From Spirosoma rhododendri (GTDB lineage: Bacteria; Bacteroidota; Bacteroidia; Cytophagales; Spirosomataceae): a stretch of DNA of 64,000 nucleotides. Under the pieces are notes generated by a model. The model made no database searches and had not been told where the DNA came from. It saw only the letters and a list, made by a program, of their open reading frames with translations. Shown piece after piece: positions 1 through 64,000 of this stretch; position 1 is the first letter of the stretch; each line of letters opens with the position of its first letter. Both the position numbers and the translations under genes were made by a program. The stretch covers positions 5,533,001 to 5,597,000 of the forward strand of contig NZ_CP051677.1 in the NCBI RefSeq assembly GCF_012849055.1, read 5' to 3'.

Positions 1-1
1 C

Positions 2-616
2 CGCGACCACTTCAATCAGCCCATTCGCGAACTAATCGTTGTGCAGGATACGGGCCGTACGGCAATTGTACCCTGGTACAAGCGTACGTATCAGGATCTG
101 CACCGAAAAGACGTGGAAGAACGGCTCGAATCACTGCTGTTCAGTCAGGATTGGGCGTTCTGGTTTAAGGAAGTAAAAGCCCGGATTACGTTGGACTGGT
201 TCGACCGGATCAGCACGGGAGCGGATCTGTCGCTGGATAAAAAACAGATTTTTCTGAATACCGATACCGACAGCACAAAACGGCAATCATCGTTCTCCCG
301 CCTGTCCGATCAGCAGGTCAACGCCCTTGTCGACAGTATCAACGCCACCGCCGATCGATACAAGCGGCAGGGTTTCTCGGATGTTTACCTGGCTGTCGTC
401 CCCAACAAAGCGACCGTGCTGGAGCCCAACCGCGCGGCTTACAATCACCTCATCGAGCGGGTTCAGCAACACCCCCGCCTGCGCGTTCCGACCGTCGATA
501 TCTACGCGCAGTATACCCGCGCGACAGAGCCTGTCTACCTGTTGGGCGACACGCACTGGACCTGCTACGGCCGTACGCTGTGGCTAAACGAGGTCCGGCG
601 GGTACTGAAATTGTGA
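2..616 (+). CDS. AlgX/AlgJ-like SGNH (DHHW) domain protein, 5'-truncated by window edge
   Basis: The frame is open from the first bases, so the gene begins upstream and only about the last 204 residues are visible. They resemble the C-terminal half of the AlgX/AlgJ SGNH-hydrolase-like domain: a strand with VVPNKATV and, near the end, LLGDTHWTCYG, which fits the Asp-x-His-Trp catalytic motif of the family. Family members act in the periplasm, usually beside an MBOAT acyltransferase, in O-acetylation of secreted polysaccharides. No partner can be seen because the window starts here. The GTG at 41 is an internal codon rather than the start, as the frame continues in front of it. The family call rests on the motif and general pattern only. 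Confidence 0.6.
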   Translation, partial: RDHFNQPIRELIVVQDTGRTAIVPWYKRTYQDLHRKDVEERLESLLFSQDWAFWFKEVKARITLDWFDRISTGADLSLDKKQIFLNTDTDSTKRQSSFSRLSDQQVNALVDSINATADRYKRQGFSDVYLAVVPNKATVLEPNRAAYNHLIERVQQHPRLRVPTVDIYAQYTRATEPVYLLGDTHWTCYGRTLWLNEVRRVLKL

Positions 617-618
617 CT

Positions 619-649
619 GTCAGCACCGCGCCATCGGCACGGTGCTGAC
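619..649. terminator. Hairpin between convergent genes
   Basis: Ten-base-pair perfect arms (GTCAGCACCG / CGGTGCTGAC) with an 11-nt loop start three bases after the stop of the AlgX-like gene and end six bases before the stop of bshB1 on the other strand. The position suggests a bidirectional terminator. There is no clear T-run on the plus side. Confidence 0.55.
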
Positions 650-654
650 GCCGG

Positions 655-1374
655 TTAAATCAGGCTGAACAGATCACTGACGCCCAACATTCGACGGCTG
701 ATAAATCCCTCACCGAAATCAACGCCGATCATGTGCCCGTGTTCGCGGGTGCGCGATTCCAGAAAATCCATGAACGATTTACCGGAAATATAACTGGCCG
801 GTTCGTCGCTGTCGGGATTGAAAAACTGGCTCTTATACGCTCTGATGGACTCGATTTTTCCGCTCCAGTAAGGCGTAATATCGACAACAAAGTCGGGCTT
901 CAGCGACCGGTCCTGAATGTAGTGATACACGTAGATGGGCCGGTGCGCTTCCTGCTCGTTGCCTTCTTCATCAACCGTTTTGATCTGCCGGAGACCCGCG
1001 TAGAAGCAGGCCTGCACAACCAGTTCGGCAGCACGACCATGATCCGGATGCCGGTCGTCGGGCGTATTCGCCAGTACGATTGCGGGTCTGTACTTGCGGA
1101 TCTTGGCAATGAGTGCCAGTTGATGCTCCTCATCGTTCCGGAAAAATCCGTCCCGGAAGCCCATGTTTTCCCGCGCCGACAGTTTCATGATGCGGGCACC
1201 TTCGGCAGCTTCCTGCTCCCGGATTTCGGGAGTTCCCCGCGTACCTAGTTCGCCCCGCGTCAGATCGACGGCTGCCACCGTTTTTCCCTGCGCAATCAAC
1301 GACAAAACCGTCCCTGAACAGGTCATTTCAATATCATCGGGGTGGGCGCCAATGGCCAGTACATCAACAGTCAT
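655..1374 (-). CDS. bshB1: Bacillithiol biosynthesis deacetylase BshB1
   Basis: This 239-residue protein is a LmbE/PIG-L-type zinc N-deacetylase. It has the metal motif AIGAHPDDIEM near the N terminus, an acidic TRGELGTRG segment, and NTPDDRHPDHG, which supplies further metal and catalytic residues. BshB1 removes the acetyl group from N-acetylglucosaminyl-malate in bacillithiol synthesis, the low-molecular-weight thiol used by many Bacteroidota. The length and the conserved tail (SREHGHMIGVDFGEGF-like) match BshB1 better than generic PIG-L proteins. It stands alone, convergent with the AlgX-like gene. The 268-nt gap upstream holds a small hairpin (1533-1555) and no gene. Confidence 0.9.
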   Translation of the reverse strand: MTVDVLAIGAHPDDIEMTCSGTVLSLIAQGKTVAAVDLTRGELGTRGTPEIREQEAAEGARIMKLSARENMGFRDGFFRNDEEHQLALIAKIRKYRPAIVLANTPDDRHPDHGRAAELVVQACFYAGLRQIKTVDEEGNEQEAHRPIYVYHYIQDRSLKPDFVVDITPYWSGKIESIRAYKSQFFNPDSDEPASYISGKSFMDFLESRTREHGHMIGVDFGEGFISRRMLGVSDLFSLI

Positions 1375-1642
1375 ACGATTCCGTTAAAAAGAATGTAAAC
1401 ATACAAACGATGTATGTACAACAACTCAGTGTAAAGTAGAGCCTGTTACATCGCTTTGTTCAGATGTATGTGCATGAAATGAACCAATCATTCTTAGTAA
1501 GCGAAATTATCGACTAATAGTCAGCGCAGTAGGCTCATCATACCGGCTGATGAGCGCCCATAACCTCACAGAATAAACTCCATTAAATAAGTATAGAAAT
1601 CAGTTGGGACAATGCCCGGTTTTCTTCTAAAAGCAAACCGTT

Positions 1643-2770
1643 ATGAATAATTCCGTGATAAACCGCTTCGCCATACGAGGTGGTATCGGCCTCTCGCTGG
1701 CGCTGGCCCTGACATTATCTTCCTGCAAAGACGAAGAAAATCCTACAACTGTAATAAATACGTCGCCCGGCCAGTCGATCCAGTCGAGCAGCGCAAAACC
1801 GTCGTGGGGACCAACCATCACCCCACAAATGCTGGCCATCATCGAGGAGCTGGGCCGGCTCAACCCCACCCCTATCCAAACACTGTCGGCGCAGGAAGCC
1901 CGCACGAAACCGTCGTTTAAAGACGCGGTCAATTCACTGTTGAGCAAAAACAGTATAACGCTGCCGGCAACGGGCGTCACCAAAACGGAGCGGATGATTC
2001 CGGGGTACAACAATGTGCCTATCCGTATTGTCGTCTACACGCCGAGCGGAGTGGCGTCGTCGGCACCTGTCATTGTTTATATGCACGGCGGTGGCTGGGT
2101 CATTGCCAGTCCGGAAGTGTATGAGTATTCGACGCTGGCCCTGGCCAAAAATACCGGTGCCATCGTTGTTTCGGTCGACTACCGGTTAGCACCGGAAAAC
2201 AAGTTTCCGACGGCGCACGAAGATTCGTATGCGGCTTACAAATGGGTGAAAGAAAACGCGGCCAGCCTCGGCGGGAACCCGGCGAAAGTGGCCGTTGCGG
2301 GAGAAAGCGCCGGGGGAAACATGGCCATCACGACGGCGCTCCTGGCCCGCGACCGGGGTCTGGCTTTGCCCGTGCATATCCTGTCGGTATTTCCGGTGGC
2401 CAACAACGACCTGAACACTGCGTCGTACAACACCTACGCCAGTGCAATGCCGTTGAATAAGCCGTCGATTATGTGGTTTGTCGACAAGTATTTCAATACT
2501 ACGGCCGACGGCGACAATGCCCTTATCTCGCTCACCGACGTGGCGAATCTGAACGGTTTGCCACCGGTCACGATTATCGGGGCTGAAATTGACCCGCTTC
2601 AGACGGAAGGTATGCAACTGCGCGATAAGCTTCAGGCAGCGGGCGTTTCGGTTACGTACCAGCTGTATACCGGTGTCACCCACGAATTCTTTGGCATGTA
2701 CTCCATCGTCCCCGAGGCAGCACAGGCGCAGGCGCTGGCCGCCCGACAACTAAACGCAGCTTTTCGCTAG
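1643..2770 (+). CDS. Alpha/beta-hydrolase esterase, HSL family, lipoprotein
   Basis: The N terminus is a lipoprotein signal (hydrophobic LALALTLSSC, Cys about residue 28), so the enzyme is probably anchored to the outer or cytoplasmic membrane facing the periplasm. The rest is a hormone-sensitive-lipase-type fold: oxyanion-hole motif MHGGGW, nucleophile elbow GESAGG, an Asp in GAEIDPL and a His in THEFFG. Such enzymes hydrolyse short-chain acyl esters; the substrate cannot be told. A strong intrinsic terminator follows directly. Length (375 aa) is normal for a secreted member with an N-terminal linker. Confidence 0.85.
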   Translation: MNNSVINRFAIRGGIGLSLALALTLSSCKDEENPTTVINTSPGQSIQSSSAKPSWGPTITPQMLAIIEELGRLNPTPIQTLSAQEARTKPSFKDAVNSLLSKNSITLPATGVTKTERMIPGYNNVPIRIVVYTPSGVASSAPVIVYMHGGGWVIASPEVYEYSTLALAKNTGAIVVSVDYRLAPENKFPTAHEDSYAAYKWVKENAASLGGNPAKVAVAGESAGGNMAITTALLARDRGLALPVHILSVFPVANNDLNTASYNTYASAMPLNKPSIMWFVDKYFNTTADGDNALISLTDVANLNGLPPVTIIGAEIDPLQTEGMQLRDKLQAAGVSVTYQLYTGVTHEFFGMYSIVPEAAQAQALAARQLNAAFR

Positions 2771-2793
2771 CCGCGATACACACCGATTCAGCA

Positions 2794-2828
2794 AGCCCCC
2801 CGTCTCGACAGACGGGGGGCTATTTTTT
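2794..2828 (+). terminator. Rho-independent terminator of the esterase gene
   Basis: An 11-bp GC-rich perfect stem (AGCCCCCCGTC / GACGGGGGGCT) with a 6-nt loop is followed by ATTTTTTT. It lies 24 nt after the esterase stop codon. This is one of the few canonical T-tailed terminators here. Confidence 0.9.
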
Positions 2829-2932
2829 TGCCCATTTATGGGCCACTGGTGTGACTTTTGATCGCCAGAGGGGTCTATGGTGAACTGAATCAGCAGTACG
2901 TGTATAAACAGTGAATTACTCTCGTTGAGTTG

Positions 2933-2940
2933 TACTTTTG
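2933..2940 (+). promoter_or_regulatory. TAnnTTTG -7 box upstream of nitrilase-like gene
   Basis: TACTTTTG matches the Bacteroidota -7 consensus and lies 53 nt before the ATG at 2994. No convincing -33 TTG is seen at the usual distance, so the call is tentative. Confidence 0.45.
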
Positions 2941-2993
2941 GCCGTCGCTGGTTGTTCGCAACCAACTGATACCCACCTTTTTTTTAACTTGTC

Positions 2994-3995
2994 ATGGCGT
3001 ACAAAGTTCTTGCTTTACAGGTGAATTCACCTGCCGTAACGCGTCTGTCTTCCCGCGAGGAAGCCGAAGCCCAGATGCTCGCCAGCGTTGCCCGGCTCGA
3101 TCAGCAGCTAACGATGGCCATTGGGCAGTCGGGGCGTGATACGCTACTGGTTGTTACCCCCGAAGCATTCCTGACGGGCCCACCCAGCACCGAGGGCATC
3201 GCGGAGTGGCGCGACAAAGCGGCTCTCGAAATCGACGGGCCAGTCTACGAAGCCCTGTCGGCACTGGTTCAGCATCATCAGGTTTATTTCTGCGGAAACG
3301 CCTACGAGCAGGACAGCTACTTTCCCGAGCTGTTTTTCCAGACCAGCTTTATCATTGGTCCCAATGGCGATGTACTGCTGCGCTACCGACGACTGAACGC
3401 GACGGGCATACCAACCCCCCACGATGTCTGGAGCCTTTATCTGGACGCCTACGGGTACGATTCGCTGTTTCCCGTAGCCAAAACGAACGTCGGAAATCTG
3501 GCTTGCCTGGCCGGTGATGATCTGCTGTACCCGGAACTGGCCCGCTGCCTGACGCTGCGCGGGGCGGAAGTACTGCTGCATGCCACCGCCGAAGCCAACA
3601 ACCCACTGCCGCCCTACCGATCGATTGCGCGGCAGGCACGGGCTGCGGAGAACATGGCTTATCTGGTGTCGGCCAATACGGCGGGCAGTACCGACAGCCT
3701 GTTTCCGATGGCCGGGGGTGGCACAAAAATTATCGATCCGCGCGGACAGGTACTCGCCGAAGCCGGTACTGGCGAGAATTTGCTGACTACGGCCGACATT
3801 GATCTGGCAACGATACGGGACTTCCGGCAACGCCCGGCCGCCACTAACTGGCTGGCGCAGCTTCGCACTGAATTATACGCCGACAGCTATTCGCAGCACA
3901 GCATTTACCCGTCCGGTGCGCTACTAAACCAAACGCCCGACCGCCAGCAGAATTTGCGCGCGCAGCAGGAGGTAGTTCGCCGGTTATACGCTTAA
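2994..3995 (+). CDS. Nitrilase-superfamily carbon-nitrogen hydrolase with atypical active site
   Basis: A 333-residue carbon-nitrogen hydrolase. The catalytic Glu lies in VVTPEAFLTG, and the nucleophilic Cys in GNLACLAGDDLLYPE, followed by the usual RGAEVLLH strand. The segment that normally carries the catalytic Lys (YRKxHL-like) reads LRYRRLNATG, so Arg occupies the Lys place, and the context GIPTPHDVW suggests a distinct subfamily. Members cleave nitriles, amides or carbamoyl compounds in the cytosol; the substrate is unknown. The last four codons are part of a 26-bp inverted-repeat arm. The gene stands alone and converges on ppa. Confidence 0.8.
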   Translation: MAYKVLALQVNSPAVTRLSSREEAEAQMLASVARLDQQLTMAIGQSGRDTLLVVTPEAFLTGPPSTEGIAEWRDKAALEIDGPVYEALSALVQHHQVYFCGNAYEQDSYFPELFFQTSFIIGPNGDVLLRYRRLNATGIPTPHDVWSLYLDAYGYDSLFPVAKTNVGNLACLAGDDLLYPELARCLTLRGAEVLLHATAEANNPLPPYRSIARQARAAENMAYLVSANTAGSTDSLFPMAGGGTKIIDPRGQVLAEAGTGENLLTTADIDLATIRDFRQRPAATNWLAQLRTELYADSYSQHSIYPSGALLNQTPDRQQNLRAQQEVVRRLYA

Positions 3996-4040
3996 TGAAA
4001 AGGGCCGCTCGATTGAGCGGCCCTTTTCATTAAGCGTATA
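3985..4040. terminator. 26-bp perfect inverted repeat, bidirectional terminator
   Basis: Perfect 26-bp arms (3985-4010 and 4015-4040) flank a GATT loop. The core AAAAGGGCCGCTC / GAGCGGCCCTTTT gives an A-tract/T-tract on both strands, so it can end transcription from the nitrilase-like gene and from ppa. The left arm includes the last codons and the stop of the nitrilase-like gene. Confidence 0.85.
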
Positions 4041-4055
4041 CGGTGCAACCTGAGC

Positions 4056-4703
4056 TTACATTTCCAGGTTATTGTAGTCTTCCATCGACGTCCGAATAAC
4101 ATCACAGGCTTCTTCACGGCCGTAGATGTTGGCCAGTTCCATTACGGCTGGTTCGCCGGGCAGGTTTTTGTACGTCAGGAAGTAGTGGCGAAGGCGCTTT
4201 ACAACCCCCTCAGGCAGTTCAGCCAGTTCGCGGAAATGGCCGTACATGGCATCTCCTTTCAGAACGGCAATGATTTTATCGTCGGCCTCACCCTTGTCGA
4301 TCAGGCGGAAACCACCGATCGGAATAGCTTTCAGCAGGATGTCGCCGTGCGTAATCTCGCGCTCGGTCAGTACACAAATGTCGAGCGGGTCACCGTCTCC
4401 TTCGGCAATCTCCCGACCCGACCGCTCCGACGCCAGCTGTGCGATTCCATCACCGCAGTAGGTCCGGGGCACAAAGCCGTACAGGGCCGGAATGATGTTT
4501 GAATACTGCTGCGGGCGGTCGATGGTCAGGTAACCAGACTCTTTATCGATTTCGTATTTTACGGTGTCGGTCGGTACAATTTCGATGAAGGCCGTGATGA
4601 TATTGGGGGCGTCTTCACCCGGTGAGATACCGTGCCAGGGGTGGGCTTTTGAAGGAGTTTTCGGCATTGCGTCTGGAGTAGTTGCGTCGAAGTAAGTCTG
4701 CAT
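4056..4703 (-). CDS. ppa: Inorganic pyrophosphatase (family I)
   Basis: A soluble family I pyrophosphatase that hydrolyses PPi to two phosphates and so drives biosynthetic reactions. The metal-binding DGDPLDICVL block near the middle is the family signature, preceded by KYEIDKESG and by YGFVPRTYCGDG, which hold the substrate-binding Lys, Tyr and Arg. At 215 residues it is slightly longer than Escherichia coli Ppa because of an N-terminal extension of about 30 residues. A later start would also be possible (MPKTPSKAHPWHG). It is transcribed away from the GT2 gene side and ends at a shared terminator. Confidence 0.95.
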   Translation of the reverse strand: MQTYFDATTPDAMPKTPSKAHPWHGISPGEDAPNIITAFIEIVPTDTVKYEIDKESGYLTIDRPQQYSNIIPALYGFVPRTYCGDGIAQLASERSGREIAEGDGDPLDICVLTEREITHGDILLKAIPIGGFRLIDKGEADDKIIAVLKGDAMYGHFRELAELPEGVVKRLRHYFLTYKNLPGEPAVMELANIYGREEACDVIRTSMEDYNNLEM

Positions 4704-4871
4704 ACGATTTAAAGAAAAAACTGCACTAAAAAAAGGTTCTATCGATTTGTAAAACAGACATTCCGCCCGGCTTTGTCGATACTACGCTGTGTAAGCGCGA
4801 CAAAAGCGGGCGGAACGTCCTTTATAACAGTCAAATATACATGCGGGAAGCGACCTGTATACGTTTTCTGT

Positions 4872-5864
4872 TTAAATGGTCCGCTTTTCTGCGAAGCCAA
4901 CGCGCTCGGCCACCGTTGACTCACCCGTCTTGTCGAGTGTCTGACGCACCAGCATCTCCCCCAGGAAGCCCGCCAAGAACAACTGTACCCCGAGTATAAT
5001 GGCGACCAGCCCCAGAAAAAACAACGGGTTGTCGGTCACGTTGCGGTATCGTTCGCCTTGCGCAATGTTGATCAGTTTCTCGGCAATAAGCCAGATTGCA
5101 ATTACTGATCCAACGAAGAACGACAGCGTACCCATCGTGCCGAAAAAGTGCATGGGGCGCTTACTGAACCGGTGTACAAACGCAATAACCAGCACGTCGA
5201 GGAAGCCATTGACGAAGCGTTCCAGACCGAACTTGGTCGAGCCGTATTTCCGGGCCCGGTGCTGCACTATTTTTTCACCGATTCGGGTAAACCCGTTCCA
5301 GTTGGCGACGATGGGCAGATTACGGTGCATGTCGCCGTACAGCGCCGGGGCAATGACTTTCACAACGCGCTGCCGGTAGGCTTTCAACCCGCAGTTGAAG
5401 TCGTGCAGGTTTACGCCCGATATCCAGCGCGAAACGGCGTTGAAGAGTTTGGTCGGCAGGGTTTTCGTGATCGGGTCGTAGCGTTTCTGCTTCCAGCCCG
5501 ACACCAGATCGTAGCCATCCTGCGTAATCATTCGGTACAGTTCAGGGATTTCGTCGGGGCTGTCCTGCAAGTCGGCATCCATCGTAATAACGACCTGCCC
5601 GCGCACAGCCAGAAAACCCGTTTGCAGCCCCGCCGTTTTACCGTAGTTACGGTTAAACCGAATCCCCCGCACGTGCGGATTCCGCTCAGCCAACTGCTCG
5701 ATTACGGCCCAAGAATTATCCGTGCTACCATCATCGACAAACAGGATTTCGTAGGTCAACTGGTTGTCCGTCGCGACCCGCACGATCCAGTCGTGCAGTT
5801 CGGGCAGCGACTCATCTTCGTTGTAGAGCGGAATCAGGATGGATAACTGAAGCGGTTCGGTCAT
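4872..5864 (-). CDS. Family 2 glycosyltransferase with two C-terminal membrane helices (DPM1/GtrB-like)
   Basis: The N-terminal GT-A domain has LSILIPLYNEDESLP, VDDGSTDNSW and the metal-binding MDADLQDSPDEIP motif, all typical of polyprenyl-phosphate sugar transferases. Two hydrophobic helices follow at about residues 235-260 and 280-310. Such enzymes move a hexose or related sugar from a nucleotide donor to undecaprenyl phosphate at the cytoplasmic membrane; donor and product cannot be told. I prefer the ATG at 5864 because homology begins at once (MTEPLQLSIL). An in-frame ATG at 5897 would add 11 residues. Confidence 0.88.
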   Translation of the reverse strand: MTEPLQLSILIPLYNEDESLPELHDWIVRVATDNQLTYEILFVDDGSTDNSWAVIEQLAERNPHVRGIRFNRNYGKTAGLQTGFLAVRGQVVITMDADLQDSPDEIPELYRMITQDGYDLVSGWKQKRYDPITKTLPTKLFNAVSRWISGVNLHDFNCGLKAYRQRVVKVIAPALYGDMHRNLPIVANWNGFTRIGEKIVQHRARKYGSTKFGLERFVNGFLDVLVIAFVHRFSKRPMHFFGTMGTLSFFVGSVIAIWLIAEKLINIAQGERYRNVTDNPLFFLGLVAIILGVQLFLAGFLGEMLVRQTLDKTGESTVAERVGFAEKRTI

Positions 5865-5945
5865 GGATTGTGGTAAGTACCGGGATGTTACAGGCAAAAC
5901 ACCATTTTACCCCGATCAATTCGCCCGCAAAGGTCGGAAACAGAT

Positions 5946-6656
5946 TCAAAAAATGAGATAGTAGTCGCGTAGTAGATTCCGAAACGCGTCGGTATAGGTG
6001 CGGCCGTCGGTTTCGTAGATGTTCAACTCGTGGGTTTCGCAGGTTCCTTCCCGCTGCGAAAACCCGGTCACCCGCCGGAAAACAGGCTTCTGCGCGTGGT
6101 GCCGCAGGTCGAGCTGACGAAACGGCTGTAAACCGATCGATTGCGCTAGCGCCGTGAGCAGCCCCATTTCGTACGACGGCAACAGGACCCACCACTGCCC
6201 GCCGGGCTTTAGCAATTGCTGAACGGCCAGTACAAGTGCCTCGAACGGTAAATCGCCGGTGTGCAGCGCCCGGTTCACTACCGCGTCGGGCGAACGCAGC
6301 TGATTGGTGTAGAACGGCGGGTTGGTCAGGATTCGGTCGTACTGCTGCGCCTGAGCGGAATTCTGGGCAAATGCCTGAATCGACGTTTGATAGACCCGTA
6401 CCCGGCTGGCAAACGGACTGTCGGCCACGTTATCAACGGCCTGCCCAAACGCATCTCCGTCAATTTCTACCGCGTCGATCAGAGCCGTCTGGTTGCGCTG
6501 CGCAGCCATGAGCGCCAGCAGCCCCGTACCGGTTCCGATGTCGAGCAGTTGCCCACCTGCGCCCACGTCGGCCCACGCGCCCAGCACGCAGGCGTCGGTG
6601 CAGACTTTCATGGCCGCCCGCTCCTGCCGAATGGTGAACTGCTTGAATCGAAACAT
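5946..6656 (-). CDS. trmN6: tRNA1(Val) (adenine(37)-N6)-methyltransferase, TrmN6/YfiC type
   Basis: A class I SAM-dependent methyltransferase of 236 residues. It opens with FRFKQFTIRQERAAMKVCTDACVLGAW, typical of the YfiC group, has the SAM loop LLDIGTGTGLLAL, an acidic VEIDGDA, and the amino-methyltransferase motif TNPPFY. YfiC methylates N6 of A37 next to the anticodon of tRNA1(Val). Its ATG overlaps the TAA of rnhA by one base, so the two are translationally coupled, with rnhA first. Confidence 0.88.
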   Translation of the reverse strand: MFRFKQFTIRQERAAMKVCTDACVLGAWADVGAGGQLLDIGTGTGLLALMAAQRNQTALIDAVEIDGDAFGQAVDNVADSPFASRVRVYQTSIQAFAQNSAQAQQYDRILTNPPFYTNQLRSPDAVVNRALHTGDLPFEALVLAVQQLLKPGGQWWVLLPSYEMGLLTALAQSIGLQPFRQLDLRHHAQKPVFRRVTGFSQREGTCETHELNIYETDGRTYTDAFRNLLRDYYLIF

Positions 6657-7294
6657 TATTTACGCCCGAAATCAGCCGGATTTTCGCCCCATACGGTGGT
6701 TTCCCACTTCAAAACGGGGTTGGCAAAGCGGTGCGTTTTCAACCACGTTTCGGCCCGTTCGATCAGGTCGAAGAGTTCGGCGTTGCGCCCCGTTTCTTCA
6801 AGTTTGGTATTCGCCTTTTTCTTCTGCACCCAGCCAATCGCCGTCCGCGAATCGGAGTAGACGGGGATATTACTGTTTTTCTGGTGCAGCAGCGCCAGCG
6901 CGTGAACGATGGCCAGAAATTCGCCGATGTTGTTGGTCCCGTCGCGGTACGGGCCCATCAGAAACAGCCGCTGCCGGGTGGCCAGATAGATGCCCTGGTA
7001 CTCCATATCGCCGGTTGCGGTGTTCCAGGCGGCATCGACCACCAGACTATCTTCGTTCGGGTCGCCCACCAGTCCCGGCAGTTTGCCTTGTTTGCCAGCG
7101 GGTTTCGGCCCCTGCCCGATGTGCTGATGGGGTTTGTCTTTGTAGGCATTGAGGGCAGCCGACTTTGAATCGAACGACTTAAACAGCGGGCCGTCGAAGC
7201 CGTCGGTCTGGGCTTTGGCTTCGTCCCAGCTCTCGTACACGCCCGGCTTCCGGCCTTTCCAGACTACATAAAATTTAGGCTTTTTCGCGGCCAT
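6656..7294 (-). CDS. rnhA: Ribonuclease HI with N-terminal viroplasmin-type hybrid-binding domain
   Basis: The first ~50 residues (KFYVVWKGRKPGVYESWDEAK, then FKSFDSKSAALNAY) form the caulimovirus-viroplasmin/RNase H1 N-terminal domain that binds RNA/DNA hybrids. The rest is RNase H: an Asp in DAAW, TNNIGEFLAIVHAL with the catalytic Glu, and YSDSRTAIGWV with the next Asp. It degrades RNA in hybrids, for example R-loops and primers. I chose ATG 7294 because an extra nine residues from 7321 lie outside the domain. The gene overlaps trmN6 by one base. Confidence 0.9.
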   Translation of the reverse strand: MAAKKPKFYVVWKGRKPGVYESWDEAKAQTDGFDGPLFKSFDSKSAALNAYKDKPHQHIGQGPKPAGKQGKLPGLVGDPNEDSLVVDAAWNTATGDMEYQGIYLATRQRLFLMGPYRDGTNNIGEFLAIVHALALLHQKNSNIPVYSDSRTAIGWVQKKKANTKLEETGRNAELFDLIERAETWLKTHRFANPVLKWETTVWGENPADFGRK

Positions 7295-7470
7295 GCTTAC
7301 CAAATTCGTAAAACGGAACAACGGTCAACCACCGCACCCGGTCACCCGGCGGGTGGGTGCGGTGTAATTGACTTTGCAAAAGTAAGCCGAAAGGGTAGCA
7401 GCCTGCATAAGCGCGACGAACAAAGGCTTGCGACAGGTGGTTTTCTGACCAACTCAACTACAGAGAAGCT

Positions 7471-7716
7471 ATGCAAAACGAAACAGCATCCTACCTATCA
7501 AGCCCAAGCCCCGTTGTGCTGATTGTCTACAAGAAAGAGCCTTACCAGTACCTCGCCGTTTTCGTCAACCAGACGCGTGAACAGGCCGAAGAGCTGTTTA
7601 AGCAAAAATACACGGTCGAGCCGGGGGCCGACTACGAAGTAAAAGAATATGAGAACGTAGAAAGCTATTCCGTAGCTGACAACGGCGAACTGCTGGTCAA
7701 CGGCAGTTACAAGTAA
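7471..7716 (+). CDS. Small acidic hypothetical protein
   Basis: An 81-residue soluble protein with no signal peptide or membrane helix. It has a strand-rich start (VVLIVYKKEPYQYLAVFV), an acidic helix (TREQAEELFKQKY) and ends in GELLVNGSYK. I do not recognise the family. Codon use resembles its neighbours and the frame ends cleanly, so it is likely real. It stands alone, and a dispersed inverted repeat follows it. Confidence 0.6.
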   Translation: MQNETASYLSSPSPVVLIVYKKEPYQYLAVFVNQTREQAEELFKQKYTVEPGADYEVKEYENVESYSVADNGELLVNGSYK

Positions 7717-7738
7717 CAGGAAGATTTTTACGGACAGG

Positions 7739-7792
7739 ATTACAGGATTGACAGGACATCTGGGAGCCGGAGCGTTTTGTCAATCCTGTAAT
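7739..7792. repeat. Intergenic inverted repeat (ATTACAGGATTGACA family)
   Basis: Perfect 15-bp arms (7739-7753 and 7778-7792) reading ATTACAGGATTGACA / TGTCAATCCTGTAAT flank a 24-nt spacer. The left side also holds a shorter ACAGGATTACAGGATT tandem pattern. The rest of the gap before the patatin gene is AT-rich with no gene. Confidence 0.7.
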
Positions 7793-7952
7793 TTTTTACA
7801 CGCCTTTTAAAACTAGAGAAGACATACATTTATAATCATTTTACTAAATATTATAATTTAAAGATAAAATAATAGATCCGTCTGTCGTGTTTGTCAAATA
7901 AGCGCATCATTGGTCTGCTTGCCACACATTGTCTGCGCTGACCTACTACACC

Positions 7953-8957
7953 ATGAGACTGTTCACGATTACTTGTTTGCTATTTGCCGCACATACCGTA
8001 TCAATTGCCCGGCCGGACTCACTGCGTTACAGGAACCTCGTTTTCGAAGGTGGTGGCGTGCGCGGCATTGCTTACGCAGGTGCACTAAACGTGCTGGAGC
8101 AGCGGGGCATACTGGCATCGGTTGAACGGGTAGGCGGCACGTCGGTGGGTGCGATCACGGCGCTACTGCTGGCGGTAGGGTACAACACCGGTGAGATACG
8201 AAGTCTGTTGAGCGACTTGAAAATCCAGCAGTTCAATGATGGCCGATGGTTTTTTCTGGGTGGTTTTCATCGGCTTAACCGCCGATATGGCTGGTACCGG
8301 GGCGACCGTTTCGAGCGTTGGGTAGAGACGGTCATCGTTCGTAAGATGAACCAGCCCGATCTGACCTTCGCCGACTTGCATCAGCGGCACCTTGCCGATG
8401 CCAGCGTCAAAGATCTGTACGTGACGGGCACCAATCTAACTACACAGAAAATCGTGGTTTTCTCGCACGAACAGACGCCCGACATGCCCCTGAAAACAGC
8501 TATTCGCATCAGCATGTCGGTACCGATGTACTTTGGGGCCGTGCTCCTCGACGACCAGAATCAGGTAGTCACGAAACCCAAAAAGGGGCAGGACTATCAG
8601 GTGATGGTCGATGGCGGAATACTGGCCAACTACCCACTCAACCTGTTCGACACGGACAATAAGCCCAATCTGGAAACACTGGGACTCAAGCTGGTCAGGC
8701 CAGCGCAGGCCGATTATGCACGCATTGCCGACGGGCCTGCCCCCTACCCGATTCATAACATCAAACAGTACGTAGGCGCACTGTACACGTTCGTACTTGA
8801 CGGGTTCAACAACCGCCAGTCGGGGTTGTCGGAGCGTGAACGGACGCTGTATATCAGCACGGAAGGCATTTCGCCCCGCGTCCGGCACGTTCCTCGCAAG
8901 CAGGTTCAACGGCTTTACGAGAGTGGCGAACGCGGGGCGATGCATTTCCTGCGTTAG
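7953..8957 (+). CDS. Patatin-like phospholipase, secreted
   Basis: The patatin fold is clear: oxyanion loop FEGGGVRGIAYAGAL, nucleophile elbow GTSVGAITAL, and the dyad Asp in VMVDGGILANYPL. These serine/aspartate-dyad enzymes release fatty acids from phospholipids. The start at 7953 (MRLFTITCLLFAAHT) gives a good signal peptide. An upstream ATG at 7929 would spoil it. The protein probably acts in the periplasm or outside. The stop overlaps that of the convergent MBL gene by three bases. Confidence 0.88.
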   Translation: MRLFTITCLLFAAHTVSIARPDSLRYRNLVFEGGGVRGIAYAGALNVLEQRGILASVERVGGTSVGAITALLLAVGYNTGEIRSLLSDLKIQQFNDGRWFFLGGFHRLNRRYGWYRGDRFERWVETVIVRKMNQPDLTFADLHQRHLADASVKDLYVTGTNLTTQKIVVFSHEQTPDMPLKTAIRISMSVPMYFGAVLLDDQNQVVTKPKKGQDYQVMVDGGILANYPLNLFDTDNKPNLETLGLKLVRPAQADYARIADGPAPYPIHNIKQYVGALYTFVLDGFNNRQSGLSERERTLYISTEGISPRVRHVPRKQVQRLYESGERGAMHFLR

Positions 8958-9919
8958 TCGTCGTTTTTGGGCCAGAAGGCATAGAGCAATACACCCAGCA
9001 CTACCCCTACACCGACCGTCCGGGCGACGTGAAAGGAGATCGGCGTCGGCATCGACACGATACCGAATTCATCGGTAACGGCAGCCTGTTTGACGTAACG
9101 GCCATCCTGCGACGGGATTGACAACTCGTCGAACTTATCGATCAGTTTGTTTAGTCCAATTGTCAGATCGGAGCCACGCACGGCAATCCCATGCCCCGTT
9201 CCGACGGCCAGTGGTTTCAACTCTTTCAGTTTTTTAACCGACTGCCGGGCCGCGTCCCAGTCGCAGGTGAAGTAAGCCGGGGGGCCGTGAAACTCTTCGC
9301 GCTGCGTCACCACCGCCGACACCTCGTTCTGGTTGGTCGTCACGAAGGCATCGCCCGCCAGCAGCGTCCGGTCTGATTCGCGGAACAGCGAGATATGGCC
9401 GGGTGCGTGGCCGGGCGTGAAGACCACCCGCCAGCCGGGTAATTCGGGAATCGTATCGCCGTCTTCGACGGATTTTATCCTATCGCCAAAGTCAGTTGGG
9501 CCGATGGGAAACACCCACGACATATACGCCATTCCCCCGCCACCGATAGCCGGGTCGGGTGGTGGGTAGCTGGATTTCCCCTGCAAGTACGGCAGTTCGA
9601 GCCGGTGCGCGTAGACCGGCACGTCCCAGTCTTTCAGCAGCGATTCCAGATTACCCACGTGGTCGGCATGGCCGTGCGTCAGTACGATGGCCTGCGGTTT
9701 GGTACCTTCCCCGAACAGTTCGACGGCTTTGTCTTTAATCGAACTGGTAAAGCCCATAAACCCCGTATCGACCAGCACCCACGGATTACCGGGGCCGGGT
9801 TCGCCCACAAAGTACAGGTTGACAAACAGGGTTTTAATACCAGCGATATCGCTCGTTACCTGATAGGGCGAATCGCCGGATTTGACCTGAAACGGATCGG
9901 GTTTAACAATGCTTTCCAT
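8954..9919 (-). CDS. MBL-fold metallo-hydrolase with C-terminal membrane anchor
   Basis: Metallo-beta-lactamase fold with VLTHGHADHVGN (HxHxDH), a HAPGHIS zinc His, AGDAFVT (bridging Asp), and a last His in GTGHG. Residues about 298-316 form a hydrophobic helix (GVGVVLGVLLYAFW) followed by a short charged tail, so the catalytic domain may be tail-anchored to the membrane. That is uncommon for glyoxalase-II-like MBL proteins. The substrate is unknown. It converges on the patatin gene with overlapping stop codons, so transcription of the two may interfere. Confidence 0.88.
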   Translation of the reverse strand: MESIVKPDPFQVKSGDSPYQVTSDIAGIKTLFVNLYFVGEPGPGNPWVLVDTGFMGFTSSIKDKAVELFGEGTKPQAIVLTHGHADHVGNLESLLKDWDVPVYAHRLELPYLQGKSSYPPPDPAIGGGGMAYMSWVFPIGPTDFGDRIKSVEDGDTIPELPGWRVVFTPGHAPGHISLFRESDRTLLAGDAFVTTNQNEVSAVVTQREEFHGPPAYFTCDWDAARQSVKKLKELKPLAVGTGHGIAVRGSDLTIGLNKLIDKFDELSIPSQDGRYVKQAAVTDEFGIVSMPTPISFHVARTVGVGVVLGVLLYAFWPKNDD

Positions 9920-9990
9920 ACGTAGTCGAGTTATTTACTAACTCAACCTCAGCCGGAAATGAATGTTTGATGCGGGAAAAACAGCGACGC

Positions 9991-10170
9991 TTACTTTTCC
10001 TGGTCGTCTTTAGTGGCTACTGTTCCAGCGGCCAGTACATCCTGTAGCGTCAGAAGCGGAGCTTGACTAGCTGTCCATTCGTCGTCTAAGCGGCTCATCT
10101 CTGATTTTGTCAGTTCATTTCTGATTACGGCCACTAGCTTCCTGCTTTCTTTTTTCGGTGTTTTCAGCAT
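9991..10170 (-). CDS. Probable antitoxin of BrnT-like module
   Basis: A 59-residue protein from ATG 10170 (MLKTPKKESRKLV), with a basic start, a short ELTKSEMSRLDDEW helix and an acidic tail. It overlaps the end of the BrnT-like gene by 56 bases in another frame, so it follows the toxin directly, as antitoxins do in brnTA modules. The sequence is shorter than typical BrnA and I see no clear ribbon-helix-helix motif, so the role is inferred from position. A longer form from 10245 is possible but would overlap the toxin more deeply. Confidence 0.5.
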   Translation of the reverse strand: MLKTPKKESRKLVAVIRNELTKSEMSRLDDEWTASQAPLLTLQDVLAAGTVATKDDQEK

Positions 10171-10441
10171 ATTGATTACGCACTTTCGCTTTAGATGGCC
10201 AACAACTGATTGGTCGAATTTGGCTATTTCGTACCACAAAAACAACAGAACATACCCGAAAGCGGTTCGATAAACCTACTGCTTGAAAACGGGCCTCACC
10301 GTCATTCGATGAGCGTACTTCTTTAATCATTACGAACGGATCGGCAAAAACGCTTTCCACTTCACTTATCGAATTGTCGCGTTCAGGATAATCTCTGAGT
10401 ATATGCTTAGTGTTGCCGTCGTCCCACTGAAAAAGAATCAT
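10115..10441 (-). CDS. BrnT-family type II toxin-like protein
   Basis: A 108-residue protein starting with ILFQWDDGNTKH, followed by a VFADPFV strand and RPISCWPSKAKVRNQYAE. This follows the BrnT layout: F-x-W-D-x-x-N-x-x-H, then VF-x-D, then R-x-I-S-A-R-x-A-x-x-x-E-x-x-x-Y. BrnT is a RelE-like ribonuclease that blocks translation and is held in check by BrnA. The Arg-Ile-Ser-Ala-Arg segment is changed here to RPISCWPS, so activity is uncertain. The tail after Tyr is long and overlaps the antitoxin gene. It lies alone between MBL and pepT genes. Confidence 0.6.
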   Translation of the reverse strand: MILFQWDDGNTKHILRDYPERDNSISEVESVFADPFVMIKEVRSSNDGEARFQAVGLSNRFRVCSVVFVVRNSQIRPISCWPSKAKVRNQYAENTEKRKQEASGRNQK

Positions 10442-10492
10442 GTATAAGGTGAAGAAATGTGTACGTCTTTAAATCAACCGGAAATGAATGAC

Positions 10493-11740
10493 CTAACCCC
10501 GCTCTTCCCAGACCTGCGCCACGTTGACGATCACATCGACGGCATGCTGCATATCCTGCACTGATACCCACTCCTGCCGCGAGTGAAAAGCGTGTTCGCC
10601 CGCGAAAATGTTGGGGCAGGGCAAACCCATGAACGACAGCCGCGACCCATCAGTACCGCCCCGGATGCTCCGCTGCCGCGCCGATAGACCCGCCCGGCTC
10701 AGGGCTTCGAGGGCATTCTCGACCACAGCCGGATGGTCGTCGAGCACCTGCTTCATGTTGCTATACTGCTGGTGCACAGTCAGCGTGGCCGACGAGCCGG
10801 GGTACTGTTTCAGCACCTCGTTGAGCTGGTTTTGCAGGTACGTTTCTTTCTCCTGCAAGCCCACTTCGGTGAAATCGCGGATGATAAACTCGACCGTCGC
10901 CTTATCCTGATTGCCTTCCATCCGGGTCGGGTGAATGAAGCCCTGCCGGTCCTCGGTCGTTTCGGGCGACAGGTGATCTTTGGGCAGCAAGGCCAATAGG
11001 TCGGCCGCGATTTTCAGCGCATTTTCCAGCTTACCCTTCGCAAAGCCGGGATGCGTACTGACGCCATGAATCTGAATCGATACGGCATCGGCAGAGAAGG
11101 TTTCATCTTCAAGCGTACCCAGCGATTCGCCGTCGATGGTATAGCCGTACTGCGCGCCGAGCTTCGCCATATCGACTTTTTCGGTGCCGCGCCCCACTTC
11201 TTCGTCGGGCGTGAACAGCAGCCGGATGCGGCCGTGCTTCACGTCGGGGTGGGTCAGCAGGTAGTTGGTGGCATCCATGATTTCGGCCACGCCCGCTTTG
11301 TTATCCGCACCGAGCAGCGTAGTACCGCTGGCGGTGATGATGTCGTTGCCAAGCTGCTGCGCCAGGTCGGGATGATCGGACGCGCGGATTACCTGCGCCG
11401 GGTCGTCCGGCAGCACCAGATCGGAACCGTCGTAGCTGGCATGAATGATCGGCTTCACCCCCGCCCCCGTTACGTCGGGCGAGGTGTCGACGTGCGAGCA
11501 GAAGCAGATCGTCGGCACGTCGGGCTTGTCAGTGTTGGCGGGGATGGTTGCGTAAACGTAGCCCCACTCGTCGAGTTCAGCATCGGCAACACCCATCGCC
11601 AGTAGTTCCTCCACCAGCACGCGGCTCAGGTCTTTCTGCTTCTCGGTGCTGGGATTGGTTTTCGATTGCGGGTCCGACTGCGTATCGATCTGCACGTAGC
11701 GCAGAAACCGGTCGACAACGGTGTATGGGTAATCGGTCAT
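10493..11740 (-). CDS. pepT: Peptidase T (tripeptide aminopeptidase)
   Basis: An M20B zinc aminopeptidase of 415 residues that removes the N-terminal residue of tripeptides in the cytosol. The metal and catalytic motifs are complete: CSHVDTSPD, GADNKAGVAE, FTPDEEVGRG, YTIDGES and GEHAFHSRQEW. RGGTDGSRLSFMGLPCPN, typical of PepT, lies near the C terminus. Length and order of motifs are as in known PepT. Six bases separate it from the upstream NTP pyrophosphohydrolase gene, so the two are probably one operon. Confidence 0.95.
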   Translation of the reverse strand: MTDYPYTVVDRFLRYVQIDTQSDPQSKTNPSTEKQKDLSRVLVEELLAMGVADAELDEWGYVYATIPANTDKPDVPTICFCSHVDTSPDVTGAGVKPIIHASYDGSDLVLPDDPAQVIRASDHPDLAQQLGNDIITASGTTLLGADNKAGVAEIMDATNYLLTHPDVKHGRIRLLFTPDEEVGRGTEKVDMAKLGAQYGYTIDGESLGTLEDETFSADAVSIQIHGVSTHPGFAKGKLENALKIAADLLALLPKDHLSPETTEDRQGFIHPTRMEGNQDKATVEFIIRDFTEVGLQEKETYLQNQLNEVLKQYPGSSATLTVHQQYSNMKQVLDDHPAVVENALEALSRAGLSARQRSIRGGTDGSRLSFMGLPCPNIFAGEHAFHSRQEWVSVQDMQHAVDVIVNVAQVWEERG

Positions 11741-11746
11741 GTTGGG

Positions 11747-12220
11747 TCAGGCGTTTTCGTTGAGAATCGTTTCCAGATCGGCGGGCGAATAGTTAACACT
11801 TTTGAGCGTCTTCCGGTCGGCGTCGCGAAACACCAGATACGTACCCGCCGACTCAGTATAGTGGCAGTCGACACCTTTACTGCGGTACTGCGCCACGGTC
11901 GCTTCGGCCTCCTCGACGGTCTGGCAGGCTTTACTCATGTTCGACCGTTGCACCTCATCGAACAGAGCTTTGAACCGGTCGCCCAGCCCAAATTCCAGCA
12001 CCGCGCCCGACAGTACATATTGTAAATCGCAAAGCGCATCGGCCACAGCGACGATGTCCTGTGCATCAATCGCTTCGCGCAGTTCGTCGAGTTCTTCGGC
12101 CAGCAAGGCTACCCGCAACTGACACCGCCCGGCGTCGGGAATCTGCGGGCTGTCGAGAACGGGAGCATGAAACGTATGGTGAAACTGAGCCACCTGATTA
12201 AGCGAGTCGGGGGATTGCAT
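11747..12220 (-). CDS. MazG/PRA-PH-like nucleoside triphosphate pyrophosphohydrolase
   Basis: A 157-residue protein whose middle (LLAEELDELREAI, then VADALCDLQYVLSGAVLEFG) is an all-alpha NTP-pyrophosphohydrolase core with the paired ExxE and ExxD-like acidic residues that bind Mg2+. FDEVQRSNMSK follows, as in phosphoribosyl-ATP-pyrophosphohydrolase-like proteins of Bacteroidota. A C-terminal stretch of about 50 residues (TYLVFRDADRKTLKSVNYSP) looks like a small extra module. Such enzymes cleave NTPs to NMP and PPi, often to clean the nucleotide pool. It comes first in a likely operon with pepT. Confidence 0.82.
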   Translation of the reverse strand: MQSPDSLNQVAQFHHTFHAPVLDSPQIPDAGRCQLRVALLAEELDELREAIDAQDIVAVADALCDLQYVLSGAVLEFGLGDRFKALFDEVQRSNMSKACQTVEEAEATVAQYRSKGVDCHYTESAGTYLVFRDADRKTLKSVNYSPADLETILNENA

Positions 12221-12407
12221 TGTCTTGAACTGTGATTTTTATGATTTGATGATGAGCTGTGATTTATCTGAACTATGATTGTCTTGAACTGTGATTTTTG
12301 TGATTGTACAGATTGCCCTGATTAAAAATGAATCATAGACCATCAAAGCAATCACAAAAATCACAGTTCAGAAAAATCACACGGGGCCGCCCGGCGGTTC
12401 AGAAAAA
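12221..12407. repeat. GAACTGTGATT repeat field, left block
   Basis: A tract of short degenerate units (GAACTGTGATT, TTTTTGTGATTG and their complements) fills the gap between the MazG-like and GxxExxY genes. It contains a perfect 22-bp inverted repeat, 12285-12306 and 12349-12370. The right edge runs into the stop codon of the GxxExxY gene. The same family occurs at 12801-13075 and 18765-19085. Confidence 0.85.
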
Positions 12408-12800
12408 TCAGCGGTCCTTTTTCCGATTGACGACGCGTTTGTGTTGAAGGCTGCGGGCACCAAAATTGATGAGCAGGCCGACTTCCAGATTATACGCTTC
12501 GAGGTAATTGATGGCTTGCGCGAGGTGAACGTCTTCCAGTTGAATGATCGCTTTCAGTTCGACCGACACGCAATCATCAATGTAAAAGTCGACGCGCCGG
12601 GAGCCGATGTTGTGGTCTTTGTAGAAAATTGGCATTTCAAGCTCACGTCGGTACGGGATACTGGCTTCGGTCAACTCAATCGCCAACGCCCGCTGGTAGA
12701 TAACCTCCTGAAAACCGTTGCCCAACCGCCGGTGTACTTCCATCGCACAGCCAATTATCAGCCCCGTCAATTCGGAGTATTTGTAACGTTCATTTATCAT
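12408..12800 (-). CDS. GxxExxY protein (PD-(D/E)XK-like, PF13366 type)
   Basis: This 130-residue protein has the name-giving GNGFQEVIYQRAL (G-x-x-E-x-x-Y), followed by IPIFYKD-like and RRVDFYIDDCVSVELKAI, which is the D-(x)n-E-x-K core of PD-(D/E)XK nucleases. The next segment, LAQAINYLEAYNLEVGLLINFG, is also typical. Its role is unproven in the family; a nuclease role is suggested by fold only. Both flanks are made of the GAACTGTGATT repeat family, and the stop codon lies inside a repeat unit, so gene and repeats may move or be maintained together. Confidence 0.9.
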   Translation of the reverse strand: MINERYKYSELTGLIIGCAMEVHRRLGNGFQEVIYQRALAIELTEASIPYRRELEMPIFYKDHNIGSRRVDFYIDDCVSVELKAIIQLEDVHLAQAINYLEAYNLEVGLLINFGARSLQHKRVVNRKKDR

Positions 12801-13075
12801 GTATTACGGTGGTAAAGTTGAACTGTGGTTTGTCTGAACTGTGATTATTTTGATTGCTTTGATGAACTGTGATTTTTCTGTCTCTTTCGAATCAGCGAAA
12901 TCAATAAATCATTATTAATCATAGTTCAGACAATCTTGAACTGTGATTAGTAATGATTACACAGATGGACTATGATTCTTCTTTTTCAATCAGCGGAATC
13001 AGTAAATCAGAAAAATCACAGTTCAGACAATCAGCGAAATCTGTGTAATCAGCGTCAAATCACAGGTCAGGATGA
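12801..13075. repeat. GAACTGTGATT repeat field, right block
   Basis: This block lies between the start of the GxxExxY gene and the end of the MarC gene. It is made of CTGAACTGTGATT, AATCAGCGAAATCA and related units, with an imperfect 22-bp palindrome centred near 12930 (left half AATCATTATTAATCATAGTTCA). The same palindrome core is found at 18863-18908. No ORF of note. Confidence 0.85.
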
Positions 13076-13651
13076 TCAGAAACCGGGAATCAGATTTGTC
13101 TTGATGAGTTTGATGGAGATAGCCAGCAGGATGATGCCGAATATTTTGCGGAGCACCGCCAGACCACCCGGCCCCATACGCGCTTCGAGCCACTCCGACG
13201 ATTTCAGGACGATGTAGATCAGCATCAGATTAATAACGATGCCGACGATGATATTGAGCGTCTGATATTCAGCCCGTAGCGAGATGATTGTCGTGAGGGT
13301 TCCGGCTCCGGCAATCAGTGGGAACGCGATCGGGACGATGTGTGTGGCTCCACCCGCTTCCACTTCTGATTTGAAAATGGTGCGGCCCAGAATCATCTCT
13401 AGTCCGATCAGGAAAATAATCAGGCCACCGGCGACGGCAAACGACGCAACGTCGACGCCGAACAGTTTCAGGATGCGCTCGCCCACAAAGAGAAACGACA
13501 CCATCAGCGCGCCCGATGCGAACGTGGCCTGTTCCGACTCGATCTTACCAACTTTTTTACGCAGGTCGATAATCACCGGCAGCGACCCAACGATGTCGAT
13601 AACGGAAAAGAGAATGAGCGTTACCGAAATGATTTCCCGGAAATTGAACAT
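13076..13651 (-). CDS. MarC-family integral membrane protein
   Basis: A 191-residue protein with six hydrophobic helices and almost no soluble part. It starts with MFNFREIISVTLILFSVIDIVGSLPV and has the family's conserved IVPIAFPLIAGAGTLTTII in the middle. MarC proteins are cytoplasmic-membrane proteins of unclear transport function; the old link to multiple antibiotic resistance in Escherichia coli has been withdrawn. It is flanked by the repeat field and the class V aminotransferase gene, with no operon visible. Confidence 0.9.
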   Translation of the reverse strand: MFNFREIISVTLILFSVIDIVGSLPVIIDLRKKVGKIESEQATFASGALMVSFLFVGERILKLFGVDVASFAVAGGLIIFLIGLEMILGRTIFKSEVEAGGATHIVPIAFPLIAGAGTLTTIISLRAEYQTLNIIVGIVINLMLIYIVLKSSEWLEARMGPGGLAVLRKIFGIILLAISIKLIKTNLIPGF

Positions 13652-13688
13652 AGCTGTTTAGGCAGGTTGTAGTTGGTAACAGACCGAG

Positions 13689-14720
13689 TTACGGGCGGTA
13701 GCTGCGTAGAAAATCGCGGAGCTGATCGCGCTCAGCCTGCGTGATGGCGGGGAAGTTGGCGATACGGAAGGTCGTGTTTTTCCAGTTGCCGTATCCGTTA
13801 CCGAGCATGATACCAGCCTGCTGAGCCGCTTTCTTCACCGCCGAAATATCGGCTTCGCTCCCGCTGACGGCGATGACCGTGTCGGAACGGGTGGCCGGGC
13901 GTTCGGGCGTCGTGGGCGGGATGAGCAGGCGAAACCGCGAATCGGCCATGTCGCGCTCGAAGAAGGTGTACCATTCAGCCGCGTGCTGCCGCGTCAGGGC
14001 GTCGACTTCGGCGATGGGCGGCACCTGCTCCAGCACCCGCATCAGGCAGTAAATACCCAGTCCGTTGGGCGTGTAGGGCGTTTGGAACTTGCTGAAATTT
14101 TCGTGGAGAAACAGCAGGCTGTTGTAATGATCGTTTTCGCCGATAGCCTGCGCCCGTTTCAGCGCAGCGGGCGAATAAATCAGTACAGCCAGCCCCGCAG
14201 GCAGGCCAAAACACTTCTGCACGGACGCAAACCAGACATCAGCCAGGATCCAGTCGAAGGCGATACCGGCCATCGACGATACCGCATCGACCGCAATCAG
14301 GGCCGAAAAATCGCGCCGGAACCCAGCCAGCGTATCCATGCTGACCTGCGTACCGTTGGACGTTTCGTTCTGCACTACGCACAGTGTGTCGGCCAGGTTG
14401 GGCGCAATCATCGGCTTGATCTTGTGGGCGTATTCGCGCCACTTGTCGCCAAACGCGCCACCGGACGGGTGCAGACTAGTCGACGCGGTCAGCGACTGGG
14501 CCACGATTTCCCAGCACTCCGTCGCCGACGATACCAGCGCAATATGATAGTCGGCAGGTAGGGCCAGTTTCTCGCGCAACAGGGCAAACGCCCGCTCAAC
14601 AATAGCCATAAACCCCGGACTGCGGTGGTTCATGCTGACAATTCCGTCGCGAACCGCCTGCGCAGCATAATCAGCCACCTGCGGGTATACTTTCGACGGA
14701 CCGGGGTAGAAGGTTATCAT
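13689..14720 (-). CDS. Class V aminotransferase (SerC/AGXT-like)
   Basis: A PLP-dependent fold-type I enzyme of 343 residues. The start ITFYPGPSKVYPQV and SMNHRSPGF match small serine/phosphoserine/alanine-glyoxylate aminotransferases. VDAVSSMAG holds the Asp that binds the pyridine nitrogen, and FASVQKCFGLPAG carries the Schiff-base Lys. Phosphoserine aminotransferase in serine synthesis is the likeliest role, but substrate cannot be fixed from sequence. I chose ATG 14720; a 24-residue extension from 14792 would read into the CACAGAG repeat upstream. Confidence 0.82.
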   Translation of the reverse strand: MITFYPGPSKVYPQVADYAAQAVRDGIVSMNHRSPGFMAIVERAFALLREKLALPADYHIALVSSATECWEIVAQSLTASTSLHPSGGAFGDKWREYAHKIKPMIAPNLADTLCVVQNETSNGTQVSMDTLAGFRRDFSALIAVDAVSSMAGIAFDWILADVWFASVQKCFGLPAGLAVLIYSPAALKRAQAIGENDHYNSLLFLHENFSKFQTPYTPNGLGIYCLMRVLEQVPPIAEVDALTRQHAAEWYTFFERDMADSRFRLLIPPTTPERPATRSDTVIAVSGSEADISAVKKAAQQAGIMLGNGYGNWKNTTFRIANFPAITQAERDQLRDFLRSYRP

Positions 14721-14734
14721 AAATGCTTTTTTTA

Positions 14735-14819
14735 ACACAGAGTTACAGAGGGTTTCACAGAGAAAAAGAGAAGTATTCTTTTCTCCATGCACTCCGTGAA
14801 TTGCTCCGTGCCTCTGTGT
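14735..14819. repeat. CACAGAG intergenic inverted repeat
   Basis: AACACAGAGTTACAGAGG on the left and CTCCGTGCCTCTGTGTT on the right form loose inverted arms around an A/T-rich middle. The same CACAGAG family recurs at 50196-50363. It fills the gap between aroQ and the aminotransferase gene. Confidence 0.65.
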
Positions 14820-15242
14820 TTATAAATCAATCAAATACCGAATTGCCAGCTCATATCCCATCAGCCCCAGACCAACGATGACGCCTTTGCTTTTGGCCGA
14901 GAGGTAGCTGTGATGGCGGAACGATTCGCGGGCGTGGACATTGGAAATATGCACCTCGACGGTCGGGGCGGTGATGGCCGCGAGTGCATCGCCAATCGCG
15001 ACGGACGTGTGCGTGTACGCTCCTGCATTGATAACGATACCGTCGCCGTCGAAGCCGAAGTCGTGAATTTTGTCGAGCAGCGCGCCCTCGTGGTTCGACT
15101 GGAAATAGGTAAGTTGCACGTCGGGGAAGCTGGCCTGCAACGTCTCGAAATAAGCCTCGAACGACTGACTGCCGTAGATGCCCGGCTCCCGTTTACCCAG
15201 CAGGTTCAAATTCGGCCCGTTGATAATCAAAATCTGTTTCAT
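14820..15242 (-). CDS. aroQ: 3-dehydroquinate dehydratase, type II
   Basis: A 140-residue type II dehydroquinase of the shikimate pathway, which removes water from 3-dehydroquinate. [18 protein letters not shown] carries the catalytic Arg and Tyr, [27 protein letters not shown] and [15 protein letters not shown] hold the remaining active-site residues (Asn, His, Glu, Arg). The length is normal. It lies head to head with xerD, with a dispersed inverted repeat in the gap. Confidence 0.96.
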
Positions 15243-15253
15243 ACGTGTAGGTC

Positions 15254-15353
15254 GAGGTTTGTGGTTTGTACTGGGCCGCCGGGCGGTTAGCTGACGCGCG
15301 GTTGGTTACTCATGCGTCAGCCAACCACGAACAACAAACTACCAACCACAAAC
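15254..15353. repeat. GGTTTGTGGTT intergenic inverted repeat
   Basis: An outer pair (GGTTTGTGGTT near 15254, AACCACAAACC near 15343) and an inner pair (GGTTAGCTGACGC / GCGTCAGCCAACC) form a nested inverted repeat between the divergent aroQ and xerD genes. Any promoter of either gene must lie in or beside it. Arm ends are approximate. Confidence 0.6.
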
Positions 15354-15366
15354 CCAGAATTACCCT

Positions 15367-16272
15367 GTGTGGCAAAGTTATATAAACGCCTTTAAGAACT
15401 ACCTCCGGCTGGAACGGTCGCTGGCCGGTAACTCGGTTGAGGCTTACCTGCACGACGCCGAAAAGCTGTATCAGTACATTCTCCTGACCGACCCGGCCCG
15501 CACGCCCATGGATGTTTCGGAACGGGAGCTGATGGGGTTTCTGGTGTACCTGGGCGAACTGGGTCTGACGGCCCACAGTCAGGCACGGATACTGTCGGGG
15601 CTGAAATCGTTCTTCAAGTACCTGCTGCTCGAAGGCCTGATCCAGCATGACCCTACGCAGTTGCTGGAAGCTCCCAAACTCGGACGGAAGCTACCCGACA
15701 CGCTCAGTTTTCCCGAAATCGAAGCCATCCTCGACACGATCGACCTGTCGACGCCCGGCGGTACCCGCGACCGCGCCATGCTCGAAGTGCTATACAGCTC
15801 AGGATTGCGCGTATCCGAATTGCTCGGCCTGCGCCTGACCAACTGCTACTTCGACGAAGGCTTCGTTCGGGTGCTGGGCAAGGGCGACAAGGTCAGACTG
15901 GTTCCGATCGGGCAGGACGCCATGCATTACACGCGCATCTACGTCAACCATGTCAGGAGCCAGCTTGACGTGCAGAAGGGCGACGAAGACACTATTTTTT
16001 TGAATCTGCGGGGCAAGCATCTCTCCCGCATTTCGGTTTTTACCACGATCAAAAAACTGGCGGATCTGGTTGGGATTCAGAAAAATATCAGTCCCCACAC
16101 GTTTCGGCATTCCTTCGCAACACATCTGATCGAAGGCGGGGCCGATTTGCGGGCGGTGCAGCAAATGCTGGGGCACGAATCAATCACGACGACTGAAATT
16201 TATACGCACCTCGACCGCGATTATTTACGGCAGACTTTGCGCGAGTTTCACCCACGGGCGCAGAAAAAATAG
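15367..16272 (+). CDS. xerD: Site-specific tyrosine recombinase XerD
   Basis: A 301-residue tyrosine recombinase with an N-terminal SAM-like core-binding domain (FKNYLRLERSLAGNSVEAYLHD) and a catalytic domain with Arg in SSGLRVSELLGL, a Lys in GKGDKVRLVPI, HTFRHSFATHL, the second His in MLGHESITTTEIYTHL and the nucleophile Tyr in that same motif. With XerC it resolves chromosome dimers at dif. The start is GTG (15367), as no ATG precedes the conserved N terminus. XerD is preferred over XerC by overall pattern. No integrase-type context (att site, phage genes) is seen. Confidence 0.9.
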   Translation: MWQSYINAFKNYLRLERSLAGNSVEAYLHDAEKLYQYILLTDPARTPMDVSERELMGFLVYLGELGLTAHSQARILSGLKSFFKYLLLEGLIQHDPTQLLEAPKLGRKLPDTLSFPEIEAILDTIDLSTPGGTRDRAMLEVLYSSGLRVSELLGLRLTNCYFDEGFVRVLGKGDKVRLVPIGQDAMHYTRIYVNHVRSQLDVQKGDEDTIFLNLRGKHLSRISVFTTIKKLADLVGIQKNISPHTFRHSFATHLIEGGADLRAVQQMLGHESITTTEIYTHLDRDYLRQTLREFHPRAQKK

Positions 16273-16286
16273 GCCTGAAAACAAAG

Positions 16287-16314
16287 TCCCCGCCGTCGAA
16301 GCCGACGGCGGGGA
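16287..16314 (+). terminator. GC-rich hairpin after xerD
   Basis: A perfect 12-bp stem (TCCCCGCCGTCG / CGACGGCGGGGA) with a 4-nt loop starts 14 nt after the stop codon. No T-run follows, so it may act as an RNA-stabilising or non-canonical stop. The stretch from here to 16573 is AT-rich with no gene seen. Confidence 0.6.
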
Positions 16315-16573
16315 TCCCCCAACCTAACTAACCCAAAACTACATGAATATCAGTATATTGTTGATACGGACAGAGCCGTGTTCATTGCTGGATAAAACGT
16401 AAAAAATGAGTTACTCATTTGTCTGTTTACAAAACAAATGGTGTGCCATAATGAACTGATGGTTTTTAAAAATAAGGTAAAATTTAAAAAAAGTTTTTCT
16501 GGTGTACTCACTTTTTAGTATGGTCATTCTATCATGTAATTAATCACTGACCGGGTTAGCGGCTGAATATGGC

Positions 16574-16581
16574 TACCTTTG
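16574..16581 (+). promoter_or_regulatory. -7 box of the rsmA-mgtE operon
   Basis: TACCTTTG fits TAnnTTTG exactly and lies 21 nt before the preferred ATG of rsmA at 16603. The alternative ATG at 16579 falls inside the box, which supports the later start. A -33 element is not obvious. Confidence 0.6.
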
Positions 16582-16602
16582 CGGCCGAAATTGTACCCGC
16601 GT

Positions 16603-17415
16603 ATGTCTGTTAAACCTAAAAAAGAACTCGGTCAGCACTTCCTGATCGACCTCAGCATTGCTCAGGATATTGCCTCGTTACTAACCGGCCATGCCGGGCC
16701 GGGGCAGGCACCCTATCGGGAGATTCTGGAGATTGGGCCGGGCATGGGTGTACTGACTCAGTTTTTGCTACAGGATAATCGCTTTGATACGTATGTGATC
16801 GAAATCGACCGCGAATCAGTCGAATATCTGAATCAGCATTTCCCGGCCCTTAGCGGCCGGATTTTACCTTCCGACTTTCTCAATATCCGTCCCGACCTGC
16901 TGCCCACCAAGCAGCCCGATTCGACTACGCCCTTTGCCGTGATCGGCAATTTTCCATACAATATTTCGACGCAGATTCTTTTCAAAGTCCTCGACATGCG
17001 CGACCGGGTACCCGAGTTGGTGGGCATGTTTCAGCGCGAAGTGGCGCAGCGCGTGGCGTCGGGACCGGGCAACAAAGACTACGGCATTTTAAGCGTACTG
17101 CTACAAGCCTGGTACGATATAAAGTACGAATTCACGGTACCACCTGACGTATTCAACCCACCCCCGAACGTATTTTCAGGGGTCATTTCGCTCAAGCGAA
17201 ACGACAAAACCGAGCTGGGTTGTAACGAGCGGAAGTTTACGCAGGTGGTTAAGCACGGTTTTAGCCAACGCCGAAAAACGCTGCGCAACGCGCTCAAACC
17301 ACTTAATCCGACAGAAGCTGCTTTGGCGAGCCCGTTTATGAACAAGCGGGCTGAGCAGCTGAGCGTCGCCGATTTTGTTCAACTGACTAACCTGATGCAG
17401 CAGGCCGACCAATGA
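16603..17415 (+). CDS. rsmA: 16S rRNA (adenine(1518)-N6/adenine(1519)-N6)-dimethyltransferase
   Basis: KsgA/RsmA dimethylates two adjacent adenines in the last hairpin of 16S rRNA during small-subunit assembly. The sequence has KPKKELGQHFLID at its start, the SAM loop EIGPGMGVLT, an acidic VIEIDRES, and the target-base motif IGNFPYNISTQILFK. The C-terminal part has FSQRRKTLRNALK as in all RsmA. Start 16603 (MSVKPKKE) is favoured over 16579 by the promoter position and homology. Its stop overlaps the mgtE start by four bases, so the genes are coupled. Confidence 0.94.
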   Translation: MSVKPKKELGQHFLIDLSIAQDIASLLTGHAGPGQAPYREILEIGPGMGVLTQFLLQDNRFDTYVIEIDRESVEYLNQHFPALSGRILPSDFLNIRPDLLPTKQPDSTTPFAVIGNFPYNISTQILFKVLDMRDRVPELVGMFQREVAQRVASGPGNKDYGILSVLLQAWYDIKYEFTVPPDVFNPPPNVFSGVISLKRNDKTELGCNERKFTQVVKHGFSQRRKTLRNALKPLNPTEAALASPFMNKRAEQLSVADFVQLTNLMQQADQ

Positions 17416-18764
17416 CCTTTGAACTGACGCAGGACTACCTCGACCAGCTACATGCGTACATCGAAGCGGGCGACGATGAACGGCTTCGGGCCGAGATGGA
17501 GGAACTGTACCCCGCCGACATTTCGGAGATTCTCAACGAACTCGACGCCGAGCAGGCTCATTACCTGCTGAGCCTGCTCGACGAAAGCGTCGGTGCCGAA
17601 ATTCTGGCCAATCTCGACACCGCCGACCGCACCGATTTTCTCAAAACGTTTACCTCGGAGCAGCTGGCCCCGCTGGTCAACGAAATGGACTCCGACGACG
17701 CGGTCGACATGCTGAACGAGCAGCCGATTCAGGTGCGGGAGGAAGTCATCGGTCTGCTCGAAGACCGCGAACAGGCCCGCTTCATCATCGATCTCCTCCA
17801 CTACGACGATGGGGTGGCGGGTAGTCTGATGCAGAAGGAGTTGATCAAGATCAACGTCAACCTGACGGTTAATGCCTGTATCGAAGAAATCCGGCAGCAG
17901 GCCGAAGACGTCGAGAACGTGTACGCCATCTACGTCGTCGACGATCAGGGAAAGCTGCTCGGACTGGTATCCCTGAAGAAGATCGTGCTCTCGCAGAAGT
18001 ATGTCAAGATCGCCGACATCTACGACGACGATATTGTGTTTGTGGAAACCTACCGCCCCGTCGATGAAGTGGCGGAACTGATGCAGAAATACGACCTCGA
18101 TGCTATTCCGGTTGTGAACGTGCAGCAGCGACTGCTGGGCCGAATCACCATCGACGACGTGGTCGACGTAATTACCGAACAGGCCGAGGAAGACCGGCAG
18201 GTAATTTCGGGTCTGGCGGGCGAAGTCGAAGAAGACGACAGCGTGTGGCTCCGCTCAAAAGTACAGCTCCCCTGGCTGGTAGCCGGGGCCGTAGGCAGTC
18301 TGATGGCCGCGACGGTCATCAACGGGTTTCAGTCGGAATTGGGCAAGATCGCGGCTTTGGCAGCATTCATCCCGATCATCGGCTCGACGGGCGGCAACGT
18401 GGGCATTCAAACGTCGTCGCTCATCCTGCAAAGCCTGGCCGATACGTCGGGGTTGACAACCACACTTGGCAGACGTCTGCTGCGCACGCTGGCCGTGGCA
18501 CTCATCAACGGGCTGGTCGTCGGGCTAATCGCGGGAACGTACACGTTTCTCATCGGTGAGCCCCGGCTGTTCTTCGTCGTCGCAACGTCGCTGCTATCGG
18601 TAGTGTTACTGGCCTCGTTCATGGGTACAGTAACGCCCCTGCTGCTCAGCAAGACCGGCATCAACCCCGCCGTAGCGTCCGGCCCGTTCATCACCACCGC
18701 CAACGACCTGATCGGCATCGGCGTCTATTTCCTAATCGCGCAATGGTTACTGTCTGAACTGTGA
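17412..18764 (+). CDS. mgtE: Magnesium transporter MgtE
   Basis: A 450-residue MgtE-type Mg2+ channel. The acidic N domain (repeated LNELDAEQAHYLLSLL-like units, residues about 15-130) and two CBS domains (about 135-255; FVETYRPVDEVAELMQKYDLDAIPVV) form the cytoplasmic Mg2+ sensor. Five C-terminal helices begin with LPWLVAGAVGSLMAA and include IPIIGSTGGNVGIQTSSLI and TKTGINPAVASGPFITTANDLIGI-like pore segments with the conserved Asp near the pore. The gene overlaps rsmA by four bases (ATGA). Confidence 0.95.
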   Translation: MTFELTQDYLDQLHAYIEAGDDERLRAEMEELYPADISEILNELDAEQAHYLLSLLDESVGAEILANLDTADRTDFLKTFTSEQLAPLVNEMDSDDAVDMLNEQPIQVREEVIGLLEDREQARFIIDLLHYDDGVAGSLMQKELIKINVNLTVNACIEEIRQQAEDVENVYAIYVVDDQGKLLGLVSLKKIVLSQKYVKIADIYDDDIVFVETYRPVDEVAELMQKYDLDAIPVVNVQQRLLGRITIDDVVDVITEQAEEDRQVISGLAGEVEEDDSVWLRSKVQLPWLVAGAVGSLMAATVINGFQSELGKIAALAAFIPIIGSTGGNVGIQTSSLILQSLADTSGLTTTLGRRLLRTLAVALINGLVVGLIAGTYTFLIGEPRLFFVVATSLLSVVLLASFMGTVTPLLLSKTGINPAVASGPFITTANDLIGIGVYFLIAQWLLSEL

Positions 18765-19085
18765 CCGCTGATTGTCCTGAACTGTGATTTTTTCTGAACT
18801 ATGATTTTTGTGATTGCTTTGATGGACTATGATTTTCTTTTTAATCAGCGAAATCAGTAAATCACCATTAATCACAGTTCAAGATTATCTGAACTGTGAT
18901 TAATGGTGATTACACAGATAGACTGTGATTCCAAAAAATCAGGAAAATCAAAAAATCAGGGAAATCAAAAAATCAAAAAAATCACAGTTCAGACAATCGG
19001 CAATCAGCGGAATCAGTAAATCAGAAAAATCATAGTTCAGGCAATCAGCGCAATCAAAAAATCAGAAAAATCACAGTTCAAAACA
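18765..19085. repeat. GAACTGTGATT repeat field between mgtE and dtd
   Basis: This 321-nt gap is almost wholly made of the repeat family seen around the GxxExxY gene. It includes a perfect palindrome with 19-bp arms (18863-18881 and 18890-18908, CACCATTAATCACAGTTCA type) and several AATCAGGAAAATCA units. There is no ORF of note. No GxxExxY gene is linked to this copy. The field ends one base before the dtd ATG, so dtd must be expressed from within it or by read-through from mgtE. Confidence 0.88.
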
Positions 19086-19538
19086 ATGATAGCCGTCATT
19101 CAGCGCGTCAGTCGGGCGTCCGTTACAATTGATAAGCAGGTGAAAGGGCAGATCGGCGCGGGGTTTCTGGTGCTACTGGGCGTTACCCATGCCGATACAC
19201 CCGACGATGTGGAGTGGCTGAGCCGGAAGATCGTCGGGATGCGCGTGTTCGGCGACGCCGATGACAAGATGAACCTCGACCTGGCCAGTATCGGCGGCAG
19301 TATCCTGCTTATCAGCCAGTTTACCCTACACGCCAGCACGAAAAAGGGCAACCGACCCAGTTTTGTCGAAGCCGCCCGCCCGGAAGTCGCCATTCCGCTG
19401 TACGAAGCCATGATCCGGCAGTTGTCGGCGGATCTGGGGCGCCCAATTCAGACGGGCGAGTTCGGCGCGGACATGAAAGTCGAGCTGCTCAACGACGGCC
19501 CGGTTACGATTGTAATCGACACAAAAAATCGGATTTGA
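19086..19538 (+). CDS. dtd: D-aminoacyl-tRNA deacylase
   Basis: DTD frees tRNAs wrongly charged with D-amino acids or glycine. The 150-residue protein starts MIAVIQRVSRASVTI, has the conserved SQFTL motif (LLISQFTLHAS, with KKGNRPSF after it) and the NxGPxT motif (LLNDGPVTIVID) that hold the cross-subunit active site with its Gly-cisPro-type chiral filter. Length is normal for the dimeric enzyme. The start codon lies directly after the repeat field, with no visible ribosome-binding site. Confidence 0.95.
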   Translation: MIAVIQRVSRASVTIDKQVKGQIGAGFLVLLGVTHADTPDDVEWLSRKIVGMRVFGDADDKMNLDLASIGGSILLISQFTLHASTKKGNRPSFVEAARPEVAIPLYEAMIRQLSADLGRPIQTGEFGADMKVELLNDGPVTIVIDTKNRI

Positions 19539-19644
19539 CCGAGCGGTTGTATGACTTATCTTTTCCGAACCGTTACTTTTACTAAAACTGGTATACATAA
19601 ACCCCTGCGGCTCACCCATTGGCGTGATCCTTCCTGTACGCTGC

Positions 19645-20286
19645 ATGGATTTTTTACCCGCTGATCTGACGGCCTACGCCGAAACGCATACCTCGCCTGA
19701 ATCGACGTTGCTTCAGCAACTCAACCGCAACACGCGGGCGCAGGTCATGGCCCCCCGTATGCTGTCGGGGCATTTGCAGGGGCGGCTGCTGAGCATGATC
19801 GCCCACATGATCCGCCCACGGCGCATTCTCGAAATCGGCACCTACACCGGCTACTCGGCCCTTTGCCTGGCGGAAGGGCTGACCGACGATGGCCTGCTGA
19901 TTACGCTCGAACAAAACGAAGAACTCGAAGACTTTGCCCGCTCCTACTGGCAACAGTCGCCCCTGGGGGCAAAAATTGATTTGCGCATCGGTTCGGCGGC
20001 CGACATTATTCCAGCACTCGATGAAACCTTTGATCTGGTGTTTATCGACGCCGACAAGCGGAATAATCAGCTGTACTACGAATTGATTTTCGACAAGCTA
20101 CGGCCGGGCGGGTTCATCCTGGCGGATAATGTGCTGTGGAGCGGCAAAGTTGTTGCGCCAGTCAAAACCAACGATACAGACACGAAGACCGTATTGGCAT
20201 TCAACCAGTTAGTGCAGAACGACCCGCGCGTTGAAAACATACTGCTCCCCATCCGCGACGGTATTATGCTCATCAGGAAACGGTGA
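19645..20286 (+). CDS. SAM-dependent O-methyltransferase (family 3)
   Basis: A 213-residue class I methyltransferase of the catechol/caffeoyl-CoA O-methyltransferase group: ILEIGTYTGYSALCLAEGL binds SAM, LEQNEELEDFA provides the acidic residue, and VFIDADKRNNQLYYE plus ILADNVLWSGKV carry the metal-binding Asp and Asn. Substrate is unknown; bacterial members methylate hydroxylated aromatics or tRNA wobble uridine derivatives (TrmR type). ATG 19645 (MDFLPADLTAYAE) is preferred over 19624, which adds seven unsupported residues. Confidence 0.85.
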   Translation: MDFLPADLTAYAETHTSPESTLLQQLNRNTRAQVMAPRMLSGHLQGRLLSMIAHMIRPRRILEIGTYTGYSALCLAEGLTDDGLLITLEQNEELEDFARSYWQQSPLGAKIDLRIGSAADIIPALDETFDLVFIDADKRNNQLYYELIFDKLRPGGFILADNVLWSGKVVAPVKTNDTDTKTVLAFNQLVQNDPRVENILLPIRDGIMLIRKR

Positions 20287-20372
20287 CCGGTCTTCGCGTG
20301 GCAATTGCCGGTAAACCACCCGATCCAGATCCGAAAATCGAACATCATCTATCGAAAACCCAACAACCAACT

Positions 20373-22778
20373 ATGCTTAAACGGACTCCCTTTCTGTTTT
20401 TTATACTCTGGCTGACGGCCGCATTTACGATGGCGCAAACCCCGGCGCCAAATGTACCCGACCGGTTGACGTTTGCCGACATTTCTGTTCGGCTCGACGA
20501 TAATGCCCGGCGCATTGTGCAGCAGGACGTCAACTCACTATTGGCTAACCGGCAGTACTGGACCGCCAAACTCGACCGAGTCGCTCTGTATTTTCCCATC
20601 ATCGAAGCCATTCTGATTCAGGAAGACGTACCGACCGATTTTAAGTACCTCGCCGTGCAGGAAAGTTCGCTGACGCCCGATGCTGTTTCGTCGTCGGCGG
20701 CTGTCGGATACTGGCAGTTCAAACGGGAAACCGCTACCGGCCTCGGCATGCGCGTCGACGAAGGGGTCGATGAGCGGAAGAGTATCACGGCGTCGACGCA
20801 CGGGGCTGCGCAGTACATGAAGCGGAGCAACGCCCAGTTCAACAACTGGATTGCGTCGCTTTATTCGTATTATCTGGGGGCGGGCGGCATTGCCAAGCTT
20901 ATCCCCCCCGACTGGGCCTACGCCCGCGAAATTGCCCTCGACGGCCGGACAGACCGTTATATTCTGCGCTTTTTCGCCCACAAGCTGGCGATCGAAAACG
21001 CGCTCAAATCGCACCAGACCAGCAACCGGATCGCCCTGCTCGAATACCCCGGCAGTGCGAACAAGACGTTCAAAGAAGTTGCCGACGAACTGAGCGTCGA
21101 CGAGTTTGAACTGCGTAAGTACAACCGCTGGCTGACCGATGAAGCGGTTCCGGCGGATAAGGACTACGTAATGGTTGTGCCGGTCCCGACTGATCAGATC
21201 AACGATGTACGGCAGAAAATTGTCAGCGTAACGCCCCGCAAAGCCGCCGACGCCGGGCAGATCGACGTCGGTTTTCCGGTACTGCGCCGGGTAACGACGG
21301 GTTTGAAAGACGACCCGTTTCTGTACGAGATCAACGGCTTGCCCGGTATTCAGGCGCAGGCAGGCGACAATGCGGCTACGCTGGCCCGGAAATCGAAAAT
21401 CAGTATGTCGAGTTTTTTGCGCTACAACGACCTGGATGAGTCAGACCCGATTATCGTGGGCGACGTGTACTATCTGGCCAAAAAACGCAAAAAAGCACTG
21501 GTCCCCTTCCACACGGTACGGGCTGGCGAAACGGCCCGCAGCATCTCGCAGCGGTACGGCCTGCGCCTGAAACGGCTGTTGCGCTACAACCGCGTTGACC
21601 GGACGCTGAAACTGGCAACGGGCCGGGTGATGTGGCTGCGTGAGCGTCGGCCGGCCAGCAAACCCGTTGAAATTATCAACGCGCCAACGCCCGCCGTCTA
21701 CGACCAGACCCCGACGCCACCAGCCCGCACCGACATTGCCGATGGCAGTTTGCAACCGACCCGTACGGTAGCCGGGGGCAACAGTGTGCCGCGCACGATG
21801 GCGGAACGCAAAAAGTACCAGCCCAAGCTGGTCGGTGGGGGTGTAACACCGAACGACGGCACCTCGCAACCGGCGGCTCCCCAACCGGCAATCGAAGTGC
21901 AATCGCTGGGTGGCGACGGCTGGTCGACGGGCAGTACCGGCAGCGGGATGAGCAAAAAGAAGACACCCCGGACTACCCCCGCAGGCACAACGGTCAGTCA
22001 GCCAGCCGGTGCCGATGGCAGTCAGCGGCTCGTGATTGTTCGCACCCCAACCGGCGACGCGGGCCAGCCGGAAACCCGCGCCGTTCCGGTGGCCACTACG
22101 CCGGAGCGGACACAACCCGTCAGTGCCGCACCGGCTGCGGTTGAGAAACCGGCCAGCAAACCCACTGCCTCGGTGGAGATGAGCGCACCCGTCCGGGCAA
22201 CCAAGCCCAAATCGGTCAGTGACGATGATCTGCAACCCGCCGAGCCGCGCACGGTTTCCCGGCCAGCGACGCCCAAGCCAGAGTCCCGTCCCGCGGAACC
22301 GGTCGTTGTGAAATCGACGCCGGAACCGAAGCCAGCTCCAGCCGAACCAGCCCCTATCAGCCGCCCGGCAACCCCGGTCGACCGCTCAGCAACGACGCAT
22401 ATCGTTGAACCAAAGGAAACGTACTACAGCATTGCCCGAATGCACGGCCTGACGGTCGATGAACTGTTGACGATCAACGGGCTGACGGCTAATGATCCGC
22501 TTCCGGCGGGGAAAAAACTTTCGCTGAAAGCTACGGGTGCAGGTACAACGACGCCGAAAGCTCAGACACCAAAACCGACAGTTGGTAGTGCTGCTCCTGC
22601 CAGTGGGGCGGCTGCCAGTTCGGCTAAAACGGTGTACCATACGGTTGGCAAAGGCGAGACGATGTACCGGATTTCGCGGGATTACGGCGTAACGGTTCAG
22701 CAGATTCAGGAGTGGAACAGCCTGACCGATACCAACGTAAAAGAGGGTCAGAAGCTGAAAATCGAGAAGTCGGAATAG
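20373..22778 (+). CDS. Lytic murein transglycosylase with LysM repeats (MltD-like)
   Basis: About 801 residues from ATG 20373, which begins a signal peptide (LKRTPFLFFILWLTAAFTMAQ). The SLT domain follows (about 50-260) with the catalytic Glu in LAVQESSLTPDAV, GYWQFKRETATGLGM and SLYSYYLGAGGI. LysM-like domains come next: one in HTVRAGETARSISQRYG, then, after a long Pro/Thr/Ala-rich linker (about 470-690), HIVEPKETYYSIARMHG and YHTVGKGETMYRISRDYG. It cleaves glycan strands of peptidoglycan in the periplasm; LysM units bind them. The last codons lie in the arm of a 53-bp inverted repeat. Confidence 0.9.
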   Translation: MLKRTPFLFFILWLTAAFTMAQTPAPNVPDRLTFADISVRLDDNARRIVQQDVNSLLANRQYWTAKLDRVALYFPIIEAILIQEDVPTDFKYLAVQESSLTPDAVSSSAAVGYWQFKRETATGLGMRVDEGVDERKSITASTHGAAQYMKRSNAQFNNWIASLYSYYLGAGGIAKLIPPDWAYAREIALDGRTDRYILRFFAHKLAIENALKSHQTSNRIALLEYPGSANKTFKEVADELSVDEFELRKYNRWLTDEAVPADKDYVMVVPVPTDQINDVRQKIVSVTPRKAADAGQIDVGFPVLRRVTTGLKDDPFLYEINGLPGIQAQAGDNAATLARKSKISMSSFLRYNDLDESDPIIVGDVYYLAKKRKKALVPFHTVRAGETARSISQRYGLRLKRLLRYNRVDRTLKLATGRVMWLRERRPASKPVEIINAPTPAVYDQTPTPPARTDIADGSLQPTRTVAGGNSVPRTMAERKKYQPKLVGGGVTPNDGTSQPAAPQPAIEVQSLGGDGWSTGSTGSGMSKKKTPRTTPAGTTVSQPAGADGSQRLVIVRTPTGDAGQPETRAVPVATTPERTQPVSAAPAAVEKPASKPTASVEMSAPVRATKPKSVSDDDLQPAEPRTVSRPATPKPESRPAEPVVVKSTPEPKPAPAEPAPISRPATPVDRSATTHIVEPKETYYSIARMHGLTVDELLTINGLTANDPLPAGKKLSLKATGAGTTTPKAQTPKPTVGSAAPASGAAASSAKTVYHTVGKGETMYRISRDYGVTVQQIQEWNSLTDTNVKEGQKLKIEKSE

Positions 22779-22890
22779 CGGTTGTCTGAGACAGTATCCC
22801 TGCTGTCGAGCCGAAGGCTAACCACCTTTCCGCCAGATAGCCTTCGGCTCGACAGCAGGGATGCTGTCTCAGACAACCGCTACTCCGACT
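22768..22890. repeat. 53-bp inverted repeat spanning both stop codons of convergent genes
   Basis: Arms 22768-22820 and 22838-22890 match at 51 of 53 positions around a 17-nt loop. The left arm contains the last codons and TAG of the transglycosylase gene; the right arm contains the last codons and TAG of the GH95 gene. Both proteins therefore end in Ser-Glu-stop encoded by the repeat. It may be a bidirectional terminator or a processed hairpin. Core sequence: GCTGTCGAGCCGAAGGCTA. Confidence 0.9.
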
Positions 22891-25443
22891 GCCCCAGCAA
22901 TACGTAGGTTTTTCCCGGTTCTGTCGGCAGGTCGTAGACCGAGAAACCTGCCGTCTGCTCATTGGGCTGGCGGGTACGGTAGGCGTTGTCCGGCAGCTGA
23001 TAGAACGGGTTCGGATTCGTACCCTTCGCCGGGACCAACGGATTTTTACCGGCTAAACGCAATTGCCCCGGTAGCCGCAGCCGACAAACGCCCCCCTGCG
23101 CCGATTGCACGACCAACCGCGTCAGCTTACCGGCTTGCCAGTCCATATCGAGAGTGTAGCCGCCCCGCGCTTTCAGCCCGCGTACCTGCCCCGACGCCCA
23201 CGCATCAGGGCGAGCCGGTAGCAGGTTCAACAACCCGTCCTGACTTTGCAGCAGCATCTCGCTCATCCCGGACAGTCCTCCAAAATTACCATCGATCTGA
23301 AACGGCGGGTGCGCGCACAGCAGGTTGGTATAGGTGCCGCCCCTTTGGCGTACTCCGTTCCTTCTACACCGGTTAGTCGCAGCAGTTCGCGCAGCAGTTT
23401 ATAGGCGTGATTTCCGTCGTGTAGCCGCGCCCAGAAGTTGATCTTCCATGCTTTGCTCCAGCCCGTTCCGCCATCGCCCCTGATTTCCAACGTTTTGCGG
23501 GCAGCATCAGCGTAATTTGGTGTCGTCAGGGGAGAGATTTCGCGGCCGGGGTGCAGCACAAACAGATGCGATACGTGCCGATGCTGTGGGTCTTCCGCGG
23601 GCCAGTCGTGGTACCACTCCTGCAAATCGCCCGCTTTACCGATCTGAAGCGGAAAGAGTTTTTGCTTTTTCTGGGCCAGCATCTGCCGAAAATCCGCGTC
23701 TGTATTCAGTTGCAGAGCCGCCTGTTCTACGTTGCTGAACAGATCCCAGATAATCCCCATATCCATAGTTGTCGCCACAGACACGGCTTCTTTTTGTCCG
23801 TTCTCCGTGATAAAAATGTTCTCCGGCGACGTAGATGGGGCCGTCACCAGCCGCCCTTCGGGACTTTCTACCAGAAAATCAACGCAGAACTGGGCGGCCT
23901 CTTTCATTAGCGGGTAGGCCACCGTGCGGAGGTACGTTTTATCGCCCGTAAACTGGTAGTGCTCCCACAGGTGCTGGCACAGCCAGTTACCTCCCATCGC
24001 CCAGTTGGCCCAGTTGGGATCGCCCTTGCCCCGGTCACCCACCGGGTTCGACGTGCCCCAAATATCGGTGTTGTGGTGCGCGACCCAGCCCCCGGCCCCG
24101 TAGAACGTCCGGGCGGTGTTCCGGCCTGTCGCGGCTACCGACCCGATCAGGTCGATCAGCGGTCGGTGCAGCTCCGACAGGTTCGTAACCTCGGCGGGCC
24201 AGTAGTTCATTTCGGTGTTGATGTTGATGGTGTAGTTACTGCTCCAGGGTGGGCGCACCATCGGATTCCAGATGCCTTGCAGGTTGGCCGCCGTCGATCG
24301 CGAACTACTGATGAGCAGGTACCGGTCGTACTGAAAATACAGGCTTTCCAGCATCGGATCGCTATCCCCCTGCGCATAGCGTTTGAGCCGCTCGTCGGTG
24401 GGCAATTGGGCGACGGTGCTCGTGGCAGAGCCGTTCAGCGTCAGACTGACGCGGTTGGCGTATGACTGGTAATCGCGGATATGCGCCTGCCGTACGGCCT
24501 CGATCGGCTTGGGCAGTACCTGTTTCAGATACGCGTCGACAAGGGCCTGCTCATCGCGTCCGTCCCGATCCGGGCACTTGTCGAAGCCGTTGAAACTCGT
24601 TGCCGCCACCAGATACAGCACGGCTTCCGAGGCATTCCGAATATGCAGCCCGGCGGTATCAGCCGTCACCTGCCCGTCGGTGCTCCGGATGCGGAGCCGC
24701 AGATCGAAGCGAGTACCATTGCAGCCCGTCGAGTCGTCGTAGCGAACCGGCTTTTTATCGTAGTCAACATAGTTGGGAACCGCTTTGGCGGGCGATTTCC
24801 CCCGCATGGCCAGTTCCATCGGCCCGGTTACCGTTTTCCGAACCGGATGCACACTACGAAGAGCCGCCGTCAGATCAAGCGCCCCCTTCCGGTCGGCCCG
24901 GAGCCGCACGACGATCACCTGATCGGGTGCCGAGACAAACAGTTCGCGGGTATACGTAACGCCCCCCGATGTGAAGCGGGTGGTGGCCGTGGCCGTGCCG
25001 ACGTTCAGATCCCGGTAATACGCCGACGAGTCGCCAGCGAGCTTTTGTCGGAGCAGCAGGTCCCCCAGCGGCTGGTAGGCTTCGGTGTACACCCCCTGAA
25101 TGCGCCGTACCTGTTTGGCCGCTTCCGTGTAATCCTGCCGGAACAGAGCCGCCCGTACGTCGGCGAGTGCGTTGGCAGCCCCCGGCGTCGGATCGTTACT
25201 CACCGGCCCACCCGACCACAGGGTAGCCTCGTTCAGCTGAATCAGCTCGGTCGATGCCCGGCCAAAGATCATGGCCCCCAGCCGCCCGTTGCCGATAGGC
25301 AGTGCTTCGTTCCAGTTGCGGGCGGGTTGCCTGTACCAGAGTGCATTGGCAGGCGGTGTGGTCGATGGTCGTGTCTGCGCCTTGCTGACTACCACGCTCG
25401 CAAGGAGCGCAGCCGTAAGAATTCCAGTTTGGATTATGTGCAT
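22880..25443 (-). pseudogene. GH95 glycoside hydrolase (alpha-L-fucosidase/galactosidase type), frameshifted
   Basis: Two frames make one GH95 protein. The first (25443 to about 23263) has a signal peptide (TGILTAALLASVVVSKAQ), an N-terminal domain (WNEALPIGNGRLGAMIFG), and most of the (alpha/alpha)6 catalytic domain (NTEMNYWPAEVTNLSELHRP, GWVAHHNTDIWG, TAPSTSPEN). The second (23266-22880) is the C-terminal sandwich domain. At the C-run 23340-23343 one base is missing; with it the protein reads AKGGGTYTNLLCAHPPFQIDGNFGG, the family motif, and reaches about 854 residues. Either a sequencing error or a very young mutation. Likely role: removing terminal fucose or L-galactose from plant polysaccharides in the periplasm. 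Confidence 0.85.
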
Positions 25444-25810
25444 TGTAGCGGGACTTTATGGGCACAGACCAAATCGGCCTGCGTTAGTCGTGATGACACA
25501 GATATGCCCCCGTCCCAAATAAAGCCCGTAACCAGCCATTTTCTAACCAGTCGGTTAGCGGCAGACAGTACCACACGTATTTGAACGTCGACGCGTACTC
25601 TACCGATTAAACCCGGTTTAGTTAATCATAAATGCATTTATAGACACTTTTTCACAAATCAGCATACCTGTGGCTTTGTTTCTGTTACATTATCCCTAAC
25701 AACGCTACTATCATATAAACAAATCGACGTTTGGCCCGTATCTTGAAATCCGTTTGGTAGCTATGCCTTTTGTTAGCTGCCGGATTCGAACAGTACTTAC
25801 TCAGAAACGC
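25444..25810. other. Intergenic region between divergent GH95 and response-regulator genes
   Basis: No gene is seen in these 367 nt. It must hold the promoters of both flanking genes. A GATTAAACCCGGTTTAGTTAATC stretch near 25605 is partly palindromic (AAACCCGGTTT) and could be an operator; this is only a suggestion. Confidence 0.4.
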
Positions 25811-26197
25811 ATGAGAAACGACTTATCTGACACCCGCATTTTGCTTGTCGATGACAATCCGCTCAATCTGATGCTTATCCGCAAGCTGGTCACGAAGTGG
25901 GGAGCCAGTGTCGATACGGCAGAAAACGGCGAAAAAGCCGTCGAGTTGAGCCGCGATGGAACGGCCAACAGGTTGCCCTATCAGGCCATCATCATGGATT
26001 TGCAAATGCCCGTTATGGACGGCGCAACGGCCTGCCAGCTCATTCGTCAGTTCGATTCGTCAGTCGCCATTCTGGCGTCGTCGGCGACAGCCTTACCCCA
26101 GGCCGAACTGGACGCCAGCGGGTTTACGGGTTCTGTCGTCAAACCATTTGAGTCGGCTCAGCTTCGTCAGCAGCTGTTATCGATCCTTAGCGAGTAA
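25811..26197 (+). CDS. Single-domain CheY-like response regulator
   Basis: A receiver domain with no output domain, about 128 residues from ATG 25811. It has the acidic pocket (ILLVDDNPLNLMLI), the phospho-acceptor Asp in IIMDLQMPVMDG, a Thr/Ser-type switch residue in ILASSATA, and the Lys in VVKPFES. The pattern (DDNPLN, DLQMPVMDG) is like receiver modules of hybrid histidine kinases, so it may be a phosphorelay shuttle. No kinase gene is next to it. An ATG at 25754 would add 19 residues with no domain support. Confidence 0.85.
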   Translation: MRNDLSDTRILLVDDNPLNLMLIRKLVTKWGASVDTAENGEKAVELSRDGTANRLPYQAIIMDLQMPVMDGATACQLIRQFDSSVAILASSATALPQAELDASGFTGSVVKPFESAQLRQQLLSILSE

Positions 26198-26590
26198 TGT
26201 ACTGCCGCAATCGCTACAGCCCCCAACTGAACCGGCCGTTACTATCACCCCCCCAAACGATCTTCATCCGGCAGGCATTACCCGTACCACTTCTTATCAA
26301 ACCCGGTACAGATTCGGCACTTTGCCAGACAGAATGGTGGACCGTTTTTCTCGTACTAGCCCTGCAACTCCGACGTGGTAAACGAATTGGCGTGCAGGTT
26401 ACAGCCATCGGTTGCTAGCTGATCTATCGTCTGTTACGGGTATACACGATCTATGTGTTGCCTTTGTGAACGGAAAAGCGGGCAGGGTTCCGCTATTCGT
26501 TCCCGTTACAGCTCAATCGATTAACCAGTGACTCCGGTCATTTTGGGTCGATCAGGCCAGGGCATCCACATCAACTACCCGTTAATTCCC
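26198..26590. other. Intergenic region before ThuA gene, no gene seen
   Basis: Nothing convincing is found in these 393 nt. A 73-codon open frame right after the response regulator (26197-26418) has no recognisable features and irregular composition, so I treat it as non-coding. TGTTGCCTTTGTG near 26456 has a weak -7-like CCTTTG. Confidence 0.4.
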
Positions 26591-27448
26591 ATGAAAAAAG
26601 GTTTAAAAATCGCGCTCTGGAGTTTGCTGGGTCTCGTCGTACTGCTATTCGTGGCGGGCGGCCTGTTCCTTTACAAAGTCAAAAATGGATTTCCCGTCAG
26701 CTACGAAACCGACCGACCAGCGATCAATTTCCCGGCCAACAAGCCAGCCGTTTTGCTATTTTCCAAAACAACCGGTTTCCGCCACGGTGAATCCATTGAT
26801 GCGTCGAAGCCAGTTTTTCAGCAACTGGCGCAGCGGAACGGCTGGTTCGTGTACGAAACCGAGGAAGGGGGCGTGTTTACCCCGGAACAGTTAAAGCAGT
26901 TCAAGGCCGTTGTTTTCGACAACTCGACCGGGCGGGTGCTGAACGATGAGCAGCAACAGGCGCTCAGTGAGTACGTCGAAGCGGGCGGGTCATTGGTAGG
27001 TATTCACGGGTCCGGCGACGATTCGCATCACTGGCCTTGGTACGAAACCAACCTGCTCGGTGCCAAATTTTCGCACCATCCACTCAATCCACAACTCCAG
27101 CAGGCGGACGTACACGTCAATGCCAATGTCGATTCAACGCTGACGCGTCGGCTACCGGCGTCGTGGAAACATACCGACGAATGGTACGTCTTCTTTACCC
27201 AGCCCAGGGGCGTCAGGGTAGTGTCATACATCGACGGCGACAAGATTATCCCCAGCGGTAATGTGCTCTTTATCAAGGATAAAAATTTTGGCATGGGCCA
27301 CAATCATCCGGTTGCCTGGTACCGGACAGTGGGCCGGGGCAAAACGTTCTACACGTCGATGGGCCATAACGCTGCCGTCTGGCAGGATACTGATTTTGTG
27401 CAGTTGCTGACTAATGCATTGCAGTGGGCAATGGCCTCACCGAAGTAG
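26591..27448 (+). CDS. ThuA-domain protein, membrane-anchored
   Basis: A 285-residue protein with one N-terminal membrane helix (IALWSLLGLVVLLFVAGGLF) and a ThuA/trehalose-utilisation domain with a class I glutamine amidotransferase-like fold: AVLLFSKTTGFRHGESI, VVFDNSTGRVL, GGSLVGIHGSGDDS, HHPLNPQ, THTDEWY-like WKHTDEWYVF, and HNHPVAWYRTVGRGKTFYTSMGHN. Such proteins are common in glycan-utilisation regions of Bacteroidota, some linked to 3-keto-sugar chemistry; function here is not known. ATG 26591 is chosen because it begins the signal-anchor. The small periplasmic gene 27501 follows closely and may be co-transcribed. Confidence 0.87.
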   Translation: MKKGLKIALWSLLGLVVLLFVAGGLFLYKVKNGFPVSYETDRPAINFPANKPAVLLFSKTTGFRHGESIDASKPVFQQLAQRNGWFVYETEEGGVFTPEQLKQFKAVVFDNSTGRVLNDEQQQALSEYVEAGGSLVGIHGSGDDSHHWPWYETNLLGAKFSHHPLNPQLQQADVHVNANVDSTLTRRLPASWKHTDEWYVFFTQPRGVRVVSYIDGDKIIPSGNVLFIKDKNFGMGHNHPVAWYRTVGRGKTFYTSMGHNAAVWQDTDFVQLLTNALQWAMASPK

Positions 27449-27500
27449 TACCCTCCACCGTTTTTCCAGCGTCAAGTATCTTAATCAATTCACCTGTACC

Positions 27501-27872
27501 ATGAAAAGCATTGTCTTTACCCTTGCCTGTGCGCTTTCGCTGACAACGCTATACGCGGCTCCGCATACAGCCCCGGCACCCATCAAACCACCTGTCTATC
27601 GGGCCGATTCTATCGATTTGAACCAGTACGTTGGCAAGTATAAGTTTGAGGGTCTGCCCTTCGAATTTGTTACCATCGCCGTTAAAGACGGTCAGCTGAC
27701 AATCGACACGGGCAGCGAAGCCGGTGCCATGACACCCATCAAAAACACGCTGGATGCCTTCGATGCCGCCGGTCGGGCTACGCTGACCTTCAAACGCGAC
27801 GATACCAGGAAAGTAACGGGTGTCACGCTCGATGCGCAGGGCAGGAGCTTCGAGGGCAAAAAGGAAAACTGA
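27501..27872 (+). CDS. Small periplasmic protein, DUF3471-like
   Basis: From ATG 27501 the 123-residue protein has a signal peptide (SIVFTLACALSLTTLYAA). The mature part (LNQYVGKYKFEGLPFEFVTI, then VKDGQLTIDTG and LTFKRDDTRKVTGVTLD) reads as the beta-rich DUF3471-type domain often found at the C terminus of beta-lactamase-like or peptidase proteins, but here alone. It lies 52 nt after the ThuA gene and could be its partner. The family call is by pattern only. Confidence 0.65.
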   Translation: MKSIVFTLACALSLTTLYAAPHTAPAPIKPPVYRADSIDLNQYVGKYKFEGLPFEFVTIAVKDGQLTIDTGSEAGAMTPIKNTLDAFDAAGRATLTFKRDDTRKVTGVTLDAQGRSFEGKKEN

Positions 27873-27946
27873 TTTTGTAGAAGAAAGCAAAAAGATGTGA
27901 GAGAAAAGACCCGCTAACCAGACTCTATTCTTCCACATCTTTTCGC

Positions 27947-30885
27947 TTAGTTGAGTGGCGTCAATGTAACGGGGCCAATCAACCCCGACGGGCGCGGTTG
28001 CCAGTGTTCGGCAGTGAACAGCCCGTCGGGGCCACGGTTTTCTTTCAGCCGCGCCGACATATTGATGTTGTAAAATTTCTTCCAGTTAACACCCCGCTTG
28101 TCCAGATCACGGATGCGGTTGGCCATACCGTTCGACACGACGACGGTTAACTCGTTCTGGTCGCGGAGTAGGCTGTCGGGAAGGGTTAGCTGGTAGGTCG
28201 GGCCGAGCAGTGTGGCGAGGTCGCGACCATTCAAACGGACGCGGGCACTTTCGGCCACTTTCCCCAGGTCGAGCTGCCACCGCTGGGCCGAGCCGGTAGG
28301 GCGCGGGAAAGTTATCGAATAGCTGGCACTGCCCGAAAATTCCTTTACACCGGCTTCGTTCAACTCCGTCCATGATTCCAGCGATGCGATTTCAGTGGCT
28401 TTGGGTAATTGCGGCCCGCCCGTCAGGAAGTTTAGTTTCCATGTACCGGTAATTGGCTGGGCAGGACCGGCAGTGGCCCGATACGCATACGGTGCCGCTG
28501 CACCAGGCTGGTTGGTCGCAATAATCAGCGATTCGCCGGGCTGGAGTTGGAGCCGTACCTCACCGCCCCGACCGCCATTTTCCTTGACCTGTGCCTGCCC
28601 AATCTGCTCCGTCATGGGGTCGTACAAAACAGCCGAGGTTGCAGGGGTGCCGAGTATCACCCAACTGTTGACTGGTTCGCTACCCCGGTTGACGACGAAA
28701 TAGGTGTACTGCCCTTCCCCGCTGCTGCGCCGGACATAGTGCAGACCAGAGCTGGTCATTGACTCCTGCCGGATACGGGCATAGGCCAGCACAGCTTCCA
28801 CCGTCGACCCGACGATTAACCGCCCTTTCCCAACCGGCACCGGGCGAATACCGTCCAGCCTATCGGGTACCGACAGTGGCTTTCTCAACGCCTGAAACGT
28901 AGCCCGGCGACCAGCCAGATTACCCAGCCCCGGCACGTCGGAGGGGAGCTGCCCGACGAACAGAATGGTCGCGCCATTGCGGGCGAGTGTCAGCAGTTTC
29001 TGAAACGTTTCGAGCGGGATTAGCCAGGCATCGGGAACGAGCAGCGTCTGATAGGTGCCGCCGGGTGCCTGTAGCCGGGTATTGGCGTTGCTTAGTTGCT
29101 GAATCTGCCGATCGGAAATGTAGTCGAAGCTGTAGCCCCGATCGAGCATGTGTTGCGCGATGCGTTCGATAGGCAGGCCGTTGAAGCCGTGTTCAATACC
29201 GTCAAAGTGCTGGAGCAGCACCTTTCCCGGCCGGGCGTAGGCGTCGTAAATGGGCAGGTACAGCAGCACGTCGTTGTCGGGTTTGCCCTGCTGTAGAAAT
29301 GACTGCACCCGCGCACCGTACTGATTCAACTTGCCGAAATCGGGCCAGAACGAGTTATTGGGGTTGACGTGTACGGCCGCGTAGAACAGCCAGCCGGGCC
29401 ACTCCGCCTGTTGGGGCGAGTAGTTGGTGCCGTGGTAAAATACGTGGTTGACGCCCCCCAGCCAGAACAGGTCGAGGTCTTTCTTCACATCACCCAGCGT
29501 CGACAGGAAGTGCTCATTATCCCAGGTTGCCGACTCCGACGAGATCAGCGGTTTACCCGTTACGTTGGCCGCCGACGATGCGAATTTGATGCGCAGCAGG
29601 TCGGTGCCTTCGATTTCAGGAATGTCGGTAGCTGCGTACAGATCGAGGATGTTGGCCGGTGAGCCGTGGGCCTGATTCCGAATCAGCTTGCCCCGCCGAC
29701 CTGCCCAGTCGTGCCACGTCCGGGTGTAGTTGTCGAGTAACAGGTCGGAAAGTGTCTCGCGGTAATCACTCAGCACGCGGACGCCGGTACTATCGGCCAC
29801 ACGGAACCCCGTCGACGCATCGGCATCCTGCCCATCCGCGCCGGGCTTCTCTTGAGCAGCACTCTTACTGACCCGTTCCTGACCGGGCCTGGCTTGGCCC
29901 AGCAGCGCGGGCAGGTAGTTGCGCAGGTCGTAGCCCCGCCGTTTCTGAAATTCAGCCAGCAGCGCCGGGGTCCAGTTGCCTTCGCCCTGCGCGTCGTCAA
30001 CTTCATACGAATCATTGAAAAACGCCCGCAGGCCCGTCAGTTTGTGGCCCCGGAAAGCCGAGTCGAAATGGTTCAGGTAATGGTCGGTAGCGGTTTTAGA
30101 AAAGTGATCGATCACGTCGCCCTCGCCCCCGGCCCCGCCCGCTCAACCTGCTTGCCGTGCCAGCCCATAAACAGGGCGTACAGTGTCCAGTTGCCCGGTG
30201 TGGCTGTCCAGTTCAGCTTGCCCTGCCCATCGACGCGGTTCGTCAGGTCCAGCAGTTGGCCCTTGTCACCGTAGGCCATCAGCGTTTGCAGCGGCAGCGG
30301 CTTCTCAAATCGCACCTGATCGAAGGCATGCTGCTGCAAATCGGGGTTGGTGGCGATGGGGTCGCGCAGTTGTCGAATGTCGATGGGTTCGCCCACTGTG
30401 CGAACGAGTGGTTTCTGCACGTACCGCACCGACTCGGTCAGCGACTGCCCCGCTTTGAGCGCGTACGTCTGGTACGCGACGTAGCGGCAGGCATCAGCGG
30501 GCGACACCCACGGCCCACCAAACGGCCAACCCGACGCCTGCGCCATGTCGACGCCCAGCCCCAGCCGCCCGGCTTCAGTCAGCGTATGGTCGAGCCGCTG
30601 CATCCAGGCTGGCGACAGAAAATTGATGAACTGCGGTTCGGCACCTTTTACGCCATAGATCGGTGTGATCTCGACCCCACCCAGCCCCGCATCGCGGTAC
30701 TGCGTCAGCAGGCGGGTCAGGTTGGCATTGTCGACGGCACTGCCCATCCACCACCAGCGCGTCCAGGGGCGGGTTTGCTGCGTGATAGTGGGCCATTGCG
30801 GTTTCGAATCGGAAACCGGCTGTGCCCGGCCGGTCAGCGTAGCGAGGGTCAGCAGGCAGGTGAAAGAGAGGGTCGTGCGGTTCAT
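27947..30885 (-). pseudogene. GH106 alpha-L-rhamnosidase, frameshifted
   Basis: Two frames join into one large secreted enzyme. Part one (30885-30112) has a signal peptide (LSFTCLLTLATLTGRAQ) and the GH106 N-terminal barrel (WTRWWWMGSAVD, GGVEITPIYGVKG, GVDMAQASGWPFGGPWV). Part two (about 30115-27947) continues with VIDHFSKTATDHYLNHFD, LRAFFNDSYEV, a catalytic region (EIEGTDLLRIKFASSA, SSESATWDNEHF) and C-terminal beta domains. One base is missing at the C-run 30126-30130; restoring it gives GPGGEGDVIDHF and about 979 residues. It would release alpha-linked rhamnose from rhamnogalacturonan or similar glycans. Its start overlaps the GH105 stop by four bases. Confidence 0.86.
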
Positions 30886-32008
30886 TTCATGCGGTATACT
30901 TCGCTTCCCGCCAGCAGGAAACAGCCCAGACCGTAGTCCTCAAAATCAGGTTTGCTATCGTAGCTAACGGGTTGCCCATCTTTGGGCTCCTTGCCCGTTC
31001 CCTGCACGTAGCCCAGAAACCCATCGGCATGCAGCGCGTCGGTAGTCATCGCGTTCCACGCCCGGATGATGCGCGGCCGGTACGTTTTCGTATCGAGCAA
31101 CCGGTTATTGACACCCCACGCCATGCCGTAGGCAAATAGAGCGGTGCCCGATGTTTCCTTGCCGCCAAAATGCGTCGAGTCGTGTAGACTGACGTTCCAG
31201 AACCCATCCGGCCGTTGCAGGGGTACCAAAGCCGCCATCATCGTCTGGTACATCTGCGCGTATTCGGCACGATGGGGGCGTTTTTGGGCATGATGTCGAG
31301 CACACGCACCAGTGCCGCCACGACCCAGCCGTTCCCCCGCGACCAATAACAGTCCTGCCCGTTGGGTTCTGTGTACGGAGCCACAAAATCCTTGTCGCGC
31401 CACCATAGCCCATCGGCGGAGTTAAACAATCCCCTGCCACCCTCCACCGACTTGCTGTGGTTGTAGAGCTGGTACATTTTCTCGTAGTAGCCGTTGGCCA
31501 CGGCGGGATGATCGGCGTAGAGCACGGCTAGTTTGGCGTAGACGGGCATCGCCATTTGCAGCGCATCGATCCAGGTCCAGTCGCCGTTGTCGGGGCTGGC
31601 AACGCGGTTGTCTATGCACGTTTTTATGGCCCGAATCCGGTCGGGCTGCCGGTCGAGCTGGTATAGATCGAGGTAGGTTTGCCCACAGCACTGATCGTCG
31701 GCATTTTTGGTTTCCAGACCCGACCGCAGCCCCCACTGGTGCTTCTGCCCCCAGTCGACGGCATAGTTGCGGTAACGAGTCTGGGCATCAACGCCATACA
31801 ACGCCATCAACCCTTCGTAGTACACAGCCCGCGTCCAGATGTGGCTCGGCCGGGTTTTGTTCGTGACAATTTCTTTTCCTGTATCGGGCCACTTTGCCAT
31901 GAAATAATCATTGGCAAGGGCCATACTCCGCAGTACGTTGGTCTTTTTGGGTAGCGGTTGGGCGTGGCTTTGCAGGCAGATGGCCAGCATAACAAACAGG
32001 TAACGCAT
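30882..32008 (-). pseudogene. GH105/GH88 unsaturated rhamnogalacturonyl hydrolase, frameshifted
   Basis: Part one (32008-31238) has a signal peptide (MRYLFVMLAICLQSHA) and an (alpha/alpha)6 barrel of the YteR/GH88 type: KTRPSHIWTRAVYYEGLMALY, DDQCCGQTYLDLYQ, WTWIDALQMAMPVYAKLA, YWSRGNGWVVAALVRVLDIMP. Part two, in another frame, gives YAQMYQTMMAAL, RPDGFWNVSLHD, ETSGTALFAYGMAWGVN and a proper end at 30882. One base is missing in the G-run 31274-31278; adding it joins MPKNAPHRAEYAQMY and gives about 375 residues, normal for GH105. The enzyme removes unsaturated galacturonic acid left by pectate/rhamnogalacturonan lyases. It is first in an operon with GH106. Confidence 0.86.
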
Positions 32009-32306
32009 GGGCAACAAGGGCGGGCTGGTCAGACTAACCTACAAACGCAAACCCCCAGCCCGGCTACTCATACTATGCAGTACGGTCAGGCAACGCTTGC
32101 GGCTATTCTTACGTACAGCCAGAAACCATGCGACTACTGGCAGAATCGACTGGATTATTCACCGATTCGATGACCTATCAGAATGAGTTTTTGCATTATT
32201 CTTTTATTTGAAAACTATTCAGTAGAACGGGCCTGTTTTATGCTTGTACGTACAGTGAATTGATTTTCGCTGAAATCTGTTTGATAATAAACAAATTACA
32301 TCAACT

Positions 32307-32684
32307 ATGGAACTGTCACAGGTAGTAAGACACGATAACCGGCTGGAAGCCACCTGGACGAGCGTTTGTACTTTTCTTCGTCAATATAGTTTAGGAATGA
32401 GTAAGCAATACGGCACCGTCTTCGAATCGCTCACACGGGCCGCAACGCCGTTTGGCGGCAATGTGCTGGCGGGTGCCTACAAGCAGTCGCGCACCCGGAT
32501 GTACCTTTCCCAGCAGGAGATTCGCGAGCAGGTCGAACGGCTGACGCGGGAAATAACCCAATTGAATACGCGCGTTGCCTCGATGGATACACCGGCGCAA
32601 TCGCAGCCGACAACTGCACACCAGACTCAGACGGTGGGCATCGACCGGTTTCGGCAGGAAAGCCCCAATACGCCAGCGGCCTAA
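32307..32684 (+). CDS. Hypothetical protein with C-terminal coiled coil
   Basis: A 125-residue protein I do not recognise. It has no signal peptide. The first half is mixed (ATWTSVCTFLRQYSLGMSKQYGTVFESL), the next part (SQQEIREQVERLTREITQLNTRVASM) is a short heptad-patterned coiled coil, and the tail is Gln/Thr/Pro-rich and probably disordered. Coding signature resembles its neighbours. It stands alone between the GH105 gene (divergent) and DUF3109. Confidence 0.6.
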   Translation: MELSQVVRHDNRLEATWTSVCTFLRQYSLGMSKQYGTVFESLTRAATPFGGNVLAGAYKQSRTRMYLSQQEIREQVERLTREITQLNTRVASMDTPAQSQPTTAHQTQTVGIDRFRQESPNTPAA

Positions 32685-32766
32685 GCGGTCGGATAAGCAA
32701 CCGAAGCGCTGTATATTTACGTAATGAACGGGCTGCGATAACTGTGATTACCCGTTCGGCAGACGT

Positions 32767-33342
32767 ATGATTCTGATTGATAACACCTGCATCAGCGACG
32801 ATATCGCTGAGAAATTTTTTGTCTGCAACCTCGACAAGTGCAAGGGAGCCTGTTGCGTAGAAGGCGACATGGGCGCTCCGCTCGAAGGTGACGAACCGGC
32901 CATCCTTGACCGGATTTACCCCGACATCAAGCCGTTTTTGTCGCCCGAAGGCATTGCCGAAATCGAGCGACGCGGGGGCGGTTACGAACCCGACGGTGAA
33001 GGTGGTTACGTGACCAATACGATCAACAACCGCGAGTGTGTGTATGCCACCTGGGATGAGCGCGGCATTCTGAAATGCGGCATCGAGGAAGCGTATAACC
33101 ACGGTAAGGTCGACTGGAAAAAACCGATTTCCTGCCACCTCTACCCCATCCGCGTTACGAAGTACGAATCGTTTCACGCGCTCAACTACGACCGATGGCC
33201 CATTTGCAGCCCCGCCTGCGGCTTTGGTGAGCAGCTCAACGTCCCGATTTACAAATTCGTCCGCGAAGCGCTGGTTCGGGCCTACGGCGCTCCCTGGTAC
33301 GATCAGCTAACGAAAGCCATCGAAGAAAAAGAGGTTCAGTAA
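32767..33342 (+). CDS. DUF3109 family Cys-rich protein
   Basis: A 191-residue cytosolic protein typical of Bacteroidota. The N-terminal [15 protein letters not shown] cluster plus later Cys ([35 protein letters not shown]) suggest binding of zinc or an iron-sulfur centre, as in the related YkgJ-type zinc/iron-chelating proteins. Function is unknown in the family. The stop codon is the first part of a strong terminator palindrome. Confidence 0.92.
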
Positions 33343-33382
33343 CAAACGGGGGCCGGTCATGATGACCGGCCCCCGTTTGTTA
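33340..33382. terminator. 20-bp perfect inverted repeat at the DUF3109 stop codon
   Basis: Arms 33340-33359 and 33363-33382 are perfect and separated by three bases. The stem holds AACGGGGGCCGGTCA and its complement. The TAA stop of the DUF3109 gene is the start of the left arm. It lies between that gene and the convergent Cys-rich gene, so it can serve both. T-runs are weak. Confidence 0.75.
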
Positions 33383-33400
33383 GTGGCTATGATCGTACCG

Positions 33401-33802
33401 TCAGCCGGCTAACGCCAGCGTTTCCTGCGTCCGTACATTACGCACGACCTCGTCGCAGCTGGCGCAGGCGCGGGCACCTTCCTGATGGTACCACCGGCAG
33501 TTGGTGCGGATCGCGCAGGCGACCAGCGTATCGTCGGCCTTACGATTCATAGCGTCGACAATCTTACCGACAAGGCTGCACCCCGCCTGCCCCGAATCCC
33601 AGTGCCCGCAGCCCGATTTGGCGCAGTTGCTGGCAAAGCGAAACCGCTCTTCCGGCGCACGGCCCTGGCGGGCTTTGTCGACGAACGTCTGATCGATGAT
33701 GACTGGCTCGTCGAGGTATTCGATCTGACCGGTGGCGGTCTGAACGCCGAACAAAGCCGCGCCGGGCCTGGCGGTTGAACTGGGGCAGAGGAGAGAGGCC
33801 AT
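33401..33802 (-). CDS. Cys-rich protein of unknown function, downstream of a Gly-Gly leader peptide gene
   Basis: From ATG 33802 the protein has 133 residues and eight Cys. The pattern is CAKSGCGHW, a further Cys ten residues on, then CAIRTNCRWYHQEG and CASC. This suggests a metal or iron-sulfur site. Similar small Cys-rich proteins in cyanobacteria and Bacteroidota are sometimes labelled 'nitrogen fixation protein', which I do not trust. It follows the Gly-Gly-leader gene at 33834-34040 by 31 nt on the same strand, so the pair is probably one transcript and the protein may help modify or handle the peptide. An upstream extension to 33952 has no domain support. Confidence 0.65.
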   Translation of the reverse strand: MASLLCPSSTARPGAALFGVQTATGQIEYLDEPVIIDQTFVDKARQGRAPEERFRFASNCAKSGCGHWDSGQAGCSLVGKIVDAMNRKADDTLVACAIRTNCRWYHQEGARACASCDEVVRNVRTQETLALAG

Positions 33803-33833
33803 GTGTGGGAAGGTTGGGCAATGATGACGCTTA

Positions 33834-34040
33834 CTAGAACTTAATCGTATCAGGATCGAGCCACAGACCCAGCACGGGGAAGGGCAGTTGATTCGCAGCG
33901 ATACCGCCGTTGACCTGATCCAGCAGTTCGGGATTGGCCTGCCCCTGTTCATCCAGCTGAGCCAGTTGATTCATAAACGCTTCCTGGCTGACAGCCTCGC
34001 TTTTCAGCGCGTCGATTTTGTCTGTAATCTGGTTCTTCAT
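33834..34040 (-). CDS. Gly-Gly leader peptide, candidate RiPP/bacteriocin precursor
   Basis: A 68-residue peptide. Residues 1-46 form an acidic, helical leader (KNQITDKIDALKSEAVSQEA ... ELLDQVNGG) ending in Asn-Gly-Gly, which fits cleavage by C39 peptidases like the one encoded at 46494. The predicted core, IAANQLPFPVLGLWLDPDTI plus KF, is hydrophobic, Pro/Leu/Trp-rich and has no Cys and only one Thr, so it is a poor lanthipeptide substrate. It stands directly before the Cys-rich gene. Could instead be a secreted signal peptide. Confidence 0.7.
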   Translation of the reverse strand: MKNQITDKIDALKSEAVSQEAFMNQLAQLDEQGQANPELLDQVNGGIAANQLPFPVLGLWLDPDTIKF

Positions 34041-34183
34041 GACTGATTGTGGTTATTTGGTTTGCGTTGATTTTCGAGTCAAAGGTCCGGCGGGGGAAGC
34101 GGCTAAACCACAACGTCGGGTTGTAAACGAGTCGGTTCGGGACTGCTTTAGTCGGGCTGGTTATAACGACCAGTGCGGCAGGT

Positions 34184-34426
34184 TCAGGCGTGTTGCTGGC
34201 GCAGGGCCATCACGAGCAGGTCGGGCAGCGCCATGTCGAGCAGGTCGGCCAGGCTGATTTTGTAGAGTGCCGAAATCTGCTGCAATACCGTCAGCGAGAG
34301 TTCGGTCCGGCCGGTTTCTTTTTTACTGTAGGCCGCCTGACTGACGCCCAGGTGAAACGCGACGTATTCCTGCGGGTACCCGTAGATTTCGCGGAGTTTG
34401 CGAAGCTTTGTCGATATAGGGTGCAT
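34184..34426 (-). CDS. XRE-family helix-turn-helix regulator
   Basis: From ATG 34426, an 80-residue protein that is little more than a Cro/C1-type HTH domain: LRKLREIYGYPQEYVAFHLGVSQAAYSKKETGRTELSLTVLQQISALY, given here by its three parts around the recognition helix SQAAYSKKE. A short C-terminal helix follows (LADLLDMALPDLLVMAL). It is divergent from the LytTR response-regulator gene, with the ATTGGTCGAAA-type direct repeat between them. It may regulate the peptide locus; the palindromic TACAAC-N5-GTTRT sites would suit such a dimeric regulator, but this is not shown. Confidence 0.85.
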   Translation of the reverse strand: MHPISTKLRKLREIYGYPQEYVAFHLGVSQAAYSKKETGRTELSLTVLQQISALYKISLADLLDMALPDLLVMALRQQHA

Positions 34427-34503
34427 GGCTTTTGGTAGAAAAAGGTAACTGATCTGTTTTGGTTGATACAAATGAATACACCTACTGAGTCGATAGGAAT
34501 TTA

Positions 34504-34535
34504 TTTCGACCAATGAGTCGCTGTTTTCGACCAAT
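34504..34535 (-). promoter_or_regulatory. Direct repeat operator (two ATTGGTCGAAA), before the LytTR gene
   Basis: Two identical 11-bp units, TTTCGACCAAT on the plus strand (34504-34514 and 34525-34535), are exactly 21 bp apart, that is two helical turns. The 9-10 bp unit with 21-bp spacing is the layout known for LytTR-domain binding sites. It lies 17 bp before TATATTTA (34552-34559), a -7-like box of the response regulator, so autoregulation is likely. Related sites lie before 38084 and 38743. Confidence 0.7.
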
Positions 34536-34576
34536 GCGGCTACTCAGACGCTATATTTAGCGCATTAGTACTCCCT

Positions 34577-35347
34577 ATGAACCGCACCCTATCCTGCTAT
34601 CTCCTCGACGACGAGTCACCGGCTCACGTTATTCTGTCGAAATACATCAGCCGCGTCCCATACCTGACCCTTGCGGGACAGAGCTACGATCCGTTCGAAG
34701 GGCTCGATCAGGTACAGGCGCTCAAACCCGATGTACTGTTTCTGGACGTCGAGATGCCGTTTATGACCGGCGTCGAATTTCTGAAATCCCTGCCCCTGCC
34801 CCATCCCGTCGTGGTCATGGTGACGGCATCGCCCCAGTTTGCCGCCGACACCTATAATTTCGATTCCGTCACGCACTACCTGCTCAAACCGGTTGGCTTC
34901 GACAAATTTTTGGAAGCCGTCAACCGCGTGACGAAGCGGCTTGGCTTTACGCCCGATCCTGATTCATCGGTCCTAACACCTCCCCCCATCCGCACACCGA
35001 CCCCGCCCGTCGACAGTCGCGAGACGGTGCCGTATTTTCTGATCAAGGAAGACAAGAAGCTGATTCGGGTAGCCCCGGAAGACATTGTGTTTGCGGAAGG
35101 AATGAAAGACTACATCAAGCTTCACCTGACAACCCGCGTGCTGATTACGCACATGACGATGAGTAAGCTGGTGGACATGCTGCCGCCTTCGCAGTTTTTG
35201 CGGATCAACCGGTCGTATCTGATTCGGCGGCAGGCCATCAAAGAGATTGACGGCAACACGATCACGACCCTCGATGGCAAACAGGTAACCATCGGTGTTA
35301 CCTACCGTGACCGGGTGATGGAAGAGTTGAAAAAGAACATGATGTAA
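34577..35347 (+). CDS. LytTR-family response regulator
   Basis: A 256-residue two-domain regulator. The receiver (1-125) has DDES, the phospho-acceptor in LFLDVEMPFMTG, a Thr switch in MVTASPQ and Lys in YLLKPVGFDKF. A Pro-rich linker follows, then a LytTR DNA-binding domain (150-256: FLIKEDKKLIRVAPEDIVFAEG, DYIKLHLTT, FLRINRSYLIRRQAI, TIGVTYRDRVMEEL). It is probably phosphorylated by one or both kinases encoded right after it and binds the ATTGGTCGAAA direct repeats in this locus. Confidence 0.92.
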   Translation: MNRTLSCYLLDDESPAHVILSKYISRVPYLTLAGQSYDPFEGLDQVQALKPDVLFLDVEMPFMTGVEFLKSLPLPHPVVVMVTASPQFAADTYNFDSVTHYLLKPVGFDKFLEAVNRVTKRLGFTPDPDSSVLTPPPIRTPTPPVDSRETVPYFLIKEDKKLIRVAPEDIVFAEGMKDYIKLHLTTRVLITHMTMSKLVDMLPPSQFLRINRSYLIRRQAIKEIDGNTITTLDGKQVTIGVTYRDRVMEELKKNMM

Positions 35348-35394
35348 CGTGGGCGGGCGGCTGACTCCATCGTCGACAGCCTGCCTAAGCGTAA

Positions 35395-35480
35395 GCTGAT
35401 GATTGGTAGAGTACACTCCGGGGGATGGGGTTGGCAGCAGGCTTTGTTTCCAAGCCGATATACACTCAACCGAGTAACGA
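35395..35480 (+). other. Possible remnant of a third kinase gene 3' end
   Basis: GTACACTCCGGGGGATGGGG at 35411-35430 nearly copies the G-box coding sequence of kinase 1 (GTACGCTCCGGGGGCGTGGGG at about 36561), with one substitution and a small deletion, and looser similarity continues to AAGCC about 25 bases later. There is no open frame. This may be a decayed duplicate; the match is short, so chance is not excluded. Confidence 0.35.
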
Positions 35481-35599
35481 TATGACCTACTCGCACCAGC
35501 AAACTGACTAACCCAATTGTAGAGATGAGGACAGTAAAATAACTGACTTCGGTAATTCTATTATGCGATTATCTTCGATACTACTTGGGTGATGCAACT

Positions 35600-36727
35600 A
35601 TGAACGTATATTATTTAATAAAAAGCTATAAAGCCCAGCAAGTCTTACTCTGGCTGCTGTTTTTGTTCTTCATAAGATATATTTATTTAGCCGATTTTAC
35701 TTATACGCCCTCAACGTTTTGGTGGAGATCTCTACAGTTTACTACCGACACTGCATTACTTTACTACCTGTTTAGTCTGTATATATTTCCTACGTTTCTA
35801 TATAAAAAGAAGCATGCACTCTTTCTAGTTTGGGTATTTTTGAGCCACGTCCTCACCTATCTAATAAATTACTTTTCTCTGTATGTCCTAAACATATTCT
35901 TCGCAAAGGGGCACGACCTTCCGGAGTGGACTGTTTACAGAAGGGGCGGCATTTTTGGCTTTATAATCGATGGTAATGCCGCAGTTACAAGTATACTATG
36001 GAGTTATCAGCTCGTCATTATTTTAATAGCAATCAGGGCCTTCCGGGATATTTTACAGCTACGAACCCAGTACTACCGCAGCGAGCAGGATCGCCTGCGA
36101 CTGGAGGTCGATTTTCTAAAAACGCAGGTTAACCCCCACTTCCTCTTCAACACCCTCAACAGCGTCTACGCCCGCATCTTCGAGGCCGATCAGCAGGCTG
36201 CCGACCTAGTGCTGCACCTTTCCGAGCTAATGCGCTACAACCTCTACGAGACCGACCAGCCCCGCATCGGCCTCGATAAAGAACTGGCTTACATTCAGAA
36301 CTACCTCGATCTGGAACGCAATCGGCTTAGCGGCCAGGACGTGCTGATCGACTACGAGCAGAGCGGAGAGCCAACCCATTATCAGATCGCCCCTCTGCTG
36401 CTGATCGCCTTCGTGGAGAACGCCTTCAAACACGGCGTCAAAGGGGCCACCCAGCCTGCTTATGTGCAGGTCAGGGCGGAGATAGACCCCGATGGACACT
36501 TGACTTTTATCGTCGAAAACAGCCTACCCGAGCGAAAGCAGGCTCCAACCACCACCGGGGTACGCTCCGGGGGCGTGGGGTTGGTCAATGTCCGACGTCG
36601 GCTCGAAGCCTTGTACAATGATCAATATGTACTCAATACTACTATCGGTCAACGAACTTACGCTGTTACTCTAACTGTGCAACTCGAATGGAGCAGCCAT
36701 CCAACACCGACCGCTGAGCTGGCTTAG
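35600..36727 (+). CDS. LytS-type sensor histidine kinase 1
   Basis: From ATG 35600, 375 residues. The first half has about four membrane helices (LLWLLFLFFIRYIYLADF, ALLYYLFSLYIFP, LVWVFLSHVLTYLINYFSLYV, a fourth near 140) and is AT-rich. The second half is His_kinase (PF06580): VNPHFLFNTLNS with the phospho-His, FVENAFKHGVKG as N box and SGGVGLVNVRRRLEALY as G box. From the H box through the N box it is nearly identical to kinase 2. The pair follows the LytTR regulator, so it likely senses a membrane-near signal, possibly one of the peptides, and phosphorylates that regulator. Confidence 0.9.
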   Translation: MNVYYLIKSYKAQQVLLWLLFLFFIRYIYLADFTYTPSTFWWRSLQFTTDTALLYYLFSLYIFPTFLYKKKHALFLVWVFLSHVLTYLINYFSLYVLNIFFAKGHDLPEWTVYRRGGIFGFIIDGNAAVTSILWSYQLVIILIAIRAFRDILQLRTQYYRSEQDRLRLEVDFLKTQVNPHFLFNTLNSVYARIFEADQQAADLVLHLSELMRYNLYETDQPRIGLDKELAYIQNYLDLERNRLSGQDVLIDYEQSGEPTHYQIAPLLLIAFVENAFKHGVKGATQPAYVQVRAEIDPDGHLTFIVENSLPERKQAPTTTGVRSGGVGLVNVRRRLEALYNDQYVLNTTIGQRTYAVTLTVQLEWSSHPTPTAELA

Positions 36728-36752
36728 TCAACCTATCACGTTCCGCTTTCAC

Positions 36753-37937
36753 ATGAACGACCTAACCATCGCTCCGCCCCGGCTAATTGCTTTCGTCCAA
36801 CACCATTGGTCTCGGATACGCACCACTGTGCATACATTATTATGGCTATTTACCTTCAGCTTGGCCAATTATTCATTGTCAATCCTAACTCCAGACGACA
36901 TTTTCGTTAGAAGCTGGCTCACACCCGGTATTTCTCTACTTACACTGACCTTCTTTTACGTATCAGGCTACATCATTTTCCCTCACTATCTGTATGTACT
37001 TCGACCTGTTAAGCTGCTTATCAGTCTAGCCCTGTTATTTCTCTTTGTTCACATTTGCACCTATGCTCTGTTATATTACTTGCATACCTATAATCCAGTC
37101 ACTAATAATTTTATCAACCGCTATTGGTTTCTTTTTAAGGCAGGTGGTCTATTTGGCTGTTTTACCAGCGTAAGAATAGCTATTCAAGACGTGATATTGA
37201 CTAGTAATGTATCATTCATATATCTAGTCCCCAAAGTAGCCAAAGACCTAGTTGTTATTCTCTCACGGTCGCTGCGGCTCAAAGGCGATAAATTCCGACT
37301 TGAAGGCGAAAAGCTTCGGCTCGAACGCGATAACCTAAATTTAGAATTGAGCTTTCTCAAAGCCCAGGTTAATCCCCACTTTCTGCTCAATACCCTTAAC
37401 AGCGTCTACGCCCGCATCTTCGAGGCCGATCAACAAGCTGCCGATTTGGTGCTGCACCTCTCCGAGTTAATGCGCTACAACCTCTACGAGACCGACCAGC
37501 CCCGCATCGGCCTCGACAAAGAACTGGCTTACATCCAGAACTATCTCGACCTAGAACGCAACCGACTCAGCGGCCAGGACGTGCTGATCGACTACGAGCA
37601 GAGTGGAGAGCCAGCTCACTACCAGATTGCCCCCCTGCTGCTGATTGCCTTCGTGGAGAACGCCTTCAAACATGGGGTCAAAGGGGCTACTCAGCCCGCT
37701 TATGTGCAGGTCAGAGCCGAGGTTGATACAGCGGGGCAGTTCATCTTTGCTGTTGAAAACAGCTTACCCAGCCGCCAGCCAGTAGCACTCGGAGCAGGCC
37801 GGTCAGGGGGCGTGGGACTTGCCAACGTCCGGCGTCGGCTTGAGGCCCTGTATGCGGGACACTACTCCTTAATTACACAGGCGGACGAAACAACGTATAC
37901 TGTTACGCTGACTATCAATTTGAACCAGTCACATTAG
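36753..37937 (+). CDS. LytS-type sensor histidine kinase 2, recent paralogue
   Basis: A 394-residue kinase with its own, quite different AT-rich sensor half (helices near 30-50, 60-85, 95-115; LLISLALLFLFVHICTYALL) and a charged coiled-coil linker (LRLKGDKFRLEGEKLRLERD). The catalytic half copies kinase 1: VNPHFLLNTLNS, then about 118 residues with very few changes, FVENAFKHG and SGGVGLANVRRRLEALY. DNA identity there is also high, which points to recent duplication or gene conversion limited to the kinase domain. Two sensors feeding one regulator is a reasonable reading. Confidence 0.9.
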   Translation: MNDLTIAPPRLIAFVQHHWSRIRTTVHTLLWLFTFSLANYSLSILTPDDIFVRSWLTPGISLLTLTFFYVSGYIIFPHYLYVLRPVKLLISLALLFLFVHICTYALLYYLHTYNPVTNNFINRYWFLFKAGGLFGCFTSVRIAIQDVILTSNVSFIYLVPKVAKDLVVILSRSLRLKGDKFRLEGEKLRLERDNLNLELSFLKAQVNPHFLLNTLNSVYARIFEADQQAADLVLHLSELMRYNLYETDQPRIGLDKELAYIQNYLDLERNRLSGQDVLIDYEQSGEPAHYQIAPLLLIAFVENAFKHGVKGATQPAYVQVRAEVDTAGQFIFAVENSLPSRQPVALGAGRSGGVGLANVRRRLEALYAGHYSLITQADETTYTVTLTINLNQSH

Positions 37938-37953
37938 TCGAACTAATTCGTCT

Positions 37954-37986
37954 ATTGGTCGAAAATTCTCCCGCGGTTGGTCTAAA
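37954..37986 (+). promoter_or_regulatory. Direct repeat operator (ATTGGTCGAAAA / GTTGGTCTAAA) before precursor 38084
   Basis: Units at 37954-37965 and 37976-37986 are 22 bp apart and match the repeats at 34504-34535. They lie just upstream of the promoter at 37991-38022, a usual place for an activator. A LytTR regulator site is the best guess. Confidence 0.65.
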
Positions 37987-37990
37987 GTAG

Positions 37991-38022
37991 TTGAAGTGCG
38001 CTAGGGCAACCTGCTACTTTTG
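37991..38022 (+). promoter_or_regulatory. Promoter of the first precursor gene
   Basis: TTGAAG at 37991 and TACTTTTG at 38015-38022 make a good Bacteroidota promoter (TTG ... TAnnTTTG, 21 bp between TTG and TA). The precursor ATG is 61 nt after the -7 box. Confidence 0.65.
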
Positions 38023-38083
38023 AATCGTCAACCGGCACAGGTTACACTCCCTCTCCTCAAAAACAACTTAATCAACCTCTACC

Positions 38084-38221
38084 ATGAAAAACACGACTGC
38101 TACCTCCACGCCCCGTCTGACGCTGAAGAAAGAGCGTATCATCAATCTCACAGCCACGAACTCTGTTCAGAACGGTGGGAAAGCATTCACGCTTACCACA
38201 ATTATTCCCCCAATTTTTTAA
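38084..38221 (+). CDS. LanB-associated precursor peptide with Cys-free core
   Basis: A 45-residue peptide. The leader holds LTLKKERIINL, which matches the L-x-L-K-K-x-x-I-x-x-L motif of class I lanthipeptide precursors in Bacteroidota, and ends in SVQNGG. The predicted core is KAFTLTTIIPPIF, with three Thr for dehydration and no Cys for thioether rings. It sits just before the receiver-like gene and lanB, under its own promoter and LytTR-type site. It should be exported and cleaved by the C39 transporter. The product may be a linear peptide with dehydrobutyrines; that is inference. A 76-codon frame over the same bases (38020-38250) is spurious. Confidence 0.75.
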   Translation: MKNTTATSTPRLTLKKERIINLTATNSVQNGGKAFTLTTIIPPIF

Positions 38222-38588
38222 TCTCCCTTTGCCTTCCTACTTCATCCTGAACTATTCAACGGCGAGTCGGCACCAACTCGCCCATTACCTCCAACGTTCC
38301 GGCTGGCTCACGCTGGGTCAGACCGGGGCGTTCTCGGAGGAAATGCTGGTCAGCTTACGATCGGCTGATGATGCGCCTGTCTTCCTCCGGCTGGTATCAC
38401 CCGATGCAACAATTCCGGCCCCTTTTCTGAACTACCTGCGCGATTATCCGGCCCTCATCATTACGTCGCCCTACCCGCAGCATCTGTTTGGTCATCTGCA
38501 CCTGCATCCGTTCGATTTCCTGACGGAACCCTATTCATTCGAGCGATTTGCCCAGTGTATAGCTCGTTACACCGCTATGTACGGGTAA
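38175..38588 (+). CDS. Orphan receiver-like protein without output domain
   Basis: About 137 residues from ATG 38175, or about 119 from TTG 38229. The body resembles a degenerate receiver of LytTR regulators: YFILNYSTASRHQLAHYL, PVFLRLVSPDATIP, ALIITSPYP and FDFLTEPYSFERFAQCI, the last echoing the usual FDYLLKPISFERF end. The acidic pocket and phospho-Asp are not conserved, and the KP Lys is replaced by Glu. It may be a pseudo-receiver that binds a kinase or regulator of this locus. If the ATG is used, its first codons overlap the end of the precursor gene. Confidence 0.55.
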   Translation: MGKHSRLPQLFPQFFNLPLPSYFILNYSTASRHQLAHYLQRSGWLTLGQTGAFSEEMLVSLRSADDAPVFLRLVSPDATIPAPFLNYLRDYPALIITSPYPQHLFGHLHLHPFDFLTEPYSFERFAQCIARYTAMYG

Positions 38589-38644
38589 TCTCAATCGGTA
38601 CGGGTACACCATCCAACTAACTGAAAAACAGTTAACAATAATTT

Positions 38645-38684
38645 ATTGGTGGCATTGGTCGAAAAAATGATCATTTCGTTGGTC
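38645..38684 (+). promoter_or_regulatory. Three ATTGGT-type repeats before lanB
   Basis: ATTGGTGGC (38645), ATTGGTCGAAAA (38654) and GTTGGTCAC (38678) repeat the operator unit seen at 34504 and 37954. Spacing is 9 and 24 bp, less regular than the others. They lie 60-100 nt before the lanB ATG, so the same regulator may act on lanB. Confidence 0.55.
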
Positions 38685-38742
38685 ACATGTTGAGTGGACG
38701 GTAAATTAGTAGTCTCCCTACTCTACTAGTCTACCATATTTC

Positions 38743-41700
38743 ATGATCCAACGCCATGACTTCTTTGTACTCCGGCAACCTGCTTTCCCGATCAGTACAT
38801 TAACCCGCTTTTACGACCAACTGGCTACGCATTCGTTTGATGATCTGCTCCGTCAGCACTACCAGAACCCGCTGGCGCAGGAAGCCATCTTTACCGCGTC
38901 GCCCACCCTGTACGAGCGATTTCAGCGATGGCTCGCCGGGGAGGTACTTCCCGAACAAACCAAACTGCTACTGACTCTGCACAAGTACCTGATTCGGATG
39001 TGCAGCCGGGCCACGCCTTACGGGCTTTTTGCCGGCTGTACGATGGGCCGATTCGGCGATCAGTCGGTTTATCGGGCGGGCACATCGGCTACGCTCCGTA
39101 CCCACAGCCGCATCGACATGGATTGTCTGCTGGCTATCGGGCGGTGGCTGACCAGCCTGCCCCACCTCCGGGCGCAGCTCAAGCTGTACCCCAACACATC
39201 GCTGTATTCGGCGGGGGCATCGCTGCGGTACGTCGAACAGCAATGGGAAACGGACCATCGCAATTATTTCATCAGTGCCGTCGAAGCCGATCAGTACCTG
39301 ACAACCGTTCTGACGGCAGCCCGGACGGGCTCCACCATTGGCGAACTCGCCACCCTGCTCACCGACCTGCAAACCGACGCCGACGAAGCCGCCGATTTTA
39401 TTGAACAACTAATCGACAGCCAACTGCTGGTGTTCGAGACAGAGCCAACTGTAACGGGTCGCCCCTACCTCGACTGGCTCACCGAACGCATCGCGTCGCT
39501 AGCCGATACCGGGCCGGAAGTTACGGCCCTACAGACGCTGATGAACGGCCTGCAACAAGGCGACCGGCGGCAGACGTATAGCCACATCCGACAGTGGCTG
39601 CTCGACCGGCAGATTAGCCCGCCCACTTCTGATCTGATGCAGGTCGATTCGTTTTTCGACAACCCGACGCTGCAACTCGGCGAACGGGCCATACAGCACC
39701 TTCAACGCGACCTCGAAAAGCTGCTGTTACTCAATCAACCCGCCGTTTGCCCCGATCTGGACGAGTTTAAACGACGATTCTATAATCGGTACGAAGACGA
39801 GGGAATTCCGCTGACACTGGCACTCGACCAAGAGTTTGGCATCGGCTACGGCTCCGGGTCGACCCTCGGCGTCGGCTATGCCCCCTGATCGATGACCTGT
39901 CGTTTACCAGTAACAACGCTCCGCAAACCACCAACTGGGACTGGTGGCAGACGTTCGTGATGGACAAATACGCGGCTGTGTTACGAAACCGACGCGCCAC
40001 CAGCGACATCGACGAAATTGCCCTGACCGACGATGATCTGGCGTATATCGCAACGCAACGCCCGCTGACGAGTGTCATGCCCGACACGCTGTACGCGTTT
40101 GGCTCGCTGCTGGCATCGTCGGCCAGAGCGCTGGATGAAGGGCATTTCCGCTTCAATCTGCTCGCTTATCGGGGGCCATCGGCCGTCAATCTGCTGAGCC
40201 GGTTCGGCGAGGGCGACCCGGTGCTGGCGCAACGAATTCGGGCCTGCGCAGCCGAAGAAGAAGCCCGACAAGCCAACGTCATCATTGCCGAAGTGGTCCA
40301 TCTGCCCGAAAACCGCGTCGGCAACATCCTGACCCGCCCCACGATTCACCCCTACGAAATTCCGTACATGGGTCACTCCTCCGCCGACGCCGACCATCAG
40401 ATTGCCCTGTCGGATCTGCTAGTGTCGGTGCGGAACGGGCAGGTCGTACTGCGGTCGAAGCGGCTTAATCAGCGGGTTATTCCCCGGCAGACAACCGCCC
40501 ATAATTTCGCCCACGGCCTGCCGATCTACCGCTTCCTGTGCGACCTTCAGGCGCAGGACGCTCACCTCAACGTGGTCTGGAACTGGGGCGTGTTGCGCAC
40601 ACAGGCGTACCTGCCCCGTGTGCGCTACCAGAGCGTGATTGTCAGCCGGGCGACGTGGCAGCTCCAGCCCCGGCAACTGACACCCGACAACCCGCTGCGG
40701 CTCGTGGCACAGCTGACAGCCGCTGGCCTGCCCGACCAGTTTATGCTGGCGCAGGGCGACAACGAACTTCTTATTCACCTGCACATCCCCGAATCACTGG
40801 CGTTACTCTCGGCCGAAATTCACCGGCTTAGGAGTCTGTCGACGCAGGGCAGCGAATCAGTCACCCTCCGGCTTGTTGAGTTTTTGCACCAGCCTGATCA
40901 GTGTCCGTTGGCTAACCGGCGGGACGTATACACGCACGAACTGATTCTACCATTCACCAGCAACCGTGCCCGACCGTTGCCGGGTTTGCAGCAGACAATC
41001 AACCAGTTGCCGCAGCGTAAATTTTCGGTGGGTAGCGAATGGTTCTACCTAAAAGTGTACACCGGCGAAAAAACGTCGGACGCGTTGTTGCTGCAAACCA
41101 TCTATCCGGTGGTGCAGCAGTTGCTGAAAACCCAGACCATTCAGGAGTTCTTCTTCGTCCGCTACAAAGACACCGACCCACACCTGCGGCTCCGGTTTCG
41201 CGGTAATCCGCACCTGGAATTTTACCACCATGTGGTGCGGGCGATGGAAAAAGCCCTGCACGAGTCAGTCGAGGCCGGGGTAGTGCACCGGGTACAGGTC
41301 GATACCTACCAGCGGGAGTTCGAGCGGTACGGTATGGAACATATCAGCCTGTGCGAGACGCTGTTTCACTGCGACAGCCTGTCGACGCTGGAATTTCTGG
41401 CGCGCACCGGCGACGAGTTCAACGAAAATCTGCGCTTCGCCTTCGCCATCCGCAAAATCGATCACCTGCTGACCGGCACAGGCTTGTCAGCCGCTCACTG
41501 CCGCACTATTCTCGACGCCATGAAAGAAAGTTTTTTTCAGGAGTTTGGTGGCAACTCGGCCCTGCGGCATCAGCTCAATGAGAAATTCCGCACGTATCGT
41601 CCATTAATGAACCAGGCGTTCAGCGCTGATTTTCCGGCGGCATCGAGCCTTGGCGACTGGAGCTGCATGCAGACCAGTCTACTGCGTCAGCTTGCCGATA

Positions 41701-41861
41701 CGTTCGCTGACACCAACGAGCTATTCAGCATCATCACCGGCCTGATTCACATGATCGTCAATCGGTTATTTCCTTCCAAACAACGGGCCTATGAACTGGT
41801 GCTTTACCACTGCCTCGCCCGCCATTACGACTCCGTACAGGCCCGACAAGTGGTGTGTTGA
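38743..41861 (+). pseudogene. LanB-type lantibiotic dehydratase, full length, frameshifted
   Basis: Frame one (38743-39888) is the N-terminal part of Lant_dehydr_N (KYLIRMCSRATPYGLFAGCTMG). Frame two (to 41861) continues it and ends with the SpaB_C/thiopeptide-type elimination domain (FSVGSEWFYLKVYTGEKTSD, FFFVRYKDTDPHLRLRFRG). One base is missing in the C-run 39881-39885; adding it joins GVGYAPLIDDLSFTSNN and gives about 1039 residues, normal for LanB. LanB enzymes glutamylate Ser/Thr with Glu-tRNA and then eliminate to form dehydroalanine or dehydrobutyrine. No LanC cyclase is seen in the window. Confidence 0.88.
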
Positions 41862-41971
41862 GCGTAACAAGCCCAATTGAATTCTCACGATAAAGCGCCG
41901 TGTACCCCTACATCTCCTGAAGGGCAGGGGTATGTCGCACCAGTATAGGACCCGCCCTCATGGGCACTGAC

Positions 41972-41998
41972 AGACCGGCCACAACCGGTCTTTTTTTT
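41972..41998 (+). terminator. Rho-independent terminator after lanB
   Basis: Stem AGACCGG / CCGGTCT with a 6-nt loop, followed by a T8 run, lies 110 nt after the lanB stop. It separates lanB from the following peptide genes. The gap from 41862 to 42169 holds only this and the next promoter. Confidence 0.85.
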
Positions 41999-42050
41999 CG
42001 TCTAATCAATTATAACCCACCTGACTAAGCTATAGCCGAAAGCTGTACAC

Positions 42051-42096
42051 TACAACGCCCCGTTATTGAAAACGCCCGCTACACCGGCCACCTTTG
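42051..42096 (+). promoter_or_regulatory. Locus promoter P1: TACAAC-N5-GTTATTGA with -7 CACCTTTG
   Basis: TACAAC (42051-42056), five bases, GTTATTGA (42062-42069), then CACCTTTG (42089-42096). The first base of TACAAC is 38 bp from the -7 box, as in P2, P3 and P4. ACAAC-N5-GTTAT is an inverted repeat covering the -33 region. The -7 box lacks TA, as expected for activator-dependent promoters. It drives the gene at 42170. Confidence 0.7.
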
Positions 42097-42169
42097 ATTC
42101 AACAAAACGCCGACCATCACCGGCCTTCCGTATTGACCAACAATTCGTTCTCCCAAACTAACCAAACGC

Positions 42170-42379
42170 ATGAAAACACTAAACAGCCAACCCGGCACCG
42201 GCGTAAACCGCCACCCTGCTACTTTCTCGTTCGATACCTGGACCAACGACCAGGACGATCTTCTTGACGATGACATCAGTTCGTTCGACACCAACTGGAT
42301 CATCTCCGCCGGTGACCTGTTCGGTGATATGGAACTGCCCACAGACGACCCACAGCAATACTATAATGAAGCCGCCTGA
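42170..42379 (+). CDS. Small very acidic peptide of the RiPP locus
   Basis: A 69-residue peptide with no Cys and no Gly-Gly site. It is rich in Asp (DDLLDDDISSFD), with FSFDTWTNDQ and TNWIISAGDLFGDMELP. I do not recognise it. It has its own promoter P1 and lies right after lanB and before the Gly-Gly peptides, so it may be a leaderless precursor, a chaperone-like acidic partner or an immunity peptide. The Ser/Thr content would permit dehydration by LanB. Confidence 0.55.
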   Translation: MKTLNSQPGTGVNRHPATFSFDTWTNDQDDLLDDDISSFDTNWIISAGDLFGDMELPTDDPQQYYNEAA

Positions 42380-42413
42380 CACGCAGCATAGCATATAACC
42401 AAAGCGACTAAAG

Positions 42414-42459
42414 TAAAATTTCAAGTTATTGATAATCAACGATATATACTGAAACTTTG
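42414..42459 (+). promoter_or_regulatory. Locus promoter P2: TAAAAT-N5-GTTATTGA with -7 AAACTTTG
   Basis: A weaker copy of the locus promoter: TAAAAT (42414) in place of TACAAC, a perfect GTTATTGA at 42425-42432, and AAACTTTG at 42452-42459, with the same 38-bp distance. It lies 44 nt before the peptide gene at 42503. Confidence 0.6.
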
Positions 42460-42502
42460 CATCATCAATCAGAAAACAATATCCTTAAAACTTCATAAAA
42501 AC

Positions 42503-42673
42503 ATGCACGAAACGACAACTGAGCTGGCTACGAGCCAAATGCTGAGCCAGGACGAGCTTGCGCAAATCAATGGCGGCCGGCCGGGAGGACAACCTGTAAT
42601 TGACATGCCTGTACATAAGATACCCATTTGGTATGTTGACCCGGAGACGGGCGATGGCTTCTGGCTCTGCTAA
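42503..42673 (+). CDS. Gly-Gly leader peptide, candidate precursor with C-terminal Cys
   Basis: A 56-residue peptide. The leader (TSQMLSQDELAQINGG) is a clear double-glycine leader of the Bacteroidota type. The core begins RPGGQPVIDMPVHKIPIWYV and ends DPETGDGFWLC: Pro- and Trp-containing, one Thr, and a single Cys as last residue. A Thr-to-Cys thioether ring is possible but a cyclase is not seen; a disulfide dimer or a free C-terminal Cys is another option. The gene is too short for common ORF cut-offs. Confidence 0.7.
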   Translation: MHETTTELATSQMLSQDELAQINGGRPGGQPVIDMPVHKIPIWYVDPETGDGFWLC

Positions 42674-42703
42674 CTAATCTAATTTTCAACAATCAGATCT
42701 ATC

Positions 42704-42919
42704 ATGAAAACGCTCGACCAAATCACCCCGGCAAGCTGCGATGAATTATCCGCACTTAGCCAACAACAAACCAACGGTGGCATCGACAATGTGTCACTCG
42801 CCAAAATACCAATCACGTTTCCATTCCCTATTTGGCCGATTAGTGGACCGATCAAGCTACCGCCCATCAAAATACCCGTACCGATGCCGCTGCCGTACGA
42901 CCCGGTAATGGATTACTAG
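42704..42919 (+). CDS. Gly-Gly leader peptide with Pro-rich core
   Basis: A 71-residue peptide 30 nt after the previous one, so likely on the same transcript. The leader (KTLDQITPASCDELSALSQQ, then QTNGG) ends at about residue 26. The core has no Cys and about thirteen Pro in 45 residues, alternating with Ile, Leu and Phe (FPFPIWPISGPIKLPPIKIP). Pro-rich antibacterial peptides that enter cells and bind ribosomes look alike, but most are cationic; this one is nearly neutral with an acidic end. Confidence 0.7.
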   Translation: MKTLDQITPASCDELSALSQQQTNGGIDNVSLAKIPITFPFPIWPISGPIKLPPIKIPVPMPLPYDPVMDY

Positions 42920-43057
42920 AACAGACTGAATAGATAAGAATCTATAGACGTAGGCATACAAATAGGCATCGCGAATGAGCACCGGGCGGATACACACAGA
43001 CACCGCCCAGGAAAGTGATTTGACAAAAAAACTGTAGGTAAGTGGGATAAACCGGGT

Positions 43058-43087
43058 AATTCCCCCGCTCCAGTCAGTGGGGGAATT
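43058..43087 (+). terminator. Hairpin after the Pro-rich peptide gene
   Basis: Perfect 9-bp arms AATTCCCCC / GGGGGAATT flank a 12-nt loop, 138 nt after the stop codon. No T-run follows on this strand, so it may be a weak terminator or a 3'-end stabiliser. Confidence 0.5.
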
Positions 43088-43132
43088 CTTAAAAAAACTA
43101 CCCTCATCCACTTATAACCTGACCGAATAAAG

Positions 43133-43178
43133 TACAACGGCAGGTTGTTGAAAATCGAGATAGGCAAACAGACTTTTG
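43133..43178 (+). promoter_or_regulatory. Locus promoter P3: TACAAC-N5-GTTGTTGA with -7 GACTTTTG
   Basis: TACAAC (43133-43138), five bases, GTTGTTGA (43144-43151), and GACTTTTG (43171-43178), at the same 38-bp distance as the other copies. Here ACAAC-N5-GTTGT is a perfect 5-bp inverted repeat. The lipoprotein gene starts 32 nt after the -7 box. Confidence 0.7.
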
Positions 43179-43209
43179 TATCACACAAACAGGCAAAAAA
43201 TCAATAACG

Positions 43210-43443
43210 ATGAATAAGAAAAATATTTTGGTTGCCGCTGGACTGTTGTTCCTGGCCACCGCCTGCAAAGAAAATAAGGTGATCGTCCCGACGTCGCCAA
43301 CTGTTCAAAAAGAAACACCCGCCCCAAAACTGCAAGGCGATGTTCTTGACGACGACGTGGTTGACACGCCAAAAGGCAAACCGGCTAAAGTGAAAGACCT
43401 TACACCGGAGAAGCCTTACGAAGCTTACCCAGCGCTTAATTAA
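43210..43443 (+). CDS. Small lipoprotein of the peptide locus
   Basis: A 77-residue protein with an SPII signal (KNILVAAGLLFLATAC, Cys 19). The mature part is short, charged and Pro-rich (VIVPTSPTVQKETPAPKLQG, then KPAKVKDLTPEKPYEAYPAL) and likely unstructured. It is under locus promoter P3 and heads the group of small Gly-Gly peptides. Small lipoproteins in bacteriocin loci often give immunity, so that is a fair but unproven guess. Confidence 0.65.
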   Translation: MNKKNILVAAGLLFLATACKENKVIVPTSPTVQKETPAPKLQGDVLDDDVVDTPKGKPAKVKDLTPEKPYEAYPALN

Positions 43444-43473
43444 TTCAAAGTTTACTTGTTCACTTTTGAATCT

Positions 43474-43635
43474 ATGCAACTATACTATCAGGAGATCACG
43501 AAAGAGGAAGCGGTAGAAATTACGGGAGGAAACTGGCTCGTCCAATTTGTAGCCCGTGTCGTTGATACGCTTTGTGACCTGAGTGACGACCTCCAGACAA
43601 ACGGATCTAATAGACCCTATCAGCAATACGAATAG
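43474..43635 (+). CDS. Gly-Gly leader peptide, candidate bacteriocin
   Basis: A 53-residue peptide 30 nt after the lipoprotein gene. Leader QLYYQEITKEEAVEITGG has the spaced acidic/hydrophobic residues and Gly-Gly end of C39-processed peptides. The core starts NWLVQFVARVVDTLCDLSDD, an amphipathic helix with one Cys, and ends in a polar tail. Its leader is close to that of the next gene (QVDYQEITAVEAKEIAGG), so the two are paralogues with different cores. Confidence 0.72.
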   Translation: MQLYYQEITKEEAVEITGGNWLVQFVARVVDTLCDLSDDLQTNGSNRPYQQYE

Positions 43636-43669
43636 TAAATAATACTTTCCAGTTCTAAATTTAAAAACT

Positions 43670-43807
43670 ATGCAAGTAGACTATCAGGAAATCACGGCCG
43701 TAGAAGCAAAAGAAATTGCAGGCGGATCTCTATTAGGTGAACTAGTTGACGCAGCCATCGCAGCAGCAGCTGAAGCGCTTCACCGACTCGCAGGGCCGAA
43801 CGTGTAA
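43670..43807 (+). CDS. Gly-Gly leader peptide, candidate bacteriocin
   Basis: A 45-residue peptide. Leader QVDYQEITAVEAKEIAGG resembles the previous gene. The core starts SLLGELVDAAIAAAAEALHR and ends LAGPNV: an Ala-rich amphipathic helix that should insert in membranes. No Cys, one Ser. Probably exported by the C39 transporter of the locus. The next 267 nt hold no gene. Confidence 0.72.
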   Translation: MQVDYQEITAVEAKEIAGGSLLGELVDAAIAAAAEALHRLAGPNV

Positions 43808-44074
43808 AAACCAGCTTTCACAACCAGATTACGCAGTAACTAATTGTTTGCTAACTAACACCGTCAGCGGAAGATAACTGGTATTGGTTTAGTTGCGTAT
43901 CGACACGATTCGACGCACATCCGTCAGTTAGCTGACTCTATTAGTAGCAAGCAAAAAGAAACTGCCCATACATAATGCGCGTACCGTTTGCTACGATCTG
44001 GCACCCGGGCTAAGTCCAGAGCGTAACAGGCAAATAGTTTAACCAATTTTATAACTATCTAAAAATCAATCACC

Positions 44075-44218
44075 ATGTCTAATTTTAATCTCGATCAAGC
44101 CGAAGTAGTAGAACTGAACGCAGTAGATATGCACGAAGTAGAAGGCGGCAGTTTCTGGCAAGACGTAAAAGATTTCTTTAGTGGTATTGGGGATGGTTTT
44201 AGCCACCCCAGCAAATAA
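44075..44218 (+). CDS. Gly-Gly leader peptide, candidate bacteriocin
   Basis: A 47-residue peptide. The leader (VVELNAVDMHEVEGG) has the E-L-x-x-V-x-x-x-E-V-x-G-G pattern of class II bacteriocin leaders. The core, starting SFWQDVKDFFSGIGDGFSHP, is aromatic and amphipathic with a Gly-rich turn. No Cys. It starts an uninterrupted run of three such genes with 45 and 41 nt between them. Confidence 0.72.
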   Translation: MSNFNLDQAEVVELNAVDMHEVEGGSFWQDVKDFFSGIGDGFSHPSK

Positions 44219-44263
44219 TCAAGACGTTTCAAATCTATTTTTCATTTAATAAATAACAAACCA

Positions 44264-44386
44264 ATGATTACGTTAAGCAACACAGAACTAGAAAATATCA
44301 ACGGCGGAAGCGAAGCCACGTATAGCGCAGGACGGGCAATCGGTGAATTTTTCCGCGGATTCATGGATGCATTTGGTTATTCTTAA
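44264..44386 (+). CDS. Gly-Gly leader peptide with GxxxG core, class IIb-like
   Basis: A 40-residue peptide. A very short leader (MITLSNTELENINGG) is followed by a core beginning SEATYSAGRAIGEFFRGFMD. The segment YSAGRAIGEF contains GxxxG, the helix-helix packing motif of two-peptide (class IIb) bacteriocins. The next peptide has the matching YEAGRAVGAL, so the two could act as a pair. Confidence 0.72.
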   Translation: MITLSNTELENINGGSEATYSAGRAIGEFFRGFMDAFGYS

Positions 44387-44427
44387 TAGTCTAAAAATTA
44401 ATTTTTTCAATACAAACAAAAACTATC

Positions 44428-44586
44428 ATGAATCAAACTCTTGCTTTTAACTATTCAGTAGTTGATCTCGACGAAATGACCTTCGATGAGATGACATTGA
44501 TTGAAGGTGGTATGACCCCCTACGAGGCAGGGCGCGCAGTAGGAGCCTTGGTACAAATAGCTGCTACTATCATAGCTTTCTTGTAA
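44428..44586 (+). CDS. Gly-Gly leader peptide with GxxxG core, class IIb-like
   Basis: A 52-residue peptide. The leader (VVDLDEMTFDEMTLIEGG) is acidic and ends in Gly-Gly. The core, MTPYEAGRAVGALVQIAATI ending in IAFL, is strongly hydrophobic with a GxxxG motif like its neighbour. A hairpin follows, then the putative immunity protein. Confidence 0.74.
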   Translation: MNQTLAFNYSVVDLDEMTFDEMTLIEGGMTPYEAGRAVGALVQIAATIIAFL

Positions 44587-44603
44587 CTGCAAAACAAAGG
44601 AAT

Positions 44604-44633
44604 AAGCAGACTACCTACTCAGGTAGTCTGCTT
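44604..44633 (+). terminator. Hairpin after the bacteriocin-like genes
   Basis: A perfect 13-bp stem (AAGCAGACTACCT / AGGTAGTCTGCTT) with a 4-nt loop lies 17 nt after the stop codon. There is no T-run, so it could reduce read-through and protect the 3' end of the peptide mRNA, while letting some transcript reach 44654. Confidence 0.7.
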
Positions 44634-44653
44634 ACCATATAAATTACTCGATC

Positions 44654-44932
44654 ATGAAATTAACAACTGTCTTAGCCTACAATCGCTTTGCTAGCCTAAT
44701 AGCTGTCATTTTGCTATTTGTCACCTTTCAGATTAATGAGAAGGGTATCTTGAAAGATATATTGTCGATAGTAGTACCTACACTGTTATACGCAAATTTC
44801 TTCTTGAAAAAGAGGATTGTCGAAAATGAAACGAATTCTGCTGTTAAATTCAATTTAGGGCGGACAATACTTGAAATTGCCTTCTTGACAGCCGCAATAG
44901 TTAACATTTTGAGACTGTTGACTATTTTGTAG
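44654..44932 (+). CDS. Small integral membrane protein, putative bacteriocin immunity protein
   Basis: A 92-residue protein with three hydrophobic stretches (SLIAVILLFVTFQI, ILSIVVPTLLYANFF, ILEIAFLTAAIVNILRLL) and short charged loops. No family recognised. Its place directly after the two GxxxG peptides, its size and topology fit immunity proteins of two-peptide bacteriocins. The gene is AT-rich compared with the chromosome core, as are its peptide neighbours. Confidence 0.6.
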   Translation: MKLTTVLAYNRFASLIAVILLFVTFQINEKGILKDILSIVVPTLLYANFFLKKRIVENETNSAVKFNLGRTILEIAFLTAAIVNILRLLTIL

Positions 44933-45072
44933 AGCATCACATATACGATAGTAGCCCTAACTGTCTCCATAACGAAGGTACAGCTTTGGACCTAATCGTT
45001 GTTTCCGACGAATCGATATTAACCCTGTCAACGCAGGCTGATGCACAAAAACGACACACTTATCCTATACTC

Positions 45073-45100
45073 AGGTCGCTCCTAACGGGCGACCTTTTTT
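45073..45100 (+). terminator. Rho-independent terminator after the peptide block
   Basis: Stem AGGTCGC / GCGACCT with a 9-nt loop, followed by T6. It lies 141 nt after the membrane-protein gene and before promoter P4. The 298-nt gap between the membrane protein and HlyD genes holds only these two elements. Confidence 0.85.
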
Positions 45101-45135
45101 ATTGGCTGCATAAGCTATTCCGGCGGGTTATAGAG

Positions 45136-45181
45136 TACAACACACTGTTATTGAGCCCCGTATAGCCTCTACTGACCTTTG
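45136..45181 (+). promoter_or_regulatory. Locus promoter P4: TACAAC-N5-GTTATTGA with -7 GACCTTTG
   Basis: TACAAC (45136-45141), five bases, GTTATTGA (45147-45154), GACCTTTG (45174-45181); 38 bp from the first T to the -7 box, as in P1-P3. It serves the export genes starting at 45231, so precursors and exporter share one control. Confidence 0.7.
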
Positions 45182-45230
45182 GTATACAAAACCGGTACGC
45201 CGGAACACAGTATCCCAAACGCCAGAAACG

Positions 45231-46397
45231 ATGCAAAAACAACTTCACCCGCCTGCCGTCATCGAGCACACGACGGAGGCTTACCTGCCCCAGGTAACGG
45301 TCCGGGGGCAGCTCATCTACTGCTCCGTCGCGCTCGCCATTGTCGCGGCTCTCGTCGCCCTCCCCTTTATCCGTACCGAAGTGTCAGTACAGAGCGCGGG
45401 GATCATCCGTCCAGTCGCTGAGCGCAATGACCTCCGCCCACTGGTAGCTGGTACGGTCGCGCAGGTGCTCGTTCACGATAACCAGCCGGTGCGCCGGGGG
45501 CAGCCCATGATCCGGCTGCAAACCGAGGTGCTCGACACCAAACTCCGGCTCAATCACTCGCAGCAGGCCGAGAAACTGCTCAACATCCACGACCTCGACC
45601 GGCTCGTGCGGGCCACGCGCCACGACCTGCTCAGCGTGTCGGGTTTGCAATCGCCCCTGATCCGGCAGCAGTATGAGCAATTCCGGTTTCTGCTAACCGA
45701 GAACGTACAAACCCAAGAAAAGCGTAAGCACGAACTCGACGTTACGCAGCAGCTTTACCAGGACAAAGTGTTGGCAAAGCAGGAGTTTGAAGACAAGGAA
45801 TTTGCCCACAAAACGGCCGTGGCGCAGTATGCCGCGCAGGTCGAGCGGCAGGTGAGCGAATGGCAGGCCAGCCTGACGCAGCATCAACTCGCCCTTGATG
45901 AACTACGGGCGCAGGAACGCCAACTCCTGAACGAACGCGACCTGCACACGATCAAAGCCCCCGTCGACGGAACGGTGAGTCAACTGGCGGGGCGGTATCC
46001 AGGCAGCTACGTACAGCCGGGCGAAGTACTAGGCGTGATCTCGCCCGACTCTAATCTGCTAGTCGAATGCTACGTGTCGCCCAAAGATATCGGTCTGCTG
46101 CGCCCCGGCATGGTGGCCCGGATGCAGGTCGACGCCTTCGATTATAACCAATGGGGGTTGGTGCAGGCCAAAGTCGCCGAAGTCTCCAACGACGTCGTGG
46201 TGATGAACGAGCAGCCCGTTTTCAAAGTCCGCTGCCAGCTGTCGCAGAACTACCTGACGCTGAAAGAAGGCTACAAAGGCTACCTCAAAAAGGGCATGAC
46301 GTTGCGGGCGCGGTTCGTCGTCACCGAGCGCAGCCTGTTCGACCTCCTCTACGACAACGCCGACGACTGGCTGAATCCAAAGACGTCTAAGGTTTAA
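45231..46397 (+). CDS. HlyD-family periplasmic adaptor of the peptide exporter
   Basis: A 388-residue membrane-fusion protein. One N-terminal helix (LIYCSVALAIVAALVALPF) is followed by a lipoyl-like half-motif (AGIIRPVAERNDLRPLVAG), a long coiled coil (about 110-240, rich in Gln, Glu, Leu), the second half (LHTIKAPVDGTVSQLAGRYPG) and beta-barrel domain (VLGVISPDSNLLVECYV). It links the inner-membrane C39 ABC transporter to TolC. This is the first gene of the export operon under P4. Confidence 0.92.
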   Translation: MQKQLHPPAVIEHTTEAYLPQVTVRGQLIYCSVALAIVAALVALPFIRTEVSVQSAGIIRPVAERNDLRPLVAGTVAQVLVHDNQPVRRGQPMIRLQTEVLDTKLRLNHSQQAEKLLNIHDLDRLVRATRHDLLSVSGLQSPLIRQQYEQFRFLLTENVQTQEKRKHELDVTQQLYQDKVLAKQEFEDKEFAHKTAVAQYAAQVERQVSEWQASLTQHQLALDELRAQERQLLNERDLHTIKAPVDGTVSQLAGRYPGSYVQPGEVLGVISPDSNLLVECYVSPKDIGLLRPGMVARMQVDAFDYNQWGLVQAKVAEVSNDVVVMNEQPVFKVRCQLSQNYLTLKEGYKGYLKKGMTLRARFVVTERSLFDLLYDNADDWLNPKTSKV

Positions 46398-46435
46398 CGT
46401 CCAATGTTTAATATTTTCGCCCATAAAACACTATC

Positions 46436-46485
46436 ACATAGACGATTAACCTTAAACATCAGACCTTAAACATTAAACCTGTCCT
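46436..46485. repeat. Dispersed repeat AACCTTAAACATCAGACCTTAAAC, copy 1
   Basis: The unit at about 46448-46471 is exactly repeated at about 52329-52352, and a diverged form lies at 56812-56885. It sits between the HlyD and ABC genes. The family is a loose inverted repeat of GGTTTAA / TTAAACC units. Confidence 0.7.
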
Positions 46486-46493
46486 CACTTACC

Positions 46494-48745
46494 ATGGCTA
46501 AACAGACAATCATCAAACAGCACGATATTACCGACTGCGGGGCGGCCTGCCTGGCGTCGATAGCGGCTCACTATAACCTGATGATGCCCATTGCCCGCAT
46601 CCGGCAGATGGCATCGACCGATCAGAAAGGCACCAACGTACTCGGTATGATCGAAGCAGCTACCCGGCTGGGTTTTCAGGCGAAGGGCGTCCGCGGCACG
46701 TTCGAAAGCCTGAGTAAAATTCCTAAACCGGCTATCGCCCACGTTGTCGTCAAGGAAGTACTGCACCATTTCGTGGTCATTTACGAGGTCACCGACAAGC
46801 ACGTCGTCGTAATGGACCCCGGCCCGGGCAAGTTCATCAAACACACGCACGAGGAGTTCAAAGAACTCTGGACGGGCGTACTGATCCTGCTTCTGCCCGA
46901 CGAGCAGTTCGAAACCGGCAACGAAAAAGTATCGGCCATGCAGCGGTTCTGGCAACTGGTCCGGCCGCACCGCAGTGTGATGGTGCAGGCCCTGTTCGGC
47001 GCGCTGATCTACACCGTACTTGGGCTGTCGACGTCGATTTACGTGCAGAAAATTGTCGACAACGTCATCGTGGCAGGCAACCGGAATCTGCTCAACCTGC
47101 TCAGCGTCGTCATGATTCTGATTCTGGCGCTGCAACTGTTCATCGGTACGCTCAAGAGTATGTTCGCCCTGAAAACCGGTCAGCAAATCGACGCGCGGCT
47201 GATTTTGGGGTACTACAAGCACCTAATGAAACTGCCGCAGCAGTTCTTCGACACCATGCGCGTCGGCGAAATCATCTCGCGCATCAACGACGCAGTGAAG
47301 ATCCGGGCGTTCATCAACGATGCCGCTACGAGTCTGGTTGTCAATGTCTTTATCGTGCTGTTTTCGTTCGGTATGATGTTTACCTACGACTGGAAACTGG
47401 CCCTGATTATGCTGGCCGTCATCCCGTTTTACGCGGGTATCTATGTCGTCGTCAACCGGCTGAACAAGAAGTACCAGCGAACGCTGATGGAAGACGCAGC
47501 CGAACTGGAATCGCAACTGGTGGAGTCGCTGAACGCGATGGGCACGATCAAGCGGTTTGGGCTGGAATCGTTCGCCAACATCAAAACCGAAACGCGCTTC
47601 GTCAAGCTGTTGAAAACCATTTTCACCTCGGCCCGTAACTCGGTATGGTCGGGCAACGCGACGGAAATCGTATCGCGGCTGTTCACGATCATCCTGCTGT
47701 GGGTGGGCGCGGGTTTCGTCATCGACAATCAGATCACGCCCGGCGAACTATTGTCGTTCTACGCGCTCATCGGCTACTTCACCGGCCCGGCCAGTCAGTT
47801 GATCGGAGCTAACCGCACCGTGCAGGACGCGCTGATTGCTGCCGACCGCCTGTTCGAGATCATGGACTTGGAGCGCGAGGCCACCGAAAACAAAATCGAG
47901 CTGCAACCGGAGATGCTGGGCGACATTCGCTTCACGGAGGTGTCGTTCCGGTACGGCACCCGCACGCAGGTGTTCGACAAGCTGAGCCTGACCGTGCCGC
48001 AGGGCAAGATTACGGCGGTCGTGGGCGAAAGCGGATCGGGTAAATCGACCATGCTGTCGCTGCTGCAAAATATCTACCCCCTGCAAAGCGGCAGCATTCA
48101 CATCGGCGACTACGACATCAAACACATCAGCAACGACAGCATCCGTCGGCGGGTAAGCGTAGTGCCGCAGAAGATCGATCTATTCGCCGGCAACGTGATC
48201 GACAACGTCGCCGTGGGCGAATACCAGCCTGATATGCAGCGCATTGTCGCGATCTGCCAGCGGCTCGGCATCACCGATTTCATCGAGAAACTGCCCAACG
48301 GGTTCCATACTTACCTCGGCGAAAACGGGGCCAGCCTGTCGGGGGGCAAAAGCAGCGCATCGCCATCGCCCGCGCCCTCTACCAGAACCCCGACGTGCTG
48401 ATTCTGGACGAAGCCACGTCGTCGCTCGATTCGATTTCGGAGCAGTGCGTACAGGAAACCATCCGGCATCTGCGCGAACACAACAAGACCGTGATTCTGA
48501 TTGCGCACCGGCTCAGTACGGTCATGCACGCCGACAAAATCGTGGTGATCGAGCAGGGCAAACTCATCGAAGAAGGTACCCACACGGAACTACTACTGCG
48601 GGAAAATGCCTACTACAAACTCTGGGCGTCGCAGATGCCGCTGAGTTTTCCGTCGCTCCAACCGACCGCGCTCAACCTGATGCAAATCAGTGCCAACGGC
48701 GATCAACCTGAACCATCGATCACCCCAACCAGCCTAGTCGCATGA
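46494..48745 (+). pseudogene. C39 peptidase-containing ABC transporter (bacteriocin exporter), frameshifted
   Basis: Domain order is complete: C39 peptidase (IKQHDITDCGAACLASIAAH with the Cys, HHFVVIYEV His, MDPGPGK Asp), six-helix ABC exporter domain (about 150-430), then ATPase (VVGESGSGKSTMLSLL Walker A, LSGG signature, LILDEATSSLDS Walker B, AHRLSTV). In the G-run 48341-48346 one base is missing, so the frame breaks right after LSGG. With it the text reads LSGGQKQRIAIARALYQNP and the length is about 750, as usual. It cuts Gly-Gly leaders and exports the cores. Its last codons overlap the TolC gene by four bases. Confidence 0.92.
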
Positions 48746-50190
48746 AATTCGTCGTCTACTCCCTCCTCCTGACGGGCTGGCTCGGCGCAGCCTACGCCCA
48801 GGCACCGGCCGACGCCACGACGCCCGCAGCCGTTACCATGACGCTGGATCAATGCATTGCGCTGGCTATCGACAATCAGCCGTCGATCCGGCAGGCTCAG
48901 CTTCAGCAGCAAATCGCTGACAATACCGTTGAACAGACGCGGAAAAGCCAGTTGCCCGTCGTATCGTCGTTCACGAATCAGGGGCAAAATTTTGGGCGAA
49001 ACGTCGATCCATATACCAACTCGATTGTCAACTCGCAGATCGCCACCAACACAATGGGGCTGGGTGCCAACTGGACGGTATTCAACGGTTTTCAACTGAA
49101 AAACACGATTGTGCAGCAAAGCCTGACCGCGCAGGCCAGCCAATACGATCTGGCAGCCGCCAAAAACGCGGTGACGTTCAATGCGCTGCTGGCGTACCTA
49201 CAAGTGCTGACCGCGCAGGACCTCGACCGGGCCAGTGAGATGCAGGTAGCCGTGTCGCAGTCACTGGTCGAGCGGACGGAAAAGCTGGTGAAAGCGGGCA
49301 CGACAGCCCCGTACAACGGCTACGACGCCCGGAGCCAACTGGCAAGTGATCAGATTCAGCGCGTACAGACGCAGACCAACCTGAAAACGGCCGTGCTAAC
49401 GCTGCTTCAGGTGCTGAACCTACCCGCCACGACGCATCTATCTCTCGTCCGCGTCAGCGATACCGGCACCGTTGCCCCGGCATCGATAGCCAACGCCTAT
49501 CAGGTCTACACCCAGGCCCGAACGTTTATGCCCGACGTGCTAGCTGCCGACTTGCGTACCAAAGCAAGTCAGCTGGGCCTCAAACTGGCGAAGGGACTAG
49601 CGTACCCAACCGTTACGCTGAACGCCAACTGGGGAACGTCTTATTCCAGCGCGGCCCGGCGCAGTGTGATGACTGGCGACATGGTCGAGCAAACCACGAC
49701 TGGCTTTGTCGACGTATCGGGGCAATCGTATCCGGTGCGTGTGCTGACGCCCGTAACCGGCACGGAAGGCATTACGTATTTTCAGCAACTGGGTAACAAC
49801 CAGTACAAAAGTCTGACGCTCAGCATCCGCGTTCCGATCCTGAACGGCTTTCAGGTTCGCTACCGCACAACCAACGCCCGGTTGCAACAGCAGTTGTCAG
49901 AATCGCAGGCTGAAAGCACACGGCGGAACTTGCGGCAAGCTATCGATCAGGCAGTCGCGCAGCAGCAGAACGCCTACGAACGCTACACAGCCCTATCGGA
50001 GCAGGTCGCCACGTTGACGCAGTCGTTTCACGCGGCAGAAGCTCGTTACAACGCTGGCTTACTCCCCGCCGTCGACTATAACCTGGCAAAGAGTAACCTC
50101 GACAAAGCCACGATCAACCTGATTCAAGTGCGCTACGAGACCATCCTCCGCGACAAAATCGTACACTTCTACCAGAGCGGTACGTTGTGA
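48742..50190 (+). CDS. TolC-family outer membrane efflux protein
   Basis: A 482-residue protein with signal peptide (VVYSLLLTGWLGAAYAQ) and two repeats of the outer-membrane-efflux fold: MTLDQCIALAIDNQPSIRQA opens the first, ATTHLSLVRV and FMPDVLAADLRTKASQ open the second, and YNAGLLPAVDYNLAKSNLDKA closes it. It forms the outer-membrane channel for the HlyD/ABC pump. Start overlaps the ABC stop (ATGA), so the three export genes form one operon. Confidence 0.93.
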   Translation: MKFVVYSLLLTGWLGAAYAQAPADATTPAAVTMTLDQCIALAIDNQPSIRQAQLQQQIADNTVEQTRKSQLPVVSSFTNQGQNFGRNVDPYTNSIVNSQIATNTMGLGANWTVFNGFQLKNTIVQQSLTAQASQYDLAAAKNAVTFNALLAYLQVLTAQDLDRASEMQVAVSQSLVERTEKLVKAGTTAPYNGYDARSQLASDQIQRVQTQTNLKTAVLTLLQVLNLPATTHLSLVRVSDTGTVAPASIANAYQVYTQARTFMPDVLAADLRTKASQLGLKLAKGLAYPTVTLNANWGTSYSSAARRSVMTGDMVEQTTTGFVDVSGQSYPVRVLTPVTGTEGITYFQQLGNNQYKSLTLSIRVPILNGFQVRYRTTNARLQQQLSESQAESTRRNLRQAIDQAVAQQQNAYERYTALSEQVATLTQSFHAAEARYNAGLLPAVDYNLAKSNLDKATINLIQVRYETILRDKIVHFYQSGTL

Positions 50191-50195
50191 TTTTT

Positions 50196-50363
50196 CAACA
50201 CAGAGTCACAGAGAGCACAAAGATTTTGTCATTCAGAGCCTGCGAAAAATCTACATCAAGAACAGGAAATACTACCGGTTACCGAAGATTCTTCGCAGGC
50301 TCTGAATGACAGAAGAGTCGGAAAACTGAATACAAACTTTGTGTTCTCTGTGCCTCTGTGTTG
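50196..50363. repeat. Nested inverted repeats (CACAGAG outside, CTGCGAAGAATCT inside)
   Basis: Outer 27-bp arms (50196-50222, 50337-50363) match at 25 positions; inner 25-bp arms (50228-50252, 50286-50310) at 24. The inner pair is a diverged relative of the perfect repeat at 50744-50834, and the outer pair of the repeat at 14735. One element seems to have inserted in the loop of another. It follows the TolC stop. Confidence 0.85.
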
Positions 50364-50394
50364 AAAAAATTATCGCGTTAACTTTAGCCCCATT

Positions 50395-50727
50395 ATGGCG
50401 GAGCAGCGCGATTATTTTGAGGATGTGTATCAGGTCGTCCGGCAGGTGCCGAGCGGACGTGTGACGACCTACGGGGCCATTGCCCGGTATCTGAGTCTGC
50501 GGGCCGGTGCGCGGATGGTCGGCTGGGCGATGAACAGCTCGCACGGCCACAACGTACCCGCCCATCGGGTCGTCAACAGCCAGGGCATCTTGTCGGGCAA
50601 GCACTTCTTCGGCGGCCCAACGATTATGCAGCAGCTACTCGAAGATGAGGGTGTTCAGGTCACCGACGACCGCGTTGTCGATTTCAAAACCAAACTCTGG
50701 GACCCGTCGGAAGAGTTGGCGATGTAG
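50395..50727 (+). CDS. Alkyltransferase-like protein (ATL, MGMT fold without catalytic Cys)
   Basis: A 110-residue MGMT-fold protein: VVRQVPSGRVTTYGAIARYL, VGWAMNSS, and VPAHRVVNSQG in place of the PCHRV active site, so Ala replaces the alkyl-accepting Cys. ATLs bind O6-alkylguanine in DNA without repairing it and hand it to nucleotide excision repair. Length matches ATLs, which lack the N-terminal domain of Ogt/Ada. A TAACTTTA box near 50377 may be its -7. Confidence 0.9.
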   Translation: MAEQRDYFEDVYQVVRQVPSGRVTTYGAIARYLSLRAGARMVGWAMNSSHGHNVPAHRVVNSQGILSGKHFFGGPTIMQQLLEDEGVQVTDDRVVDFKTKLWDPSEELAM

Positions 50728-50743
50728 TCAATTTTTGTACAAT

Positions 50744-50834
50744 CTCTGTCATCCCGAGCTTGCGAGGGATCTTCGGTAATAGGCGGTTTTTCCTACTTCT
50801 ACCGAAGATCCCTCGCAAGCTCGGGATGACAGAG
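50744..50834. repeat. 35-bp perfect inverted repeat between ATL and GH125 genes
   Basis: Arms 50744-50778 and 50800-50834 are perfect, with a 21-nt loop. The text (GTCATCCCGAGCTTGCGAGG) belongs to a family seen across many Bacteroidota genomes. It lies between convergent genes and may terminate both. Confidence 0.9.
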
Positions 50835-50849
50835 AACCTAACAAAACGC

Positions 50850-52271
50850 CTACGCCAGTAACCCCTTCTTCTCGTTGTAGAGCTTCCAGATCAGTTCGCC
50901 GAACAGCGTATTAGCCCAGGCAAACCACTTGCGGGTGAATTTCGTCGGGTCGTTTTTGTGGAACGACTCGTGCATGAAACCGGTGTTGGCGTGGCAGCGC
51001 TGAAGCATGTTCAGGCAGGTCTTGATTTCGCTGTCGTTCGTGCTCGTCAGTGCGCGCAGAATGATGCTCATCGGCCAGATCATGTCCATGCCCGCGTGTG
51101 GCCCGCCGATGCCTTCGCCCGCTGTGCCTTTGAAGAAAAACGGGTTTTCCGTACTCAGCACATATCGGCGCGTGTTCTGGTAAATCGGGTCACTAACCGG
51201 TACTGAACCCAGATACGGCATCGCCAGCAGACTCGGCACATTGGCGTCGTCCATCAGGTTGTAGCTACCGAAGCCGTTTACTTCATAGGCGTAAATTTTC
51301 CCAAACTGCGGGTGCGTCACAACGGCGTGGGCTTTTAGGGCTGCGTCGACTTCGTTGGCCAGCGACGTGCAGGCGTCGGCAGCGGCTTTGTCTTTGTGAA
51401 TGGCCTGGAGCATCTCGGCCGCCTGCCGCAGCGACACCACCGCAAAGAAGTTCGACGGAATCAGATACGGGTAGATCGTCGCGTCGTCGCTGGGGCGGAA
51501 CATCGAGCAGATCAGGCCGTTGGGCTTGGCTGGATAACCGTAGCCACCCAGCGGTACGCCATCCGTTGCCCAGGTCGTGCGCCGTTCGAATTTGTACGGA
51601 CCATTGCCGTTTTTGCGCTGCTGCTCCCGGAATGTTTTCACCGTCAGGGCCACCGATTCGCGCCAGTCCTGATCGAAGGGCGTGGTATCACCGGTGCGTT
51701 TCCAGTACTGATACGCCAGCCGAACGGGGTAGCACAGGCTGTCGATTTCCCACTTGCGTTCGTGCAGGCCGGGCTGCATATCGGTCACGTCGTCTTTCCA
51801 CTCACTGACCTTGCTGGCGTCTTTGTAGAACGCGTTGGCGTACGGGTCTTTTCGAATGCACTGCACCTGCCGGTTGATAACGCCCGCGATCAGTTGCCGC
51901 AGCTTGTCGTCGGTTTTGATGAGCGACAGATAGGGCGTCACCTGCGCCGTTGAATCGCGCAGCCACATCGCGTCGATGTCGCCGGTGATGACGTAGGTAT
52001 CGGGCTTACCGTTGGCCGTTGAAAAGTCGACAGTCGTGTCGAGCGTGTTGGGAAAACAGTTGCCAAACAACCACGCCAGTTCGGGATTTACCTTGCTTTG
52101 GCTGACGGTCTGAATCGCTTTCTCCACCGCCGGACTGGTGAAGTTGCGGTCTTTTTCGGCCACGCGTACTACGGGAAAATCGGCCCCGGTCCGGGCGAAG
52201 CTAAAGGCGGGTTGCGCCAACACACCGGCAGCTGCCAGCGAACTTTGTTGTATGAAATGACGACGGTCCAT
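50850..52271 (-). CDS. GH125 exo-alpha-1,6-mannosidase-like protein, Tat-type signal
   Basis: A 473-residue (alpha/alpha)6 protein of GH125. DRRHFIQQSSLAAAGVL at the start has the twin-Arg motif of Tat export. Then ITGDIDAMWLRDSTAQVTPY, WEIDSLCYPVRLAYQYW, TWATDGVPLGGYGYP, SMFRPSDDATIYPYLIPSN, GPHAGMDMIWPMSIILRAL and FHKNDPTKFTRKWFAWAN are family blocks with the catalytic acidic residues. Metal-independent enzymes of this family remove alpha-1,6-mannose. No neighbouring mannan genes are seen. Confidence 0.9.
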   Translation of the reverse strand: MDRRHFIQQSSLAAAGVLAQPAFSFARTGADFPVVRVAEKDRNFTSPAVEKAIQTVSQSKVNPELAWLFGNCFPNTLDTTVDFSTANGKPDTYVITGDIDAMWLRDSTAQVTPYLSLIKTDDKLRQLIAGVINRQVQCIRKDPYANAFYKDASKVSEWKDDVTDMQPGLHERKWEIDSLCYPVRLAYQYWKRTGDTTPFDQDWRESVALTVKTFREQQRKNGNGPYKFERRTTWATDGVPLGGYGYPAKPNGLICSMFRPSDDATIYPYLIPSNFFAVVSLRQAAEMLQAIHKDKAAADACTSLANEVDAALKAHAVVTHPQFGKIYAYEVNGFGSYNLMDDANVPSLLAMPYLGSVPVSDPIYQNTRRYVLSTENPFFFKGTAGEGIGGPHAGMDMIWPMSIILRALTSTNDSEIKTCLNMLQRCHANTGFMHESFHKNDPTKFTRKWFAWANTLFGELIWKLYNEKKGLLA

Positions 52272-52279
52272 GAAGGTTG

Positions 52280-52361
52280 GTTTAAGGTTCGCGGTTCAAG
52301 GTTTAATGTTGGTTGCTGGCGGGAGCCAACCTTAAACATCAGACCTTAAACGTTGAACCCA
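52280..52361. repeat. Dispersed repeat AACCTTAAACATCAGACCTTAAAC, copy 2
   Basis: The gap between the GH125 and mtgA genes is filled by GGTTTAAGGTTC-type units on the left and the exact repeat of copy 1 on the right (about 52329-52352). They form a partial inverted repeat. Confidence 0.7.
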
Positions 52362-53192
52362 CTACAGGTTTCTGATATACTTCTGCCCGCCGAGGTAACG
52401 CATCTGCCGGGCGATTTGCCGGGTGCGACGCTGCACGTAGTTCGACGGATTACGGATGGAAAGCAGAATGGGATTGGGCAGGACGGCCGCAATACGGGCC
52501 GCTTCGTTGCGCGATAGCTCTGCCGCCGAATGATGATAAAACCGCTCGGAAGCCGCTTCGACACCGAACGTCATCGGCCCGGTTTCGGCAACGTTCAGGT
52601 ACACTTCCAGGATGCGTCGCTTGCCCCAGATCAGTTCGATTAGCGTAGTAAAATACACTTCCAGCCCTTTGCGGATATAGCTGCGGCCGTTCCAGAGAAA
52701 CACGTTTTTGGCGACCTGCTGTGAGATGGTACTCGCCCCACGCGGGCGTTTACGGTGTTGATTTTCGCGAATAGCGTCCTGAATTTCGTCGAAGTCGAAG
52801 CCCCAGTGACGCGGAAAATCCTGATCCTCCGACGACACAACGGCCAATGCAGCTTCCTTGCTGATGTTATCGTAGGAACGCCATTTCTTATAGACATGGC
52901 TGCTTTCGTCGGTGCCGAACGTATCGAACCACCGCGACACAATCAGGGGCGTCACCCAGATTGGTACGTACTTGAGTACGACCACAGCCCCAAATGAAGT
53001 AACGAAGAGAAACAACACCGCCCGGACCAGAAACCAGTAGACCTGTTCCAGCACCGGTCGCTCCCGCATAAACTGCCGGAGTGCCGACAGCCGCCCGGTA
53101 CTGCGCTTCGCCGACGAACTCCGCTTGTCCGCCTTGGGGCGGGGGGACTGCGTTGGTTTCATCGGATGGTCGTTGGGTAAGCGGGGGCTCAT
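52362..53192 (-). CDS. mtgA: Monofunctional peptidoglycan transglycosylase
   Basis: A GT51 protein of 276 residues. A basic, Ser-rich N terminus and one membrane helix (FLVRAVLFLFVTSFGAVVVL) precede the glycosyltransferase domain: VVSSEDQDFPRHWGFD with the catalytic Glu, RGASTISQQVAKNVFLW, RKGLEVYFTTLIEL, KRRILEVYLNVAETGPMTFGVE. It polymerises lipid II into glycan strands and has no transpeptidase domain. An alternative start at 53162 is possible. Confidence 0.93.
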   Translation of the reverse strand: MSPRLPNDHPMKPTQSPRPKADKRSSSAKRSTGRLSALRQFMRERPVLEQVYWFLVRAVLFLFVTSFGAVVVLKYVPIWVTPLIVSRWFDTFGTDESSHVYKKWRSYDNISKEAALAVVSSEDQDFPRHWGFDFDEIQDAIRENQHRKRPRGASTISQQVAKNVFLWNGRSYIRKGLEVYFTTLIELIWGKRRILEVYLNVAETGPMTFGVEAASERFYHHSAAELSRNEAARIAAVLPNPILLSIRNPSNYVQRRTRQIARQMRYLGGQKYIRNL

Positions 53193-53230
53193 GTACTGCG
53201 GGCTGAACTGCGAAAATGGGCAATTTTCAG

Positions 53231-54355
53231 TTATTCAACAAACAGCGTAGCGGCAACCCGGTCGGCAAAAAGCTTCCCGGCGGGTGTCAGGCGCAACAGG
53301 TCACCGTCGCGCAGGAGCCAGCCGGTTTTGTCGAGTTCGGCCAGTTCGCGACGCTGCTTTTGGGTAAAATCAGCCCCCAGCAGCGCGTCGAGTTCCGCTA
53401 GCGAACAGCCCCACTGTGTGCGCAGGCCCGTCAGCAGGTACTCGTTGACCTGATCGGCCACGGTCAGTTCTTCAACCGTCGCGGGCAATACACCCTGCCG
53501 AATATCAGCGATGTAGCACGCGTTGTTGGCCACGTTGTACTGCCGACTTGTGCCGTTGTAGGAATGCGCGCTTGGCCCAACACCCAGATACGGCCGACGT
53601 TGCCAGTAGGCCGTATTGTGACGGGCGTAGTGGCCGGGTTTGGCAAAGTTGGAAATCTCGTAATGCTCGTAACCCGCCCCGGTCAGCGCGGTTGTCAGTT
53701 GCTCAAACTGCGTCGCGGCCAGTTGTTCATCGGCGGGGGGTAGTTTGCCGCTCCGCTCCCACCGCCCGAAGGCCGTGTCGGGTTCAATGGTCAGCGCATA
53801 GGCCGAGAGGTGCGGTACATCGAGTGACAGCATCGTAGCCAGATCTGTTTCCCAGACAGATTCTGCACGGTTGGGTATGCCATAGATCAGGTCGACGCTG
53901 AGATTAGCAAAGCCAGCCTGTCGCGCCCGGTCGACGCTGGCGAAGGCTTCGGCGGCATTGTGTGCCCGATTCATCCACCGCAGACTTGTTTCATCGAAGG
54001 TCTGAATACCGATGCTCAACCGGTTGACGTACCGGCGCAGCATCGTCAGCTTAGCAGGATCGGCCAGATCGTCGGGGTTGGCTTCGAGCGTGATTTCGGC
54101 GTCGGGGGCAACGGTATATTGGCCGTGAATAGTCTCGAACAATCTGCCAAGTTCAGCCTCCGTTAGCAGCGATGGCGTGCCCCCGCCGAGATAGATCGTT
54201 TCAAGCGTCTGGCTGGGCAGGTATTCCCGTTGCAGGTTGATTTCGGCACAGATGGCATCAACCAGTTCGGCCTTACGACTCAGGTTAGTACTGAAATGAA
54301 AGTCGCAGTAGTGGCAGGCTTGCTTGCAGAAGGGAATATGGACGTACAGATGCAT
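53231..54355 (-). CDS. hemW: Radical SAM heme chaperone HemW
   Basis: A 374-residue protein from ATG 54355 (MHLYVHIPFCKQACHYCDFH). CxxxCxxC binds the 4Fe-4S cluster, with an extra Cys-like feature typical of HemW absent or shifted (CHYCDFHFSTN has no fourth Cys two residues later). GGGTPSLL, TLEANPDD, RLSIGIQTF, VDLIYGIP and the C-terminal HemN domain (NTAYWQRRPYLGVGPSAHSY) follow. HemW hands heme to target proteins and is not the coproporphyrinogen oxidase. ATG 54382 would add nine residues. Confidence 0.9.
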   Translation of the reverse strand: MHLYVHIPFCKQACHYCDFHFSTNLSRKAELVDAICAEINLQREYLPSQTLETIYLGGGTPSLLTEAELGRLFETIHGQYTVAPDAEITLEANPDDLADPAKLTMLRRYVNRLSIGIQTFDETSLRWMNRAHNAAEAFASVDRARQAGFANLSVDLIYGIPNRAESVWETDLATMLSLDVPHLSAYALTIEPDTAFGRWERSGKLPPADEQLAATQFEQLTTALTGAGYEHYEISNFAKPGHYARHNTAYWQRRPYLGVGPSAHSYNGTSRQYNVANNACYIADIRQGVLPATVEELTVADQVNEYLLTGLRTQWGCSLAELDALLGADFTQKQRRELAELDKTGWLLRDGDLLRLTPAGKLFADRVAATLFVE

Positions 54356-54397
54356 TGTACCGGTATGACAATAGCCCGGCAAAATCGGTTCAGATAC

Positions 54398-54847
54398 TCA
54401 CCTCAGCGACTTTTCCAGCACGATTTTTAGCCCGTACCGCCCCGGTTCGGTACCGACAATGTCAAAGCCCGACCTAATGTTTAGTAGCAGCATACTCCGC
54501 CACTGATTGTACGTCTGGGTGCGAATGGTTCGATAGCCCTGCGACCGGCACCAGTCGTGTTGCTGCCGCATCAATTCAGCCGCGACGCCCTGCCCGCGAA
54601 ACGCCGGATCAACGCAGCCGAGCCAACTGTAAAACAGGCCGGGTTCGCGCTCGTAGCCAAACTTACAACCGACGACGACATCGTCGGAAATAGCTAGTTG
54701 TGTGAGAAAGGAAGGGTACTTGGCGGTAACCAACAGATCGTCGCGAAAGTCGTCGGACGTGCGGTTGGTGAATACGGTTGCCAGCAGATTAATCGTCCCC
54801 GTCAGGCGGGGTTCCGGCGGCACCGTAGCGAAGATTTCGTACTGCAT
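54398..54847 (-). CDS. GNAT-family N-acetyltransferase
   Basis: A 149-residue GNAT fold. The acetyl-CoA loop is VDPAFRGQGVAAELM (R-x-x-G-x-G/A), preceded by VVGCKFGYEREPGLFYSWLGC and followed by CRSQGYRTIRTQTYNQWRSML and the usual FDIVGTEPGRYG end. Substrate unknown. It lies 43 nt upstream of hemW on the same strand and may be co-transcribed with it. Start at ATG 54847; 54853 is two residues longer. Confidence 0.87.
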   Translation of the reverse strand: MQYEIFATVPPEPRLTGTINLLATVFTNRTSDDFRDDLLVTAKYPSFLTQLAISDDVVVGCKFGYEREPGLFYSWLGCVDPAFRGQGVAAELMRQQHDWCRSQGYRTIRTQTYNQWRSMLLLNIRSGFDIVGTEPGRYGLKIVLEKSLR

Positions 54848-54896
54848 AGTCACAGCGCGAAACTACATATGAAAACTAGACAAGCAAACGTCCCGA

Positions 54897-55052
54897 TCAG
54901 TCCGGGCACTTCTTACAGCGCTTCCCTTTCTTGTACTTCTTACAGCACGATTTCAATACGCACTCCGTATTCAGAAACGGGTTCGACTTTGCGGGTTGCT
55001 GGGTTGGGGTGCTCAGCGTGTATTCGTCAATCTGCACTACTTCCGTATTCAT
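54897..55052 (-). CDS. Small Cys- and Lys-rich protein
   Basis: A 51-residue protein. The N half is polar (NTEVVQIDEYTLSTPTQQPA); the C half has five Cys among many Lys: FLNTECVLKSCCKKYKKGKR then CKKCPD. The five-Cys basic tail suggests zinc or nucleic-acid binding. I have a sense that similar short proteins are common in Bacteroidota, but cannot name a family. Good frame and conserved-looking end support a real gene; 44 nt separate it from the GNAT gene. Confidence 0.65.
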   Translation of the reverse strand: MNTEVVQIDEYTLSTPTQQPAKSNPFLNTECVLKSCCKKYKKGKRCKKCPD

Positions 55053-55177
55053 TCGCTCTTGCTCGTTGCGAGAGCAAAGGTATACTTATTTAGAACAAGT
55101 AAAAATTAAAATTGCTTCGAGATACGATCGTACAAGCCGTCGCTCATCCGGGGACCGCGAAACCTGCCGGATATATG

Positions 55178-55275
55178 TGTAGAGACGCGATCCTTCGCGT
55201 CTCAGCACGCGTCAGCCAGACCATCCGGTACGAAGACCATCCGGGTGCTGAGACGCGAAGGATCGCGTCTCTACA
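55178..55275. repeat. 31-bp perfect inverted repeat, GTAGAGACGCGA family
   Basis: Arms 55178-55208 and 55245-55275 are perfect. Each arm itself holds an inner dyad (AGACGCGATCCTTCGCGTCT). The 36-nt loop carries an AGACCATCCGG direct repeat. It fills the space between the small Cys-rich gene and the PhzF gene. Confidence 0.9.
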
Positions 55276-55286
55276 TGACCTGATTA

Positions 55287-56087
55287 TCAGCTATTTATCT
55301 CCCCTGTCATGTATAGCTGCACCTGACCGCTGATGCAGACGCGGTCGCCGTCGAGCTGGCAGCGGAGATAGCCGCCACGGGGTGAGATTTGCCGGGCAGT
55401 CAGATTGTTCCGGCCCAGTTTTTCAGCCCAGTACGGAATCAGCGTTGTGTGTGCCGAGCCGGTGACGGGGTCTTCATCGATACCCGACTGGGGGCCGAAG
55501 AAGCGCGACACGAAATCAACGTTCGAGTCGGGGCCAGCGGGCGCCGTTACGATGATACCCCGCGCCGGGATGCTGCTCATCTCCCTGAAATCAGGATTTA
55601 GCGCCCGCACCGTGGCTTCCGAATCGTAGACAAGCATATAATCAGAACGCCCTTTTAGTACTTCAATGGGGCGTGTACCCAGGCTTGCCATCAGGGCAGG
55701 CGGCTGCACATTGGCTTTCTGCACCGGGTCGGCGGGGAAGTCGAGCGTCAGCCAGTTATCATCAGTACGGCTGACTTTTAGTTGACCACTGCGCGACTCA
55801 AAACAGATTGTATCGGCAGTCGACTGGTTTTCCAGAAAGAATACGACGTAACCCGTTGCCAGCGTCGCGTGACCGCACAGATCGACTTCAACCGTGGGCG
55901 TAAACCAGCGAATATGGAAGTTGTTATCTCCCTCCGTTTTAACGTAAAAAGCGGTTTCCGCCAGGTTGTTCTCAGCGGCAATCTTCTGCATCTGCTCGTC
56001 GGAAATCCAGTCGGTCAGGGGCACAACGGCCGCCGGATTACCACAGAACAGTTGATCGGTAAACGCATCAAGTTGGTAGAGACGCAT
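55287..56087 (-). CDS. PhzF-family isomerase/epimerase-like protein
   Basis: A 266-residue protein of the PhzF/diaminopimelate-epimerase fold in two similar halves: VFTDQLFCGNPAAVV-like start (QLFCGNPAAVVPL), ENNLAETAFYV with the catalytic Glu, DLCGHATLATGYV, and in the second half DEDPVTGSAHTTLIPYW. PhzF isomerises a dihydro-anthranilate in phenazine synthesis, but most homologues, as here without other phz genes, have unknown substrates. It may form an operon with the HAD phosphatase 24 nt upstream. Confidence 0.9.
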   Translation of the reverse strand: MRLYQLDAFTDQLFCGNPAAVVPLTDWISDEQMQKIAAENNLAETAFYVKTEGDNNFHIRWFTPTVEVDLCGHATLATGYVVFFLENQSTADTICFESRSGQLKVSRTDDNWLTLDFPADPVQKANVQPPALMASLGTRPIEVLKGRSDYMLVYDSEATVRALNPDFREMSSIPARGIIVTAPAGPDSNVDFVSRFFGPQSGIDEDPVTGSAHTTLIPYWAEKLGRNNLTARQISPRGGYLRCQLDGDRVCISGQVQLYMTGEINS

Positions 56088-56111
56088 GAGTTTAGTCGTT
56101 ACAAGAAAGGT

Positions 56112-56801
56112 TTAGTCAATAGGAGTAGGCTTCAGTTTTATCAGGGCAGCAAATAAGTCGGGCGACCAGTCGGTCAGGGCGTTGAGTTTCATGTCGGCAA
56201 TGGCAAACTTCGGGTCATCGCGCTCAAAATCGGCGGGGACGGCTACCGTAATCGTACCGGCCGAGTGCGCCGACAGCACACCGCTACCCGAATCTTCAAA
56301 CGCAATGCAGTTAGCAGCGTTAACGCCCAGTCGTCTTGCCGCTCCCCAATATACGTCGGGAGCCGGCTTGTTGTTTGCTTCGAGCGTGGCTGAGTGCCAG
56401 AGCGTTAGTCGATCGCGAATAGCCAGCCGGTCGATTACCACTTCGATCAGGCTCATGGGCGATGCCGACGCAATGGCGACCGGTATGTCGCGTTCGTTGA
56501 AGAAATTCAGCGCGTCGATAGCACCCGGCATCGGCTGAGCCAGGGCACCGATGCGCTCGTGAGCGCCCTCCGTGATGCGGTCAGCGATTTCACCCAGCGT
56601 CGCTCCGGGACCTTCCGCCCACGGATGCCGCAGGTACCAGTAGTTGACCACCGCCGGAATCGGCATCCCCGTCGTTTGTTTGCACTGATCGTCGGTCAGA
56701 AATAAGCCGACCGTATCGAAAACAGCGCGTTCGGCCGCCCGCCAGTGGGGTTCAGAATCCACCAGCAGACCGTCCATATCAAATAAAGCAGCGTGTATCA
56801 A
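56112..56801 (-). CDS. HAD-family sugar-phosphate phosphatase (HxpB/beta-PGM-like)
   Basis: A 229-residue HAD hydrolase, subfamily with an alpha-helical cap. LFDMDGLLVDSEPHW has the nucleophile Asp and acid/base Asp, IASASP the motif II Ser, NKPAPDVY the Lys, and AFEDSGSGV the metal-binding acids. Closest by pattern to hexitol phosphatase B/2-deoxyglucose-6-phosphatase (YniC). Acts on phosphorylated sugars in the cytosol. It lies just upstream of the PhzF gene. Confidence 0.88.
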   Translation of the reverse strand: MIHAALFDMDGLLVDSEPHWRAAERAVFDTVGLFLTDDQCKQTTGMPIPAVVNYWYLRHPWAEGPGATLGEIADRITEGAHERIGALAQPMPGAIDALNFFNERDIPVAIASASPMSLIEVVIDRLAIRDRLTLWHSATLEANNKPAPDVYWGAARRLGVNAANCIAFEDSGSGVLSAHSAGTITVAVPADFERDDPKFAIADMKLNALTDWSPDLFAALIKLKPTPID

Positions 56802-56811
56802 AATTTCCGTT

Positions 56812-56885
56812 TAACGTTTGATGGTCAAGGTTTAAGGTTCGATTCCGGCGCAACGTTGACCGTTAAATCTCAAGTCCTAAACCCT
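56812..56885. repeat. Dispersed GTTTAACG/GGTTTAAGG repeat, copy 3 (diverged)
   Basis: GTTTAACGTTTGATGGTCAA on the left and TTGACCGTTAAATCTCAAGTC on the right form an imperfect inverted repeat related to the copies at 46436 and 52280. It fills the gap between the YciI-like and HAD genes. Confidence 0.6.
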
Positions 56886-56886
56886 A

Positions 56887-57174
56887 TTACAAATTTGCCT
56901 GCATGAACGGGCGGGTATCGATTTTGTCCCAGACCCGCTGCACAACGTATGGGTCGCCGGCCAGGTACGTGTTTAGCTCCGCTTCCGAATCGAGATTCAG
57001 TACCAGCATCGACCCGACCATACGACCCGTCGAGTCGAGGAGCGCCCCCCCAATTACAAACTTACCCAGTGCGTTAAACTTCCTGATGTAATCGAAATGG
57101 GCCGCCCGGGCCGCCATCCGTCGCGCCAATGCGTCGGCGTCGGTATGGTCGTAGGCGTAAACAACGTACTGCAT
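56887..57174 (-). CDS. YciI-like (DGPF) domain protein
   Basis: A 95-residue protein from ATG 57174 (MQYVVYAYDHTDADALARRM). It has AHFDYIRKF with a candidate catalytic His, LGKFVIGGALLDSTGRMVGSM and a final RVWDKIDTRPFMQ, as in YciI. The fold is a ferredoxin-like dimer; function is mostly unknown. A frame extending to 57432 is not supported because homology starts at the chosen ATG and it would overlap the divergent peptidase gene. Confidence 0.85.
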   Translation of the reverse strand: MQYVVYAYDHTDADALARRMAARAAHFDYIRKFNALGKFVIGGALLDSTGRMVGSMLVLNLDSEAELNTYLAGDPYVVQRVWDKIDTRPFMQANL

Positions 57175-57371
57175 ATTAACTGGGTTTAATACAGGCAAGA
57201 TACCAGAAGTTGGGCCGTATGTCAATAAGCCGTCTGATTTGGCGAATCGGCAAACCAGCTTTTTCCATAAGCGCGTCTTCCTGCCTACCCGGGCAAGGGC
57301 TGTCAATCGTGTAAATCGGCCTTTTGTGCGTATTTTCCGGCTTCGACAACCTGTTTCCACTTCTTCAGCCA

Positions 57372-59783
57372 ATGAATCGACTGCTTTGCAGCTTATTACC
57401 GCTGCTTCCTTTCGCCGTTTGTGCCCAGCCACAGCCCGCGCGTCAACGCCCTACCCTGACTGTTGAGTCGATTATGCAGGACCCCAAACTCAGCGTTGGC
57501 ACCTCGCCTTCCAACCCGTTCTGGTCCGACGATTCGCGCACAATTTATTTTAGCTGGAATCCCGACCGGGCCAAAAACGATTCGCTGTATAAGGTTACGC
57601 TGACGAACGGCAAAACGCTGACGCCGTCGAAACCGCAGAAGGTTAGTCCCGCCGAACGACGTGCGCTGCGTATCGATCAAAGCCCGATCTATAACCGTGC
57701 CCGCACGCAGCGCGTCTACGAATCGCAGGGCGATCTGTTCTGGGTCGACACAAAGACCGGGCGGGTGCGTCAACTGACCAATACCGTCGATTCCGAAACC
57801 GACCCCCGCTTCAGTGGCGATGAAAAGCGGGTTACGTTCCGGCGCAGCGGGTCCAATCTGTTCAGTATTGACCTGACCACCGGCGAATTGGCGCAGCTAA
57901 CCGACTTCCGGCCCGGTGCGAAAAAGAGTGATTCGAAGCCAAACGACGAAGAGAAATTTCTGAAAGCCGAGCAGTTACGATTGTCGTCCGTCGTGACGGA
58001 GCGAAAAGAACGCAAAGACGAAGCGGAGCGGCTGAGCAAACTCGACCGCCCCAAACGGCCAAAGGAAATTTACCTGGACGATAAGCAACTGGTGGGTCAA
58101 CAGATAAGTCCCGACGGTCTGTTTGTAACGTACCGGTCCGTAAAGAGCGCGTCGGGGGCCAAAACGGCTCAGGTGCCCAACTACGTCACAGAGTCGGGCT
58201 TCACCGAAGATATTCCGGCCCGCACCAAAGTCGGAGCCCCCCAGTCGACGCAGGAGTTTTTCGTGTACGACGTGCAGAAAGACACCGTTCGGACGATTAG
58301 CGTAAAATCGCTGCCCGGCATTACCAACCGACCTGCTTATCTGGCCGAAGCAACGACGGGCAAAGCCAAAGCTGATACGTCGAAGAAAATGCGGGCCGTC
58401 ACGTTCAGCAACGTCGTCTGGTCGGAAGATGGCAAAGTAGCCGTGGTTGTTGTCCGGTCGGGCGATAACAAAGATCGCTGGATCACCCGACTCGACCCCG
58501 CTACGCTGACAATGACCGTACTGGACCGGCAGCACGACGACGCGTGGATTGGCGGGCCGGGCATCGGCGGGTCGTTTTCGCCGGGTAGTATGGGCTTTCT
58601 GGCCGACAACCACACGCTCTGGTTTCAGTCGGAAGCCGATGGCTATTCGCACCTGTACACAGTCGACGCGCTGGCCCCAGGCACGAAAAAGCAATTGACA
58701 TCAGGGAAATTCGAGGTGCAGCAGGCTCAGTTGTCGGCTGATAAGCAATCGTTTTTCCTGCAAACCAATGAGGTCCACCCCGGCGAACAGCACTGGTACA
58801 AAATGGCCGCAACAGGTGGTACGCGCACCCGCCTGACCACCCTGCCGGGGGCTAACGACCTGACCATTTCGCCCGACGAACGGTACGCTGTAATTCGGAA
58901 TTCGTCGGCCACGCAACCGTGGGAACTGTACCTGAGTCCGCTGGTCACAGCCGCGAAAACCACCGCTGCCCCCGCTCGGCTGACGGAGTCACAAACCGAC
59001 GTGTTCAAAAGCTACGCCTGGCGTGAACCGACGTACGTAACCATTCCGGCCCGCGACAACCAGCCGATCTACGCCCGGCTCTACAAGCCTGCTCAGCCGA
59101 CTGGCAAGGCGGTCGTATTCGTCCATGGCGCGGGGTATCTGCAAAACGCGCACAAGTGGTGGAGTCAGTATTTCCGCGAATACATGTTCCATAATCTGCT
59201 GGTCGACAAGGGGTATACCGTGCTCGACATCGACTACCGGGGCAGCGCGGGCTACGGCCGCGACTGGCGGACGGGTATCTACCGGCACATGGGCGGCAAA
59301 GACCTAACCGACCACGTCGATGCGGTACAATGGCTGGCTAAAACGCAGGGGGTCGATGCAGGTAAAGTGGGGGTCTACGGCGGGTCGTACGGTGGCTTCA
59401 TCACGCTGATGGCAATGTTCACCACGCCCGATGTGTTCAAAGCGGGGGCTGCCCTTCGCCCCGTTACCGACTGGGCGGCTTATAACCACCCCTACACGGC
59501 CAATATCCTGAACGAACCGCAGAACGATTCGCTGGCCTATCGCCGGTCGTCGCCGATCAATTTTGCGGAAGGGTTAAAAGGCAACCTGCTCATCTGCCAC
59601 GGGATGGTCGACGTCAACGTTCATTTTCAGGATGCCGTCCGGCTGTCGCAGCGGTTAATCGAACTGAAAAAAGAGAATTGGGAACTAGCCCCCTACCCCG
59701 TCGAAGATCACGGCTTCATAGAGCCTACGAGCTGGATGGATGAATACAAGCGCATCCTGAAGCTGTTCGAGGAGCGGCTGTAA
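57372..59783 (+). CDS. S9-family prolyl oligopeptidase-like peptidase
   Basis: About 803 residues from ATG 57372, which gives a signal peptide (LLCSLLPLLPFAVCAQ). A long beta-propeller part (about 40-560; FSWNPDRAKNDSLYKV, EDGKVAVVVVRSGDNKDRW, ISPDERYAVIRN) is followed by the alpha/beta-hydrolase domain: YRGSAGYGRDW, the nucleophile in GVYGGSYGGFITLMA, an Asp in HGMVDVNV, and His in VEDHGF. It is probably a periplasmic dipeptidyl- or acyl-aminopeptidase for peptide uptake. ATG 57324 would put a charged stretch before the signal. Confidence 0.92.
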   Translation: MNRLLCSLLPLLPFAVCAQPQPARQRPTLTVESIMQDPKLSVGTSPSNPFWSDDSRTIYFSWNPDRAKNDSLYKVTLTNGKTLTPSKPQKVSPAERRALRIDQSPIYNRARTQRVYESQGDLFWVDTKTGRVRQLTNTVDSETDPRFSGDEKRVTFRRSGSNLFSIDLTTGELAQLTDFRPGAKKSDSKPNDEEKFLKAEQLRLSSVVTERKERKDEAERLSKLDRPKRPKEIYLDDKQLVGQQISPDGLFVTYRSVKSASGAKTAQVPNYVTESGFTEDIPARTKVGAPQSTQEFFVYDVQKDTVRTISVKSLPGITNRPAYLAEATTGKAKADTSKKMRAVTFSNVVWSEDGKVAVVVVRSGDNKDRWITRLDPATLTMTVLDRQHDDAWIGGPGIGGSFSPGSMGFLADNHTLWFQSEADGYSHLYTVDALAPGTKKQLTSGKFEVQQAQLSADKQSFFLQTNEVHPGEQHWYKMAATGGTRTRLTTLPGANDLTISPDERYAVIRNSSATQPWELYLSPLVTAAKTTAAPARLTESQTDVFKSYAWREPTYVTIPARDNQPIYARLYKPAQPTGKAVVFVHGAGYLQNAHKWWSQYFREYMFHNLLVDKGYTVLDIDYRGSAGYGRDWRTGIYRHMGGKDLTDHVDAVQWLAKTQGVDAGKVGVYGGSYGGFITLMAMFTTPDVFKAGAALRPVTDWAAYNHPYTANILNEPQNDSLAYRRSSPINFAEGLKGNLLICHGMVDVNVHFQDAVRLSQRLIELKKENWELAPYPVEDHGFIEPTSWMDEYKRILKLFEERL

Positions 59784-59784
59784 G

Positions 59785-59889
59785 GTGTAGCCTGGACGTC
59801 CACGTCCGGGTGGCCGTCAGGGCAACCTGCATAGGCGGCAACTTTTAGGCCGCTTCGCGTCCACCCGGACGTGGACGTCCAGGCTACAC
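59785..59889. repeat. 29-bp perfect inverted repeat between convergent genes
   Basis: Arms 59785-59813 and 59861-59889 (GTGTAGCCTGGACGTCCACG and on) are perfect with a 47-nt loop. The left arm starts two bases after the peptidase stop and the right arm ends two bases before the lipase stop, so the element exactly fills the gap. Confidence 0.9.
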
Positions 59890-59891
59890 AC

Positions 59892-61073
59892 TCACTTCTT
59901 CAATGCCTCGAATAATTCCAGCGACCGACGCATAAACAGCACTTCAGACGGCACGTGCTTCTGATTCTTCAGCGTTACCAGACTGATCTGGCTGGCCCCC
60001 TGCTGCTGCATGAGTGAGCAGGTTTGCTGCGAGATAAAGTACGGTATCACTTCATCCTGATCACCATGAATCAGATACGTGCGACTGCGGACAGCCCGGC
60101 TGGTCAGGTCATTGTCGAGTAACGCTTTTCCAAACGTGGAGGCCGGATTACGCACATCGGCGCGGAACTGATCGGTGCAAATCTTGTCGAAGCTGACGGT
60201 AAATGACCGGGCGTTATCGAGCGAAACGGCAAGCTGCTCGGCATAAGGCGATTTGAAGTAGTAGCTAAGCGGCTTGCTGCCGTTGTACAGCTTGTTATAA
60301 ACCACCGTTTGCCAGACATACAGGTAGTTGACCACGCCGGGACTGCTGGTTGTCTGGTGGGTGATGTAGTCGAAAAAAGACGCCATAGCATACGGCCCCG
60401 ATCCGCAGCTGGTACCGGTCAGCGGCAGTTGGTCGGCGTACTGCTGCTCGATAAGCTGTTGCGCCGACAGCGTTGCGTAGCCCCCCTCCGAAAAACCCGC
60501 CAAAAATACCTGCCCGTTCCAGCTGGGAGTAGCCTGTTGCTGAAGCCATTCGTTGGTGGCGCGCAGCATATCGGCGGTAGCATGGGCGAGCGACGCCCGG
60601 TTTTCGTACGGGTGTGCAACACTACTGGCATCGCCATAACCCACATAATCGGGGCAGGCCACGATGTAGCCGTGGGTAGCGAAGTAGAGCGGATATGAAA
60701 AGTCAGGCTGTGTATAATCGTAACCCGATGGCACCTCCGCGTTTGAAAAGGCCGTCGGATGTTGGTAACCCAGTATCGGAAATAGCTGGGCACCACCCGA
60801 TGATACCGGCAGATACACAATCCCCGACGCCGTAATGGGCGTACCATCTTCCAGCGTTGTTTGGTACGTCAGTCGCTGGATACTCAGGCTGAACGAACCG
60901 GGGGTATATACGAGCGAATCATTGGGCGACTCGAGCGAGTGCAGCACCTTGTTGGTGTAGGTCGTAACGAGTGATTGATGAATCAGGACGGGGTCAGGTT
61001 TAACGTCGCCCGGCTGACAGGCGGCCAGCATAAACAAAGAGAACGTACTAATCAGGTAAACGAAACGATTCAT
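59892..61073 (-). CDS. Secreted alpha/beta-hydrolase lipoprotein (lipase-like)
   Basis: A 393-residue protein from ATG 61073 with an SPII signal (FVYLISTFSLFMLAAC, Cys 19). SGIVYLPVSSGG, LGYQHPTAF, CPDYVGYGDA, the nucleophile elbow LAGFSEGGYATL, an Asp in IHGDQDEVIP and His in NQKHVP complete the triad. It resembles secretory lipase/cutinase-like esterases of Bacteroidota. Exact substrate unknown. An ATG at 61169 would hide the signal peptide. Confidence 0.87.
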   Translation of the reverse strand: MNRFVYLISTFSLFMLAACQPGDVKPDPVLIHQSLVTTYTNKVLHSLESPNDSLVYTPGSFSLSIQRLTYQTTLEDGTPITASGIVYLPVSSGGAQLFPILGYQHPTAFSNAEVPSGYDYTQPDFSYPLYFATHGYIVACPDYVGYGDASSVAHPYENRASLAHATADMLRATNEWLQQQATPSWNGQVFLAGFSEGGYATLSAQQLIEQQYADQLPLTGTSCGSGPYAMASFFDYITHQTTSSPGVVNYLYVWQTVVYNKLYNGSKPLSYYFKSPYAEQLAVSLDNARSFTVSFDKICTDQFRADVRNPASTFGKALLDNDLTSRAVRSRTYLIHGDQDEVIPYFISQQTCSLMQQQGASQISLVTLKNQKHVPSEVLFMRRSLELFEALKK

Positions 61074-61208
61074 AAACAGCCCCCAAGGGCAGTGAGTAAA
61101 TTGATAGTTACGGAGGAGCGGTTTAGGTATTATTCCGGAATACGCCAGGGTTACCCTGATTCGTGGCAACGCAAGCGTTATCTGTTGACGTCAACAATTC
61201 CGAAGTCG

Positions 61209-62297
61209 TCACATAAAAGCGTTAATCACCTGACAGATTAAGTCAGCCTCGGCTATTGTCACCGCCGGGTTCAATGGCAAACTAAGCACCTCCCGGTGGA
61301 TCTGCTCGGACACCGGAAACGATAGCGCATTTAATTCGCTGTAGGCTTGCTGCTGATGCGGGGGTACGGGGTAATGCATGTCGGTTCCGATACCGTGCTG
61401 ATCCAGCCAGTTACGCAGGTCGTCGCGACGGGGGTGCCGAATGACAAACAAATGCCACGCGTCCTGCCCGATCTGATCGGCCGGGGGCAGCAGCACGTCG
61501 GGGTGTTTGATCTGGGTGAGGTACTGCCGGGCAATGGCTCGGCGGTAATCGTTTTCGGATTCGAGAAACGGTAATTTTTCCAGCAGCACGGCTGCCTGCA
61601 TCTCATCGAGCCGACTGTTACGCCCGACATACGTATTGACATACCGCTGCGTCGATCCGTAGTTGCGAAGCGCCCGCAACCGGTCGGCCAGGGCATCGTC
61701 GTCGGTGGTAATCGCGCCCGCATCCCCCAGCGCCCCCAGGTTTTTGCTGGGATAAAAACTCCAGCCAGCGGCATCGCCCAGTTGCCCGGCCCGCCGGGTG
61801 CCGTATTGCGCGCCGTGCGCCTGCGCGGCATCTTCCAGAATCCGCAGGTTATGGTTGGTAGCAATCAGCCGAATAGCGTCCATCTCGCAGCAACGCCCAT
61901 ACAGGTGTACTGGCAAAATGGCTTTCGTACGGGGGGTGATGGCTGCTTCGATACGCAGCGGGTCGAGCAGCATTGTGCGCGGATCCGGCTCGACCAGCAC
62001 CGGAATAAGCCCGGCCTGACTGACGCTCAATATCGACGCGATATACGTGTTGGCGGGTACGATGACTTCGCTGCCGGACGGAAAATCCCAGGCCATCAGC
62101 ACCAGTGTCAGCGCATCGAGGCCATTGGCGACCCCAACACAATGCCGCGTACCAACCAACTGCGCGAAGGCTGCTTCAAACGCCTGAACCTCCGGCCCCA
62201 GCACGTACCAGCCCGATGCGGTAACCCGGCTAACCGCTGCCTGTATACGCGGCAGGTGTGGCGTGTTTACCCGCTCCAGATCAAGAAACGGAATCAT
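61209..62297 (-). CDS. DegT/DnrJ/EryC1/StrS aminotransferase (nucleotide-sugar)
   Basis: A 362-residue fold-type I PLP enzyme. [20 protein letters not shown] at the start, [50 protein letters not shown] with the PLP Lys, and [16 protein letters not shown] are typical of sugar aminotransferases such as FdtB/QdtB. With the FdtA-like ketoisomerase that precedes it by a four-base overlap, it should make a 3-amino-3,6-dideoxyhexose on dTDP for a surface glycan. The first enzymes of the route (RmlA/RmlB) are not in the window. Confidence 0.92.
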
Positions 62298-62701
62298 TTG
62301 GTAGTTTTCAGGTCAGATTCGACCAGTCGACGGCTACCGGGATACGGTTCGTAGATGTAATCGTCGGGATCGTAAGGGTGGTTCGACACAACCAACAATA
62401 CCGCATCGTTGGTAAACTCGTCCATAATGTGCCAGTCTTCGGGCTCCAGCACCAGACACTGCTGGGGATCGGTGAGCTGGTACGTCGTTTCCTGCGTCCC
62501 GTCGTGATTGTACACACGACAGCTACCGTTCAGACAGATCAGCGCATTCACCGACTGTACGTGCCGGTGTCCGGCGCGCGGCTGGGCTCCGGCGCCGTAG
62601 ATGTAAAAGACGCGTTTAATCCCACCGAATAGTATGTTGTCGAAAACGGTCAGATGACCGGATTCCGACGAGTACGTTTTTAACTGGTAGAGTTTCGCCA
62701 T
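62294..62701 (-). CDS. FdtA/QdtA-like dTDP-4-dehydro-6-deoxyglucose 3,4-ketoisomerase (WxcM cupin)
   Basis: A 135-residue single-domain cupin: [21 protein letters not shown] with the conserved Arg, [17 protein letters not shown] with the His pair that does the proton shuttle, [12 protein letters not shown] and [12 protein letters not shown] at the end. These enzymes shift the keto group from C4 to C3 of the dTDP-sugar before transamination. Its stop overlaps the start of the aminotransferase gene, so both are one operon. Confidence 0.9.
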
Positions 62702-62914
62702 TCAGGGAGATAAAGTCTGCTTCTTAGATAGGATGCTGGGCTGTTGTACGTTATAGTGTGTTTAGAATCACTCCAAATATATTGATTAATGCGTATGATG
62801 TTGCTACACACATGTGAACCTTACACAGCGGACCCGATTTCCTACATCGATTAACCTACTAATGAGGTAGGTTCGCCGGAATCACGTTATTTCGCCCCAC
62901 AATCGACTACCCCT

Positions 62915-63505
62915 ATGACGACCCGAACCATCCTGCTGATCGTTCTTGGCCTGGGAATTATCGCCCTGCTTTATGTTACACTCGTTGATGGACAGTCGGG
63001 GATCGACACCCCGATCGATCCGGTCCGCTACAAGCAGGAACTGATGGACGAACGAGCGAAGAAAGATCAGAACTTCCGCACCGGTTCTGATTCACCCATT
63101 ACCAATAAAGCTCAATTTTCGGGCCTAACTTATTTCGCCCCCGATCCGGCTTACCGCGTTACAGCCCGGCTCGAACCGTTTGCCGACAAAACCCAGAAAC
63201 TGGTTGTTCGCATGAGCGACGGCAGCGAGGAAGTGTACGAGAAATTTGCCCACGCTGTTTTTCAGTTACAGGGCGAAACGAGTCGTCTGCTGATTGTAAA
63301 AGCCGATGGTGAGTACACGGTTCTGTTCCAGGATGCTACGTCCGGGAAAGAAACCTACGGGGGCGGGCGCTACCTCGAACTCGACTCGAAACAGATGAGC
63401 GACACGCAGGTTGTTCTCGATTTCAACGCAGCTTATAATCCGTATTGCGCCTACAATCCGGGCTATGCCTGCCCGCTTCCCCCGCCGAAAACAAACTATC
63501 GGTAG
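62915..63505 (+). CDS. DUF1684 domain protein with N-terminal membrane anchor
   Basis: A 196-residue protein. One helix (TILLIVLGLGIIALLYVTLV) anchors it; the rest has the DUF1684 pattern: KKDQNFRTGSDSPI near the start, YGGGRYLELDSKQ and VLDFNAAYNPYCAYNPGYAC with CPLPPPKTNY at the end. Function of the family is unknown; it is widespread and often secreted. The gene stands alone, with a small hairpin (AACCTAC / GTAGGTT, near 62853-62872) in its leader. Confidence 0.9.
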   Translation: MTTRTILLIVLGLGIIALLYVTLVDGQSGIDTPIDPVRYKQELMDERAKKDQNFRTGSDSPITNKAQFSGLTYFAPDPAYRVTARLEPFADKTQKLVVRMSDGSEEVYEKFAHAVFQLQGETSRLLIVKADGEYTVLFQDATSGKETYGGGRYLELDSKQMSDTQVVLDFNAAYNPYCAYNPGYACPLPPPKTNYR

Positions 63506-63623
63506 CGGTACGTGCCGGGGAACGGTATACGCCACACGACTAGAAAAGTGAGTTTTGAGAGAGATAAAGCAGGTTGCGGCATAACTATTGCCCCTATAGA
63601 CTTTATATTCCTCTCTCGACCAA

Positions 63624-64000
63624 GTGAAATCAGTTCTTCTCGTCTTATTCGTTAGCATCTCATTCCTGAGTATATCCAGCACGGTGGCGTTCGCCCAGAC
63701 GGCCGAGATATGCAACAACGGAATCGACGACGACGGCGACAACCTGATCGACTGCCAGGACCCCGACTGCCCCGAGTGCGCACAAGCCGTCACGTGCGCC
63801 CAGCCTAACATTTACTACCTGCCTACCATCTACGGTAATCCGTCGGTTGGCAACACCCAATACGGAACGCAGGATCTGATTCTGTCGACCCGATCAGCCA
63901 ACGCCATCGTCACCATCAGAACGCCCGACGGCTCGTTTAGTCAGCAGGTGGTGCTAACGTCGGCGACTTCGACCAGCATCGCCCTCCCCCTGTCGGTGGT
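63624..64000 (+). CDS. Secreted protein with Asp-rich Cys motif, 3'-truncated by window edge
   Basis: The frame starts with GTG 63624 and a signal peptide (VLLVLFVSISFLSISSTVAFAQ), then ICNNGIDDDGDNLIDCQDPD and CPECAQAV, and runs open to the end of the window. The N-G-I-D-D-D-G-D-x-L-I-D-C pattern is a calcium-binding-like motif common in large surface or gliding-associated proteins of Bacteroidota. The later part (NIYYLPTIYGNPSVGNTQYG) may begin an IgGFc-binding or similar adhesin-type domain. Function unknown; most of the protein lies outside. Confidence 0.75.
   Translation, partial: MKSVLLVLFVSISFLSISSTVAFAQTAEICNNGIDDDGDNLIDCQDPDCPECAQAVTCAQPNIYYLPTIYGNPSVGNTQYGTQDLILSTRSANAIVTIRTPDGSFSQQVVLTSATSTSIALPLSV

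Follow-up and report, generated by a model that had tools for sequence, protein, structure and literature searches.

A predicted two-tier peptide-signalling locus with a LanB-modified pheromone candidate in Spirosoma rhododendri

In a 64,000-nucleotide stretch of the Spirosoma rhododendri genome (the window), genes for XRE and LytTR regulators, LytS-type kinases, a LanB, many small peptides and an HlyD/C39-ABC/TolC export line occur together. This raises a question: is it one peptide cluster in which a single exporter serves LanB-modified and unmodified products alike, as the initial annotation proposed, or do its parts belong to separate systems? The locus genes are real and conserved within Spirosoma, and the locus consists of two linked modules, A and B, rather than a single mixed RiPP cluster. 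We consider it likely that these form a two-tier peptide-signalling locus, comprising a LanA pheromone, a matched LytS sensor, the LytTR and XRE regulators and module B. Module A contains the LytTR regulator, the LytS kinase(s), lanA, a degenerate receiver and LanB:

34577..35347, + strand, LytTR response regulator (Pfam LytTR, Response_reg)
35585..36727, + strand, LytS-type kinase HK1 (Pfam; sensor no closer to relatives than background)
36753..37937, + strand, LytS-type kinase HK2 (Pfam; shares 83% of its kinase half and ~24% of its sensor with HK1)
38084..38221, + strand, lanA, 45 residues, LanB-substrate candidate (NF038158 and NF038153 below cut-off; relatives' lanA)
38229..38588, + strand, degenerate receiver protein, phospho-acceptor Asp and conserved Lys lost; start probably TTG 38229
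38743..39888, + strand, LanB, first part (Lant_dehydr_N 1-342)
39957..41861, + strand, LanB, second part, another frame (Lant_dehydr_N 367-649, Lant_dehydr_C)

Module B comprises the XRE regulator, an acidic peptide, the Gly-Gly peptide array and the HlyD/C39/TolC exporter:

33834..34040, - strand, Gly-Gly peptide, DQVNGG leader, putative XRE regulon member (relatives; inverted-repeat operator with 2 mismatches)
34184..34534, - strand, XRE-family regulator (Pfam HTH_3; ATG start likely further in)
42170..42379, + strand, acidic peptide, first gene of module B (conserved NWxxSAxDLF, C-terminal (D/E)AA)
42503..42673, + strand, Gly-Gly peptide (strict Gly-Gly pattern, pN/pS)
42704..42919, + strand, Pro-rich Gly-Gly peptide (relatives, pN/pS; fails strict Gly-Gly pattern)
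43210..43443, + strand, small lipoprotein (relatives, pN/pS)
43474..43635, + strand, Gly-Gly peptide (strict Gly-Gly pattern, pN/pS; first ATG within ORF 43456-43635)
43670..43807, + strand, Gly-Gly peptide (relatives, strict Gly-Gly pattern)
44075..44218, + strand, Gly-Gly peptide, shared NFNxDQAEVVEL leader (strict Gly-Gly pattern)
44264..44386, + strand, Gly-Gly peptide, class IIb-like (TIGR01847 16.6 bits, cut-off 15.7; strict Gly-Gly pattern)
44428..44586, + strand, Gly-Gly peptide, class IIb-like (TIGR03949, below cut-off; strict Gly-Gly pattern)
44654..44932, + strand, small membrane protein, immunity candidate (no Pfam match)
45231..46397, + strand, HlyD-type membrane-fusion protein (Pfam)
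46494..48401, + strand, C39-peptidase ABC exporter, first part (Pfam)
48395..48745, + strand, C39-peptidase ABC exporter, remainder, another frame (ORF list, relatives)
48742..50190, + strand, TolC-like outer-membrane efflux protein (Pfam)

Pfam bore out the XRE, LytTR, two LytS-type kinases, LanB, HlyD, C39-ABC and outer-membrane efflux protein of the initial annotation; the receiver-like protein is real and degenerate, and all short ORFs named there exist, although its nine peptides (eight Gly-Gly) were listed with ten coordinates and the Gly-Gly of 38084 is kept by few lanA relatives. Hypervariable kinase sensors, core-sensor covariation, two operators and frame breaks had no place in it. 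Among 36 genomes of the genus, 22 carry the module A LanB at a threshold of at least 50% identity, and all five module A components occur together in 19 of these. lanA was found in 21/22 (20/21 without the window's own genome), the degenerate receiver in 19/22 (not found, for example, in S. oryzae or the MAG G025) and the acidic peptide, adjoining LanB, in 18/22; in G016, LanB and the acidic peptide are present and no lanA was found. Module A is also present in five other genera, and the module B exporter in 10 of the 36 genomes. The sensor-controlled export locus with Gly-Gly peptides and a C39 line, as originally described, recurs in relatives with its peptides in place.

The short genes of module B behave as coding sequences. 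On the + strand of 42400-45230, six ORFs fit the strict Gly-Gly pattern, against a mean of 0.06 and a maximum of 2 in 500 dinucleotide shuffles. Coding conservation, whose absence was to have counted against the initial annotation, was found: pN lies well below pS in each of the six short genes set against their S. oryzae counterparts (pN/pS 0.19/0.54 for the acidic peptide, 0.21/0.86 for 42503, 0.24/0.89 for 42704, 0.15/0.70 for the lipoprotein, 0.17/0.83 for 43474 and 0.27/0.58 for lanA; 43670, 44075, 44264, 44428 and 33834 were left out). Relatives of the 33834 peptide lie beside XRE or downstream of TolC. A C39 ABC exporter, accessory proteins and several Gly-Gly leader peptides, features of a Gly-Gly class II bacteriocin export locus, are all present. 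Among the Gly-Gly peptides, 44264 alone passes a curated bacteriocin model (TIGR01847), the others falling below cut-offs; judged by sequence, the peptides of the array look like unmodified bacteriocins of class IIb and may act as such. The array is indeed AT-rich (GC 0.427 vs 0.552), but its GC is low in 9/9 relatives measured as well, so the composition is no evidence of recent transfer, as which the initial annotation had read it.

How might the two modules be controlled? A direct repeat, ATTRGTCGAAA with units 21-24 bp apart, has four exact copies in 6 Mb, at xre, lanA, lanB and a remote ABC-peptidase pair. An inverted repeat, TACAAC-N5-GTTRTTGA, which extends over the -33 region and keeps a constant distance of 23 bp to a -7 TTTG, also has four exact copies in 6 Mb, every one at a module B promoter:

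34504..34535, - strand, direct-repeat operator in the interval separating xre from the response regulator (proposed to bind LytTR)
37954..37990, + strand, direct-repeat operator upstream of lanA (repeat search)
38654..38690, + strand, direct-repeat operator upstream of LanB (units 24 bp apart, second unit weaker)
42051..42096, + strand, inverted-repeat operator and -7 element, acidic-peptide promoter (exact match)
42414..42459, + strand, inverted-repeat operator, 42503 promoter (exact match)
43133..43178, + strand, inverted-repeat operator, lipoprotein promoter (exact match)
45136..45181, + strand, inverted-repeat operator, exporter promoter (exact match)
34080-34125, inverted-repeat operator for the 33834 peptide (2 mismatches)

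The inverted repeat tracks with the xre gene across loci: at least two sites occur in 14/14 loci with this XRE (at least 72% identity) and in 0/24 loci without it. We infer that LytTR binds the direct repeat and XRE the inverted one, and the two operators suggest a predicted regulatory cascade.

The peptide gene lanA adjoins a polytopic kinase and a LytTR regulator, as polymorphic pheromone systems require. Identity between the kinase sensors has dropped almost to background, whereas the kinase halves remain similar. Against a background sensor identity of 21.7 +- 2.7 (maximum 28.4, 122 pairs), HK1 shares 22-37% of its sensor and 63-80% of its kinase half with 11 kinases from 10 close relatives, and the two S. 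oryzae kinases are 93% identical to one another in the kinase half and 30% in the sensor. Six other reciprocal LytS orthologue pairs from the window's own genome and that of S. oryzae show no such divergence (kinase 70-94%, sensor 60-96%). The HK2 sensor is all-helical in a structure model (pLDDT 79.7, pTM 0.46).

Variation in the LanA core follows that of the sensor. The partial correlation between them, controlling for the kinase half and LanB, is 0.60 over 12 loci (p 0.0002), and 0.34 (19 loci) and 0.50 (24 loci) in larger sets (p <= 0.0008), by Mantel-type tests whose significance can be overstated on related sequences; the set did not include the lanA-like peptides of Dyadobacter. The LanA leader does not covary with the sensor (r -0.07, 12 loci); the last 12 residues of LanA give r 0.67 (leave-one-out 0.61-0.72) and the first 24 give -0.15. 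In the 17 loci where the response regulator was found, its r was -0.06 and that of the core 0.34; in the six loci that yielded a degenerate receiver, values were 0.32 for the core (p 0.13), 0.31 for the receiver and 0.40 for the leader. The clearest case of matching involves three loci: L039 and L040 share 83% of LanB and 79% of the kinase half, but only 35% of the sensor and 10% of the core, and the L040 sensor is 57% identical to that of L034 (LanB 64%), which has the L040 core type. Together, sensor divergence, core-sensor covariation and the two operators suggest a predicted polymorphic pheromone system.

What, then, does LanB modify? The window's lanA has a PRLTLKKERI leader and the core KAFTLTTIIPPIF, with no Cys; in relatives, the core has one Cys or none. 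The leader scores 17.8 bits with NF038158 (cut-off 27) and 15.8 bits with NF038153 (cut-off 22), and curated leader models gave two weak matches and two non-matches on four lanA relatives. In style, the leader of this candidate LanB precursor appears class-I-lanthipeptide-like. Both the glutamylation and the elimination domain of LanB are present across its two ORFs (PF04738, PF14028), and positions aligned by hand to the NisB catalytic residues, under residue numbers that we assume for NisB, show little or no variation across 12 relatives. LanA could be mainly antimicrobial and induce its own synthesis like nisin, the kinase detecting the bacteriocin or its damage and the array being a further weapon controlled in the same way. 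Nisin-type autoinduction is established, LanB is complete in relatives with its catalytic positions kept, and the ABC/M1-peptidase pair with its direct-repeat operator could serve immunity. However, a PF05147 search found no LanC candidate in the window's own genome (LanC occurs in 17/36 genus genomes, within 10 kb of the module A LanB only in G010, where it adjoins another LanB), module A has no obvious LanFEG set, the core as delimited is just 9 to 18 residues, and covariation and sensor replacement suggest recognition specificity more than damage sensing. We regard this alternative as rather unlikely.

The single mixed system of the initial annotation, in which LanB modifies some of the Gly-Gly peptides and all products leave by one C39 exporter, gains from the fact that LanB and array are physically linked to the exporter in 9 of the 10 genomes that carry it, and from the NGG preceding the core of the window's lanA. 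LanB, however, has a precursor of its own in which Gly-Gly is not conserved, the clade-1 (module B) exporter is absent from 12/22 module A genomes of the genus, and in G018 the array, exporter and XRE are set apart from the LanB module in opposite orientation. This comparison gives no support to one mixed system with a shared exporter, which we think quite improbable.

It is doubtful, to a still greater degree, that the kinases sense one of the Gly-Gly peptides, with common descent or recombination having produced the LanA-sensor covariation as a by-product. Gly-Gly peptides are the usual ligands of the streptococcal Blp and Com kinases, the tests themselves can overstate significance, and the HK2 sensor is 64% identical in S. 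oryzae, yet paired with LanA cores only 23% identical. On the other hand, lanA adjoins the kinase even in loci without an array, and the leader and kinase half, which sit between sensor and core, do not follow, which argues against such a by-product.

LanB, at first taken as full-length, is split as read into two frames near a C run, and C39-ABC near a G run. In the 21 other genomes of the genus with LanB at 50% identity or more, the match falls within an uninterrupted frame (1023-1073 codons), and in the nine close relatives of C39 the open frames range from 754 to 847. A GH88 gene just outside the locus (30885-32017, - strand) is broken likewise near a homopolymer; since this third gene is unrelated, homopolymer assembly errors are likely, and both frame breaks are probably of this kind. 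A dead, decaying system in this strain, for which the two broken genes would speak, is very unlikely given what looks like a consensus error in the unrelated neighbour and the four exact operators kept.

Under the two-tier reading that we prefer, LanA would be dehydrated by LanB on Ser/Thr, then trimmed and exported, and the short mature peptide would bind the adjacent polytopic LytS kinase as its ligand. The kinase would act via LytTR on the direct repeats, raising lanA and lanB in positive feedback, as well as xre and the remote ABC/M1-peptidase pair. XRE would bind the inverted repeat and control the acidic peptide, the lipoprotein, the Gly-Gly array and the HlyD/C39/TolC exporter. This exporter would cut and secrete the class II-like peptides. 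LanA core and sensor would form matched strain-specific pairs (pherotypes). Against this reading speak the 64% HK2 sensor identity with S. oryzae despite dissimilar LanA cores, the weak core signal in the six-locus subset, the module A genomes that lack the clade-1 exporter as a way out for LanA, the genomes in which the degenerate receiver or lanA was not found, and the frame breaks of LanB and C39 in this assembly. Somewhat more tentatively, we favour the wider view that a LanB-dehydrated short peptide, with no adjacent LanC, is the pherotype signal of a Cytophagales family with matched LytS sensors; in many strains this peptide would have no Cys and therefore be a linear dehydroamino-acid pheromone, the degenerate receiver serving as an extra regulatory part and XRE as a second tier that switches exchangeable peptide payloads. 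An enzyme-modified short peptide, read by a matching sensor, probably switches on small secreted peptides in what looks like a strain-specific password system.

To our knowledge, it is mainly in Gram-positive bacteria that peptide pheromones paired with matching polymorphic sensors have been described, and our literature search found no matched-sensor pheromone system with a LanB-modified signal in Bacteroidota. If the reading is true, cell-cell signalling in a large environmental group becomes directly testable with short synthetic peptides, LanB gains a role in signalling with no cyclase next to it, and natural ligand-receptor pairs are on offer; the operators predict the regulon, including the remote ABC/M1-peptidase pair, a possible exporter or maturation system for the signal.

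Among known systems, the streptococcal pheromone-bacteriocin loci Blp/ComCDE, with which S. gallolyticus gallocin control is reportedly grouped, share a peptide gene beside a polytopic kinase and LytTR regulator, a C39 exporter, a regulator-controlled Gly-Gly class II array and polymorphic sensor and pheromone. In contrast, the present locus belongs to a Gram-negative Bacteroidota, with LytS (PF06580) kinases, an XRE second tier, HlyD/TolC envelope parts, a degenerate receiver and a candidate pheromone that is predicted to be LanB-modified and in most relatives is not a Gly-Gly peptide. In nisin-type class I lanthipeptide autoinduction (NisABTCIPRK), as proposed for the present locus, a LanB-modified peptide feeds back on its own promoter via a two-component system; here, however, LanC is absent from the genome, the short core often lacks Cys, LytS/LytTR replace NisK/NisR, and the cargo is a separate, predictedly unmodified array. 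The polymorphic quorum-sensing systems AgrC/AgrD and ComP/ComX have the same hypervariable sensor half, conserved kinase half and matched peptide variants, with another modification chemistry and in another phylum. Closer in phylogeny, a Bacteroidales survey found no LanB gene in its genomes and, in the passages concerned, describes no pheromone tier; its bacteroidetocins and PCAT-exported Gly-Gly RiPPs share Gly-Gly precursors and C39 exporters in Bacteroidota with our locus (PMC10352776). A study that mined Bacteroidota for class I lanthipeptides took LanC as its bait and would therefore miss LanC-free loci such as that of Spirosoma; its pinensins resemble the present system in having a LanB with a leader of the same style (PMC7268733).

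Between 33.4 and 50.2 kb of the window, the 6.05-Mb genome of S. rhododendri carries genes for an XRE and a LytTR regulator, two kinases of the LytS type (HK1 and HK2), a short peptide (lanA), a receiver-like protein and LanB. The same region encodes an HlyD/C39/TolC exporter, seven Gly-Gly peptides, one acidic peptide, a lipoprotein and a small membrane protein. Our best reading, by analogy, is that this may be a pheromone-controlled peptide locus in the manner of the streptococcal Blp/Com systems, in which a LanB-modified peptide would serve as the signal, with a LytS/LytTR tier followed by an XRE tier. The LanB and C39 genes are each split into two frames, with breaks near homopolymer runs. 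Since both genes have open frames in relatives and a nearby gene is broken likewise near a G run, assembly error is the likely cause, and the window assembly probably carries homopolymer errors. A tRNA search found no tRNA genes. The nearby broken gene and a further gene at the edge of the region are as follows:

30885-32017 (-), GH88 gene in two frames
33401-33952 (-), conserved Cys-containing protein with no Pfam match, which overlaps and follows the Gly-Gly peptide gene at 33834; the pair is seen again near the locus in relatives

The locus falls into two modules. LanB (at least 50% identity) was found in 22 of the 36 genus genomes, and in 19 of these 22 it is accompanied by all four of its partners, the regulator, the kinase, lanA and the degenerate receiver (module A). 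Spirosoma oryzae and S. panaciterrae are among the carriers of the module. The receiver is absent beside LanB in S. oryzae and in one metagenome-assembled genome (G025), and the search around the LanB of G016 yielded none of the other four genes. Outside the genus, lanA and the receiver also accompany LanB in Fibrella, Rudanella, Hymenobacter, Siphonobacter and Dyadobacter. In all 20 aligned receivers the phospho-acceptor Asp is gone and Glu replaces the conserved Lys; the structural model has receiver topology (pLDDT 89.2), with receivers as the best PDB matches. No Pfam domain was found in 54 of 55 database relatives, which are named hypothetical protein or response-regulator-like. Our guess is that the protein could be an antagonist or a partner of the LytTR regulator.

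Against 11 kinases from 10 close relatives, HK1 showed 63-80% identity in the kinase half and 22-37% in the sensor, close to the mean of 21.7% between unrelated sensors. The values for HK2 against the same relatives were 62-82% and 25-34%, with the exception of one S. oryzae kinase (84% and 63%). HK1 and HK2 themselves share 83% of the kinase half and about 24% of the sensor; the corresponding values for the two S. oryzae kinases are 93% and 30%. As a control, we used six further reciprocal LytS pairs from the same two genomes (a motif filter removed the L162 and L172 kinases, and L157, L161 and L163 of our genome had no reciprocal partner); their kinase halves are 70-94% and their sensors 60-96% identical. 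Thus, among those tested, sensor replacement sets the kinases of this locus apart. A fold search with the kinase model gave kinase-domain matches among the 50 matches listed and nothing on the sensor.

The sensor varies together with the LanA core. With the kinase half and LanB held constant, the correlation coefficient r between core similarity and sensor identity was 0.60 over 12 close loci, 0.34 over 19 and 0.50 over 24 (p at most 0.0008 in each set), and the leader was not correlated with the sensor (r -0.07). In the 17 of twenty loci for which a response regulator was picked up, the coefficient was -0.06 for response regulator and sensor and 0.34 for core and sensor. The first tests used hand-set core borders; a later one worked with fixed lengths instead, and in it the last 12 residues of LanA gave r 0.67 (0.61-0.72 when leaving out one locus at a time) and the first 24 gave -0.15. 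Near-duplicates (L032, L035, L045 and L037 in some sets) were omitted, as were loci without an assigned core or full kinase (L086-L089, L092 and L113). Sensor, kinase half, leader and core follow one another in this order along the locus, so simple linkage would carry the middle parts too. Against covariation, however, the HK2 sensor is 64% kept in S. oryzae although the LanA core differs, and in the six of twelve loci left by the receiver filter, which missed the others, the core (r 0.32, p 0.13) did not exceed the receiver (0.31) or the leader (0.40) in any clear way.

The lanA leader is of Bacteroidota class I lanthipeptide style, with scores under the curated cut-offs, and the core is short and Ser/Thr-rich (KAFTLTTIIPPIF in the window; for example, KSSRICDFLTI and RTTIFTLGNF in relatives). 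Positions aligned by hand with the catalytic residues of NisB are kept in relatives, which makes dehydration by LanB plausible. No LanC candidate was found in our genome, and there was no match in 11 of the 22 module-A genomes, some genomes being incomplete; several of these 11 have Cys-bearing cores. No export route for LanA was found.

Two proposed operators connect the genes of the locus. The inverted repeat TAMAAY-N5-GTTRTTGA-N23-TTTG, whose TTTG fits the Bacteroidota -7 element, has four exact matches genome-wide, all at this locus, upstream of the acidic peptide, the 42503 peptide, the lipoprotein and HlyD; a two-mismatch copy precedes the 33834 peptide. With three mismatches, the genome yielded 36 matches against 41 in the reversed control, so weight is placed only on these five sites. 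In 32 stretches (621,207 bases), the scan with up to three mismatches gave 56 matches against 7 in the reversed control. Two or more sites occur in 14/14 stretches with an XRE of at least 72% identity, one to three in 4/6 with an XRE of 52-61%, and any site at all in 0/24 without XRE; four partial stretches ending short of the XRE position hold sites. The direct repeat ATTGGTCGAAA-N9-15-TTGGTC, with a spacing that fits LytTR sites, matches the reversed control nowhere and the genome exactly at four places: xre/regulator, lanA, lanB and a remote position, upstream of the following pair:

G000:C1:766811-771440 (L195 2812-7440), (-), ABC ATPase and ABC-2 permease with an M1-peptidase domain, about 4.8 Mb from the locus

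Relatives of this pair lie inside the locus in two other genomes (G015 and G029) with the same direct-repeat operator. The pair is a candidate for export, for leader cleavage or for immunity. A stricter pattern had 7 matches in the 36 genomes (3 xre, 3 ABC/M1 pair, 1 lanA) and 0 in the control, and a degenerate one had 35 in the 32 stretches against 1. The assignment of the LytTR and XRE proteins to particular operators is our inference.

The exporter (at least 87% identity) is present in 10 of the 36 genomes, every one among the 22 with LanB. In these, the stretch from the acidic peptide to HlyD is a variable array of 2.5 to 10.4 kb (ten stretches measured), with common leader families and different cores. 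The initial annotation had suggested a horizontal origin from its low GC content, which we reject because the array is GC-poor in 9/9 relatives measured. Nor is modification of the Gly-Gly peptides by LanB supported, as XRE, acidic peptide, array and exporter are grouped in G018 separately from the LanB module. A PEARL-like role of the acidic peptide was also considered: its C-terminal AA is constant and its gene lies beside a LanB, but this LanB is of the full-length type, and the acidic peptide of G018 stays with the array, not with LanB. In one stretch, a different payload lies downstream of the same inverted-repeat operator and acidic peptide:

L034 10135-17494, Gly-Gly peptide, TPR/guanylate cyclase protein, DUF4135 (LanM-type dehydratase) protein and glycosyltransferase-like protein

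A second exporter clade (66-72% identity) goes with different Gly-Gly peptides and with XRE genes that are distantly related (32-46%), and the inverted-repeat operator was found in 0/10 of its stretches. L031 and L037 show signs of array growth by duplication, and L069 holds a tandem set of peptides:

L031 12425-15538 (S. oryzae), truncated HlyD copy with its own operator
L037 9781-12609 (G022), repeated unit of operator and lipoprotein
L069 11669-12538, three nearly identical Gly-Gly peptides of 80 residues in tandem, adjoining a second-clade C39 exporter

A literature search, with little subscription literature, returned nothing that we recognised as this system. In the literature, LanB is reported absent from Bacteroidales (PMC10352776), LanC served as mining bait (PMC7268733), and peptide signals are given as a Gram-positive trait (PMC8895600). 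The likeness of the proposed pheromone-controlled locus to the streptococcal Blp/Com systems would lie in the pheromone control of a peptide locus, while it would differ from them in a proposed LanB-modified signal, in its LytS/LytTR and XRE tiers and in its occurrence in a Gram-negative phylum.
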